Below are positions 1-64,000 of a stretch of 64,000 nucleotides of DNA, piece by piece. Origin of the DNA: Trifolium pratense. Its lineage: Eukaryota > Streptophyta > Magnoliopsida > Fabales > Fabaceae. The stretch covers positions 43,918,856 through 43,982,855 of the forward strand of contig NC_060063.1 of the NCBI RefSeq assembly GCF_020283565.1, read 5' to 3'. The translations under genes were made by a program, and so were the position numbers. The notes under the pieces were generated by a model. The model saw only the letters and a list, made by a program, of their open reading frames with translations, did not search any database and was not told the DNA's origin. Position 1 is the first letter of the stretch. Each line of letters opens with the position of its first letter.

Positions 1-958
1 TTTTTCCATCATAGAGTGAATTAGCTATCAAACCCTTTTCACCTTCATGCAAATTCTTGTGTCCACAAGGTCTACAATCTTCATCAACAATAACACTAAC
101 AGGACAAAATCTCACTGATCTTTTAGCACCTGATCTTGATGAAGGTGTTTTACTTAAACAAGACCTTGAAAAAGAAGAAACTGATGAACATGTTGAAGCT
201 TGTGCTGATTTTGCTTCCAAAACAGAATTTGTAGTAGTTTTCGTAGCTGATGATGATACCTTTGATTTTTTTGTATTTCCACTAGAAGTGAAAAGTGAAT
301 TCAAAAAACTTGCAAGTCTAGCACCAGGTGAAATGGGTTGCTTTGATTTCTTCATATCTCCATACAAAATTCTCAAAGCTCTAGACTTTGTTTTACCAAA
401 ACCATTCTCATTTTTGGGATTTTGAGTTTGAACAGAATGGTTATAGTTATAGTTATAGTTATAGTTATGGTTATGGTTTTTACTATAACCATGATGAATG
501 TTTGGTTTTTCAGAAACACTTGTTCTAATTGGTTTTGGTTTTTGTAAACCATAGAATGATTCTGAATCAGATGATGAAAAACCACCAGCTGAACTTGATT
601 CTGAAGATGATGAACTAGAATGCATGGAAAGTGTGTTTGAATTGTTTCTTGTTTCTCTTTCAAATTCTGTCAAAGAGTTTCTACCATTCACAACTTTCTC
701 ATTCCAATTCTCAACCTTTCTTGTTTTTCTAAAGTTTGATTTTTCATCTTCAACATTCTTCATCTTCCTCATAGTTGTTGTAGTTGTTGATGTTGATATT
801 TCTTTGTAGAACATGAGTTTCTCTTCTTTTTCCTCTGTTTTATGATGTCCTTCGTCGATCGATCGATAAATTACATCTAAAAGAGATGAAGAGAAAGATG
901 GGTTTTCTCTTTGATGATGTTTTCTATGATCTCTTGAAGGTTTATTCCATTTCTCCAT
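1..958 (-). CDS. BG1-like: BIG GRAIN 1-like protein, 3' end outside window
   Basis: Reading the minus strand from the ATG at 958 gives an uninterrupted frame of 319 codons to the window edge, so there is no stop and the C-terminus is missing. The N-terminus has the family signature NPSFSSSLLDVIYRSIDE (about residues 20-37). The far end has SGAKRSVRFCPVSVI followed by VDEDCRPCGHK, the conserved C-terminal block of BIG GRAIN 1-like plant proteins. Between them the protein is Ser- and Lys-rich and low in complexity, with a short Tyr-Asn repeat encoded by a hexanucleotide repeat near 437-470. BG1 proteins are plasma-membrane-associated regulators of auxin transport and response that affect organ size; that role is family knowledge. 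No intron is seen, as is usual for the family. It is the left host gene flanking the giant MULE. Plus-strand frames over it are shadows. Confidence 0.88.
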   Translation of the reverse strand, partial: MEKWNKPSRDHRKHHQRENPSFSSSLLDVIYRSIDEGHHKTEEKEEKLMFYKEISTSTTTTTMRKMKNVEDEKSNFRKTRKVENWNEKVVNGRNSLTEFERETRNNSNTLSMHSSSSSSESSSAGGFSSSDSESFYGLQKPKPIRTSVSEKPNIHHGYSKNHNHNYNYNYNYNHSVQTQNPKNENGFGKTKSRALRILYGDMKKSKQPISPGARLASFLNSLFTSSGNTKKSKVSSSATKTTTNSVLEAKSAQASTCSSVSSFSRSCLSKTPSSRSGAKRSVRFCPVSVIVDEDCRPCGHKNLHEGEKGLIANSLYDGK

Positions 959-1210
959 TGTGTAATCTCTTTTTATAAGCAAAAAGTAGGTATGAAGATG
1001 AAAGAGAAGAAAAGAGAGAAAAAACAGAGGAAACAGAGGGAAAAACAGAGGAAACAGAGGATTATGAATGGTATCAATTACTTGGACTTTGTTGTCTGCT
1101 TCAAATAGTACACAAAAAAAAAAGCTTTGCTAGAGTGTGAGAAATGATTTTGAGACAGTAATGAAAACTAAATTCCACGCCTAAGAGATGAAGAGAAAAC
1201 AAAGGATGAT

Positions 1211-1257
<47 letters not shown>

Positions 1258-2802
1258 AGTTTTGGAGAGTGGTTTCTTTTGGATGTTCTTATAAGGGTTG
1301 AGAGAGGGTTATGGAAGTTGAGTTGGACAGGCTGTCAATAATGATATGGGAATTTTATTTTAAGGGTTTTGTACGAAAAGCAGATTTCAGTAGTTTAGAA
1401 TTTGGTCGTGAAGTCTGATTAACAATTATTTTCGTTAGAAATCGAACTCAAGTTTTTCGAATAACTCATTCTAGGAGAAACTCGTTAATCACTTAAGCAC
1501 AATGTCTTGGTTATGATGTGAAAATATTTGTTATATAATTTTTTTTATTGAAAAGTATATAAAAATTAATTAATAATCTTGATTATTCAATTCACCTTCT
1601 TCAAAAATTTTCCTTCATCCCATGAATTGACATTAGATCCTTACTTTTTCTTTATATAAGAAAAGAAAGAAAAATGTATTGTTTTGTAGGACCATGTAAA
1701 GTAGATTTTGATCTTAACACCACCACCACACACATAAACCCTAGTTTGCTCTTGGTTTATAGATGTTTTGATCTTGCAAACAATATTCCTCTTATACTTT
1801 ATGATTTTTTAAAAAATGTATTTTAATCTGAATGTTCGTTGAGTTATGTTTACGGTACACAACTTAAATTTTGTATATCGATTTAAATGATCAGAAATTA
1901 AAGTTATAATGATAAGATAGGATGTATGGACAAAACATCCCAAATAATCCGCTTAGAAGTAAGACGCTTGACTTTGTTGCCAATTGAGTTGATTATTACA
2001 ATATTATCCCCATCTTATTCTTTTTTCTACTTTTTTTTTGTTCCATAGATTTAAGTAATCATATTCAAGACACTGTCAAACATTAAATATAAATATCTCT
2101 CGGAATTAAAATTCGAATATTTATTCCTTACACTATAGTAGTCTATAATGGTTAAAAGATAATGTGTTATCTCTTGATTGGAATGTGAAATGAGAGCTAT
2201 GAACATGTGAAGCACTTCCAATAGAAAAGTATATAAAGAGTAGTATTATACTGCATTATGAATTAACAAGACATTGCAATTATGCTACTATTGGTACAGT
2301 CAACTTATGCGGCCACAGGACTAAAATTTGGGCTTTAGAACATTTATTTTTCTGCATTCTATTGCCCGTGCTACATTCAAACTAATGTTGTTCAACTTTT
2401 GCCTATTTTAACCAATTTTAACCAATCAACTGCATAGCTATAGCTATGAGCTATATCAAAAAAGCCATGCCTAATTTCAACCTTTAATTGCTTTAAGTGG
2501 TATATAGAGACTAAAAAAAGAAGAGAATCTTGTATATAGAGAAAATTAAATAGGAAGAAGATAATCTATTTTGTGTGTCGAATAGTTTTTTTATGAAGGG
2601 TTGAATTGTTTAATTAATAGCTAAGAGTTAAAGAGATTCAAATATTAGGGTTTAAGTTCAGATGAAGGAGAAAAATATTAACATTAAAAATTAATTATTA
2701 ATTTTAACCGTTTAAAAAACTCTGATGAAAATCATAATTAATATGGGTAAATACTAACGTTAACAACTATTCACGGTTAAACAAAGTGAATACTTTATAG
2801 GG
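959..2802. other. upstream region of BG1-like gene, no other gene seen
   Basis: This is the 5' flank of the minus-strand BG1-like gene. It holds direct copies of a short AAACAGAGG motif near 1021-1060 and an AG microsatellite, then AT-rich sequence. A degraded repeat near 1437-1500 resembles the one at 56572-56640. I see no coding potential. Confidence 0.5.
1212..1251. repeat. (AG)20 microsatellite
   Basis: A perfect 40-bp AG run lies about 255 bp upstream of the BG1-like start codon, in its likely 5' UTR or promoter. GA/CT runs are common in plant 5' regions and are often length-polymorphic. Confidence 0.95.
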
Positions 2803-3207
2803 AATAAGTACAAATGTAACATGGATGCTTTTTTTTCGGCTCATTGGAACCGTGTTGGTTTTGGTATGTGTATCCGTGATGATGAAGGTCGTTTCATGCT
2901 TGTCAAAACAATGTGAGTTCACCTATGTGCAGTGTAGATTTAGGAGAAGCGTTGGGACTTTACCATGCTCTCAATTGAGTTACAACTAGAACGAGTGGAC
3001 TTTATGCTTGACTCGAAAAGAGTTGATTATTTTCATAAGGGTGAGAATGATGTCCCAGGGTTTAGTGATGTTATAAGAGAATAATGTCATTTTGTGTTTG
3101 ATATAGATTTTGAAAACTCTCATGTTGAGTTTAATAGGAGATGAGTGAATGAGGTCACTCATGCACTTGTAAGGGTAGCCACATCGAATGCGCTCTAATG
3201 TGAACAT
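2803..3207 (+). pseudogene. decayed RNase H-like (RVT_3) retroelement fragment
   Basis: The plus-strand frame reads KYKCNMDAFF, then GFGMCIRDDEGRFMLVKTM, then, after stops and shifts, ELQLERVDFMLDSKRVDYFH and ENSHVEFNRR. These match in order the landmarks of the RNase H-like domain found at the end of plant LINE-type polyproteins and in many free-standing copies: the first Asp in the N-D-A segment, LDSK with the second acidic site, and the conserved EFNRR block. Several in-frame stops (for example after KTM near 2911) and frame changes show that it is dead. Minus-strand ORFs here are shadows. Confidence 0.7.
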
Positions 3208-4270
3208 TAATATAATATTAAAAAATATCTAATAAATCTTTTTGGTACAACTTTATTAACACTAATTTTATTGCTTCAATTTGACATCTTCAACAAAAAT
3301 AACTATTTCGAAAGGACAAAAAAATGCTCCTACACTATTAGTAAATAAGTTTTCTATCACATCATCAATTTTTTTGTTTTATTTGTTTAGAGGAGGTGAA
3401 AATTATAGTAGTGATAAAGAAATGGGGTCACATGAAATAATAAGAGTTTTAGTTCCACAAGCCTCTAACTAACATAGCATAATTATAAAAGCAAGATTAG
3501 AGTAGTAATCTACCATTGATATATTGTCATTTATAGAATAAGGCACATTAAATTGATGGTGCAAAAGAAATAGGAACACACACACTAATGCTTAATCACA
3601 TCAAATTTGTACGTGTCTTCATATATGTGTGTTTAACGTTTATGCTTGTGGGGCTATATTAAGATGCATGAGGACGAAAGAGAGAGAATTAGTGGAAGCA
3701 TTGTGTGCTTATTTCCACAATCATTGCTCTCGTGGCTCTCCTAATTAAACTTTATCAAGAGAAAGAGATTGAAACAAATTTTAAACTAAAAAGAAAGGTA
3801 TTAGAGATTTTCTTAACACTAAAGAGATTAGATAATCAAATTTTATTGTAGGTTGCAATTTTTTAAAATATAAAATATTAAGTTTGAAATATGGATCTTG
3901 TGATCCAAATCCAATAAATACTGATATATTGACTGCATGAATGCGTGAAATTCAAATTTCTAATAGAGAGTGTGTACTTCAATACTAATCTAAGATCTTT
4001 GGTTCAATTCTACATGAAAACATTAACAACAAAGATATATTTATAAAGAGACAAGAGAGTGTTAACAACAAAGATCTTTGCGAGGTATTGTTCTCACTTA
4101 CAAACATATATTTAGGCTATTTCGCAATCGTGAGACTTTTTAACAGAGAAAAATACGAAAAATAACAAGGTTCCAATAAAAATAAAAGAAGGTTAATAAT
4201 GCAAAAATTACAAAGCGTATAAATTGTAAGGGCTAAAACCAAAAGGATTAAAGTATCCCTTAACATAGTT
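3208..4270. other. intergenic, no gene seen
   Basis: AT-rich sequence with short stop-interrupted frames only. The 63-codon frame at 3281-3472 has no recognisable domain or coding character. Confidence 0.4.
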
Positions 4271-4280
4271 ATAAAATAAA

Positions 4281-4587
4281 GGCTTAATTAGTAAAATGGT
4301 CCCTTAAAGACATTTTTTGTTTCAGATTGGTCCCTTAAAGAAAAAAAGGCCCGAATAGATCCCTTAAAGAAAAAAATGTCTGAATAGGTCCCTTAAAGAC
4401 ATCTCCGTTAATCAGTTTGGTCCCTAAAAAAATGTCCGAATAGGACCAAACTGAATAACAAATATGTCTTTAAGGGACCTATTCGGACTTTTTTTTCTTT
4501 AAGGGACCTATTCAGACATTTTTTTTTCTTTAAGGGACCAATCTAAAACCAAAAATGTCTTTAAGGGATCATTTTACTAATTAAGTC
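4281..4587. mobile_element. MULE-type MITE (foldback) with 9-bp duplication
   Basis: A 307-bp near-palindrome. It starts GGCTTAATTAGTAAAATGG and ends with the inverted form, and the arms repeat a TCCCTTAAAGA motif. It is flanked on both sides by TAAAATAAA (4272-4280 and 4588-4596), a perfect 9-bp target duplication of the Mutator class. No coding sequence. A partial relative lies at 35783-35908. Confidence 0.8.
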
Positions 4588-4596
4588 TAAAATAAA

Positions 4597-4980
4597 ATAA
4601 ACCCTATAACATATAACCTAACAGAAAAATATAGATATTTTGAAGTGAAAGTCATTCATTTCCACTCTACCGACCTATAAGACTACAACTATAATTTATT
4701 TTAAAAAGAAAGGAAAAAAAAAAAAACCTAAAAGAGGATTAGAGCAAGAGAATGATCATAATAAATAAAGTGATGAAAAGTTAGATAGTATTAATTAAGT
4801 GAATAAACTAGAAAAAGGCATCACAACAAATAAAACAACGTGTGTGTATGGTATGTTTGATGATATGTTCCTCTAAATGACAATTACTTTTTTGGCCACA
4901 CATTTGGTACCATCTCTTTCCTTCTACCTTCCCTTAAGGCTCAAGAAAATATTTCATAATGAAAGGAACCAGCTAGGATG
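4597..4980. other. short host spacer before the giant element
   Basis: AT-rich spacer between the 4281-4587 MITE and the left end of the giant MULE. No gene or structured repeat was noticed. Confidence 0.4.
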
Positions 4981-4989
4981 TTAATATAA
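4981..4989. repeat. left 9-bp target site duplication (TTAATATAA)
   Basis: The nine bases immediately before the terminal GGCGCC are TTAATATAA. The same nine bases follow the terminal GGCGCC at the other end, at 48880-48888. Nine-base duplications are characteristic of Mutator-superfamily insertion. Confidence 0.9.
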
Positions 4990-5070
4990 GGCGCCGTCTA
5001 CGGTGCGCACCCTTGATAGGCCGCGCACGGTGCGCATGCAAAAAAAACCGGATATTTCGGGAATATTCCA
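4990..5070 (+). repeat. left terminal inverted repeat of the giant MULE
   Basis: Begins GGCGCCGTCTACGGTGCGCA, contains a second GCGCACGGTGCGCATG block, then an A-run, CCGGAT and a GAATATTCC box. It aligns with the reverse complement of 48799-48879 with few mismatches. It is strongly GC-rich in an AT-rich setting, and weaker similarity continues inward to about 5130. The transposase start codon is about 250 bp from the end, so this TIR probably contains or borders its promoter. Confidence 0.9.
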
Positions 5071-5238
5071 TCACCGCATGTTTTTGTAAATTTAATAATA
5101 GTTACACTATTACAGGGTTAATGTCGGTATTTGACATCAATCTCAACTTTACCTTTCCAAAAATAACATGAAAAATTAGCAACAATTCTCACTGAAACTT
5201 GCAATTGCAATCGTTCGTTGAAGATCGACCGCAGAACA

Positions 5239-8073
5239 ATGAATAACCAAGTTCGTGGTGAGGTCGTTGGTGACGCTGATGGTGCTGTTAGTGGCGAAGT
5301 TCGTGGTGAAGTCGTTGGTCACGCTGATGGTGCTGTTAGTGGCGAAGTTCGTGGTGAAGTCGTTGGTGACGCTGATGGTGCTGTTAGTGGCGAAGTTCGT
5401 GGTGCCGTCGACGGTGGTGTTGCTGGTGTCAGTTCAGCGCGCGATGAAGTAATGGATGCTTACTTTGTAAGTGCTAGTATGTATTTGTGCTTTTAACCGA
5501 TAGTATATATTTGTTGTATTTTATATTGATGTAGTCATTTATTTATTTTTTAGCAAACATTGAACGAGTTAACACAAGAGAATCCTTCTTATAGAGAACA
5601 TTGTAGAGGTGATGAGGATAATATTGGAGACAATGACATTGGGTTTGATGCAGAAGATGACAATGTTGGTCACTCTGCAGATCATGATTATAATGATTAT
5701 GAGGAAGATGATGAAAGCTTGGGGGGTGAACTTGACGGTGATGAAAGTTATTCTGATACTGACAATGAGTGGGAACATTTGGATGAAAGTGGGAACACGG
5801 TTGCCAACGATTTGGATGAAAATTCAGATACCGACAATGAGTGGACACATTTGGATGAAAATGCAGAGCAATTAGTCATAATTGATGGTGAGGAGGATGT
5901 TGTAAAGATTGATATGTTTAACTTGCACAATGAAGACGTTTCTAAGTTGCGATTTGGTAATTTGGAAGTTGCATACAAATTTTACTGTTGGTTTGCAAAG
6001 ATGAACGGTTTTGCTGTTCGCAAAGGGCAAGATGTTAGAAATAAAGATGGAGTTCTTGTTCAAAAAACATTCGTTTGTAACCTAGAAGGCTACAGGAAAG
6101 ACCGTCGCGATTTAACTGAAGTGACGCGCAAGCGTGGTCCGAAACACGAAACCAGGTGTGGTTGCAGTGCAAGACTTCGAGTGCATATTGATATAATTTC
6201 GGGTCTCTGGTACATTACTATTTTCAGTTTTGAGCACAATCATTATATGTTGACGGAGAAGCACTGTGGGCTATTGGCAGCACATAGGAAACTTACAAAA
6301 TCAGATCAGATTCAAATTAAGAACTATGGTCAAGCTGGGATAAAGGTTGCTCAAATGATCGGTGCGTTTGCCAATGCTGCGGGAGGGTATGATAAGGTAG
6401 GGTTTTTGAAGAAGGATTTGCACAATCAAATTCAAAGACAAAGAAAAGAAACGTCTTCTGATGCTAAAGGTGCTGTTAAGTACCTTCTAGGTCTTAGGAC
6501 TAAAGATCCATTGATGTTCGTTGCACACACGGTCGATGCTTGTGGTAGGTTGCAAAGCTTATTTTGGTGTGATGGAGAAAGCCAAAAGAATTATGAGGTT
6601 TTTGGTGATGTGTTGGCATTCGATGCTACATATAACAAAAATAAATACAGGTGCCCGTTTGTTGTATTTTCCGGTGTCAACCACCATAATCAGACAATTA
6701 TCTTTGCCACTGCTGTAGTTTCTAATGAGGTTGAAGGCACATATGTGTGGTTGTTGGAGCAATTTTTGCTTGCGATGAAAGGCAAGGCCCCTGTTTCTGT
6801 AATAACAGACGGTGATGTAGCTATGAGGAATGCAATAAGGAGAGTATGTCCTAATAGTTATCATAGGTTATGTGCTTGGCATCTTCTTCGAAATGCCATG
6901 TCTAACATTGGTAACCTAGAGTTCATTCCATACTTGAAAAAATGCATGCTTGGCGATAACGATGTTTGGAAATTTGAGAAACTGTGGAATGAAATGATAG
7001 ATAAGTTTGGGCTTCAAGACAACAGTTGGATCAAAGAATTGTACCAGAAAAAGAAGATGTGGTCAACAGCCCATATTAGGGGGCATTTTTTTGCAGGAAT
7101 ACGAACGACGTCGCGGTGTGAAGCATTTCACAGTCACATGGGTCAGTTTGTCCACTCAAAGATGAATATGACTGATTTTGTGAAGCAGTTTAATAGATGT
7201 GTATGTTATTTTCGCTTCAGGGAGGTGGAGGCGGATTTTCATTCACAATATGGAAATGCTGTCTTGCAGACCCCTCTAAGGTCACTCGAGAGGTCTGCAT
7301 CAAAACAATTCACACATGAGATTTTCTGCTTGGTACGTTCTGTACTAAAAAAGGTTTCCCTGATATCATTATGTGACACTCAAGAGATGGCATCCTTTTC
7401 AATTTATTCTGTGACGAAGTATCAAGACGAAGGACATGTTTGCCGTGTATCTCACAGTCCATCAAACAATGAATTTAAATGTTCTTGTCTTAGAATGGAA
7501 TCAATTGGAATTCCTTGTGAACACATCGTGGCAATTATGGTATATCTTGATACTGTTGAATTCCCGACTAATCTTGTGTTGAATCGATGGTCTAAATTTG
7601 CAAAGGACTCAATTCGTGGTAATGTTAACGATGGTTCACATTACTGGGATTCACATTTGGTTGCGAGACATGCCAATTTGGTGCATCTTAGCAAGGAAGT
7701 TTCCGATTTGGCTTACAAGGATGTTGATGATTATAAAAACTATTTGGATTATCTAACCAATGAAATCACGAGGCTTAAATCAAAGTACGTTGGTGATAAC
7801 GGTCCTGTGAATTTAAATGGTCCGGTCGAAGTTGATAACATATTGAACCCTTCCTGTGCAAGAAGCAAAGGCGGTGGACCCAGTTCCAACAACACTACAG
7901 CTGGGAGAAGCAGGCGTCCAGGAACATGTGGCGGATGCTCCCAAGTTGGACACAACATAAGATCTTGTCCTAACCTGGCTGAAGATGGAGAATTTCCTGC
8001 AGCCAGTTCTGTTCAATCAATGTCTGTACGGTTAAGCGGTAACAATTACGAAGGCTACGTCAACACCAGATAG
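5239..8073 (+). CDS. FAR1-type MULE transposase
   Basis: Two exons, 5239-5466 and 5554-8073, joined in frame (GTAAGT donor, TTTTTTAG acceptor), encode 915 aa. The frame opens earlier at a TTG, but the first ATG is at 5239. Exon 1 encodes three copies of a Gly/Val/Asp-rich 16-residue unit (GEVVGDADGAVSGEVR). An acidic region follows to about residue 190. Next are a FAR1-type DNA-binding domain (about 213-308, with CGCSARL and EHNH), a MULE transposase core with FDATY (Asp433), ITDGD (Asp495), CAWH (516-519) and RCEAFH (Glu599), a SWIM zinc finger (Cys719, Cys721, Cys731, His733) and a CCHC knuckle (868-881). All catalytic residues are present, so it may be active. It should cut and insert DNA at the TIRs in the nucleus; domesticated relatives are FAR1/FHY3. 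It sits just inside the left TIR, pointing inward. Confidence 0.93.
5270..5410 (+). repeat. 48-bp tandem repeat x3 inside transposase exon 1
   Basis: Three nearly identical 48-bp units starting GTTCGTGGTGA preserve the reading frame and encode a 16-residue unit. They form the N-terminus of the FAR1-type transposase. Confidence 0.9.
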
Positions 8074-8716
8074 GAGCTCTCTGGATGCAATCTTGTAGGT
8101 AATGTGTGTAACTACTATTCCGTGTTGGGTTACCGTTTTGTTATTTATAATTGTTCCTTCCTGTTTGTTAGCACTTGCCGGTTGTTATACATTAGTGTAA
8201 TTTGTTACCGTGCCGATGCACGGGATTAATTAACAATACTAGTTAGTTAATGAATTTCAACACGCTTATTCGACCGGTAGTAAGAATGATTAATTTTTGT
8301 TAGAAATCATTAAAAATTCATAGTTGTTACAGACACATTATGCATAACCATAAATAAATAAACTTCCAAATAAGACCAACTAATTATAAGTTAACAAACA
8401 CAATGGCCCTATGTCAGATTTCATAACAAAGGCATAAAGATGAGATTAATCATCAACAGAGTATATCATAACTTATACTTCTCTTGAGTGGAGGTCTTGT
8501 ACATAATCATACATATCATGCCCAACATATTGGTATATCCTTTAGGTTCTTTTTGGGGGTCGCCTTTTTTTGGATCACTTAGCTATAAAATCCTATCCAA
8601 ACTTGAAAAAGTACTAATACAAATCATTAATAATAAATCATAACTACTACAGTTGCCCGACCTAAAAAAGTACTAATATGATAAGATAATCGTCAATATT
8701 TAATCATTAATACCAA
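8074..8716. other. 3' flank of transposase with a Helitron-like 3' end
   Basis: After the stop at 8073 the sequence becomes AT-rich. The hairpin CCGTGC-CGAT-GCACGG (8208-8223) is followed 15 bases later by CTAG and a T (8239-8243), the layout of a Helitron 3' terminus on the plus strand. I could not find a matching 5' TC end, so it may be a truncated copy. The rest shows no gene. Confidence 0.4.
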
Positions 8717-9238
8717 TCAAACAAAACCACGTCTACGATATTGACCGCAATCATGCGAATCTGCCAAATCCATCTCAACAACCTTAATATCAAAGACAAT
8801 CTTAAATTCCTTTCCTCCAGATCGCTGTCCGATTCTAACGCAATTTTCAAAAATATACGGTGAAACATAATTAGCTAAATCATTACTTATGGGTAAATTT
8901 GCCAACCTTTGAAACAAACCGACAGAAAATAATTGCACATTTTTAGTGACAACGGAAAGAGGAAGGCCGAACTTGTATTTATATATTGGGGATACAATAA
9001 AATCACTTTCAGTTGGTATAGGTTGGAGTCCAGACAGAGGTTGAACATAAAGTTTATAGAACCCTTGAACATGAAGCTCTATTGTTACTAATTTTTCATG
9101 AAAACATTTGTCTGATACTGGTATAGTGGTTTGTGCCATCATTGTGTGGGTATAGGTTTTGCTAGGGATTTTAAGCTTCGATAGATCTAAACGATGAAGT
9201 GGATTTGGGTTTGGGGAGTTATTTGAGCTAGATGCCAT
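8717..9238 (-). CDS. hypothetical protein, 173 aa
   Basis: A single-exon minus-strand frame from ATG at 9238 to a stop at 8717. I do not recognise the family. The N-terminus (about 35 residues) is Ser/Pro/Asn-rich. The rest alternates hydrophobic and charged residues, with a globular stretch from about residue 40 to 165 (blocks GLQPIPTESDF, KYKFGLPLSVV and FKIVFDIKVVEMDL). There is no signal peptide, membrane segment or zinc motif. It lies inside the giant MULE between the transposase and the Ulp1-like gene. It could be a small accessory protein of the element, comparable in position to the second gene of MuDR, but no similarity to mudrB is visible. The uninterrupted length in AT-rich DNA and an ordinary start support it as a gene. 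It may be an exon of something longer. Confidence 0.55.
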   Translation of the reverse strand: MASSSNNSPNPNPLHRLDLSKLKIPSKTYTHTMMAQTTIPVSDKCFHEKLVTIELHVQGFYKLYVQPLSGLQPIPTESDFIVSPIYKYKFGLPLSVVTKNVQLFSVGLFQRLANLPISNDLANYVSPYIFENCVRIGQRSGGKEFKIVFDIKVVEMDLADSHDCGQYRRRGFV

Positions 9239-10610
9239 TGATTGAAACTGAAAATGATAATAAAACCAACCTGGCTATTTTTCACAAGTTTGTTTCTTGC
9301 GTATCATCTCAAGTGTGGATAGGAAGCCATTTTATAGGTAATATAAACCAATATTTACTGTTGTTACATCCTGTAGCTGTACAGTTAAAATATGTGTTGG
9401 AAATATGTAGTATACTTATTACTTTCTCGAAAAGGAACTAAATCAGGAGACAGGGAATCTTACTATTAGCCATATGTAGTATACAAAAACCTCATAAAAT
9501 GTGACAATTCATTTCCTGACAAGATTCCCGTCAATACCCTTTTAGTTGTATTAGATTTAATGAATGTAATATATTCTGGCTATGCATCAATATGGAAAGG
9601 AAATTTTAAATTGTTTATATATTAGCTCACACAAAATAATGGGCCTATAAAAGTGTTAGTGGCCCATCCAAAAACTCACCCATACCAGGTCTACATCCAC
9701 ACCCAAAATAATGGGTCTCAAAAATTAATGCTAGTACCATTAAACATGAAGTGCCCATCATACTATATATATAGTGCACACAAAATAATGGACCTATAAA
9801 AGTCTTAGTGGCCCATCCAAAAACTCACCCATACCAGGTCTACATCCACATCCAAACTAATGGGTCTCAAAAATTAATGCTAGTACCATACATGAAGTGC
9901 CCATCATACTATATATATAGTGCACACAAAATAATGGGCCTATAAAAGTCTTAGTGGCCCGTCCAAAATAATGCTAGTACCATTAAACATGAAGTGCCCT
10001 TCAAAATACCATACATAATTACTTTTGCTTCCCACATACCCCTCGTCCTCGTCACTGATCATCTTCTGCAGTTACTTGATGCCAATACATCCTCGCCCGT
10101 TGTATCAAACTGTTGCTAACCTCATTGTGGTTGCCAAGCAAGACTCTCATTGTCACAATCATTCTGGTCACATTCTCATCCAGCTAGCATAACACGTTAT
10201 TTGGTTAGTAATTAAATAACAAGTTCAGGAACAAGTATTTGACAACGCACATTTATTTTAATTCATTATCAGTTTGAATGTGTTTGTTTGTGGAACCAAA
10301 TAAGAACATTCAGATAGGAACCACATAGCTGTGTTTGACTGTGTTTGCTTGACCTTACTATAATTTTGAGTTTAAGTTTATGGGCGGCATGAAAAACAAA
10401 TTATATCAAACGCAAATGTGTACTTATTAAAACTGATAACTGACTTTAATTCGTGTGTTGTAAATGCAGCATGGTATACAGGTAGTTAACGTGTGTTAAT
10501 CCATGGCACCATGTTGTTGCAAAGCGTATCTTACAGAGGAATTGGATTGTACTACTTGTTCATACTCAAAGGCATATCATGGTAAACCATAATGATATCA
10601 AATGCATATG
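9239..10610. other. gap between two minus-strand cargo genes
   Basis: Contains the ~146-bp tandem repeat at 9628-10010 and then the 3' flank of the Ulp1-like gene. No further coding exon was recognised; frames here are short. Confidence 0.4.
9628..10010 (+). repeat. tandem repeat, unit ~146-149 bp, about 2.6 copies
   Basis: The phrase CACACAAAATAATGG begins at 9628, 9777 and 9923. The intervening sequence (GGCCCATCCAAAAACTC, ATTAATGCTAGTACCAT and ACTATATATATAGTGC) repeats with few changes. The third copy has an internal deletion. The period is 149 then 146 bp. Confidence 0.9.
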
Positions 10611-13600
10611 TTATTCCACGTTCTGAATTAAAGTTTGGTTTTTCAAAACATAACAACTTTACAAGAGAAAGATAATTTACCAATCCAATTGCGTTGCTCG
10701 TAAAACTGTTTTGCATATTGAGCCACTCCACAACCCATAGTCCAGAAGCATCACTACATTTTGAACATATAACATTAACACCATAATTATACCAATTTCA
10801 TTATAATTTTGTACATTTACTGACTAAATACCTGTTCCCAAGGTTAGGCACACCTCTAGCCTCCACGATGTCCCACCTCCCAAAATCTGCCAGTCCACAG
10901 AAGGTATAGTAATCGGGATATACTTTGTCAATCAGTTTGGAAAGTGCCTTGCTCTAAACAAAGAAAATATGATGGTTACACATGTATCTTACATAATCCA
11001 TATAAAATTTCTGTTAGGTGTTGTGACTATTATACGAATACATACGATGGTTCTTATGGTTCTCTGTCTCTCGTCAATGACATCGTCTCTAAGGTGTGTG
11101 TCAAAGTGAAAGATCTTTCCATGTTCGATAGATACCACCATAAGATAAAAATGACCGCGCGCATCTTCAATGGGCACGTAGATCTACACCAATTGTAAAC
11201 AAATATGTTATATTTGGATACTATTAGTAGTGTTACTTGATTAGGGTGTATTGCAGGGACAGTTCAATATGTATTCATACCAGATTCAGGCGATCAAACT
11301 TAGGCAACCAATCTTTTCCGTAATAGCCGTGCAACTTGTCAATTGTGTGATCCTCAACAACATCCTCCTGTAATCAATTTGGAGTTTATTATGACATCAG
11401 CTATGTATTTATGTAATTCCTTTATAACATGGCCTTGGATAAAATATGAAATATATTTGATATACCGCAAATGAAGGTGGGAGACACCACAGTGTCTTAC
11501 AAAATGTGTTCTGCTGCGTCCATGTAACCCTCAACGCCATCATGAGGATTATCTAGTAATGTTGACACAAACAGATATATGTCAATGGATGGAGTTCTAA
11601 ATAAACCCCCAAGCAACACAGACACATATATGAATAAGGCATGTGCCAATCACGAAACTAAACAAGTATTTAAATGCATTTCAGCCCAAATCGATAAAAA
11701 CAATTGCTAAACACACACCCTGCATAGCTCAAACACAGTGTTTTGGCAAATACCATACAAAAAAAAGGCTAAAGTTGTATAACAAACACATAGCACAACA
11801 CAATTAATGCCTTAAGCGTCAAACATTACAATAATACACATAATCATTTAATACACTGTTTACGTTGACGCTCTTTTCATCAATATTACCTCCCTTGACA
11901 CCAACATTCCGGGAAGCATACACTCGAACTCACATCTTGCAAATTCTGTTTTGCCCTTCCTGAATACAACATCCCTGCACACAGACCACCAATGTTATGT
12001 TACATTACAGCAACAAAACATATATCGATATTTATTCAAAAATTTACAAGTTATATCAATTACATCACTCACTTGACATCAAAGTCATTCTGGAATACAT
12101 AGGCACATATCCTGACTTCCACATTGTCCAATTTCATGTCCACGGTTGTCTTAAATGGACACTTGAAAATCTGTTAAATATCAGTAACATATATAGTGTC
12201 ATTGCATTGAAAAAATTTGTAAACTGGATGATCAAGACATAATTCATATATGATAACCTTTGGAATAATCAGTCCAACGCCATTTCTGAAAGCTTGTGTT
12301 TTTCCGACAGCTACAACACCCTTAGCTCTCCCAACAGGGGAACGACGTTTGACGCCGTTTGCCCCAGCAGTTGCGGCTTGCTTGCCCCGTCCATTGCCAG
12401 GCAAAGGTGGTGCTGAGCATTCACCAGGTGTGAAACTCAGTTTTCTAGGCATCGCCGTTGTACTCCTCAGTGTTGTGCCCTTCATCAATAATGATGCAAA
12501 TTACTATCTACATGCTTATTTACATTCATTACTTAATCATGCAAGTGTTTTCATGCAAATGTTTTTTACCTTGTCGTTGACACGTCTCCGATAATCACTG
12601 TTGAATGCTTCGTAAGTTTGATGATCATCGACAGCTTTTGCGATAGCATCCTCTTCCACTGCATTTGAAAAATACCCCACGCGTTTTTTCGCCCTCTTGG
12701 GTTGTGTCTCGGCGCGAACAAAAGTTTCTCTACTAATTGTTCTTTTCTTTGCTTTGACTGTTGCATCAGCTATTTCCTCAGACAAGGAGATTGTACCAAA
12801 GTTTTTTAGTCTCGCCATCTCCTTGTCGATTTCAACCTCGTTATCGACACCGGTTCTTTGTAAAACAGATGTTTTCTTCAGCTTTTTCCCGTTATCCCCC
12901 AGCTCAGGAGAGTAATCAGAGCTGCTGTGGACGTCACCATCGTCCCTCCCCTTAGCCGGCGATCTCACAACGGGTTTTGAAAGTTCTTTCACATAGCGCT
13001 TTATCATGTCGGTGTTACACAGATCCATGCTATCTAAACGGATGTTGAGGTTCTAAAATAATGAAATGATTTTCTTAGTTCTTTTTCGATGCAACATATT
13101 TACTTATAAAGACATAAAAATGGATTGAACGAAAACACACAAAAATGATTTACTTTGTTCTTTTTGGATGCTACGTATTTACTTATAAAACACACATAAA
13201 TGGATTCAACGAAAACAACTTTTGATAAACATATTTGTACCTCAATGGCGTCCATTATGTCCCTCAGAGTGACTTCCGTTGAAGATCCAGCATGTCCAGC
13301 ATCTTGAATGACATGAGCCCCACGCTCATGAACCACCTGTAACAAAAGTTTATTAAAATTATTTTTACTTGTGATATTTCAGTAAACACGACCTTGATTA
13401 ATCACTAGAACCCTTGATTCAATCACTAGAACTTTTGATTTAATTACTAGAACTTATTATACAGCCATTACATTGTCATCCATGGGTCCAGTTGAGGAGA
13501 TATGCATGATCGAGACATTACCATCGTTTTGAGGGTGGATGCTACACAAACACATTTTTCTTCATTAATAACATGGAATATAGATAAAGTTATCAACTTT

Positions 13601-13696
13601 AAATCGTGTAAATGAAAGTTAAAGTTGGTTATGAATTTACGAATTGCTTCCTCTTGCAGGGCTGGAGACCAGAATGTGATTGTTGTTGAGTTCCAT
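10611..13696 (-). CDS. Ulp1/C48 protease-like protein, catalytic Cys replaced
   Basis: Thirteen minus-strand exons splice in frame to 542 aa: 13641-13696, 13472-13541, 13241-13336, 12570-13052, 12258-12479, 12073-12170, 11890-11974, 11466-11552, 11281-11367, 11046-11183, 10832-10953, 10681-10753 and 10611-10622, with GT-AG borders throughout. The N-terminal half is charged with basic clusters (KKLKK, PKRAKKR), suggesting a nuclear protein. The C-terminal part follows the C48/Ulp1 fold: VPIEDARGHFYLM with His439, FHFDTH with Asp456, then GNSDASGLWVVEWL, where active family members have D-C-G. Here Ser518 stands at the Cys position and Ala517 precedes it, so peptidase activity is doubtful. Ulp1 enzymes process SUMO, and Ulp1-like genes are known cargo of some plant MULEs. 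The last exon (stop at 10611) is the weakest part of the model. Confidence 0.85.
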
Positions 13697-15106
13697 TGTT
13701 GGAGGACGGAACAAAGAAAAGCTACTGGAAACGATATAGTATTATGGTTTGCTCTGGTCCTTCTTTTGTGTTATAAAGTCAATTAGCCTTTTTCACTACT
13801 ACGTACGCCTTGCTTAATTAAGTATGCAATTGAAAGCATTATATCAATCAAAACTAACACTCACATTTAATGCACCTATACCCGCCCTATACCCAACTCA
13901 CCCCACACATGATTACACAATTTAGTCAAATCTTTTATTTTGATCTATTGTTGCCTCCGACTCCGTCCCTAATTATAAGACTTTGTTGCTAATTTTCAAT
14001 GATTAAATAACCAAATTGTAACTTCTTAGATTTAGTATATCGGTTTGTTTTATCAAATTTTATAGTTGAATAATAAAATTCGACTACGGTGTGAAGGCAA
14101 AATCAGTCTCGCACCGGTAGACAACAAAAAATTTAACAGTCAGATTTAATCAATGGATGAGATGTAGCTTATTGCAGTATGCTTTCCCAAATTGAATTGC
14201 TCCGTAAATTTCATTGATCAATGGGATCAATATGTAGCTCATATAGATAACATTTAAATTGCATTAGACTGTTAACTTAAAAAATGACTATCAAAAGAGC
14301 AACGATTATTTTTGTAGACGGGTTCTTATAAAAATTACCAATTAAAGAGTTGATTATTATATGCTCTAATTTTTAAATCCGGGTGGCACTAACATTTGAC
14401 TTAAATAAACATTTATTTTTTTTGCTATGTGATTCTTGATGATGACTTCCGACCTAACAAAAAGTCTAAAAAATATGGCAAAGCAGGAGTTGAACACACA
14501 ACATGGCATAATGAAATCCCACTACCACGCACTACCATCTGATCCAACACTCCTTTATCTCCAAGTTTTGGCGTTGCGAGCTATATATTTGGAAATTTAT
14601 TAACAAAAACTCAAAATGTTATTGTTTAAAAAAATAACAAACACTTAATAATATCAATAACAAACTACTTTTGCGTAATCATCGTTACGATTATTGGGTT
14701 TATTGGATTCATTTAGTTATCGGAGAAACGTGTCTTTCCATACTTGTTGATATCAGTAAAAAGCTTCTTTGGTACATGTGTAATAATTACTTCCACACTG
14801 CAAAATCATTGCTTATTTGTCCGAAATATATCATTTTTACGCGACATTCCTTACTTAAGCTTTTTTTTACAATTGATTCGGGAATCAAAAGGAAAAAAAA
14901 AATCATTTTTTCCATACAACCTACTTTTGCTTAATCATCGTTACGGTTATTGTAATTATTTGATTCATTTAGCGTATCGGAGAAACGTGTCTTTCCATAC
15001 TTGTTGAAATAATAAAATACTAGCTTATATTTCACAGACCAATCCAACTATTTGGATTCAAATTTACTCAAAACATAAAACATAAAAAATGCATTTTTTT
15101 TTAATA
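13697..15106. other. cargo spacer, repeats only
   Basis: AT-rich spacer upstream of the Ulp1-like gene. It carries a direct repeat of about 80 bp (14671-14757 and 14927-15008, both containing CGGAGAAACGTGTCTTTCC). The two 87-codon frames found there overlap these repeats and look non-coding. Confidence 0.4.
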
Positions 15107-15178
15107 GGCTCCGTCGGCTAAATGAGCCTCGCACGGTACGCGAGTAAAAAAAAAAAACCGGATCTTCAGGAATATTCT
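15107..15178 (+). repeat. internal relative of the MULE terminal repeat (left orientation)
   Basis: GGCTCCGTCGGCTAAATGAG, then CTCGCACGGTACGCGAG, an A-run, CCGGATCTTCAGG and AATATTC keep the block order of the left TIR at 4990, with substitutions and a shorter spacer. It points the same way as the left end. No partner in the opposite orientation was found nearby. Confidence 0.7.
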
Positions 15179-15501
15179 TTTGACATCTGGATTTAAAATA
15201 TAAAATTGATTAATTTCATTGTTCCACTATCTGAGGGGTATTATTGGAAATTTATATCAATTAATTATTACTTTTTAGTTTTGAATACACGGTTAGACAG
15301 GAAAAAATACAACATTAGTGTAGTGTTTTATGTCAATTTATTATTTCCCATTTCCTTTATTTGAATTAAATTATTTCCCATCATTATTCATATTAATATC
15401 ACTATTTTTATTAACAAAATTAACTACTACTACTACTACTATTATTATTATTATTATTAAACGAATTATTCTGAAATTAGCCGTATGTCTTATCTATCCG
15501 A

Positions 15502-15570
<69 letters not shown>
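15502..15570. repeat. (ATT)n microsatellite
   Basis: An uninterrupted ATT run of about 69 bp, preceded by a shorter mixed TAC/TTA run at 15423-15459. Confidence 0.95.
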
Positions 15571-16167
15571 GTCAAAAAAAACTATTTGTTCACTGATGAC
15601 ATGTTTGTTTATTTTGAATTGAACCAGTTAACATTAAGCAGAGCAGTGATGGAGTTCAAAGGCGAGTTCAAATGTGACCAGATGATTGTATCCTGTTTGG
15701 TTGTGTCATTGGCTCCAATTACTCATGCTATTACACAACAGACAATGCACTGTACTTACGGGGAAGACCAAAACGTCTTAATCTGTCAACAGCTTTTCCT
15801 TTCGTTTACTGTTCATTTGCTTTTCAGGCTCACTGTTCCTTTGATTTGAAGCTTGTACTCTCCAAACCAACTTCAATTAATAAACCATTAAACCTAAACC
15901 ACATATATGCTCAGAGGAACGAAAAAGGCCACCCATACCGTCAATTTGGATAGGGATGTAGATCCCATGTAGTCCGATAACGTTTCATGGATGAAGTCAG
16001 TTGCTTATGTACCATTTGATTGAAATCAGATGATCACGATTTAACATTATTAAAAATTGTATTAAACCATTCGATTTGATCTAATGGATGTCATGCACCT
16101 GCATTGCATTATAGTATGTGTGTAAAACGTTACTTCCTCCCTAGAAAATAATCTATCCGTTTTGACT

Positions 16168-16335
16168 GGGAATGGATTCTCTCAAGTGTGATTTACACTT
16201 GAGAGAATAAAGTGTAATCTAACACCATCTAAATTCATTTTCTCTAAATTTTTATATGTTTCTCTCTCTTGATCAATGTAACAAACCACACATTATTCTC
16301 TCAAGTGTAAATTACACTTGAGAGAATCCATTCCC
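16168..16335. mobile_element. MULE-type MITE with 9-bp duplication
   Basis: A 168-bp element with inverted termini GGGAATGGATTCTCTCAAG. Each arm is itself palindromic (ATTCTCTCAAGTGT / ACACTTGAGAGAAT). Perfect 9-bp flanks GTTTTGACT lie at 16159-16167 and 16336-16344, so the class is Mutator-like. Confidence 0.88.
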
Positions 16336-16405
16336 GTTTTGACTATATATTTTCACCGGACACAATTATAAGCAAAAACTACTTTTTAGGTGTATTGAAC
16401 ATGTA

Positions 16406-16530
16406 CTCCTTCCGTCCCAAAATATAAGCAAAAGTGGATCAACAACAGTGAATGTATTCGGATTAAATTTTAAACCAAATTCATCAACTTTTGTTGACCT
16501 ATTTTTACTTATATTTTGGAACAGAGGGAG
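16406..16530. mobile_element. Stowaway-like MITE
   Basis: 125 bp with ends CTCCTTCCGTCCCAAAATAT and the inverted ATATTTTGGAACAGAGGGAG, flanked by TA on both sides. This is the typical Tc1/mariner-type plant MITE. Confidence 0.88.
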
Positions 16531-16585
16531 TAATTTATTTGATCAATAATATCATATTTTTATAATTTTTACAATTAAAAACGGA

Positions 16586-16758
16586 AATGGATTCCCTGCA
16601 GTCAGTTTTTGACTGCAGGTTAATCTTAGCCATCCAAATTAATGTTTTTTTAATTCAAAAAAAATACTTCAAAAAAAAAAAATTTGAAAATAAATCTAAG
16701 GGTTCCCATGTACTGACTGCATGACTGCAGCATGCTTTGACTGCATGGTATCCAGGTC
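16586..16758. mobile_element. CTGCAG-rich MITE
   Basis: About 170 bp with inverted ends built from TGGATTCCCTGCAGTCA and TGACTGCATGGTATCCA. Related sequences with the CTGCAGTC/GACTGCA words recur at 21108-21170, 25893-26111, 27180-27360, 27398-27616 and 33100-33285. Confidence 0.6.
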
Positions 16759-17320
16759 CATTAAAAACTTAGTGTATGTTTGGCTTATGTGTTTGCTTTT
16801 GATTATTTTTGTATTATAGATAATCAACTTATAATAATCTTTATGTCCTAAAATTAGGAGAATGAATTCTCTCAATTTTTTTCGGGGAAAATAATTGAGA
16901 GAATTCATTGATTTCTTATGATATACAAAAGAAAAGGAGAAAAAATGTAAATTAAAAGGTAAAAATTGATCCAAAATATATGTAATTGACGAAAATAAAA
17001 TTGACATAATCCATTGTGATCGGCTTGACTATTGTACTTCATTGACACATTTTGATTCAACCTCTTTTCAGTACTGAATAATAATGTTGATATCCTCTGA
17101 AACTTAGTCGCAAACCCACTCGGTCGTAGTAAAATTATAGTCGGCTTTATTTAAATATGATACTTACAAATTTAATCATATATTTTATATATCTTAATAT
17201 CTTATAAATAATATTTTTATTAACGATGTAATAATTTGTATTTAAACAGTTTGGTACCAAGGTCAGCTGACAATTAAATGTTTGTTGACCTTTATGTAAT
17301 TTTAATGGAATTAGCTGCCG

Positions 17321-18604
17321 ATGGAATATATCTCTGTCGTTACCCACAGGCCACAAGCATATCCTCCTATACGACATTTATTCACTATGATGAACAACAG
17401 CAGTAGCAGTTTTAAGTTCGTAACCAAACTGTGGAAAAATAAGGTAAGCAAACTTTTTCAAACATATTTTATCAATTCCTATATTGCGCCCAATATTTAT
17501 CCTATAATTATAGACTTTGATCATACAATCGTTTCCCAGGCTTACATCATTATCCCTCCATCAGTTTATCAAAAATGGAAGGAAGAGTTTACACAAATAT
17601 GTGAAATTCATGGTCCTGGTGGAAATGTGTTTCCTTGTTCAATAACGCAAGCTTCACAAGGCAAAGCAAAAATTAACACCAACCTCACAACCATTAGAGA
17701 AGTCTATCGAATCACAAAGCCTGTAGACATCAGATTTGATTTTATAAAGTTCGTATTTTTGAGTTTTTCATTTGGTCTGAAAAGAAATAAGCATCGAAAT
17801 TCAAGGATAAATCGTCGTGATCCAAACAAGGTTACAACATCTACTCTTTCAAAACCAGCAAAAGCAATTGACACCGGTCTTATATGGGGATCAGATATAC
17901 CCCTATGGGAGTCAACTATTTCAAAATCAACGGCCAGAGGGGGTCAACCACTCGTAAGCTAAACTCCAAACTCGTTATTAGTTTTATTCAGCTTAGATTT
18001 CAATCTAAATTTTTTTATATTCCTGCGATTCTCCATGTTATCCGACACATATTTTGTTGCCAATTCATTGTTCTATGTCCAATTTTTGTTATAGTTTGTT
18101 GCCAATTGATTGTTCTATGTCCTATTTTGTTGCCAATTCATTGTTCTATGTCCAATTTTTGTTATAGTTTGTTGCCAATTGATTGTTCTATGTCCTATTT
18201 TGTTGCCAATTCATTGTTCTATGTCCAATATTTGTTATAGTTTGTTGCCAATTGATTGTTCTATGTCCTATTTTGTTGCCAATTCATTGTTCTATGTCCA
18301 ATATTTGTTATAGTTTGTTGCCAATTGAGTGTTCTATGTCCAATTTTGTTGCCAATTTCAGCTGATCCCTGCACATGTGGTTCAAACAAGGCTCTCAACA
18401 AGACCAGTTTATCTTACGGTGTCATTAGCAGGGGGTGTTGTTGAATGCTGGAACCTCATTTGGAATGAGAAACGACCTTCACAATGTCATGTTGGTCATG
18501 GATGGTACAAATTTTTCAAGAATAGTTGTATGAAATGTGGCGACAGGATCCAATTTTGGGAAGGAGAAGATGGCATAATAACTGTGACAAAATACGATGG
18601 CTAA
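17321..18604 (+). CDS. tandem B3-domain protein (B3 gene 1 of 6)
   Basis: Three exons, 17321-17443, 17540-17953 and 18362-18604, join in phase 0 to 259 aa. Exon 1 ends in the first strand of a B3 fold (SSFKFVTKLWKNK); exon 2 continues IIIPPSVYQKWKEEF. The middle of exon 2 is diverged and basic (KRNKHRNSRINRRD). Exon 3 is a clear second B3-like unit: LIPAHVVQTRL, VYLTVSLAG, GHGWYKFFKNS and KCGDRIQFW. B3 domains bind DNA in plant transcription factors (ABI3/ARF/REM families), so a nuclear role is likely. Both intron positions match those of the other B3 genes in this element. Intron 2 is occupied by a 73-bp tandem repeat. An alternative start at 17390 (MMNNS) is possible. Target DNA is unknown. 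Confidence 0.8.
18052..18356 (+). repeat. 73-bp tandem repeat filling intron 2 of B3 gene 1
   Basis: About four copies of a 73-bp unit containing GTTGCCAATTCATTGTTC and GTTGCCAATTGATTGTTC halves. The unit is itself a degenerate doublet of about 34-39 bp. The period is exact and spacers are absent. The final unit ends in the acceptor TTTCAG at 18356-18361. Confidence 0.93.
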
Positions 18605-21358
18605 ATTACCCAGAAACATGATTAATGTATTAATTTTCTATATTGTTCATATACTTGCTTTTCAATTGTTGTTGGTTATTCACATGGGAATTAGAATAAA
18701 TTCATTAATCTTCTTAATTCATTTTTTATATAATTATAGTTAAGGAAAATAGAAATAGTATAATTTACTTGAAACTTATATTTAAAATATAAAAAATATT
18801 AGTTTCAATGTAAAATTTACTCTTCTTATATTATTTAATTATTTGTTTCGAGATCAGAAGTTGGAGTTTACTGGCATCTCTGTAGGTTGTCTACGAAGAC
18901 CCGGTACGTGACACGATACCAATACAATACGACACCGATACGGCGATCATATATTTGATTTAAACATATAAATTTTGGCTTTTGAAAGTTAGTATCAGAT
19001 GCAATAATAGTATCTTCAGTGGTGGTACTAGGGTGGGGCAGAGGGTGGCCACGGCCCTCCCACACCCAATTTTTTTTTTTATGTGTATTATTAACGACGG
19101 GGACTTTTCTAACAAACGAAAGTTATATTCAGGGATTTTGAAATGTTTTTTTATGATTCAGGGACTACAATGACAGCGAGTGCCACTTGCATGGACCAAA
19201 GTGGTCGTTTACTCAAAAATTATATTTAAAATTAAATATATATAAATGCAAAATGGGGAATGCGATAACACACCCACCCACTTTTCGTTGGTGTGTTGCA
19301 ACTACCATTTTCTCCTCTCTTCAGAATCTAATTATTTTTGGAATAAACACAATCGCATCATGCCCATTCAAATTCAAATGGAAAACAATATCAATAACTT
19401 CTTCTCCTCAATCAAAGAAATAAGTCATAAAAATTATTAAACCATGGAGCTCTCCATGGGTGGTGCTTAGTCAACGGCACCTTCGACAGCTGCAAACGGA
19501 ATTGTGTGCCAAAGATCGTCAACTACAAATCTATGTCAATTTGCTTATACAAAAAATATGTACTACTCAAATACATATTTGATAACATCATGCCCAAACA
19601 TTCAATACTTAAAGAGAAAACACAAATATTTTTATCAATTAAAATGTAGCTTTATGTAAAGCTCTGGTCATTCACTCAGTTCCATTAGGGGTGTACATGG
19701 GTTGGGCAAATCCGGTCGACCCGGTCAAACCCACCCAACCCAACCCAAAAAAGTCGGTTGGGTCGGGCAAGTGGGTAGATATGGATTTCAAAAATGAAAA
19801 ACCCATTAAAAAAATTGGGTTTCAGGTAAAACCGGACCCAACCCAAAAAACCTACTAACCCACTAGTGCTATGTTTCTTGAAATTTTTTTATGAAAATAC
19901 TAAAGATTTTTTCATTTGATTATTAAATATTTTTTATATTGAAAATGAGTTATATTATTTTTTACGAAAATAAAAATGATTGAATAATTTTTATAAACAA
20001 ATATGATAACTTTTCGCATTATTTTTTAAAAATTTAAAAAATTTGAATAATTTTCATAAACAAATATAGTGATTCATGGTTTAGTCATTTGATATTAAAA
20101 AAAGCAAAAAAATCATTTGGATAACACGCTATCCAGCCCGTAAATTAGTAGATTTACACACAAAAATGGGTGATTATTTTTTATAGTGAAAAAAAGTTAC
20201 CCTATTTTTCAAGAAGATACATTGATTGAGTTATTTTTTATGAGAAAATATGACGATTCAATATTTAGATATTTAATAAAAAAAATAGAAAAATAATTTG
20301 GGTAACCCACAACCCAACCCAATCCAACCCGGAAATTAGTGGATTTACCCAACCCGGCCCAATGTTATAACGGGTTGTTATTTTACTAAACCCAACCCGG
20401 AGTACCATATGTGGTTTGGGTTTTAGTTTTGGCCAAACCCAACCCAATCCGGCCCACGTACACCCCTAACTTCCATCACATATACAAGAGTATTATAAAT
20501 TATATGAATTTATTATAACCGAAACTTCCATTATAAGAACATTGACGGATCCAACATTGGCCTTCAATATTGTCCCTCCCTAAGTGGCATCTAATTTTAA
20601 AGGTACTCGTTTGGCCAAACTTTTTTTTACTATAAAAGTTACTTTAAAAATAAAGTCAAAAAAAGAAACTTTAAAAATAAAGTTAAAGTTGTTTGGTAAT
20701 TTCATTTTACTTTTTGTTTTACAAGTTACTTTTTATGAAAAAATTATTTGATGAGATAAATCAAATAACACCGATATAATTTTTTAGTAAAGTTGCACAA
20801 CTCAATAATGTTTTAACGAACACAAATTTCATAAAATAAATCGTTGGATAGAAATTTGCGTGGCTCAATCCAAAAACTAATTAGTGAATATATTATTAAC
20901 TTGGCATTTTAATTAGTGAATATATTGGAATTTTATTAACTAATAGCTATATATGATAAAATATATTTTATTAAGTATATTTATTAACTAATAACTTAAC
21001 TATATAGGTAAGTGGAGGGTGGCCCATATTTTTTTCCTGGGGTGGGCCACGATGGTCACCCATGTGTCACCACTAGATAATCAAATAAATAAAAAAATAA
21101 ATAAAATCAGTGGTTCAGATTTACCTGCAGTCCCTATTTGACTGCAGAAAATCCAAATCCCTTAAAAACCAATCATTAGTTATAACACAGTACCTTAAAT
21201 TTAACCCATAAAGAGAAACATTGTCATATATCAGATCAGATAAAACACAAAACAAAATATCATATCCATGTCTGTGACTTAACAAAACAAAAGGTAAGTT
21301 CATAAAATACTAAAACAGAAACATTAAATACATGCAATCACCAGGTTGGTCCCAATCT
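18605..21358. other. transposon-filled spacer between B3 genes 1 and 2
   Basis: Includes a hAT element and a pair of inverted ends near 19013 (CAGTGGTGGTACTAGGGTGG) and 21075 (GTGTCACCACTA) that may delimit a 2-kb element around it; no matching target duplication was found for that pair. A CTGCAG-type fragment lies at 21108-21170. No gene seen. Confidence 0.45.
19686..20468. mobile_element. hAT-like non-autonomous element
   Basis: 783 bp with ends TAGGGGTGTACATGGGTTGG and the inverted CCCACGTACACCCCTA, flanked by 8-bp near-duplications AGTTCCAT and ACTTCCAT (one mismatch). Subterminal sequence is rich in AACCCAACCC-type words. No transposase frame. Confidence 0.8.
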
Positions 21359-22346
21359 TTACTCCTCCTTTCTCACCCACATCATATGGTCATCGTAGAT
21401 GTTGAAGCAGTTGAACAGTATAGTATCTCCAACTTTGAAATCATTGATGCCAACAACCTCCGGCCAGCCACTTGAAATCTTCACCTCAAACGGATACTGC
21501 TTAAACTCCAACGAGCACCAGTGCTTTTCACCATTGTTACCAACTAGCCTGACCCGGCCAAGCATTGTGTTCCACAGATAATCTCCCAGATCGTATGGTA
21601 ATGTCTGAAACGAACGAAACAAACCATTAAAACAAATTTAACAACTATATCTGTTTAATTCATTAAACGTTCTTAGCAAAAATTGAACAATATAACACAA
21701 AACTCAGAAACTTACCAAAATCGGATTAACTTCAGGATCCTCTGTGATAGTAACTTTAAATGTGACAGCCTTTCGAAGCGCTCGACTTTTCGAATGCCAC
21801 GTTGGGAACTGTGCAGGAGTAATCTTTTCGGGTGAAACAAAGATCTGAAAGGAACTTGAACCTATGTATTTGAATAATACCGAATGATGACCTTGTAAAC
21901 CATACATTTCCCTAAGCTCCGTCCACCCTTTTGTAAGCCTGGGAACTTCATCATCATCGTTGAACTCAACGACTTTTTGAACCCCACTTCCGGTTGAATC
22001 TAACAGACGCCATTCTTTCCCTAACTCTTGTTTGTATTCTCTGTAAAAATCCGGTTCAACTTCGCCCTTGACCTAACGTTACAACATAAATGGAAACAAA
22101 TTTAAAATAAAACTTAAATTTAAGTTATTATATCTGGAAAAAAAAAAAAAGACACAACAATGTTAACACATCATCGTTGTGGTTTGTTTTTTAATCGAAG
22201 GATTTTGTATTTTTATTACTCCATAATGGTTTTTCTCTTTTAAAACGCATATTAAACATCAGGGTACTTACCTCTCCTTCGACATGCACTGTACTGAAAA
22301 AACTTATGGCTGGACGAACAGAAGATTCGGCACGGTGTTCCGCCAT
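21359..22346 (-). CDS. tandem B3-domain protein (B3 gene 2 of 6)
   Basis: Minus-strand exons 22272-22346, 21716-22072 and 21359-21604, all phase 0, give 225 aa with start ATG at 22346 and stop TAA at 21359. Exon 1 ends FFSTVHVEGE, the first B3 strand. Exon 2 completes B3 domain 1 (EWRLLDSTG, LTKGWTELREMYGL and SVLFKYIGSSSFQIFV, about residues 12-115) and a linker. Exon 3 is B3 domain 2 (LGRVRLVGNNG, SSGWPEVVGIND and FKVGDTILFNCF, about residues 145-220). Exon 1 is 75 nt, the same length as in B3 gene 5. It is probably a nuclear DNA-binding protein; the lack of any activation or repression motif (such as EAR) is noted. It is transcribed toward the hAT element at 19686-20468. Confidence 0.87.
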
Positions 22347-23046
22347 TTTTCAAAGGTTTGTTTGCTGGGTTGGTAGACGCCTTAGACTTGTCTGTTGTTG
22401 ATCAGATGGAAGTGAAGAGAAATTGATTAATTGTGGGAAGTGAAGAGATATCAATGACATATATATGGGGTTAATCACTACCATTAAGGGACGCGTGTTT
22501 CTAAGGAATATGGTTGGTTTCGGAGTTAATACCCAACTTCGTCAATCGGTGTAGTGAGTGGGGAAATGGATTTCTTGCTGTTACAGCTAAGGACCGTTCG
22601 ATCTGAATCAGTGGCTGACATTTAATAGAGAAAGATTAATCACAGACGTTCGATCAAAATTCACTGGCTCTGATTTAAAACAATGGAAAAATGTGTTAAT
22701 ATCAACAGCAGTAAATATGGGTCCGTGAGTGGGGTATGACGCGTCAATTATTGCCTTACCTCGGTAGACGATGGGTTGCCTTTGTTCAGTGCTTACCCAT
22801 CGATCTAGGCCATTGATTTATCATCGGACGGTTTGTATTACATAAACATTAAAATAATCCTGACCATTGATTGACATCCAACGGCTGCTACTGTAACTGT
22901 GTTGACGCAGTTACAGCAGAAAATCTGCTTCCTACCCACACCGGCCCATCTATAACTGTAGCAAATCCAGATCCGGCCCATCCCATAATCAATTATGTTA
23001 AGTTTTTTTAAAAAAATATAAATATATTTTATCAATAATTTTAAAG

Positions 23047-23048
<2 letters not shown>

Positions 23049-23090
<42 letters not shown>
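23049..23090. repeat. (AT)n microsatellite
   Basis: About 42 bp of alternating AT in the spacer upstream of B3 gene 2. Confidence 0.95.
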
Positions 23091-23093
<3 letters not shown>

Positions 23094-24365
23094 GGGCCGG
23101 TTCCGATTTTTTGGAGGCCCGAACAAATAATCAAAATGGACCCATAATAATAAATAAAAAAAAAACATTATTTATTTAAAAATTGCAACTTAATTTTATA
23201 AATGAATTCGTTTTTTACAAATAAATAATAAAATGTAGTTTTATTTAAAAAAGAAAAATAAAATAAGGTAGTTAAGTTATATATAAATTATGGTAGATTC
23301 TAAGGTGAGGTTTAAACAGAGCAGTTAAGGCTCTTTGACTGTTCATCACGTGTCTTTGTCCGTTATTTTGTTTTCATTTTTATTATTAATTATACTATAT
23401 ATGGAGTAGATAGTAGTAAGTATCACCATATTGTTTTTCCAACACCGTTTTCTTTGATCCAAAACCAACAACTTGATCAACCTCTGATTCTTCATCTTCA
23501 TAAGTTCATATACCTTTTAAAACATAAACTTCAATTCAACTAGTACAAATTTGGTACCCAGCCTCTAACCCCACAACTTGATCGTAAAACCTCAACCTAA
23601 GAGTCTTCATTACCTCCAGTCTTTCTTCTTAGTTGTTCCTACTACCACGCTACCATATATGTTGCCAGAGATGTTGTCGCTGGAGTTTAACCTACTGCTT
23701 TACGAGTCAATCGCTTCTTTTTGTGTTTATCATCGACTGTAATTTCTTTGATTAATGAGGTAACAAACTTCTATCTTAAAATTTCATTATTTGTTAATGT
23801 AATATATGTTTCTTATCAAGCAATTGTTTTCAAATAATTTAATATTTATTTTTAAAAATTTAAATATTGAAGTGATTTACATTTTAAAAATTTACATTAA
23901 GACTCTGATGTTGGAGTTTTATAGACAAGTTTTGGGGTTAGAGTATTTATTTACATAGTTGTTAATTTAATTTCTTATGAAGACATGCTTACTTTGGGAT
24001 TTAATGCTCATCAGCAATCTACTGATTAATTTTTGTCTTTTTACACGTTTTTAACATGTGCTATCGATTATATTGAGTATTAATTATTAGCGGCTAGGGC
24101 TAGCCGCCAGTAGAGCTTGGTATGCGATCGTAGATATATTTTTAAAAACAATAAATATCTTGATAATCTTAAAAAACAATAAATATCTTTTTTTAAAAAT
24201 AGTATTTTTAAAAACGATCATTACAATCAAAATTAGATTTTCATATATTTGTTCTTTTATTTTCATAAAAAAAAGGTCATTATGCAAAAACTAATCTAAC
24301 GGTTAATATATTTGTTCTTAATCGTCATCTCTCTCCTTTAGACATTTGTTTTCTGGCTCTGTCTC

Positions 24366-24436
24366 TGGTGCGCATGACATATGAGCCTCACACCGTACGC
24401 ATACAATAAAAACCGGATATTAATGGTATATTCTCG
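24366..24436 (+). repeat. second internal relative of the MULE terminal repeat
   Basis: GGTGCGCATGACATATGAGC, CTCACACCGTACGCATAC, then AAAAACCGGATATTAATGG and TATTC follow the block order of the left TIR, and the orientation is that of the left end. It interrupts a repeat shared between 24247-24353 / 25045-25095 and 36474-36583 / 37035-37090, which suggests an insertion of about 0.7 kb. No opposite-strand partner was found. Confidence 0.65.
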
Positions 24437-25892
24437 CACGTGTATTTCACTTGGTCTTATTTTTTATTTTATGTTACTCATTTTGTATTCTTTCAGTTTT
24501 ATTTCTATTTTATATTTATGGGTTTGTACAAAAAAGAAAGGTAACAGAGAGATTTAAAGTTTTTGGGTTTGATTTTTTGTTTGTGTTGATTTGTTATTTT
24601 TTGGGTTTAATTTGTGTTTGAAAATGATAAATAAATGTTTAGGACAAAATTTTGGATTTTGGTTTTAATTTAGGGATTTTTTGGGTGGTTTTTGGTTTTC
24701 TGATCGGTGGTCCGCCGCCAGTGTACATGATGAACACGATGAACATTCAATTTGATGAAAGAGTCGTGAACTTTGACTGAAACTACCAATTTTTATCGTA
24801 GATTTTGAATTTTATCAATCCGACCATTCAATATCCCCTAGTTGGACAGACAAACAAATGAAAAAAATAATCTTGATGATCGGACTCCGAATGGATAGAC
24901 AGATTGTAATAACAGTCATATAAAAAATCTAGTTTTCATGAAAGGGCCATGAACTTTGACAGAAACTATCGATTTTGATCGTAGCTTGCAAATTTAATCA
25001 ATCCGACCGTACAATATCACCTAATTGGAGAAACAAACGAATGAAAAAAATAATATATGAAGTCAATTACTTCATTCCTTTTATATTCCAGACAATGACA
25101 CATTTTTTTTAAGCATATCAATTTCCCAATTCCACTTTTTTCCAATTCATCCTATAGTATAGTCATTCGAGGAGTTTCCATTATTTTATCAGTGTATTTG
25201 TTAAATATCACATGGAAAATTAGACAAATAAAAAAATAATGAGTAAAAAAATACAGTGCAACATTTATTTATAAATAATAGTAAAAAAACATTTATAAGC
25301 ATGATTTAAATCCAATAAAAAAGAATATGAACAACAATTCGTTTTTAATAAGTAAACATATGATTAAAAAAAATGACAATAAAATATAAAAAATATAAAT
25401 AAATACTTAAAATGAAATATTACAATCACAAAATATTAAAATTTTAATAATTTATATTTTTCATTGATTTTTATTTATCGGTGTGGTATTTTAATTGATA
25501 AAATGCACCAATTTAGGGAATATATAGATTTGGAACAAAAATATTTTATAAATATTTTCCAATTACCATTGAAATCTGAATCAATGCATCAAAACTCAAA
25601 AGAATGCTTATGAAGATCTGGAAAAAAATAAAGAAAATAAATAATGAACAGTAACAATAGCAAATTATCATTCTATTATATTATTATTATTATTGTCAAA
25701 GTCAAAATAAAAATAAAGCAAAAACAGAAAAGAAGAACACGCAAGTCGCAACAACAGCAGCAACAGAGCTGCTTGCACAGTGCACGCCCATCCCCTGTTT
25801 CTTTTTGTTTCTTTAACCTGTCACTTTCCTTAACTTTTTCTGCAATGGGATCACCTTTAATTAACAATCAACACCAACAGGCACCCAAACAG

Positions 25893-27616
25893 AATTGGAT
25901 TCCATGAATTCAGGAACCATGCAGTCAGGCTGCAGTTAGTAATTTCCAACCGTACGATCAAAATTGAACGGCACAGATGTTATGCAGTTTTATTTTTTAA
26001 AATAATAAAAAGTCTGGCTTAAAAACCTGAATCGTCTGATTTCAATCAGACAGTCCAGATCTTGCTGACTGCATGCAGTCATGATTTTTGACTGCACATA
26101 ATCTGCATCCCAACCAAACCTCTTTTGAATTGCAATTTCCCATAAATAGAGGCAAAACACACCTTCAGGATGAAGAAAGGAAGAGCAAATATTTCAGTTG
26201 AGAGAAATAGGGCGCATAATATTTTTATAAGAGTACAAAATATAGGCTAAATTGTAGTTTTGGCCCCCCACGTTTCATAATTGTGCGATTTTGGCCCCCC
26301 ACGTTGACTATTTTGACCAAAAAATTCATGACATGAAATATTTTTTACATGTGTCTTAATTGTATTGGCCAACCAAAAATTATTATTATTATATATATAT
26401 ATATACTTGTATATCAATTTTTAAAACAAGACAAGATGATACATTTATGTCATGTAGTCATTACAACACTGACGTTTTTTTGTTTTGTTTCAGATGACGA
26501 ACACGGTAACAAGTATTCGAACACTCAAACGTCATATTGAGATTTTGTACTATGCCATGTACGCCATTGAAATCCGCATAGACAAAATTTCGTATTATGA
26601 TTCGTACATCAATTTGGATGGTGATAGTGCTGGGTACGATGATGCGGAAAGGAAATATGAGTTGAAAGAGTTACACACAAATGAAGATGTGGAATACATG
26701 TTTGATCATATAGACGCTCATCCGGAAGACCCCCGATTGTTCGCTACTTTAGCAGTTGTAAACTAATGAACATGTTTCATTAAAGTCGTTATTTATATGC
26801 GGGTTTAATATGTTATGTTGTTGTCGTTTCAATCTAAAAAAAATGTTATGTTGTTGTCATGTAATTTGTTGTTCGTTTTATGCGATTTACTTTTTAATAT
26901 ATAATTCATCCACTCAATTAGGCTGAAATGTGGTTGTCAATGGGTTTTGGTTGATGTCCCCCCCTAGTTGTTTGTAATTTCTTTTTATTTTATGTTACTC
27001 CATCATGACTGTTGCAGATGGTATTCCATTTAGACCTTTTTTGCTTAAAAAAAAAATAACGGACTATTAAATCAAGATATTAGACTACATAGTTTACATA
27101 ATAATATTAAGTCATGAGCATTAATTGATATTAAATTACGAGTATTTTATTTTAAGCTCTATAACCTTCCTATATATTTATATACATACGACGGATCTGC
27201 AATCCATGCATTCAAGTTACCATCCAGTTGTGCAGTCATGCATTATAAAACCTTTAGATTTAAATTTTGGCAATCCAGCTTTAAATGTCGATGGCTGAGA
27301 TTCACATGCAGTCAAATAGGAGATTCACCTGTAGTCAAATAGTGACTGCAGGGAATACGTTTCCACATACAACATTAAAGGGTGGCGTGAAGGGAAGGGA
27401 TGCAGATTATGTGCAGTCAAAAATCATGACTGCATGCAGTCAGCAAGATCTGGAATGTCTGATTGAAATCAGACGATTCCGGTTTTTAAGTCAGACTTTT
27501 TATTATTTTAAAAAATAAAACTGCATAAGATCTGTGCCGTTCAATTTTGATCGTACGGTTGGAAATTACTAACTGCAGCCTGACTGCATGGTTCCTGAAT
27601 TCATGGAATCCAATTC
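25893..27616. repeat. ~219-bp inverted repeats enclosing a 90-aa ORF
   Basis: The left arm (25893-26111) and right arm (27398-27616) are nearly identical inverted copies. Both contain GGATTCCATGAATTCAGG and ACTGCATGCAGTCATGA blocks of the CTGCAG MITE family. The 1.29 kb between them holds the ORF at 26494-26766 and a half-element starting GGCTAAATTGTAGTTTTGG near 26244. It could be two MITE insertions in opposite orientation or the long terminal repeats of one foldback element. Confidence 0.75.
26494..26766 (+). CDS. hypothetical 90-aa protein, possible MULE N-terminal fragment
   Basis: The ATG at 26494 directly follows a strong acceptor-like TTTGTTTCAG, so this may be a last exon or a complete small gene. 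The product has a helical start (LKRHIEILYYAMYAIEIRID) and an acidic second half with ELKELHTNEDVEYMFDHID. The segment around NEDVEYMFDHIDAHPED resembles the D-V-x-x-M-F module of the N-terminal region of many MuDR-type transposases; this is a weak resemblance recalled from the family. No upstream exon could be assigned. It sits between the two arms of a CTGCAG-type inverted repeat inside the giant MULE, next to B3 gene 3. Codon use is less AT-rich than the surroundings, which favours coding. Confidence 0.45.
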   Translation: MTNTVTSIRTLKRHIEILYYAMYAIEIRIDKISYYDSYINLDGDSAGYDDAERKYELKELHTNEDVEYMFDHIDAHPEDPRLFATLAVVN

Positions 27617-27868
27617 CTGAAGGGGAAGCCCTTTTTGGAATGTCACGGTGTGGCCCAATTTGGGTGAATACCTTTTAGAACCCAATAGCCAATTTAACAA
27701 AATCCAATAATTGTCCTGAAACAGTGAAACGAATATAAAGCTACCACACAATCTCCTTATCCCCTTTGAATCTCAGTTGGTGGAGTTGTTGCTACAGTGA
27801 CGTCGCTATTATCTTTTAAATACTGAATCTGGTAACATTTGAACCCCACATCTTGTACACTGTCAACG

Positions 27869-29154
27869 ATGGCTCCTACAAGTACAAGGTAATTTTTGTA
27901 GGTCAACCGTATTTATTTTTAACGCTACGTCCATTAAACTAGTTTTGGTAGTCTTTCTTTTCTTTTTCAATGTAGTTGTCACCCTGCCCACTCGTTTTGT
28001 GTTTTTACTTTATTGTCCTGTAATTAGGTATTGTCGTTGTAGTGCTGGGTCAAATAGAAACGTGATTATGTTAAATTGCTGGTTATATTCACCTGTTTTG
28101 CAAGTAATGTTCGTATGATTTTGATACAATTTCAGGCGTTCTGTTGTTAAGAAGGGTAATAGGAAATCCTTTAGGACTGTTGTTTATCCAGACCAGGTAT
28201 GAAAGTTGTCATTATTTTCAACCATGTTTCAATTGTGTCATTATACCAAGCATTATGGAAGTGAATGATTGTGTGTGTATATGGTAATTGTCAAATTTAC
28301 TGTGCCAAAATGTAAAAAAATGCAATTATTAAACAGTATAGCCGTAGGGACAACATGCAAATTATGATGAGTTTATATGTTTGTCATTTATAGGACAAGA
28401 TTGAAATGTGTCCAACATTTCGATCTATTTGGAGTGATAACTTAGAGAAACGCCCATGGGGGTATCTATGGCATCCCAGTGGAAATACAGCCATGCTGGA
28501 ATTCCACATAGCTGATGGTCAGTGTTACATGACCTCGGGCCGGATGGCAGCTATTTTATACGGTTTAAGACAACCGACTGATGTTGTAGTTGTTTATGAA
28601 CTCATTGACGATGAAAATTATTTTAAGTTGCATAATATGAATGCGACGGAAGTTATTGACCTCACAAGTGATCGTGAAGATTTTCATGTTTTACCGAATG
28701 ACGACACTTATACTCTTCCCGAGTTTGAAAACGACCGTCACTATGGTTGGGAAACAATAGTGACTGAATGCAATTCCAGTGACAAAAGGGCGCAAGTTCT
28801 GGTGAGTTACCCAAGTTACTATAATTTGAAAGTTAATGATATTTCAGACCGTTATTTAATTTCTTAACGGTTATATTATGCTAGAACCTTCCATCGCGAA
28901 CGGCCAAGCATGTGCTCAGAGGCAGGAACAACATTGTACTCAGAACTCGGCACAACATGGACCAAACCATATGCACTATAAAGACTTACACTTTGAAGAA
29001 CAATCCAGGAAAATTCCGAATGTACCTGACTGATGGTTGGTATCAGTTTAGGCAAGCTAATCAACTACAGGAGGGAGACTTGGTTCAGTTTCAGCTGTCC
29101 GATCCACCTGATGTTTTGGTGGTTGACATTGTTCGAGGCAACCGCTTGAACTAA
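27869..29154 (+). CDS. tandem B3-domain protein with SIM-like linker (B3 gene 3 of 6)
   Basis: Four exons, 27869-27888, 28136-28196, 28394-28801 and 28885-29154, join in frame to 252 aa. Exon 1 is a 20-nt start (MAPTST). Exon 2 gives a basic lead and the first B3 strand (FRTVVYPDQ). Exon 3 holds the rest of B3 domain 1 (MCPTFRSIW, MLEFHIADGQCYMTSG, DVVVVYELIDD) and an acidic linker with VIDLTSD at residues 114-120, a good match to a SUMO-interaction motif. Exon 4 is B3 domain 2 (LPSRTAKHVL, LTDGWYQFRQAN, EGDLVQFQL, about 164-250). The exon phases match B3 gene 6 exactly. It is a likely nuclear DNA-binding protein encoded by the transposon's cargo; binding sites are unknown. Introns are small (78-250 bp). 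Confidence 0.87.
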
Positions 29155-29387
29155 TTCACAGTGAGGTTTGTCTGATTGTATGTAATGGTTTTTATGATGC
29201 TCTTGGAACTTGGCATGTAACTATAATCTATATTTGAAGTTATTTATGATTTTGAACTCCTCAATGGGCTAGATGTTTTCATACTTGGGATGTTTTCATA
29301 ATGTTATGTGTTTGTTGATGAGTATATTATAATTTATTTATTCATGCTGATGCACTATGATACCCGTGGGCAGGGCTGATTTTGCTT

Positions 29388-29465
29388 CCCGTCGTGCCCT
29401 GGCGCAGTGGTTGGCCTTTTACTCTTGTAATGTATAGGACTTGGGTTCAACTCTTATGATGCTGT
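29388..29465 (+). repeat. tRNA-derived SINE-like fragment
   Basis: CCTGGCGCAGTGGTTGGCC resembles an A box and CTTGGGTTCAACTC a B box, at SINE-like spacing. The flanking bases do not fold as a complete tRNA, so this is a retroposon head rather than a tRNA gene. Confidence 0.45.
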
Positions 29466-29725
29466 TTATTTTTTTTCCAAAACTAGATATTTCTTCATCA
29501 AAAATACAAAAAATATCAACTTTGTTTCCTTTATATATATATATGGTGAAAATAGTAAAAAAATGCATATGTTATTGTTATTTTATCGAAATACATTTTG
29601 GTTATACATACAAATACAATCTAAATGTATTTTCTATGATGATATTTTAAACCGGCAAACGTATATAAAATACATTTTTTGTAATAAAAAATTTTAAAAA
29701 ATTGATGGATGATCTATACGATATA

Positions 29726-30034
29726 GTGTATGTTTGGTTTCAATTCTGGAGCATCCAGAATTAATTCTGAATGTGTAGAATTGATTCTGACTTGTTTGGT
29801 TTCTCAAAAGTAGAATTGATTCTGCCTCCAGAATTGATTCTACTTGAAGCTAGAAATCGTAGCTTCTGATTCTAGAATTGATTTTTACACTCAAATATTT
29901 TGTTCAACTCACTTTTTCATGAATATATCCAAACATAAACCACTTCAGCTTAAAATCAATTTTGGCCAGAATCAATTTTACAGAATCAATTCTGCCAAAA
30001 TCAATTCTCTCCGCCGCATAACCAAACACACGCA
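29726..30034. mobile_element. MITE with GTGTATGTTTGGTT / AACCAAACACACGC ends
   Basis: About 309 bp with inverted termini. The interior repeats AGAATTGATTCTG-type words in both orientations, giving a foldback. No clear target duplication. Confidence 0.6.
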
Positions 30035-30440
30035 TAAACTTTTAATCAAACTGTGAATTTCGCAAAATTCATATTCGGTAGGTCACTTGTCCACCGTGAA
30101 CCACTTGTGAAGGTGGCCCACCGTAGCAATAGCCATTTAGATAATTGTACCCAAAAAATGCAATATTGTTGGTTGGTTGAAAAGCATATAGCCCTTACCA
30201 GTTACCAAGGCGCGCCAGTTACCAATGCATGTTCCTGTAATAATTTCGCCAACAGTGTTACTATCTGGGCTACCCTACTAGACTTTAACAACATGTGGGT
30301 TACTGCCAAAAAAAATTATTTTCAACCTTCGAATTGATTGTAGATGTCCACTTTATCCTCTTATATACGTTTCTTATAAACCAAAGTACAAATGCAGCAT
30401 CCTTTTGTCAGTAAAACTTAAAGGCATTGCGAAAAAGGAG

Positions 30441-31257
30441 ATGGGAAGAAGAAAGAGGTATGCAGCATCCTTCTATGTATATTCCGCGTTTGTTCAAATG
30501 ATCATCTGTTTGTTGTGATACTTTTAAGTTTAAGTAATCATATCGTTCAACTTATTAGCAAGGTTAAAGAAAAATGTCATTAGATTATTGTTTAATTGAA
30601 TCTATTATGATGAAGCTAAATGTGTTTATCGTCACTGAAGGTTGAATGTTTAAGAGTTTTTCATAAGCTTTATGTACCAACTAGAATTAAGATGCAGCTG
30701 TTATGATAAGCAATTTATATTGTAGGACTCCTATGGTGAGCTATACCGAAAGTCAAGAATATACGAATGATAGTCACTGCTATTGTGCTCACTGTTCTTC
30801 TGGAGGGACCGACGATGTTGATATCAATTTTCACGAAGTTTACACTTGGGATATGGAGGTCACTAATGCACTTGCTTCCAGGAAAAAGATGCAAGTCATG
30901 GTAGGTTTTATATGGTCCTAAATTTATAAGCTGTTTTTTTATTCAAAATTTGCTCGCTTTCGACTAAACAATACATTTGATTAACATGTCTTTCAGCATT
31001 TCCCCCGTAATGTATCGAAGTTTGCATTCTCTTCAAATCAGACACGAATCGTTCTTGAACCAGAAGACAGTTGGGAGGAATACGCATGCACAATTGCTAC
31101 TTCAAATCGATGCCCCTACGAGAAGTACTTGACTCGTGGTTGGTATGAATACAAGAAGGATATGAAGATTAGAGCTGGCGATGTTCTTAAGTTTTCAATG
31201 CCAAAGTATCCGGGTTTTATCATCGTTGATCTTATTCGTCGCCGTGATCGTGTTTGA
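30441..31257 (+). CDS. single-B3 protein, first B3 domain lost (B3 gene 4 of 6)
   Basis: Exons 30441-30457, 30726-30900 and 30997-31257 join in frame to 150 aa. The short first exon (MGRRKR) resembles the tiny first exons of B3 genes 3 and 6. Exon 2 carries only a linker with a Cys/His cluster (HCYCAHC) and the end of the usual linker (VYTWDMEVTNA). The B3 domain 1 that genes 3 and 6 encode upstream of this linker is absent. Exon 3 is a complete C-terminal B3 unit: HFPRNVSKFAF, RIVLEPEDSW, TRGWYEYKKDMKIRAGD and LKFSM. The junction just before it (MQVM then HFP) is the conserved intron position of the family. It could be a natural single-domain derivative or a gene broken by deletion; the frame is open throughout. 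Confidence 0.78.
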
Positions 31258-33871
31258 GTAGGAAAATGTGTTACTAAGCTGTGCGATTTGCTGGGATATT
31301 TCTCGAAAGGATCTATATGCCGTGTTTTGTGATGCTTTGTATAATGATGTTAGGTTATGTTACAAAAGTTCTTAATTTTCAATCCTTTATAATGGGTGTT
31401 ATGTATAATCAAGTGAATCTAATGTTAATTAAGTGTTGCCGTAACTTATTGCATTATGTGGTTTTATTGCGTTATGTGGTTTATATTTATGTGCCGGAAA
31501 GAGTATGAAATAATATGACCAGTTGCAGAACAAATAAATTAAATTCGAAGGTCCGTTGCGAAAATTACATTATATAATAATAAACAAATAGATAATTTTT
31601 TTTTTATATTCATTAAAAATAATAAAGAATTAAAACATATCAAATGATTTTCAAAAAATTTTAAAAAAATTTATGGATGATCTATATGATAACCAGGTAT
31701 ACTGTCAGTTGTAATTTAAATTGAGTTTAACTTGAATTTATTATAAAATGTTTTCACAACAAAATTTAATTAATTTTGTTTTCTTTCTTGTAGTCAATTT
31801 CACCATTAAAATTACGGAGAAATTGATGCAGATTATGCTGAATTCTTTGACAAATACGGTGAAGATTACTATGATAGATTTCGAATTGAATTCAAACATG
31901 TTTATTCCAATGTTGGAAAAGTTTTTAAGGTTACAACTTAATTGAATTCATATATATATGCATCGTCAGTGTAAAGTTTTTTGATACGTGCGTCCAATAA
32001 TATACTTGCACATCATGTATTGTGTTTAAAAACACATTATGTGTCACGTTCATTAAATGATGTGTTGATTAGATGCACGTGTACAAAAATTTTACGCTGT
32101 CAGTGCAGTAAAATTAAAATCTTATCATTTTCGACAAATACGGACGAAACACTAAAAATTAAAACTACATTTTCAATAAAAAATCTTTTAAGCTGATACG
32201 AATTGAATATTTCACATGTCACGTGTATTCGCTTTAATAATCAACAAATTTTAATCTCATATCAACCTAGGGGTGATCGCGGTGCGGTTTGGTTCGGTTT
32301 TGAGCATAAAAGTCATCCTAACCGCGAGATAAAAATGCATGCGGTTCGGTTTGGTTCGGTTGATTTTTAAAAAGTCATCCAAACCAAACCAAACCAAACC
32401 AATGCGGTTTGGATCGGTTCGGTTGGTGCAGTTTAAAACATAACGATTGTACCGAACAATTTTAAGCATAAAAAAAATAAAAAATTGAAGTTCCAAAATA
32501 ACATTGTAGTACCAACAAAAATTATTTATTCAAAATAACATTATAGTAACTTACAATTTTAAATATATAAAAAAAATTGAATTTTCAAAATAACACCACG
32601 GTACCGATAAAATTTGTTTATTTAAAATAACATTACAACACCAAAATAAATTTTCAGTACAAAAAATAAAAACAACTTGAAGTTCGATTAAATTGGTCGA
32701 CTGACTTGGTAATTGGGCATGTATATTGGAATATAAATATATTTTCTTTTACGATATTGGAATATAAATATATAATAGTAACTTAATGCGGTTTGCGGTT
32801 TTGCGGTTTGCGGTTCAGTAAGAAAGCCATCCAAATACATCCAAACCAAATGCGGTTTTTGCGGTTTTCGGTTTGGTTCGATTTGCGGTTTTACTTTTGG
32901 ATTGGTTCGGATACGATCACCCCTATTAATCAACCTGATTTTGGGCCCAATTAGTTTGTTACCAAATATATACTTCTAAATCATTGGTCAATTGATAACA
33001 CATTAAATAATAAACAACAAAAAAAAATATTTTTACGAAAAATTATTTCAATCATATATACAAAACAAAATTGTCTTTTTCCGGATCAAGATTATCTACA
33101 GTAAAATAACACATAGTTTTAACACAGTTTTAATCTTGGCCATTGATTACTGATCGGACGATTCTGATAAATAGATTATAAAATCGTTCAAAATAATCCC
33201 AGCCATACATCTCAGATCGAACGGTCTAAAACTAAACCTGTGTGAAAACTGCAGGAAACTTGACTGCAGGAAACCTAATTCCTTGACATACCCTTTTCAC
33301 TAAAAGGACATGAAGAATATCTAAAGTTGGATTAACATTATATAAATCGGCTATATAAATCATAAAGAATATCTAAAAGGACAATGAATCAACCTATTAA
33401 TTAACACTAAAAGCACACGTTTTGTTCCTTCAAGTCCACCATTTACATCGGAAAAAACTCCTTCCTCAACCCACCGCTCGCCTTCCATAACAGCCCAAAA
33501 CATTATATAAGCTTAAAACTCTAAACACCCACTTTAAACTTTGAATTCACACGCCAACTTTAAACTCTAAATTAATTAAAATAACATTGAAATAAAGCAA
33601 CAAACAACTTGATTCATTACAGACCTTAAACTAAATTCAACCCAAATCATAAAAATCAAACTAAAACATTCAGCCTAAACATGAATTACTTAAAGAAGAA
33701 CAAACATTCTAACATAATCATCCTCCAAATCTTAAAGAACAAACATGAATAACCAAATTAACTTAAAACTAGCCTAAAATAGTGCATAATTAACAGCCTC
33801 CAACAACTTCTCTTTCCAATCTCCATTTTTTCCAGCAACAACAATCCTCCAACTTAATCATCTTTCCCAAT
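31258..33871. other. spacer between B3 genes 4 and 5
   Basis: AT-rich, with a hAT-like element and a CTGCAG-type MITE (about 33100-33285, ends near AACACAGTTTTAATCTTGGC and CTGCAGGAAACC). The plus frames at 31281-31508 and 31748-31945 lack coding character. Confidence 0.4.
32268..32925. mobile_element. hAT-like non-autonomous element
   Basis: 658 bp with ends TAGGGGTGATCGCGGTGCGG and the inverted ATACGATCACCCCTA; subterminal GCGGTTTGGTTCGG words repeat in both directions. ATCAACC occurs on both flanks but is not exactly adjacent on the right, so the duplication is imperfect. Confidence 0.7.
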
Positions 33872-34734
33872 TTAGATTTTAAAAACGCGCACAACATTAT
33901 TACCAGAGTTAACAAGTGAAAAATTAAAGCATAATCCATCACCAGCACGAAACCCATTTTTGCGACAAAAACCAAACCAACCAGGTCCTAAGGCAGTCAC
34001 CGGGAAAGGATTGTCGTGAATTGCAATTTGAAGATCAGTCTTTGTTCCATTGTCACAGCAAGCAGTTATCACATTCACATTACAATTTCGCACAAAAATT
34101 GCAAACAAATCCCATATGCTCTGTTTTGCAAATTAAAAAATCCTCAATATATATCTTCAATAACTGTCAAAATAAACATATTTAGAAAACATAAACATTA
34201 AATAAATTATAAAACTTACCAAATATGGATTCCTGATGTTCTCACGCGTGAGTTCCACTTGAAATCTAGCACAATTACCACGAGTATATCGGCTATGATA
34301 GTTTGGGATTTGTTCTTCACATTCAAATCTTCTTGAAGCAGTGATACCAAACAGACCTTCACCATGATAGGCAAAATGGATTTCTTCATTCTTATGAAGA
34401 TCGAACTCCTCTCTCATCTCTTCCCATCCATCTGTGAGAAGAGGATGGATTTCATCTTTGTTGTATGTAACAACATGATGCTCAAATCGATAATCCATTA
34501 TCCTCCATTGTCCAGGAAGTTCATGTCCAAAATCACGAATGAACTTTGGATCCACCTCTCCAAATTTCTAATTCAATTATCAACAATCAAATAATTACTT
34601 AATTTCAACATCTATGAAACATAAAACATTGCAAGATAATAACATAGGTTTCGTTTTACCTGATTTGAGAAAAGCATGGTTACAAAGTTCCCAAGAGGTG
34701 TAACATCGATAAGATCACAATAGTAGGTCTCCAT
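33872..34734 (-). CDS. tandem B3-domain protein (B3 gene 5 of 6)
   Basis: Minus-strand exons 34660-34734, 34220-34567 and 33872-34120, all phase 0, give 223 aa from ATG at 34734 to TAA at 33872. Exon 1 (75 nt, as in B3 gene 2) ends GNFVTMLFSNQ, the first B3 strand. Exon 2 has the remainder of B3 domain 1 (VDPKFIRDFGHELPGQW, LTDGWEEMREEFDLHKNEE) and a linker. Exon 3 is B3 domain 2, somewhat diverged: SIWDLFAIFVRNC, ALGPGWFGFCRKN and FRAGDGLCFNF. A Cys pair (ACCD) in this domain is unusual. It most resembles B3 gene 2 in layout, so the two probably arose by duplication. Function: presumed DNA binding in the nucleus; target unknown. Confidence 0.84.
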
Positions 34735-35782
34735 GAGTTGTTGGAAGAAAACAGGGGGAATGATAATTTTGTTCACTGATGAGATGAACCGATCTAAATG
34801 TAGTATATGTCTTTATTTATCTTTTGTTTTACATCAAAAGGATCAATTAAAATAATAAAATATTAAATTACATTGGATAAAATCTTATCTTATCCAACTA
34901 GAAATAGTTACTATGACAAGGTCACAATAATTGATACTTCTTTCGTCGTAATTTTATCGACGAAGTTGGATTAACAGTTGTGCGTTATATAAAACTTTTT
35001 TTATTTACTAATCAACAACAATAACAATTATCGTATAACAAATTTAGTTCGTGTGTATCGATATATTTTTTTTTAAATAATTTTAGGTTTTACTTTACCT
35101 TAACACTTCGAATAAATTGTAACATTTTTCTATACCTGAACACTTTGATTTTTTTTTTACATAACGCCACATTTTTGCTCAGACAGTTTAGTTAAAAAAA
35201 TTTCAAAATTAAACATATTATACATATCTAAACAATTTTTTACAAAAAATGTAGGTAACAAAATAATTTTTTTTTAAAAAATACATATCTACGAATTTTA
35301 TTTCAAAGACTTCAGATAACAATATTGCCAGAGGATGTCAACATTGTCAAAGGATGGAAAAATTTCTGGTTTCGGAGAATGTCAAGATAGCTAGATGATG
35401 GAGAAATTTCTATTTTGATAACAATATTGCCCAGCAGATAGGTTACTTGCATTTGCATACATACCCGGCCAATACCGGTTCGACTCCTGCTTGGTTTACT
35501 TTTTTTAAAAAAAATTTCTGACATTTTCTTTAAACAAATCATTTTCATTGTGTTATTGTTTTTTTGTTTTTTTTTTCTTTCAATAAATCGATTTCATGCT
35601 TTGTTGTGTAAAGTGGGTCTCAAACGGATTTGAAATATCACCAATTTTTCCTCATGTTTTCTCTCCATTTGCGTAATCTAATGGTTGTCCGTCTCAAACC
35701 TAATAAAAATTAATGCCTCAAGTCACTAAACCAACAACATTATTATTATTGTAAAAGTAACTTTTCACATTTATATTAACAA

Positions 35783-35908
35783 AGATGTCTTTAATGGACC
35801 TATTCAGACCTTTTTTTTCTTTAAGGGACCTATTCGAACCTTTTTTTCCTTTAAGGGACCAATGTGAAACCAAAAATGTCTTTAAGGGACTATTTTACTA
35901 ATTAAGCC
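35783..35908. mobile_element. partial copy of the GGTCCCTTAAAGAC MITE family
   Basis: Matches the right half of the 4281-4587 element (CTTTAAGGGACCTATTC, ending ACTATTTTACTAATTAAGCC). The left half is missing. Confidence 0.75.
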
Positions 35909-36209
35909 TATTTTTTATTAATCATACCATTTTTGGTGATACTTAACTTAATATACATAATTGTTACTTGTTTTCTTATTTTGAGTAATTCAATTGTTAA
36001 TTTTTATCATTATCGATTTTAGTTATATTTATATATTATGCATTTATATATTTAATTTTAAATTTAATTTTTAAATAACGTATCCAGAACGTATCGTATC
36101 GGGAATTTTGCAAATTTTCCCGTATCTCCATATCGGTGTCGTATTATATCCGCATCGTGTCACGTATCAGGAGTTCATACTACTTAGTCACATTCAATAT
36201 AAAATGACA

Positions 36210-37717
36210 CTAGTATAACTTACCCGTGCTATCGCCCGGGTTAATGTTCTATGAAAAATATAGATCATTTTTTTTCACACATGAAAAATATGAATTATTA
36301 AAATTTTAATATTGTGATTTTTTTAATTATTTGTAAAATTAATTTTATATTTAATGTAATAATTTATTTAAATATGATAAATGATCCAAATTTTGGAGAT
36401 TTTAAGGAGAAATGGTAGAACGGAGAGTGATACTCCACTCCTCGTTCCCAACCCACATGTTCGTATATTTGTTCTTTTATTTTCATAAAAAAGGTCATTA
36501 AGCAAAAACTAATCTAACGGTTAATATATCTATATTAGTTCTTAATCGTCATCTCTCTCCTTTAGACATTTGTTTTCTTCTGGAGTATTTTAGTCCATGC
36601 CCCCGTGTGAAAAAATTTCACATTTGTGTAATGAACAGTAGAATTATTTGTCATTTGCTTGACAAAAAAAAAATTTTATATCATATTTTTATGCATATCT
36701 CATTTGTTAATGGTGCAAATTTTAAAAAATTTATCTATTTGTTTATCTTACGGTGATGTTTGGAAAATAAAAACAAAGTAATACATGATATTATTACTTT
36801 TAATTCTTTCTTTTTTTATATATAAAATCATTGTTACTTTCCTTACTTTCAATTGATATTTATCGTAATTTTTATATAATAAAATCTACAAATGTATGTC
36901 CCACCCCGTGTAAGTTATTTTTTGCTTAATACCTCCAAGTAGATTATTTTTTTATCAATACCCCCTATTGTAATATTATGTTTGGTATAAATCACTATGT
37001 AACTTTTTTTTATTAATAAAATTAATAAAATAAAATAGAAAAATAATCTATGAAGTCAATTACTTCATTCCTTTTATATTTCAGACAATCACACCATTTT
37101 CTCTGTTCGATAAGTATGAAGTTTAAGAATAACTTTTTTTGTGAACAATTAAATTACTATTTTTTTTTTTATATTCCTTTTAAGGTAAGTATTTTTGTTT
37201 AGTGAAGGTGAGAAGAGAAAATAGAGAAGGGGCGCTGAGACACTAAATGACCCTCACTCTTACATGTTGACCCGTATATATAGAAACTATAGTAGATTTT
37301 TGGTCCTTAATTTTTAAAATTTCCATACATTTCAGCATTGATTTAATTTAATCAATATATATTCCAAAAATGAGTTGGTCAATAATCAAAAGTTTCCATA
37401 CGTAAAATTTCAATTGTATCAAAATATTAATATATAGACATTTGTTCATAAAACCTGATTGAACAATTTCTATATTTATAATTGAGCACTAATGACTAAA
37501 GGAAAAAACATAGAAGAATGACATATCAGCAAAATGAATTGAGAGATTGTCACGTGAGATTTTGACCGGTAAAAGAAATGAGAGGACGCCACCTAAGAGA
37601 ATGATGAATGAGAGGATGCCACATTGGATTAATAAAAATTAAAGTTCATAAGAAAGTGACACGTAGATTTGTTTCCTTGAGAAAAAACTCTTAAACATAT
37701 AAATAATAGATAATAGA
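36210..37717 (-). mobile_element. non-autonomous Helitron, 1.5 kb, minus strand
   Basis: On the minus strand the element starts at 37717 with TCTATTATCTATTATTTATA after an A. It ends at 36210 with CTAG followed by T, the expected A|T target without duplication. Eight bases before CTAG is a 3' hairpin (CCCGGGCGATAGCACGGG, one mismatch in the stem). There is no Rep/helicase frame inside. Part of it (36474-36583, 37035-37090) is repeated at 24247-25095. Confidence 0.68.
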
Positions 37718-39399
37718 TTCGCAAAAATAAAGATCTCGTTTTTTTTAAAAAAAAGAAGTATAAAATAAAAATTGCAATAGAAAAATATACAATAATGATG
37801 AACTTAATACTATTGGAAAAATACATCATTTGATTAATTTGTTGATAGATTCATCAAGTAAATACATCATTGATATTCCAACTTGTATCCAAGACATCAT
37901 TGATATTGATAAAGTGCTATAAGCAAGATTTTCTAAAAAAACAAAACTACAGTTGTTAAAACAGACTCCGAGTTCTCAATTCAATCCATTTTGTGAGAAT
38001 GTGATGCATTTCGTCTTGCCTCTCAATTATTTCCCTGTCACGAAAAATAAATAGGATTAATAAATAAAAAGATGACCAAAAGAAAATAATCTAAAAGGTA
38101 AAACAAACAATATATTAAAAATATAAGAAATATCCAACAAAGAAGAAAAAATAAAGAAATTTAAAAAGGTGGCGATATACAGAAAAAATAGTGATTATCG
38201 AGAGAGATGAATATGAGATAATGAAGATTGAAAAATTGTGAGTTTTAGAGTTCAGACAAATGTTATATATATAGTAAAAAAAAAGGACAAATGAGTAATT
38301 TTGTCTTTAATATGAAATTAAATTCATTAAAAGTCAAATATATTGATTCCATTTTTAATTTTAAAAATATATTAGTAAATTAGTAATTAGTAAATTAGTA
38401 AATAAGACATATTCCATTATATTATAAATAAATTAAATAAATTAATGCACATGAATATAACACACATATTCCAATTTTTTTAAATAATAATAAAATATTA
38501 ATTATATTATGTGACTCTATATAATTATAAAATTATGAAAATATATAATAAATTTTGTTTTTACCGTAATACAATATATATGTGTGTGTGTGACTTTAGT
38601 ATTTTTATACACGACCATTTAGAAAAAAAATTGTGAGAGAATAATTTGGAGACCATAAAGATTTAATATTTTTTTAATTGAATTTGAAGACCATAAAAAT
38701 TATTATATCCAGCTGACAATTATACCTAATTATTATATGCAGTTGGCAATCTTCCTTTCATAAAAAAAAAATTTAAAAACAATTGCTTTGGTACAAAAAT
38801 AATTTTTTTTTTGACAAAATTGGTACAAAAATAGTCAATTATTTCCTTTTAAAATTATTTTTAATAGGTGCATTAAATTCGATTTATAAACAATAATTGA
38901 AAAATGATTGAATTTCCAAATTAGCCAAAGATTCTAAGTAAAATGATATCATCATGTATTAGAGAAATTGCAAAGGCCTTCATAGTTAGCCACATAGGAA
39001 TTGGAGAAATATTAGAATGCCACGTAAGACATGGATCAAGGAAATGGTGCCACATAGGAATAAGACCATGAAAGAGAAACTCCTAAATATATAAATAATA
39101 GATGAGGAGTACAATTTGATACTGTAGTTAAAAAATGTAAGACACATGATATGAATTAATGGTTTACATATTTTGTGATGTGTAGTTTTAGAATACTCGT
39201 ATAAACAAGTCGGTAAAGCTTGTGCAGTACACTTATTACAAACAACAAGTAATAACCTAAACCAACCACCAACAGTAATAGGATTCCATGAACCCTTAAA
39301 GATCGAATTGCTACAGTACAGTCACAGTCGAAATTGATGCCCTGTTTATGAGGTTGTAACCTATTAAATCTGAAATAAGTTTTATTAATCGTATTCATC

Positions 39400-39887
39400 A
39401 TGTCAACAAATTCATCAACCTCGACTGCAACTGGTCGATCTGGCTCGCAATCCCGTCGAACTGAATGCTTCTGTGGTCTGCCTTCACCTATGATGACAGC
39501 TTGGACGGAAGCAAATCCTGGCCGCCGCTTTAATGGGTGCGGCATGTATAAGGTATTATTTCGTAAATTTAGTTTAAATATTATAGTTCTTTTTGAACAA
39601 AACGATATGGTATTTTAATTAATTTTATTAAATTTTAGCTGCGTGGAAGAAAAGAGTGCAGTTATTTTGTTTGGTTTGATGAAGAAATGAACCCAAGGGC
39701 CAAAGAGGTCATATTATCCTTGCTGGAGAAAATTAGAGATGAAAAGAAAAAGGTTACTGAATCACAGAAAAGCGCAGATCAGCTGAAAATGAAGATGAAA
39801 TCGATGAAGGGAATGTGTATTGTTCCTGTGTGTGTGATGTGCATTGCGTTGTTTGTGTTAATTGAATGTTTTGTTATTTGTAAGTAA
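39400..39887 (+). CDS. small GRF-type zinc-finger protein with C-terminal membrane segment
   Basis: Exons 39400-39552 and 39639-39887 join in phase 0 to 133 aa. The N-terminus is Ser/Thr-rich (about 20 residues). A GRF zinc finger follows: CFCGLPSPMM, then NPGRRFNGCGMYK across the intron to RKECSYFVWFDEE (about residues 22-70; ligands Cys-x-Cys, Cys, Cys, with the name-giving G-R-x-F). Next is a charged coiled-coil stretch (VILSLLEKIRDEKKKVTES) and a hydrophobic tail of about 20 residues (VPVCVMCIALFVLIECFVI) that looks like a membrane anchor. GRF fingers bind single-stranded DNA or RNA in larger repair enzymes. Small plant proteins of this design are common and often lie near transposons; their role is unknown to me. 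Confidence 0.82.
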
Positions 39888-40768
39888 TCCTAAAGTAAGT
39901 AGATAACTGTTTAGTTGATGTGTATTGGTCAGAAAAAATTGTAGTTGATGAGTAGGTGTTGTGTTTTTGTGCTGTGGAGACTATCAATTAAACATGTTGT
40001 GTTTGTAATGTTTTACTTAATGTGTGACTCCATCTTTCGATTCTTCGTACGAAACTATGAAGTAATAATTTTATTTTCAAAGTGGATGTCGATGTATTTT
40101 TAGATCCTTGTTGAATTGGTCGAAGAACTTTTGTAATCAATTGGGGACAATATTATTATTTATTTAAATACTGTAAAACACAATTGTTTTGTAACTGTAC
40201 AACCAAATGTACCTGTGTTTGAAGCCAAAAGTAATTATGAGCATAACAATTATCGTTAATTAGTCGACACATTACCACATTCGGCCAAAAACATTTAAAA
40301 CAAGTTCAAGCTGAAGCTAGTATTGGTTAAACGTGGGTGATTCAAAACACCAGTTTTTTTATCTTTTAATTTCCGCTCTTCGTTTTCCTTTTTTGGGTTT
40401 TGGGTATGCCACCCCTCCTTTTGTTTTTACTTATTTATATGTGGAAAGGGGTTAAAAGAAATAATAGGGGGGGGGGGGGTGCGATGATAACATTTAACAA
40501 GATTATGGCCCATTGAACAAACAAAAACCAGTCTCGGGCCAGGGTAATTTACAACAGAACGAGCCAAAACAAAACTGACCCAAATCGTTATATTTGTCTG
40601 AATTGGGTATTTTATGTTAGTATTGGGCCGAAAAATCCAACTCAAAATTTTTAACCCGGTCTGTAATAGATAACCCACAAGCGTAAAATTAGGGCAACAA
40701 CGTCACTTTCACCACCAGATTTGCGGCGCTGCTTGAGAGAGAGATACAGAGGAGGCAGGCAACATTCA
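39888..40768. other. spacer upstream of B3 gene 6
   Basis: AT-rich with a G-run at about 40470-40482 and AC-rich words. It holds the likely promoter of the B3 gene starting at 40769. The minus frame at 40427-40678 shows no coding character. Confidence 0.4.
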
Positions 40769-42470
40769 ATGGATTCAAGGTCGAAGTTGTAAGTTCATTA
40801 TATAGTAGCGCCAAATTTAGTAGTGTCAGCGTCTTTTTATACTATATTATTCCATGACTATTTGAAGTTTAATATGTTTCAAAAGGGTTTCAAAAGGGTA
40901 TGCTTGTTTGTTTCACCAACCCAGAGAATAAACTATGTTTCTGTTTTATTCTTAACATAGCTATTTGGGACCACAAAGTGCGATAATTTCATGTTTTTTC
41001 GTGTCGTGTCGGCCATGTTGAGCAAGTGCAATGTAATAAGTGATTGTGTACTGTGTTGTTTAAGTTATGGTACACAGTACACACAACGATAACCATTAAA
41101 AAGACCAGGTCACAATATAGGCGCCCACAATATATAATTAGTTTATCTATTATAAATTATTTTATACTACATCTACATGTTAATATATCTTTATAAAACT
41201 TCATAGAAATTGTAGAAAAAATTGTTAATGTGCATTTTACAAATATTTTCCAAAATAATATTGTTAATGTATAAAGTAGCAGAGCCTTTTAGAATTATAA
41301 ACTACTCATAACTAACCGACTAGAGAATGTAATTTATAGACGATTAATTGGGTTTAGTAAAGACATACACTTCTAATGAATATAAAGATACATAACATTA
41401 TTTATATGGAATGTGTAGGGAAGCTTCTCGGTTGTTTACGACAACAATTCACCCGGACAAGGTATGTTCCATATAGCTAACATCTCAGATCTTACTTTGA
41501 ATATAATGCAATGATTATATAAGCTGTATCTTGTAATGTTTACTTTCATTGGTATAGTGCATTTGTTACATGTCGGGTTAATGTGTTCCAATCAATTTAT
41601 TTGAATTTTATATCTCATTATGTTTGTAGGAAAGGATAAGGATATGTCCATACTTTTTAGCGCATTGGTCAAGTGCCATCAATTTCAACAGACATGGCTT
41701 CATAACAAACGAAAAGCAATTGAAGACATTGATTCAATTTAAAAAACGTAACGGGAAAGGTAATTATTATATGACTTGTGGAAAAACGTTGGCAGTGATG
41801 AATGGTTATAAGGAACCAATTCAGGTCAACATGTATTATACAGGTGAAAAGAATGACTTTTTAATGTATGAACTTAAGTATTGCAACCAACCTGATCCTA
41901 CCCCAGTTATCATTTTATCTGATGAGGAAGAGGAAGACAGTGACTCGACCAGTGACTCGACCAAAGAGGCAGATGCAAAATTGCAAGAATTCATTAATTT
42001 TTATGGAGCCCAGTCCACGAGTACAACTGTCTCGAACCCTACTGAACAACACCACCACCAGGAATATCAGTATGAATGGACAAAAATTGTGTCGGAGTCT
42101 TTTGTTGCATGCACGACTGTGCTGGTAAGTCAATAATAATATGCATAAGCTGCATTTAGTATCACCGCATCAGTAGTTTGTCAATCCATTGCGTTAATGT
42201 CAAGTGTTATGTCTATTTTTGTAGCACTTTCCAACCTCTGTGGCGATAACAGCACCATTTATTGATGGTCAGAAGATAGATGTTATTGATGAACATACCA
42301 AGAGTAGAGCAACTTGCTTTGTGAAAAAGGCTGTCTCTCCCATTCCAAAATACCATGTCATTGGGACACAGTGGTATGCATTCCTGAGAAGATTGGGAAT
42401 TCAAAAGGGGGACAAGCTAAAAATGCGAATGGACAATCCCCCGACTGTACTTAATATTACCAAGCATTGA
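40769..42470 (+). CDS. tandem B3-domain protein with SIM-like linker (B3 gene 6 of 6)
   Basis: Four exons, 40769-40788, 41419-41461, 41630-42124 and 42225-42470, join in frame to 267 aa. As in B3 gene 3, exon 1 is 20 nt (MDSRSK). Exon 2 ends with the first B3 strand (RLFTTTIHPDK). Exon 3 completes B3 domain 1 (ICPYFLAHW, GNYYMTCGKTLAVMNGY) and a long acidic linker beginning PVIILSDEEEEDSDS; VIILSD is at residues 114-119, the same position as VIDLTSD in gene 3, and fits a SUMO-interaction motif with a phospho/acidic tail. A His/Gln-rich patch follows. Exon 4 is B3 domain 2 (HFPTSVAITAPF, IGTQWYAFLRRLGIQKGDKL). Intron 1 is 630 bp. Probably a nuclear DNA-binding protein. Confidence 0.85.
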
Positions 42471-44084
42471 GGCAAAGTTGATCTTTGAGAAATTTCAAGT
42501 GATGTTTTTTGGTTAATATCTGCTATGAACTAGGTCTGTGTTATTTGGGTTTAATTATGGTGTTTGGACATAGTCTGTACTATTGTGATGCACTTGTTTG
42601 ATGTTGCATGTATAATATATATACTTGGTATGTAATGTTGAAGTATGCATGTGAATCTTTTACGATGTTACGAGGTCCCGACATCGAAATCGGGCCTTTT
42701 TTGGCCCTAGCCCAATGGACTAAATGAGTATTGGGCTGGACTGGGCTAGCACGTAAATACAGTATGGCCCATAGTGCGGTGATGCGCCATAACATATGAT
42801 AACTCTATATTGGTCCGGTTAAAATAGTGATTGATTTTACACCGATTTAAGTAAAATGAAATACAAATAACTTGAGACTTTTATTGAATAGCTTTTAATA
42901 AAGTGTATTTTTCATTTTTTTCCTTTGTAATATTAGTTAAAAAATTGCACAAAGATGATATGCTTAGAGATTATAGATATGAACAAAATAAAACAATTTA
43001 TATAAATAACATGTGTTAGAATAAGTTTACACGAAATGATTAACGCAATTATTCAACTTGTATTTTAATGGTATTATAACAAATTTTTGAATAATGCATT
43101 GTTAATTAAATAATGTTTTACATTAATATAGTTGCAAGCTAAATTCTCGAATAAAAGTCATTGGACTAGTGCAAATACAAGTGTTTTTAAAATAGTTAAT
43201 ATAATAACTTTAAAAAAAAAATAGTTAGGGTGTGTTTGGTAACACAAATAACCTAGCTTATAGCTTATTATATGAGCTTATAAGCTTGTTTCAAAAAATT
43301 AGAGGTGTTTGGTAACAAGCTTTTGGTACTAGCTTATAGCTTTTTGTTCAGATGCTATTTCAAGTAGCATTTGAGCTTATAGCTTTTTACACTTTATTCC
43401 ATTTTTACCCTATAATTTAATAACTACCCACTCTAAAAAATAAACTACCCACTATCAATTATGTAATTTTATATTTAATAACCACTTAAAAGCTAATTTT
43501 ACCAAACACTTTAATTTCAATAAGCTATAAAAAAAAGGAAAATGTAGCTTATAGCTTATAATTTTACCAAACACTTTAATTTTACCAAACAGACCCTTAA
43601 TATAATAACTTTAAAACTTTAAACTTTAAAATTAAAATAACATATTAAGGTAAGGAAAAGGTAAAAAAACGAAAGGGAAAGTTGGTAGTTTGCAATCGTC
43701 AGGTGCATTTGTGGCAGATCGAAGGGCAATTCAGAGGTTGCATCCGCCCATCTTCATTTAGGGTTTATCTGCATGCTTGTCTTTCTTAATTTCCTAATCT
43801 TTTTCGATTTCTTCGTAAATTTGGATCTTTCATTGGGATCAATCGCTGTCATTATAATAATCTTGTTGTGACGCACCCCACGGCTGAGTTCGATTGACTG
43901 TTGCATTGCTTCCATACTGCATTAAGTTGAACAACGAAGGTAAGTAATGTAACTCACTTTTATTTTGGTGTGGTGGGATCTGTCTCATATCGTGTTTGAT
44001 ACTTTGCAATTATGCGTTTTCTTTTAGGGTAAAGGCAGTAATAGCATTTGTTTATGATTCTGTTCTGTAGGCACACATATTGCT
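42471..44084. other. spacer and likely 5' UTR of the right-end MULE gene
   Basis: Includes a Tourist-like MITE. The part after 43680 is less AT-rich and has splice-like signals (AACGAAGGTAAGTAATG near 43934-43950; TTCTGTAG at 44063-44070), so a 5' UTR intron for the 44085 gene is likely. Confidence 0.5.
43228..43596. mobile_element. Tourist-like (PIF/Harbinger) MITE
   Basis: 369 bp, ends GGGTGTGTTTGGTAACAC and the inverted TTACCAAACAGACCC, flanked by TTA on both sides (43225-43227 and 43597-43599). The interior has many AGCTTATAGCTT words. Confidence 0.83.
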
Positions 44085-47000
44085 ATGACTTTTACTGTTG
44101 TTTTAAACCACGGGGGATTGTTTGTTAGAGAGTGGGATATACTGTACAAGGATGGGAAAACAAAGGAGGTACAAATAACTGATACACATAAATGGAGTTA
44201 CTTGGACGCTGTCAGCCATGTGGAAGATATTATTAAAAAAGAGGCATACATTGGAAGGTATAGGTTGTGGTGGAAGCGCGGAGAAAAAGGTAGTTATAAA
44301 ATGTTAAGGGTCGACAAGGATGCCAATGAGGTTCGCAATTATGCTATCAAGAACCAAGGTATAGTTAATATGTATGTTGAGCATGGTGTGGAACTAGATG
44401 ATCTTAGTAGCTTTGTTACTATACCGAAATATGTAAATGCTGAGGAATTGGATGCTTCTGATGATGGTGTAGATGTTGATGTGGTGGCTAACAATCAAAA
44501 TGATAAGGGGAAGGGTGTGATGGTGGAATCTGAGGATTATAGTAGTGTTGATGACTATAACAGCGAACATGAGGACAAAGGTATACCATTTGATGACAGT
44601 GAAGATGAGAGAACACTGGGTGGTTTTGGAGAGTTTAGTTTACCGTCTGATGCAACTATTAATGGGTCAAACAGAGCTGATATCGAGGGAAAGTCATATA
44701 CGGATAATATGGAAGCAGCGAAAAAGACAAAAAAAGATTACTCGAGACCCACTTTTGATTGTGGATATGTCAGTGATGAATTAAATAGCAGTGACCCAGA
44801 GGAATGTGGTAAGGAAAAAGGTAACAGCAATCCAAAGTTTAGGAAGGAGGAGCTGAACAAGGATTTTCAGTTCAAGCGTGGAATGGAGTTTAACTCGCTT
44901 GCTGAGTTCAGGGAAGCAGTAAGAGATTGGTCAATATATAATAAGCGGGAAATTTTCGTTGCAAAATCCGATAGTACAAGAAGTAGGATTGTATGTAGAG
45001 AACGGTGTGGGTTCACAGCAATGTGCAGTAGAGTAGACGACAAACACACTTACGTTATTAAGACTTGGAAAGGAGAGCACACATGTAAAGAGGTAATAAA
45101 CAATAGATCAGCATACTCTGGGTGGGTAGCTAAAAAGGTGGCGGATAAATTAATGTCTAATGAAATTGTTGAAGTTTCAGACATAATGAGTGACATGTGG
45201 AGGAACCTAGATGTTGGAGTATCATATAAAAGGGCATTGAGAGCAAAAGCAAGAGCAAGTGAGATTGTTGAAGAAAATGGTGCAAAACAGTACACACTGT
45301 TATGGAGGTATGCAGCTGAACTTAAGAAGCATTCTAAAGGTAACACAGCAGAAATAAGTGTTCAGAGGATAGCCCCTACCATCAAACCTAGATTTGGAAG
45401 CTTTTATTTTAGCTTTGACGGATGCAAGAAAGGGTTTATGGCTAGCTGCAGACCTTTTATTGGTCTGGAAGGATGTAATTTGAAAACAAAGTTTGGCGGA
45501 CACCTTCTGATTGCAGCTGGAAGAGATGCTAATGATCAATATTATCCATTAGCATTTGCGGTTGTTGAAAATGAAACACAAGAATCCTGGAGATGGTTTG
45601 TAACCTTACTACTAGAAGATATTGGAGCTGACAGGAGATTGGTATTTATTTCTGATCAACAGCAAGTAAGATTAGATGTGGGTTGTCTATTATTGGATAT
45701 GATTTTTGTTATGCATCTCATTTATTATGTTTGTTTATCATTGCAGGGTTTAATACCTGCTTTTGAAGACATGTCCGACAGAGTGGAGCATAGGCTGTGT
45801 TTGAGGTCCTTGTACGATAATTTCAAAAAGAGGTTTAAAGGAGGTGAAGTAATCAGGGATTTGATAATGGGAGCAGCCAAGGCAACCTACCAACAAGAAT
45901 GGGAGAAGAAAATGAATGAACTCAAGTCTTTGGACAAAAAAGCATGGGAGTGGCTAAGTGCACATGATCCAAAATTATGGTGTAAGCATGCTTTCAGTTT
46001 CTATGCTAAATGTGATGTTGTTATGAATAGAATATGTGAAGCTTTTGATGCAACAATGTTGGTAGCTACGGACAAACCAATAGTAACAATGTGTGAATGG
46101 ATAAGAAAATACATCATGAATAGGATTGCAAGCATTAAATATGAACTCCGGCTTGGTAGTTGGAACAATAGGATCATGCCAATGCCAATGAAGAGGCTGA
46201 ACAGAGAAATCGCATTAAGTGCGGGATGGTTGCCAATATGGTCTGATGATGATAAATGTGAGGTTGAAAAAATTGGGGGAGGTAATTCATTTGTTGTGGA
46301 CCTTGCCAACAGGACCTGTTCCTGCAATTTTTGGGAGCTGGTTGGAATTCCATGCAGACATGTTGTGGCTGCAATGACGAGAAGATCGCAGACACCTCAA
46401 GATTATGTAGATTATTATTATTCCAGAGATGCTTATGAGAAATGCTATAGTTTTAGTGTGACTCCAATCAATGGTGAAGAAATGTGGCCACGTGTAAAAC
46501 ATGAGGAAATGTTACCACCAAGTTGCAACATAGGTCCAGAGAGACCAAAGAAGCGAAAAAAGGTTAGCCGAAGAGTGCCCGACGAAGTCAGAGTCTATGT
46601 TGATAGGCCTTCAACATATAAATGCAAAGCTTGTGGAATACGAGGTCACAATGCCAAAGGTTGCAGAAATACTACAAAAGACCCGCTAGCTCCACCAGGG
46701 AAGGTAATAAAAATGTTTGTGTTGTTATTGTTTTTAAACTTTTTTTTTTTGTTAACTTAAACCTTTTTTATTATAGAGGAAAGCATCTGAAGAGGGAGGT
46801 GCACATGCTTCATTACAAAACACTTCTACTGCAGCAGATCAAAGCACTTCATCTGCACAAGTTGAAACAACTGCAGCTGCACCAATCCAAACCACTACCT
46901 CTACACCAGTGAATGTCGGAGTACATCGTGTGAACAAAAAAGCAAGGATTACACAACCAATAACAATCCCACATTCTGCTACATCAGAATCTACTCAAAA

Positions 47001-47847
47001 TCACAATCCGACAACCGCTTCTGCAACGGCTTCAAAATCTCGCAGAAAACAGATAAATATTGATTGCAGGCAGCTGAGGAGGAGCGGCAGGATTTGCCGA
47101 GGCAATCCAGTTCAAGTTGATCGGGTTGAACCGGAACCAGATGTTGAAATTCAACAAGTAAATGCCGACACGTCGAATTTGAAAGGTCCTTCTGCAACGG
47201 CTTCGAAATGTCGCATAAAACAGAAAAATGTTGATTGCAGCCAGCTGAGGAGGAGCGAAAGGCTTTGCCGAGACAATCCGTTTCCGGTGGATCGGCTTGA
47301 ACCCGAACCACATGTTGAGATTCAAATTGATCACGCTGACACGTCGAATTTGAAAGGTCCTTCTGCAACGGCTTCGAAATGTCGCATAAAAAAGAAAAAT
47401 GTTGATTGCAGCCAACTGAGGAGGAGCGGCAGGCTTTGCCGAGACAATCCAGTTGCGGTGGATCATGTTGAACCTCAACCACATGTTGAAATTCAGATTG
47501 ATGACGTCGAAACATCAAACTTGAAATCTCCATCTAAGGTAAAAGCCACGGCATCTTCAAAAGGTTCGAAATCTAAAAAACCGGTCAAAAAACTTGATTT
47601 CACAAAGCTGAGAAGGAGCGGCAGGACATTCTATTCCGGTCCGAAGCTAAAACTTGGTGCACCGGGAACATTGAAAGACAATCCAATTACCATCGATGAC
47701 ATTGAAGAAGGAGATGGTGAAATTAATACGGATGATGTCGACGAACGAGGTGCCGATTTAACTCGAGAGATTCATGATTCGACTCAACAACAGTTTTATG
47801 ATCCAAGAGTTGGAATATGTTTAGCAGCAATGAGAAAATGGCCATGA
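44085..47847 (+). CDS. MuDR-type MULE transposase-like protein with C-terminal repeats
   Basis: Exons 44085-45665, 45747-46703 and 46777-47847 give 1202 aa. The 81-nt first intron has no stop and would be read through if unspliced. Domains: an N-terminal MuDR module (1-105, TVVLNHGGLFV), an acidic region, a MuDR DNA-binding domain (about 260-335, CRERCGFTAMC), and a MULE core with FISDQQQGL (Asp524) and ICEAF (Glu625). A SWIM finger (Cys718, Cys720, Cys730, His732) and a CCHC knuckle (820-833) follow. Where the family has G-x-D-G-C it has LEGCNLK, Glu462 replacing the first catalytic Asp. The usual C-x-R-H is CLRS. Activity is therefore uncertain. Exon 3 adds three to four 57-residue repeats (QLRRSGRLCRDNP) not typical of the family. 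It points toward the right TIR, about 1 kb away. Confidence 0.9.
47021..47640 (+). repeat. 171-bp tandem repeat coding the C-terminus of the MuDR-type protein
   Basis: CTGCAACGGCTTC starts at 47021, 47192 and 47363, exactly 171 bp apart; a more diverged fourth unit starts near 47545. The frame is kept (57 codons), so each unit repeats QLRRSGR and an acidic tail. Confidence 0.92.
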
Positions 47848-48798
47848 GAAAGTTACCCTGATAATGTAATATTGATGTTTTAGTTAATATTGATGTTTTA
47901 GTTGAGTAGTTGTACCATTGTTGCGTTATTTTGATTGTATTGAACTAGTTAGTGCATCTGTTGGTTAAACAATTTATCATTTGGATGCTTACCACTGATA
48001 TGTTTGTTTTGAATGCTACATTTGTAGTACTTTCGTGTCCTTATTTTGTCAAATACTATGATCAAGTGTTATGTCAATTTGTCCAACTTTTATGTCAACA
48101 ATCTGTGAAGGTGATGCTTAATGTATGGATCAAAGCTTGTGTTTATAAGACAACCATAGCAGAGCAGCTTCTAAAAATATTGTAACACCATTGTATTCTG
48201 TGTTTATCAAAAATCCATCTAATTTATTAAAAGATTCTAAACAATTGGTGTATTCATGCTGCACTTGGCTAAGCTATCAAGTAACCTGAGAGGAAAATGA
48301 GACAATTTTGCAGAAAATCTCAAAAAATTACCTGCATATTCGCTTTTTTCTTAAAAAATTGTGTTTCAATCGTCTCAAAAAAACCATTTCTATTTCATAT
48401 TCAAATTCAATTGATACATTGAACTTGATACATTGAATAACTCCAACTCAAAAATAACATCATTGTCACTACTATCACTTTGTTCTTGTCGTTAACAAGA
48501 TCTGCAACATTCTTGCAGTTCCCAAATCCAATCACATCAACATTCTTGCAGTTCCCAAATGCAATCTCAGCAACATTCTTGCAGCCAATTTCTGCAACTT
48601 TCAACCAAGCCATGGGTGGATGAAAACACAAACAGAAATTATGTCAATTTTATTCCTTCAATGATTCTTCGATTTGATCATGGCCATGGGTGGATGAAAA
48701 CACAAACAGAAAAACGATGAAGAAGACGACCCATGTGAAATACCAACATTCTCCCTCGTGTAAATGAATTACGAAAATTATTATTTAATATGTGTCAC
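47848..48798. other. right subterminal region of the giant MULE
   Basis: Non-coding 3' flank of the MuDR-type gene, then a 33-bp repeat (about 48500-48600, unit beginning AACATTCTTGCAGTTCCCAA, two full copies and one partial) and a duplicated CCATGGGTGGATGAAAACAC (48611-48630 and 48684-48703). A minus-strand frame starting at the ATG at 48613 encodes a repeat GFGNCKNV, but it is only about 68 codons long and I do not call it a gene. Confidence 0.5.
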
Positions 48799-48879
48799 GG
48801 GAATATTCGCCCAAGATCCGGTTTTTTTGTCATGCGCACCGTGCGCAGCTGATGATGCATGCGCACCGTAGACGGCGCC
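48799..48879 (-). repeat. right terminal inverted repeat of the giant MULE
   Basis: The reverse complement begins GGCGCCGTCTACGGTGCGCA, followed by TGCATCATCAGC, TGCGCACGGTGCGCATG, an A-run, CCGGATCTTGG and GAATATTCCC, matching the left TIR block by block. The similarity fades inward around 48740. Confidence 0.9.
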
Positions 48880-48888
48880 TTAATATAA
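48880..48888. repeat. right 9-bp target site duplication (TTAATATAA)
   Basis: Identical to 4981-4989 and directly adjacent to the terminal GGCGCC. Confidence 0.9.
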
Positions 48889-49326
48889 TAACACTACAAT
48901 CCATCCACCAAAGTGTCTTCTATTATAATTATTATACAAAAAAAAAAAAAAAAAAAAAAAGCAACTAACTAAATACACAACGCATATAACAATCATGGGA
49001 TGTTATGATTGATACACGAGTCTCAACTCTCACGTTTCATGAGTAAGAAATTAATAATTTAATACGTACCAAGTACTTGGCTATAGTAAAAAAAAATGAT
49101 TTTCAAATTACAATAATTTTGATATATGTATAAAACAAATTGGAGATTCTATTATCATGCCACTCATGCATAACAATATAAACCATTATTTATGAGAAAT
49201 TGATGGGTAATCCCTTCAATATATTCAAATTGTTAGTAATAGTGTTTTTTAGGGTGGACGTCGAACTTTGATCTCCTTATTACTCCACTCTCAAACTATT
49301 TTGTCTCGGTCATCTTTATATATATA

Positions 49327-51072
49327 GGGAAAATAGTCATTTTGGTCCCTCAATGTGTAACTCGCTGTCATTCTGGTCCCTCACCAAGGAAAAACTAATA
49401 AATAGTCTCTGAATCTGCATTTCGTTATTCAGTTTAGTCTCTACTGTTAAGTTTGGCCGTTAAGTCAACAAAAAAGTTGACGTGTCATTTTTTTTTGGCA
49501 CACATCAGCTTGCTGAGTTGGCACTAGGGACGGGGAAACAATCATTTTGGTCCCTGAATGTGCAACTCTCTGTCATTATGATCCCTGACTCAAGAAAAAA
49601 ATACAAAATAGTTCTTGACCCTGCAATCCATTAGTCACTTTGGTCTCTAATGTTAAAAATAGTCGTTAACTTTATAAAAAAGCTTGTGTGACATTTTTTT
49701 AGTGACATATGGCACGTAGAGTTAACACATCTATGTGATAGTTGGATGGATGATGTGGTGAGAGACTAAAATAACATTAATTTTTTTTCTCTTCATTTAT
49801 TTATCATCTTCCTCCCATTCTTCTTCATCTTCTTCATACATTCAATAACTTAACAACAACCCATTTAGCTTCTTCTTCTTTCAAATTTTGTTGTTATGCA
49901 TATTTTTTCTTCTTCATTTATTTATCTTCTTCCTCTCATTCTTCTTTACATTCTTCATACATTAAATAACCTAACAACAACCCATTTTGCTTCTTCTTTC
50001 AATTTTTTTTGTTGGCTTTCACCATCAGTTTAATCTGGTTCGGGGGTTAGTTCTGACATCAAGTGGTTTCGGCCCCCTCCCAATTACAGTTATGATGGAT
50101 CGAACCGTGGTCCTCCCTGCCAAGTTCAACAACAATCGCCACTGAACCAACTAACGATTGGTTTCTTATTTCAAATTTTGTTGTTATGCAAATTATATGG
50201 GGAAATTATATACTACCCGCTCCGTTTCTTTTTTTTTTTGTCGTTTTAGATTAATGTACACTATTCATATAATCTACTTTGACCATAAATTTTTATTAAT
50301 ATATAAAAACCAAATGCTAGCAAATAAGATATTGTTCAATTTGTCTCGACAAATATTCTTAAAATATAAAATTTTCATAATTTTTTATAATAGATAATTA
50401 AAGTTATTAGTGATTAAAGTTATGCGTTGACATGTGTACAGTGATAAAAAATGAAAAATAAAAAGTAACGGATGAAGTAGTTTATATATGATTTTTAGGT
50501 AAATGAATAGGTGCCAATGATTTTTTTCTTTAAAAATTGGGTTTAAAATTATGGGCTTTATTCATAAATGTATGAAAAAATGAAGAAAAATGGGAGGAAG
50601 AAGATAAAGAAATGAAGAAAAAATAAAAAGTAATGTCATTTTAGTCTTTTGTCACATTATTCATCCAGTTGTCACACAAATGTGTTAAATCTGTGTGTCA
50701 CGTGTTCCTAAAAAATGTCATTTCAGCTTTATTATAAAGTTAGCAACAATTTTAAACGCAAGGGACCAAAGTTACTAACAGATTGCAGAGCCAAGGACTA
50801 TTTTGTATTTTTTTCTTGAGTCAAGGACCATAATGACAGCGAGTTGCACATTCAGGGAGCAAAATGGTTGTTTCCCCGTCCCTCGTGCCAACTCAGCAAG
50901 CTGACGTGTGTCCAAAAAAATGTCACATCATCTTTTTTGATGAGTTAACGACCAAACTAAACAGCAGGGACCAAACTGACTAACGGAATGCAGATTCAGA
51001 GACTATTCAATAGTTTTTCCTCAGTGAGGGACCAAAATGACAGCGAATTACGGACTAAAATGACTATTTCCT
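49327..51072. mobile_element. 1.75-kb foldback element with ~520-bp inverted arms
   Basis: The arms (49327-49850 and 50560-51072) are inverted copies beginning GGGAAAATAGTCATTTTGG. Each arm contains two tandem units with the word TTTTGGTCCCTGAATGTG. The centre has a ~120-bp tandem duplication (TCTTCCTCCCATTCTTC) and a nested Stowaway-like MITE. Flanks TTATATATA on both sides may be a target duplication but are low-complexity. No coding frame. Confidence 0.75.
50213..50479. mobile_element. Stowaway-like MITE nested in the foldback element
   Basis: Ends CTACCCGCTCCGTTTC and the inverted GTAACGGATGAAGTAG, about 267 bp, in the loop of the larger element. Confidence 0.6.
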
Positions 51073-52784
51073 CTTATATATATCTTCTAGGTTAATGATA
51101 TTTGAATTGATAATTAGCGGAAACTCACATATTAGTGTATCGTAGAACGAACCTCTGACCAAAGATTAGTGTTATTTATTTTTATTTTTTGAATAAGAAT
51201 TTTGGTGGATATTGAGAATAAGATATCATTCATTATGTCTCTAAGATATCACTCATATATCCGTAAAAGAAAATCACTCATATAATGAAAGCTTAAAGAA
51301 TTATTACATGTTACTTTTTTTACAATTGATTTATACGGATAGATTGACTTTTATCATAATCACTTCTTAAATCATACAAATTATTCATTATATAATGTCG
51401 ACAATGTAAAACTAATTTCACGCGCATCCGATTTTCCAATTCTATCTTGCTCACAATGTAAAACGCAAGTGTGTAAATAACAAAAACTGAGAGAAAAAAA
51501 CAGTTCACATTTTAGAATGCGCATCTTAGGATGACTGAAAAGAAGAACTTATAACTTAATTAACATATATGATTGTGGGTTAAGATTCCGTTTAAATCAT
51601 AGCCCAAACTAATATAGGGCCCAAAACCTAGTCAGATACCACATATACATTGACATTGTCTATATATATAGTTCCCCAATTGATAAAAAGTCACTTGAAA
51701 TGTGTCCCATGATTCAATTGCCATCATCCTTCATAAGAACGTATTAAAGTTTGATTCCTTGTGGATTATATGCTTAGTCTCCACCAAAATCATCCCTTTC
51801 CCGAATAGACACACCATTACTTTGGGTATATGTTAGGTCTTTTTCCGTAGACGGAGTGATAATTATCACTATTTTTTTTAATAAGTGTGTTACTATACAT
51901 TCATACACACAATTGTAAGATTTTAAATTTGATTTCGTCAAAAAAATAATAATTTAAATTTGAGTGAAGATGTTCAACCTAGTAATATCGTATTTGCGAG
52001 TTGAGTTGGATTTTATGGATGTGTTGATTTTTATTTTTGGACTAAATAATTATGTTTGTTAGCTATATAGATATATCTCTCCAGTTTTCAGGAGAAAGAG
52101 CTCTATTAATTTGGAGTTCGACCGAGGGATATAAGTAAAATCTGACTAAATTTATATTCATCCATTAATTAAAATTTTATATTTTCAGCAACATAACTTC
52201 AAAAAAGAAAAGCATCGTGCTAATATTAGTTACTTTTATTCTCATGATCATAACTCATATGGTAAACATCGTAATATATGAAGGCTGGAATTAGTATTCG
52301 AGAACTCACTTATTTAACCACTTAACTACTTGAACAAAAAAGAGTAATAGCTCTTTTTATTTTTGAAGTACATAAACAGAAGCTTGAATCCTATCCTATA
52401 TATTACGGAAATCCAGATTTACAAGCGACAAACTTATTAGATAAAAACTCTAGAATCCACCAGAAAGAAAATAAACTCTCAAAGTTTTAATGTTAAACAA
52501 TAACTTACTTAATTTCAAATATGTCTGCCTTTAAATAGACTTACAATAGAAACAAACTTTTAAAAAGATAATAACTAACTTTATTCTAAATTCATTATCC
52601 TAATAATAACAAACTCTTCAATAAGCAAAGTCACCCTCTTACATCATATTTTTCTTTTAGTAAAATATGTTTTTGCCCTTGGTAATCAAGACTCTTTTAG
52701 TTAGAATCTCAAGTTGAGTTTCTATAACAATTTTTCTTTTAGTAAAATTTATTAACCATTTGAGTTTAGTCTCCTTTTTTTGTT

Positions 52785-52900
52785 TAAGTAGTTTAGTGAT
52801 TAGAAATTCATTCCTCTCGAATTCAAACTCTAATTTCTACATACATGTATATAATGTAATATTGTTTCTATCAATTGAGTTATTCTGACGGGTACCGACT
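52785..52900 (-). repeat. SINE-like tRNA-derived copy (minus)
   Basis: TTAAGTAGTTTAGTGATTAG and CTCGAATTCAAACTC, followed by TCAATTGAGTTATTCTGACG, are the reverse of a tRNA-like head (GCTCAGTTGG...GGTTCGAA) with its conserved tail. Degenerate. Confidence 0.5.
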
Positions 52901-53384
52901 TTAACCATTTTATTTGATCAATTTACTATTACGATATGCTATGTGTGACACATTATCATGATGATACTGTTTAGCAATATGAAGGATGTCATTTCACATA
53001 ATGCGTTTGTTTTTGCCTTTTCCAAACTTTTGTTTTTAGCATATCATCATCGAAGTAGTGTACTGTCTGAAACATCTTTGTAGTAATGGAACCAATAGAC
53101 CAACGTAAAACACACTTTGTCTTTGAAACCGCAAAAGAAAGACCGAAACTTGTGGTTGAAATGAAAAAAATTATAACTAATGTGAAATTAAACAAGATTT
53201 AATTATAGATTTTACACTAAAAATGTAAGTATTTTTTAACAATATTTGCAGGAGGAGATTCAAGATCTTGCTAATGATCATGTTCCACATAAAATTTAAA
53301 TATAAAAGTACTTTGGAAATTGAAATAAATAAATCGAATAATTTGATTAAAGTATTCTCTTTTTTTTTTCTTATGATTTTTATA

Positions 53385-53512
53385 TTAAGTAGTCTATCGA
53401 CTAAAAATTCATCTTTTAAAGTGAATAATATAAGTGGGAAATTTCGAATTCGAACTCCAGCTCCTGTGCATATAAAATGTGATATTCATATCAACTGAAC
53501 TATACTCACGGG
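53385..53512 (-). repeat. SINE-like tRNA-derived copy (minus)
   Basis: On the minus strand: TATAGTTCAGTTGATATGA (A-box-like), GGAGCTGGAGTTCGAATTC (B-box-like) and a tail with TTTTTAGTCGATAGACTACT. The same family as 52785, 56837 and 58490. Confidence 0.55.
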
Positions 53513-53589
53513 ATTTCTTATGAGTTAGTAATTTCATAACACATAGTCTATTATCGTGACAAGCATATTTACTTCTAATCACGACAAGG

Positions 53590-54169
53590 TTTAGGGGTTG
53601 TTTTGCACAAAAATTAAGTGAAAACCATGGCCTTTCTGTCATTCATACGGAGATCATGGCATTGATCATTGCTATAGAAATTGCACACAACAAGAATTGG
53701 AACTGTCTTTGGCTTGAAAGTGATTCAAAAGTTGCACTCCTTGCCTTTAGTAATATAGAAATTGTGCCATGGGACTTGCGTAATCGGTGGTTAAATTGTT
53801 TAGCTTGTGGAGTCACTTTGCAATGGTCACATATTTATCGTGAGGGTAATTCGTGCGCCGATAAAATTGCCAACTTGGGGCATGCTTATAACAACTTGGA
53901 ATGGTGGGAGTCATTACCATCTTTGCTACGTGATGACTTCTTGCGGGATATGCTTGGAATCCCTCAGTATCGTACTATTTAATTTCATTTTCTTTTTTCT
54001 CTGGGATAATGCATAGTCCTCCCATGTATATATCTTTTTTTCTATTTCTATTAATACATATGAGCTAATAGATAGAGGAAGGGGATAGGTGGGGGTGTCA
54101 ACATAGTTGGGATGTCCACTTATAACTTGATATCTAGACGCTCTTAATTTATCTAAAAAAAAAAAAAAC
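53590..54169 (+). mobile_element. 5'-truncated LINE 3' end with RNase H-like domain
   Basis: An open frame from 53590 to 53982 reads FRGCFAQKLSENHG, HTEIMALIIAIEIA, CLWLESDSKVALLAF and HIYREGNSCADKIANLG. These are the ordered landmarks of the plant LINE RNase H-like (RVT_3) domain: the Glu in TEIMAL, the Asp in ESDSK, and Asp in ADKIANLG. A 3' UTR of about 180 bp with an A-run at 54157-54168 follows, as in non-LTR retrotransposons. The reverse transcriptase and 5' parts are absent, so it is a dead insertion. There are no stops in the domain, so it is younger than the copy at 2803-3207. Confidence 0.78.
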
Positions 54170-55267
54170 TGAATTAAAGAGTTGTATTGATAAGTCACTA
54201 GATTTAGTCTAGTTAATTATGAGGATTTAGATAGTATGCATATTGAGTTTCATCATCAGCTCATTATAAAAATAAAAATAAAATGTCTTTGATTCATATG
54301 AATTGTTAATTTTCCCTTTAGTTAGATGGTAATTGTCGAGTTTCATATGAAGTATAGAAGATACCTATGTCCAATATAAAGTCATTTCCATATGCCAAAT
54401 TTGTTTTCATAGGTTACTTGTAAGATTTAATCACACCAAAAAAAAAAATACTTGTAAGGTATATTCTTTTGTCACGCAAGACAGGATTGCTAAAAATAGA
54501 AGAACACACACATATGTGGGAATAGTTACAAGACTTGCTATGAACAATCATGCTAAGATATTGAAACATTCTTGTCTACCACTCACACACACAGCGATGA
54601 AGTGGAGTGTAACACTTTAACACACTCCTCCCTAATATTTACTTTTTAACTTATTTGTAATTTAATCCTCTATTTTATCATATTTACAATATATGAAGTA
54701 CGGAGACACGGACACCACACACTGACACGTTTATAGAAATAAAAATTTGGAAAAGTGACATAATTTAGTGTAATCATAAGTGTTGGTGTCGATGTCAGAC
54801 ACAGACATCGACACGTATCCGACACGGACACGCCTAATCTAAGGAGTGTCGGTGCTTCCTAGTTTACAATAATAGTCTCCTTATTTATTTTTTGAATAAA
54901 ATAGGGTCTAAACCACTTTACTATCCACTTTTATAATGGTTAGATTAGATTAGATCCAACTCAACTATAAGACTATTATGTTTTTAACCATATATACTAT
55001 ATGTTTATGTCATGTCTCACTTAATATAAAACACAATTTTGTCACGCCTAAGATTAGACGTTTAAAACGAGATTCAAGTGGTTCCATATATCAGGTAGTA
55101 GATGGTCAGTCGATTCTAATTAAGCTTTGATAACATCTTAAAATTTAAATTAAACTTAACCTATAGCCCGTAAAATTATAGTTATGTATTGTCAATTAAT
55201 GTTCATGGACTATCATATTTGCATCAATGGTATAATTTAAATGGTGACGGTTTAGTCAAAAATGGTA

Positions 55268-55414
55268 CTCCCTCCGCTCCTAAATATAAGAGAAAATTTA
55301 CTTTTTAGATTCATTGAGAATCTAAAGTATCTGGTACATAATGTGGACTAGATACATTAGATTTCCAATGAATCTAAAAAGTAAATTTTTTCTTATATTT
55401 AGGACCGGAGGGAG
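55268..55414. mobile_element. Stowaway-like MITE
   Basis: 147 bp, ends CTCCCTCCGCTCCTAAATAT and the inverted ATATTTAGGACCGGAGGGAG, flanked by TA at both sides; the interior AATTTACTTTTTAGATTCAT is also inverted, giving a near-complete hairpin. Confidence 0.9.
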
Positions 55415-56079
55415 TACAAGTTTAGGTTCCTTTAAGCATGTGTTCAGAAGTTCAATTTTTTACTTACGTATGTAAAGAATTCAGTTAGGAGGAGAGAACT
55501 CATCTTGTGTGTCCCACAAGTTTCTCTGCGGAGATTAGTAATCGCAAACGACGGTGGAAATTTCATACTTATATTATGGTAATCCTAAAAAATAATGTTT
55601 GTGTGCTCTAAGACCCTTGATTCGATTTCCATCAATCCCATTTTTTCACATAACTTTAATTTTAGTCACTTTTTTAAATCTAGTAATTTTAGTTCTAATC
55701 ATTGCTTAAATAACCTCATTTTTTGATTAATCTTGAACCTCAAAACATGTTGGGTTGATCCTAACTTAACCAATTTCTAGTGAACCAAAAATATAGTATG
55801 AGTGTATGAAAGAATGAGTTTTTAATATTTCTCCATATAAATATATGTTACTCTTATATAGTGATTTCCACAAGAAAGAGGGAGATGTAAAATTGGAATA
55901 ATTAACTTTCTCCCTTTTTGAAAAAGAAAGAGATGCAAAGATCAGCCTCAAGTGACACCTCTCCACACTACAAAACACTTTGCAAAGGTTGGGTTGGTAG
56001 CCATTTTACATGATGTTTTCTCTCTAGGCCTCCTATGTATCTTTTATATCCTAAATATTCCAATTTTGCCCTTGCTAAA

Positions 56080-56197
56080 AATTTCGGTTCGCAGAAACCG
56101 AAGTTTTTTCTAGTTAAAATTCAGGGAAAATTCGGTTAACAGAAACCGAATTTTTTTTCAAGGCAAAAAAAATTCGGTTCGTAACAACCGAAGTTTT
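56080..56197. repeat. array of three imperfect hairpins
   Basis: Three ~30-bp palindromes built on TTCGGTT...AACCGAA lie at 56080-56107, 56127-56158 and 56165-56197, each with its own short loop and poly-A/T arms. No flanking gene. Confidence 0.8.
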
Positions 56198-56836
56198 TAT
56201 TGAATGACAAAAAAGTAAATTCCAGAAAGGGAAAAAGAACCGTGGGAGCATAAAGAGAAAAGATCATTTTACATGCCTTCATCATTTCTCAAAACTTGGT
56301 TTCAAATCGTGGGTCACCCCCACAACCTTTGCTTCAATATTGCTTTGGCCCATTTTGATCGTTTCCTCAATACATTCACTTATTATAATTCAAGCATGAC
56401 TGCGCCTTCTTGCTTATCCATTTAACTATTTTTGCACGATTTTCATATAAAATCATTCTAAATCATTCTATATTTCATGCTTCTATATCTATCGTTTTCT
56501 TATTCCTCTATTAATTGGATATCTCTTTCGACCGCAAGGTTAGGGAAACTTGATCCAAAATTATTTCCACTAGGAATCGAACTCGAGTTCTTTCGAACGA
56601 CCCGTTCTAAGGGGTACTCATTAACCTATTAATTTGATATCTATTAACCCACAATTGTGTTTTTTTAATTATAAAACGACAAAAATGATTTATTTTGGGA
56701 TATATACATACGATGAATTTAATTGTAAAATTTATGTTTGAAGTTAAAAGCTATAACCTTATTTAACCAAAAAATTTAATCAATTTTTTCGACAAATTTA
56801 ATTCTAATGAAATATATACAAATATTTGTCATTGTA

Positions 56837-56960
56837 AGTTTAGCTCAGTTGGTAAAGACATCGCAATTTATATGCAGAAGTCGGATTCAAACTTCAAACA
56901 CTCCACTTATTAATTTTAAAACTGAAATTCTAATCAATAAATTACTTGGCAAAAAAAACA
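56837..56960 (+). repeat. SINE-like tRNA-derived copy (plus)
   Basis: TTTAGCTCAGTTGGTAAAGA (A box) and GTCGGATTCAAACTTC (B box) at tRNA-like spacing, then ACACTCCACTTATT and a tail ending ACTTGGC and an A-run. Too degenerate at the acceptor stem for a functional tRNA. Confidence 0.6.
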
Positions 56961-58489
56961 TACAAATGGGTTACAAAATGCCGCGAATTATACATTATTC
57001 TTTCGATATTTTTGCTATTGTGTCGTCAAAACTAGTTAGACCAACAAGACTGTTCACATAGCTTGAGTTTAGGCCCTATATTAGATAATAGAAATCATAA
57101 AAATTTAGCTAAGACAAAATTAAGAATGTTTGTGACACAAAGTACTCATAATTAGTTGCTGATTATTATGAACAAAACGATAAGCAATGAGGAAAAAATG
57201 AGAGTATATGATTACACTAGCTAGCTAAAGGTACCCTATTCTAGGGTTGCTCATGGTATGTTCTAGTAAGATATTGTCAATTTTGATCTCATGGGATGTT
57301 TCAGAATGTAACATACTAACATCCAATTTCATAATCGAATAACTATAACTAGATTAGGGGTGGCTTAGGTGGGTCACATTTCATATCGGCAAATTATTTC
57401 TAAAATATCTTTGGTATTACTTTAGAGTTGAAACTATATTATTGCCTAAATGCATTAATCTTTTAATATATCTAAAAAATATTCTTATTATATTAAGAAC
57501 CGGAGAGTATATATTATATTATAAGGATACGTGTTATTATTTTCCTAAGTTCAGCCTCTGGTGTTATGTGCTTAAAGCTCTTAAGTCTTAACATTCCAAT
57601 TAGTGTTATGATTATAATGAGCTCTATTAAGAGATTCTTTGAGGGGGGTGAAAACAAAAGTGGAAACTAAAAAAGCCTAGGGAACACCCTGGAAGAATTA
57701 GGATAGATAGCTACATGTTTGAAGGGCCAGTACCTGAACGTGCACTAGTCCTTTAAGATGAGACACATGATGTAAAGAAACCTCTATAAAGAAGGGTATT
57801 TGTCCCTATAAGTAGGGTTGGATGAACATGAAGAAGGATTCAGATTTAAGATTTAAGATTTTGATTTGATCAATCAAAAGGGATCTATGACATATTAGAA
57901 AATATCTAGTTTTAATACAAAAGATAAAGGGTACACCAATCCCTAGGTAGGTATAAACTAAATTCATACTCATACATATATATTACAAATTTAAAGTGAA
58001 TCTTGATCCTTAGTTAGCTACACTCTTTTTGTTTTCAGCTAACAAAATTAAAGTGTAAAATTCGATCTATGTTTTTTGCTTTATATTTTATTCTTTCTCT
58101 GCTTTAGAAAAAGAAGGAATGTGATTGAGTATTGAAATGTTTTAACATATAAAGCATGTAATCTTCTCATATTAGACGTGTTTCAGTTTCGATGTCGACA
58201 GGGACATTACATTGACATTTATGATTGCATTGAATTATGTCAATTTTTTAAATTATTAGTGATATTGACGTGTCGGTATTTATATCATGTATGATGTTTG
58301 TCTGTGTATGTTTTTGTTCTTCATATGTTTTAAAATTCTACAATCCTTTGAAGACTGAAGTGTATTATCATGGAACTTTGCTGGCCTTTAAAATTACCAA
58401 CAACCTGCAAAACTGGAGACATTTGAGAAAATTTTGTTTTGTGCATAAATACTTTATAATAGATATTTGAGAAAATATAAATTTTTTTT

Positions 58490-58593
58490 TTTTAAAGTAG
58501 TCTAATGACTAGAACTTTCCATTTTAAGATGAATAAGTAGAAGTATTAAGGTTGAATCTCGGACTGCATATTATATACAACGTCCCTACCAAC
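58490..58593 (-). repeat. SINE-like tRNA-derived copy (minus)
   Basis: AAAGTAGTCTAATGACTAG and GGTTGAATCTCGGACTGCAT, then CCTACCAACTAGG, are the reversed tail, B box and A box of the same family. It is split by the hAT element inserted at 58594. Confidence 0.55.
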
Positions 58594-58875
58594 TAGGGTG
58601 GCAAAGCGGGCAAGCCCGTCCCGTTTAGGCTTGATCCTTAGTTAGTTTTAATAAGTGTTGTATTCTATTGGATTGGACTATATTATATTATTCCTTATTA
58701 AAAAAATAGATTTTATATTTTTGTGTAACTCGCAGGCCGGCCCGCCCCGCTTTTTAACCGAGTTCGGCGGGGCGGGCCAATTAAATGGGTTGAGCTCGAA
58801 ACTTAAGTTCAACCCACTAAAAATGGCGGGATAAACGGGTCGGTCCAGCGAGTTGGGCCCGTTTTGCCACCCTTA
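58594..58875. mobile_element. hAT-like MITE with perfect 8-bp duplication
   Basis: 282 bp with ends TAGGGTGGCAAAGCGGGC and the inverted GCCCGTTTTGCCACCCTTA. Flanks CTACCAAC are identical at 58586-58593 and 58876-58883. GC-rich subterminal GGCGGGGCGGGCC words. It sits inside a SINE-like copy. Confidence 0.88.
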
Positions 58876-60164
58876 CTACCAACTGAGTTATGTTCACTTG
58901 TTTTAATATACTCTAGAAGAACTTTATATCGCTAAATCTCTATAATATCCTTTTAAATATTACTTAATAGAATTATGAATGTCATACTTAATAAAATTAA
59001 GTGGTTAATAAATTTCTCCTAAGATAAATAGTTCTAAAAAACATGAGTTTAATTCTTGGGAGAAACAATTCTTGATCATACTACTTACCTCCCAATCTAA
59101 CTTAGAATTATCAGGACCCTTTCCCTAGGAAACTCACTGAGATAACACCAAAAGAAATACATGCCATAAAGTTAAAACTTATGAGTTTGAATGGAACTTA
59201 ATAGTTAAGAATGGAGCAAAATAGATACTCTCACTTTGGACATTACTAAAAGGGATAATGAGAACATGGATCATATTCATAATAGAGCAACGTATACTTA
59301 TCATATAATTATATTTTGTAAATTTTTTTTGAACAATAATATATCTTGTAAATATTAATATTTAATATGCTATAATTAAACATTTTTTAAAAAAAATATT
59401 AAACCATGCATTGTGCATTTTGACTCCCCAATGTGAGTACTTTAGTGCTAATGACTAAAACACTCTTCATTGGAATGCTCTTAACCTACAAAAATTGGAC
59501 ATCACTTATATCTTTCTTTTGTAAGTTATCACTATTCAACTAACTATAATGTCAACTTTATTATATGAACTTTCAAACATTAAAAAAGGATAGTTGTTGT
59601 AAACATTAAACAATCATTCATTGATTTATTTCTCAATTTTCATATAAAATACTTTTATTGATTTATTTTTCTTTTTTCATGTAGAACTGCTAATTTTTGG
59701 TAATTTCTTTTAATGGATAGATTCATGATTGTGAAACCAATCCATTGTTGTAGTTATATTGATTTTGTACACATGGACCAGGTGATGTGTTTGTTCTGTT
59801 GTTGAATTTGTAAGCATATCAGTAAACTAGTTCTGAACCAGACCTAAACTAAACCGATTTAATTCAAATGGTTCAAGAATATAAACTATCAGAGAATGTT
59901 TTCACCATTATATCTGTAATGAAACATGGCCATTAGGAATCACACTGAGATGTAACTTTCTTCAGTTAAATCTCAATAATTCCCAACCATACTGCAAATA
60001 AAGGAGACTGATCATTTAATGGCTCAATGCATTAGTGAGAAAAAAAACCGATACGATATTCATTTCACAACGGAAAAAAACTGCGATTTTTCTATATCTA
60101 CGCCAGTCCGTAATACACAAACAGGTTAAAATATAGCCTTTTTTTTACTAATCCCCTCCCCCCT

Positions 60165-63100
60165 TCAGAAATTTGTTTGCCAATTGAGGTGTCCCAATTG
60201 CGGTTGCTGATATGCACCAACTTGTTGCCCAGGAGCAGCTCCGGCCACTCCAACATTATTTCCCATTGCCGGCCCTAAATGATGAGGACTAGGCATGCCA
60301 GCTTGTTGTGGAGGAGTATGATACATACCGGGGAACTGCATGTGAGAAGATTGAGCTGCAGCGGCATTGAAGGAAGCGTGTCCAGTGTGTGAAGGCATGA
60401 ATGGAGTAGCATGCGGCGATTGTCCTGGCATGTTATAGTATTGAGTAGATTGCATGCCTGAAAGATCTCTTGGATTCTGTAACCATATTTCTGATGTCTC
60501 CGCCTATGAATTGGAAGGACAAAAAATTAGAACACCAAACAACTTTATCCAAACAGTGTCAACAATAGAACTTTTTTTGTTTGAATGTCAACAATTAGAA
60601 ACTCACTGCACAAGCAAATTACCTGAGGATTTGGTACATAAAGATTATCTTTGTACTTGACTCTAGATGAATCTTCTAAAGCTGACGCACCCCCAACCAC
60701 ACCTGGAGCTAACATGGCATACCCTGGATTAGCAAAGTTTCCAAACCCAGTAGGACTTCCAGCAGGAACAGGCTTGAATTGCTGAACTCCATATTTAAGG
60801 TTGTTGGCATTAAGATGGGGGGAACCACCACCAGGCATCAACAAGTAACTGTTGCCGTTACTTGGATGAGGATAGGGAGCACTGTTTGAATATCCAGGCA
60901 CAGCCATGGGTGGTACGTAGACTGGGGAGAGAAACTGACGATATGGCATAAGATTAGCATAATGTGAAAGATGAACTTGTGGATACATCTGTGCAACTTG
61001 ATGTTGTTGTTGTTGTTGCTGCTGTTGTTGCATCATGGTGACTGTGGATGTCGGAACATTGTTTGCAGCATGGTGGGAGTTCAAAACCTGCATTGGCCAA
61101 AATTTGTTTATATGATTGGGGAGTTTAGAACTAATGGATTAATTAAGAAGAAAAATATGTTTATGTGTTAACAAACATTAAAACAAACCTAATTACTACT
61201 TTTACAAATGATCTTCAAAAACTGTTCAAAACAATCAACAAAAAGGTTTCAACTTTCAAGGGATATAGAAAACCTTGTTTTTCTGAACCATGTTCAAATA
61301 ACTGTCTTGAGATAAAATACAAAACATGATCAGAACAAGATCGGACAGTCTGTTCTATTTAATACTCAGAAATAGGATTAAACATTAATCAGAAATAGCA
61401 TTCGTTTTTGTTATGTTCCAATTGTATCGAAATCAATTGAACTCTTACTGCTCAGCCTTAAATACATATTTAACAAGGAGAAAAAAGTACATTCACATAA
61501 TTGATAAATCCATTACAAGCAATTAAAGGAGTTTAGATACCAGCAATTAAATGACGTCATATACTTCATTATGTATGTACTAACAATTATTATACCTCCT
61601 GAGGTGGTGAAAGAACCTGAGCTCGTACAGTTTCATCCATATTAGGTCTAAAATAAGGAATATCGTAACCAGTGGGAGGGTCGTAGGCCTGTTTAGAAAC
61701 ATAAACGTGGGAACAAATAAACAAAATGCAAAACAGATACGTATAGCATATGTCATCAAACATAAGAGTGCCAAATATTCTGATGGTAGAAATAAAAGTA
61801 ATCACTCACCGAGAAGCCAGGCATATCATGAGAATCTTGCTGTTGTGATGCTGGTGCATAAGACGGACTTGTATCACGTACCAATCCAATATTGGCATAA
61901 CTGTCCAAATTATGAGAGCTTGAGGATTCTTTGTTATCAGGCAACTGTTGCTCAGAAGCAGCACCAGATGCTGGAGATTCGGACTCGGGACTTCTAATTT
62001 GGTCATCCCGTAAATCCACCTGCTTGCTCCCAGAGACATCATCAGAGGACAACTCTGAAGCAGGTACTGTCAAGCTGGCATAAAAAATTAAATAAGATCA
62101 CAACATACTGAAAAATGCATGCTATTACCAATGATGTCTTCGGTTGCAATTTATGAACATAACATATTATCTATGAAGAAATATTCTCTACACTAAATGA
62201 ATGCCAACCTTGTAGTTGATTCTCCATTTAAATTATCAGTAGCTCCTATTATTTGATACTGAGATTGATGCCTCAAAGAATCAAGTTCTGTACCAACACC
62301 AATGGTACCAAAGGTTAGCCGACGGCGATCAGTCTCTGGAACGCGAATATGTTGTGCTATGATCACATTTTGGTTCTCAAATAAATTCATTTGTGTAAGT
62401 TTATCTTGAAGCTGTGCTGTATCTGATACTATATCTTTAGAATTTTCAGCTGGAGATGAAACGCTTTTTTTGGGTGTACCAATCACTCCAGGACCATTGC
62501 TGTTCGTCTTCTGGCTTGATTTAGGCTTCCATTCCTTATTATGCTGGGAGACTGCAACAAAACTCATTAAATTGTTAAAGCCTTAAAATCAAACCTAAAA
62601 AGCAATCAAAGGGAAATTTTATGACAATAAGCATGAGTATTTGAGTTTAGTTACTACTTGGGATAGCATATGACAACAGCTTATAACATGTTCATATGTT
62701 GTTTTCAGCTTATTTCTAAAAGCTCTCCGGGATAGCTTATGAAAATACGCTTATAGCTTATATGAAAATAGTTGGACTTTATTTTAACTTTTGTTATAGC
62801 AAATAGCTTATACAGAAACGCCTAGAACATAGGTGTATAATCCAAACAGGGCCTTAAGAGAAAGCTACGACAGTTGCCCTACGCTATACTTTTACAGAAG
62901 ATCTCAAATATTGGAAGTGCAATTAAAACAATAATTTGGTGGTGTCAGCTCAAATATATACCTCTCTGATGTCCCACAAGTTGTTGATGTGACCTGCTAT
63001 TATACTGATTGTTCAAAGATGGTCTGCTAACAGAGATGCCAGGGAAAGAGGGCTCAGTTACAGCACTAACAGCCGCTTGGCTGAGCTGTTCATTCTTTTG

Positions 63101-63593
63101 GACAGCACCAACTGGTTGAAATGAATCTGCAGATGGACCATCTTTTCCAACAATAGAATTATTAGCATAAGAACTACTAGAAGCAAACAACTGTTTTGGT
63201 TTCAGGTCAGCAGACTGTCTACGAACACCAACAACCCCAACTTCACGCCTAATGGCTCCAACAGCACCCGATGATCTGGAATCAGGAGACGGCACGTGAA
63301 CTGGATCTGTTGAAGAAGAATACACTCCCACTACAGAACTGGTTGAAGCCACTGTTGAAGAGTTCTTGTGGCTGTTGTTAGGCTTAATTGGTTGCACCTG
63401 TGATGATGTATTGGATACCAAGCCTTGCTTGTTCTCAGATGTAACTTTTTTGTCACTGGCATTAGTAGCAGCATCTTTTGATTGTCTAGCATTTGTAGCA
63501 GCATCTTTTGATTGTCGAGAATCAGAAGGCCCATTTAGAGCCTGATGATTTCTAGCACCAGTTGACTTTTGATTGGTCGAAGCTGCGGACGAA
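60165..63593 (-). CDS. GIP1-like: GBF-interacting protein 1-like, 5' part outside window
   Basis: Six minus-strand exons, 62962-63593, 62209-62551, 61810-62074, 61596-61688, 60623-61087 and 60165-60503, splice in frame (2137 nt) to a stop at 60165. The first visible exon begins at an acceptor, so upstream exons, including the N-terminal DUF1296 region, lie beyond 64000. Landmarks of the family: HQRVSQHNKEWKPK, RRLTFGTIGVG, LTVPASELSSDDVSGS, AYDPPTGYDIPYFRP, KDNLYVPNPQAETSEIWLQN and the end GAYQQPQLGHLNW. It is Ser/Gln-rich and disordered, with a poly-Gln run (about 61000-61030) and a duplicated RQSKDAATNA unit. GIP1-type proteins are described as nuclear partners of G-box-binding bZIP factors. 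It is the right-hand host gene flanking the giant element. Confidence 0.9.
62640..62855. mobile_element. MITE in an intron of the GIP1-like gene
   Basis: Words AGCTTATAGCTTAT, TTATGAAAATACGCTTATAG and the end AATCCAAACAGGGCC match a common plant family with GGGCCTGTTTGGATT-type ends. The left end is unclear. Confidence 0.45.
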
Positions 63594-64000
63594 CTGGAAC
63601 AAATAAAAAATATGAATCATATACAAAGTTTACTTATCCAATGACCTGAAAATAAATCAAAAGTGATCGCTGAGACATATTGCTTTCAAATTAGAAAAGA
63701 TAACTTTCACTAGCCAAGTGCATTACTTCAAAACAAAAAGAGTAGCACAAATGAACCAAATAACTTTCATTCCTGGTGCTACCTATTATCAGACAAAAAA
63801 CTTCAGATTCTTAACGACACCATCTGTCATTGAATACCTTCGTTTACAAATATCACACTATCGAACTTATGCTATTATTATCCTATGAGAGGTTTATCCC
63901 TTCTCGTCCATAGATTCCCTTGAAATTCTGTGTGTCTACTCGTAACTTTGTATCTGTAACACCACACCTTTCATGAGATTAAAAATTTAAACTTCTCAGT
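63594..64000. other. intron of the GIP1-like gene
   Basis: Between the acceptor at 63594-63595 and the window edge there is no further in-frame exon that I can support; AT-rich intronic sequence. Confidence 0.55.

Follow-up and report, generated by a model that had tools for sequence, protein, structure and literature searches.

A giant Mutator-like element of 43,890 bp in red clover carries two transposase genes and likely moves as a unit

Introduction

The window analysed here, a 64,000-nucleotide stretch of Trifolium pratense (red clover) DNA, raises the question of whether more than 40 kb of gene-rich plant DNA can travel as one Mutator-like element (MULE). Published sizes make the question pertinent. 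The longest entry in a grapevine MULE list is the MuDR-like Mutavine-1 at 17.7 kb, and the Jittery-like Jitvine-2 measures 14.4 kb (PMC2528002). According to a 2019 review, the founding Pack-MULE study contained none above 7 kb, and DNA transposition becomes less effective once the cargo exceeds about 6 kb (PMC6431247). A 40-kb MULE with two transposases was not found in the literature searched. The original prediction had placed the element far beyond ordinary MULEs in size and gene content; in size it does exceed the grapevine maximum and is more than twice that length, but the excess over that list is only about 2.5-fold, not tenfold (PMC2528002).

Element ends and copies in the genome

Read directly, the element spans 43,890 bp between inverted repeats (window 4990-48879), with a perfect 9-bp duplication outside them, as the original prediction had it. 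It starts with GGCGCCGTCTACGGTGCGCA at 4990 and ends with the inverted form at 48879; the inverted arms (4987-5069 and 48800-48882) are 83 nt long and 84% complementary, and TTAATATAA adjoins both sides (4981-4989 and 48880-48888). The non-genic features are as follows.

4981..4989, no strand: 9-bp target-site duplication, left (TTAATATAA), from end reading
4990..5069, plus strand: left terminal inverted repeat, from arm comparison and family ends
24355..24434, plus strand: internal relic of a family end, 57/80 matches to the left terminal inverted repeat
25892..27616, no strand: nested 1.7-kb inverted-repeat insertion with 220-bp arms at 98%
48800..48879, minus strand: right terminal inverted repeat, from arm comparison and family ends
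48880..48888, no strand: 9-bp target-site duplication, right (TTAATATAA), from end reading

The arms of the nested insertion were also found in two other copies described below, E3 and E4.

Across the 413.6-Mb genome the terminal 20-mer has 16 exact matches and 40 with three mismatches or fewer, while the same 20-mer read backward, as a control, has none. The end inventory comprises the 22 sites with at most two mismatches, the 18 three-mismatch sites lying outside it. These 22 sites resolve into six large inverted pairs (E1-E6, the element in the window being E1), two small pairs on C4 (E7 and E8, 5.1 and 5.4 kb) and six partnerless ends (S1-S6), three of which (S2-S4) adjoin an intact transposase A. 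The large copies are 36-73 kb long, are spread over four large contigs, and have related inverted-repeat ends in all six cases. In four of the six (E1, E2, E4 and E5) the adjoining 9-mers match at all nine positions, with a sequence that differs by copy (TTAATATAA, TATTTAAAC, TAGTAAGTA and ATAGTAGTT); mismatched pairings of left and right ends, used as a control, reached 7/9 at best. E6 has TAATAGTAG on either side, the right one displaced by one extra base, and the duplication of E3 is ambiguous, only TTTATGC being common and displaced on both sides. The search that had been proposed for the locus, for the same ends 20-80 kb apart in inverse orientation with 9-bp duplications, thus returned five more large pairs, three perfect, one displaced and one ambiguous.

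Comparison of copies

E1-E4 were read through, and E5 and E6 are known from their ends and protein matches. The four are colinear and 99.5-99.9% identical over 39-41 kb, E1 differing at 192 of 39,097 aligned bases from E2, 108 of 40,385 from E3 and 31 of 40,664 from E4. Their homology stops within 4 bases of the inverted repeats, and their 2-kb flanks are unrelated except for a dispersed repeat (E1 left, E3 right) and one 33-bp match. Of the 253 variable sites, 201 set a single copy apart from the others and 52 are informative; 51 of the 52 join E2 with E3 and one joins E3 with E4, and they are spread along the element.

These boundaries bear on whether the copies arose by segmental duplication, or whether unrelated MULE ends happen to be spaced around host DNA. 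Segmental duplication did occur once in the family, where E7 and E8 share flanks and carry the same duplication in reverse complement. As an explanation of the large elements, we give this reading almost no credence: the homology of E1-E4 ends at the inverted repeats in largely unrelated flanks, and target duplications differ between copies. For E1, E2, E4 and E5, segmental duplication is rejected on their distinct perfect duplications.

Matched ends, copy-specific duplications, colinear bodies and one tree along the length together indicate that the interval 4990-48879 likely moves as a single unit, and the close similarity of the copies implies recent movement. Unit movement, which the original prediction had put forward as an inference, therefore gains support, and the sharing of only part of the interior, which would have spoken against it, is absent from the three other copies read through (E2-E4).

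Two transposases

The two transposase-type genes and at least eight others that had been proposed were found as gene models within 4990-48879. The transposases are distantly related and sit at opposite ends of E1.

5554..8073, plus strand: transposase A, FAR1-type MULE (FAR1, MULE and SWIM domains), 839-aa open frame
44085..47847, plus strand: transposase B, MuDR-type MULE (DBD_Tnp_Mut, MULE and SWIM domains), spliced, from Pfam domains

Both score above the curated cut-off for the MULE transposase domain PF10551 (A, E=8.5e-28; B, E=1.4e-8), and the zinc knuckle of transposase B scores below cut-off. Jittery, like transposase A, is FAR1-like. A further exon upstream of transposase A is possible. 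The frame of transposase A is open in E1-E5 and broken in E6; among 54 scored of 659 candidate matches, nine are full-length at 99-100%, eight of them stop-free. Transposase B is intact in E1 and E4, has an open main frame in E5, and is broken in E2, E3 and E6. Because transposase B is broken in these three, and transposase A as well in E6, E2, E3 and E6 may need help for movement.

The broken copies of transposase B, in three of six elements, and the smaller elements with related ends on C4 would fit a non-autonomous passenger, that is, a giant moved in trans by the transposase of smaller elements, its own genes being incidental. We consider this improbable. Transposase A is stop-free in all but one of its full-length matches, a second family (M, below) has accessory genes of the same types, and variation in exons is roughly half that in non-coding DNA (SNP densities of 0.0030 vs 0.0056 in E2, p=6e-4, and 0.0015 vs 0.0031 in E3, p=0.004; in E4 p=0.23), a contrast to which base composition may contribute and in which the three comparisons share ancestry.

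Accessory genes

Besides the transposases, E1 carries at least eight gene models: five of the B3 type (one of these assigned from similarity alone), one encoding a GRF zinc finger and two without known domain.

8717..9238, minus strand: G1, 173-aa ORF matching T. pratense LOC123896630 at 67% in the C-terminal part of that protein
10555..13028, minus strand: G2, multi-exon gene for the 424-aa predicted protein P0070 of T. pratense, without a Pfam domain
21359..22072, minus strand: Y2, two B3 domains in two exons, from Pfam and exon model
28134..29154, plus strand: X1, B3 gene corresponding from residue 7 onward to T. pratense LOC123904789 (P0068), by protein match
30691..31257, plus strand: X2, B3 gene arranged in tandem with its paralogue X1
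33872..34567, minus strand: Y1, two B3 domains in two exons, second-exon phase provisional, from Pfam and exon model
39389..39887, plus strand: predicted GRF zinc-finger gene in two exons, from Pfam and exon model
41630..42470, plus strand: X3, paralogue of X1 by similarity, without a Pfam match of its own

The exon for the first six residues of X1 was not located. If the X1 exon is begun too early, two stops precede RRS in all copies alike, and nine apparent stops in Y1 occur in all copies, E1 included, and are due to the exon phase chosen. A PDB sequence search with the G2 protein gave no match below E=1. Structure models were discarded, the mean pLDDT being 38 for the alignment led by the X1 protein and 32 for the G2 protein.

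Could these genes be roleless fragments of host genes captured by an ordinary MULE, as in a Pack-MULE? G1 does resemble part of a T. pratense gene, LOC123896630, which has DUF223 just upstream of the matching part. We nevertheless hold this to be very improbable. Pack-MULEs lack a transposase of their own and carry host fragments, whereas E1 encodes two transposases; the frames tested (X1, X2, X3, Y2, GRF, G1 and two exons of G2) are open in E1-E4; and the same gene types are present in family M. Moreover, among 150 scored of 310 candidate matches in the genome, the main exons of X1 are matched at 95-99% in E1-E6 alone, and everywhere else at 59% or less.

The association of B3 genes with FAR1-type transposases is a recurrent one. 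Of 43 other FAR1-type transposases, 16 are followed within 20 kb by a B3 homologue in the same orientation, whereas random placement gave 0.31 on average and never more than 3 in 2000 trials. This test used 43 of 54 transposase rows (11 E-family rows dropped) and 77 of 131 B3 rows (those of E1-E6 and any second row for a locus removed by hand), with the length of C3 set, here and in the pairing test below, at an assumed value of 55 Mb. In a search for a VANC-like target, the enriched motif TGACTGCA occurred 18 times in the element and once in 20.1 kb of window flanks; it is kept only as a lead because a single nested insertion accounts for 11 of these 18 occurrences.

Related families

Family M consists of two 19,972-bp copies that are 100% identical and have distinct 9-bp duplications, TTAGATTAT and CATAATAAA. 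It contains a FAR1-type transposase, an X-type B3 gene, a Y-type double B3 gene and a 33-residue GRF match; a separate homologue of transposase B was not detected in it. Family N has copies of 34,719 and 23,291 bp with duplications TTAAAGAAA (9 bp) and ATATGCATTT (10 bp), and holds A- then B-type transposases, in the same order as in E, inside its own, different inverted repeats. No E-type end was found near a 58% transposase relative, because family N has its own ends. The matched B-type frames of family N contain one or more stops, so that the family may be old or these frames spliced. X-type B3 genes were not seen inside N among the 150 scored matches of 310 candidates, and the shared kit is therefore shown only for E and M. 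Target-site duplications of MULEs range from 8 to 11 bp (PMC6446971); they are 9 bp in four of the six large E copies, 9 and 9 bp in M, and 9 and 10 bp in N. E, M and N look like a lineage of giant gene-rich MULEs.

Position alone is a weak guide to the pairing of the two transposases: three A-B pairs, the third of them on C7, are spaced within 50 kb, and random placement produced 0.39 on average and up to 4 in 5000 trials (the same 43 A rows, and 37 of 51 B rows after manual removal of E-family rows and of any second row for a locus). The claim for family N is therefore carried by its inverted repeats and duplications.

Family N also weighs on the possibility that E1 is a composite macrotransposon, in which a FAR1-type and a MuDR-type MULE landed near each other and the outermost ends now mobilise everything between them. 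Such an origin would fit the presence of two distantly related transposases, one towards each end, as well as the internal relic at 24355, which exceeds three shuffles (all below 44/80) in its match to the left end and is possibly the scar of an older element. Yet E1-E4 carry the same 39-41 kb body, so a composite is not needed as the current state, and N shows the same A-then-B order within different inverted repeats; any fusion would therefore be old. A search for an inner end facing the opposite way found none. On this evidence a composite seems fairly unlikely.

Discussion

E1 is a giant MULE, one of six large two-ended copies, and likely moves as a unit by cut-and-paste through its own transposase A. 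The FAR1 domain of transposase A would bind the inverted repeats and the enzyme would cut both ends, a MULE-type staggered cut at the target would produce the 9-bp duplication, and the gap left at the donor site would be repaired from the sister chromatid, so that copy number is kept or raised. The products of X1-X3, Y1, Y2 and the GRF gene may serve the element's own cycle; the B3 and GRF proteins would most likely be element-specific DNA-binding regulators that keep expression up against host silencing, the B3 genes countering it much as VANC does for VANDAL. Transposase B is a second, co-carried MULE transposase, and large elements of this kind can probably in some cases do without it, because family M, in which no B homologue was found, has copies with their own target duplications.

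Comparison with known systems places the E family within the Mutator superfamily, with which it shares MULE transposase domains, inverted repeats and 9-bp target duplications, while its shared body of about 40 kb, two transposase types and at least eight further genes set it apart; family M, at 20 kb, is close to the size range published for MULEs in the sources cited here. VANDAL/Hiun elements are likewise MULEs with accessory genes, one of them encoding a sequence-specific DNA-binding protein (PMC5735166). However, they are non-TIR MULEs with the anti-silencing protein VANC, whereas E has inverted repeats and its candidate regulators are B3 proteins, a domain whose name ("B3 domain") occurs 0 times in the available text of PMC5735166. 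Fungal Starships are also giant, gene-rich and mobile as units, but are classified, in the accounts consulted, by a tyrosine recombinase; none was found among the subset of E1 ORFs and proteins scanned against Pfam, and MULE transposases with inverted repeats and 9-bp duplications point elsewhere. The 180-kb piggyBac element Teratorn (PMC5601938) and the giant DNA transposons of PMC12477816 similarly represent DNA transposon superfamilies grown to giant size, in other superfamilies and other organisms (fish and brown alga). Among plant DNA transposons, maize Helitrons that have captured gene fragments reach a similar length, up to 39 kb (PMC6431247), but are rolling-circle elements, in contrast to the inverted repeats, target duplications and MULE transposases of E.

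Tentatively, and with the balance somewhat against so broad a reading, giant transposons that carry genes may form a lineage of their own in plants, a counterpart of the fungal Starships. In red clover it would comprise E (36-73 kb), N (23-35 kb) and M (20 kb), based on FAR1-type MULEs with a conserved kit of multi-B3 proteins and a GRF zinc finger, and with a second, MuDR-type transposase in E and N; the kit would give each element its own DNA-binding anti-silencing and regulation, and 20-40 kb would be mobilised as a unit. For annotation, at least X1 appears in public databases as just another uncharacterized protein. These units bounded by MULE ends, 20 to over 40 kb long, carry many apparently intact genes, and offer a tractable system for asking how a MULE transposase handles giant elements and whether the B3 and GRF genes act in anti-silencing, in regulation or in the recognition of ends. 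The finding also bears on whether entire sets of genes can be transported in plants by such vehicles.

Ends and Copies of the Giant Element

The window corresponds to C5:43918856-43982855 in an assembly of 413.6 Mb and 90 contigs. The original prediction of a ~44-kb Mutator-like element (MULE) with matching terminal inverted repeats and a perfect 9-bp duplication was confirmed: GGCGCCGTCTACGGTGCGCA is read in the sequence at 4990 and in inverse at 48879, with arms agreeing at 84% over 83 nt, and TTAATATAA lies immediately outside both ends. Genome-wide, the 20-mer end occurs at 40 sites with up to three mismatches (reversed control, 0). The census of copies was built on the 22 sites with up to two mismatches, leaving aside the 18 with three, and among these 22 the proposed search for other large inverted pairs recovered five besides E1.

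Large two-ended copies of the E family
E1, window 4990-48879: 43,890 bp
E2, C2:45510808-45583993: 73,186 bp, with 500 N in the stretch
E3, C5:18785929-18828900: 42,972 bp
E4, C6:6418326-6470420: 52,095 bp
E5, C7:13681839-13717956: 36.1 kb
E6, C7:25996471-26052509: 56.0 kb

The 9-mers adjoining the two ends are identical (9/9) in E1, E2, E4, and E5 and differ in sequence from copy to copy; mismatched left/right pairings gave at most 7/9 matches. In E6, TAATAGTAG flanks the element at left and right, an extra base being present at the right, and in E3 only TTTATGC, displaced, is common to both sides. Searching for the interior segment of the right end, with up to three mismatches allowed, gave seven sites, namely E1-E6 and S1, one of six family ends without a partner (S1-S6). 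On C4, two small elements of 5.1 and 5.4 kb have ends related to those of the E family; because one duplication is the reverse complement of the other and the sequences just outside are similar, they appear to be a single insertion copied together with the DNA around it. The E4 end at C6:6418326 is a hybrid, left-type for its first ~50 bp and then right-type, a pattern expected from conversion or gap repair between ends. Within E1, a diverged internal copy of the family's own end lies at 24355-24434 in left-end orientation, and no partner was found for it.

Whole-length comparison, which bears on movement as one unit, covered E1, E2, E3, and E4. These are colinear, and homology stops at the inverted repeats; their 2-kb flanks are unrelated except for a dispersed repeat (E1-left, E3-right) and one 33-bp match. 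Over aligned bases only, E1 shows 192 differences from E2 (39,097 bases), 108 from E3 (40,385), and 31 from E4 (40,664). Among the 253 variable positions, 201 are specific to one copy (E2 128, E3 43, E4 17, E1 13); 51 of the 52 informative sites group E2 with E3 and one groups E3 with E4. Sites grouping E2 with E3 are present in every 4-kb bin, and E4-only sites are confined to the right half. Nested LTR retrotransposons (three in E2 and one in E4, identified from their paired repeats of 99.7-100% identity) account for length differences, together with other insertions and some deletions. If 7e-9 substitutions arise per site each year, E1 and E4 would have split very roughly 50,000 years ago, and E1 and E2 some 350,000.

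Gene Content

The two transposase-type genes and at least eight other ORFs originally predicted in E1 were borne out by these gene models.

Genes of E1
5554-8073: transposase A, with FAR1, MULE, and SWIM domains
44085-47847: transposase B, with DBD_Tnp_Mut, MULE, and SWIM domains, plus a zinc-knuckle match that falls short of the cut-off
X1, X2: B3 genes
X3: paralogue of X1, without Pfam match
Y1, Y2: two B3 domains each
GRF: zinc-finger gene
G1: further gene model
G2, 10555-13028: further gene model

Full-length transposase A has nine genome matches at 99-100%, eight without a stop. Both E1 and E4 have an intact transposase B, and its main frame is open in E5; the gene is broken by insertion in E2, by frameshift in E3, and into two pieces in E6. 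Its closest match beyond T. pratense is at 55%. Its C-terminal exon contains three tandem 171-bp units (47018-47530), encoding 57-aa repeats. The unpaired S1 (C1:11994573-11999473) is a right part of the E family. In the T. pratense model LOC123884755 isoform X2, a host HCNGP-like gene is joined to transposase-B exons, possibly as a chimeric gene, and we infer its placement at S1 partly from identity.

The two joined X1 exons are identical to the predicted T. pratense protein LOC123904789 and had just two matches, both from T. pratense, in a search of limited sensitivity against 5.77 billion proteins. In the genome, they occur at 95-99% in E1-E6, with the next relatives at 24-59% (150 of 310 candidates scored). 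G2 likewise matched only T. pratense proteins in the database search, and a Pfam scan gave no match; its C-terminal stretch GLWVVEWLNM is reminiscent of the Ulp1-type proteases of other MULEs. Between copies, differences are about half as frequent in predicted exons as in the remaining sequence (Fisher p = 6e-4 for E2, 0.004 for E3, and 0.23 for E4), a pattern that suggests selection on the genes, to which composition effects could also contribute.

Related Families

B3 relatives lie within 20 kb of 16 of 43 other FAR1-type transposases, all 16 downstream and on the same strand, compared with a mean of 0.31 and a maximum of 3 in 2000 random placements. This recurrence argues that the B3 genes are not random captures. 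The remaining 27, among the matches used, have no B3 relative within 20 kb, and the closer relatives of transposase A (45-58%) belong to them.

Two of the 16 loci, picked for equal spacing, are copies of a family M (within C6:32752501-32775500 and C5:44775701-44798700). They are 19,972 bp long and 100% identical over their full length, without one difference. Their ends read GGAAAATTCTATGG.../GGGAGCTTCTATGG..., and the flanking duplications are TTAGATTAT and CATAATAAA. The FAR1-type transposase of M stands at 35% to transposase A. Its X-type B3 exon matches at 31% over 85 residues and its Y-type double B3 at 56% and 49%, and a GRF match of 42% spans 33 residues (E = 5e-4); M yielded no separate homologue of transposase B.

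Relatives of both A and B occur at three loci, one on C7, in the same order and strand and 17.6-29 kb apart. Ends were read at two of the three, both on C5, and define family N: N1 (C5:1390395-1425113) spans 34,719 bp between GGCCAATTCTAGCATAGGAGACC... inverted repeats with a TTAAAGAAA duplication (9/9), and N2 (C5:11981620-12004910) spans 23,291 bp between GGCCAATTCTAGCATAGGAGACC... repeats with a ATATGCATTT duplication (10/10). N transposases show 58% identity (A) and 43-52% (B) to those of E, and the B-type frames have stops within matched stretches. Since both N loci lie inside inverted repeats of their own, the two-transposase plan exists in the differently ended N as well.

Comparison With Published MULEs

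As excerpted, the literature shows that long MULEs are known. The longest in grapevine families is 17.7 kb (14.4 kb for Jittery-like), duplications where found are always 9-nt, and some carry ULP genes (PMC2528002); M is close to that size range, whereas E and N1 lie beyond it. Elsewhere, excerpts report no Pack-MULE above 7 kb in the founding study, transposition efficacy falling beyond 6 kb of cargo, and maize Helitrons of up to 39 kb (PMC6431247). A B3 gene adjoins a MUSTANG gene in another excerpt, both being syntenic host genes (PMC3418495). The word "giant" does not occur in the available portions of PMC6446971 and PMC13317346. Among the matches listed for giant or large MULEs and transposons, accessory genes, cargo size, and red clover, none named a 40-kb MULE in its title or abstract start, preprints and most subscription journals being outside the scope.

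Proposed Working

From known MULE biology, a staggered cut with 9-bp duplication would produce the ends of E1. Transposase A is the putative mover, because its enzyme type is common to E, N, and M, because most E copies retain an open frame for it, and because M has copies with duplications of their own without a separate transposase B found. The B3 proteins may protect the element from silencing, in a role analogous to that of VANC in VANDAL elements (PMC5735166, in excerpt); the enriched motif TGACTGCA points only weakly to such a role. A nested 1.7-kb inverted-repeat insertion (25892-27616) is rich in this motif, with 11 of the element's 18 copies. The single end relic inside the element, at 24355, is a hint that two elements fused to form the two-transposase body. 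If no assembly error is involved, M is a very recently active element and worth a study of its own.
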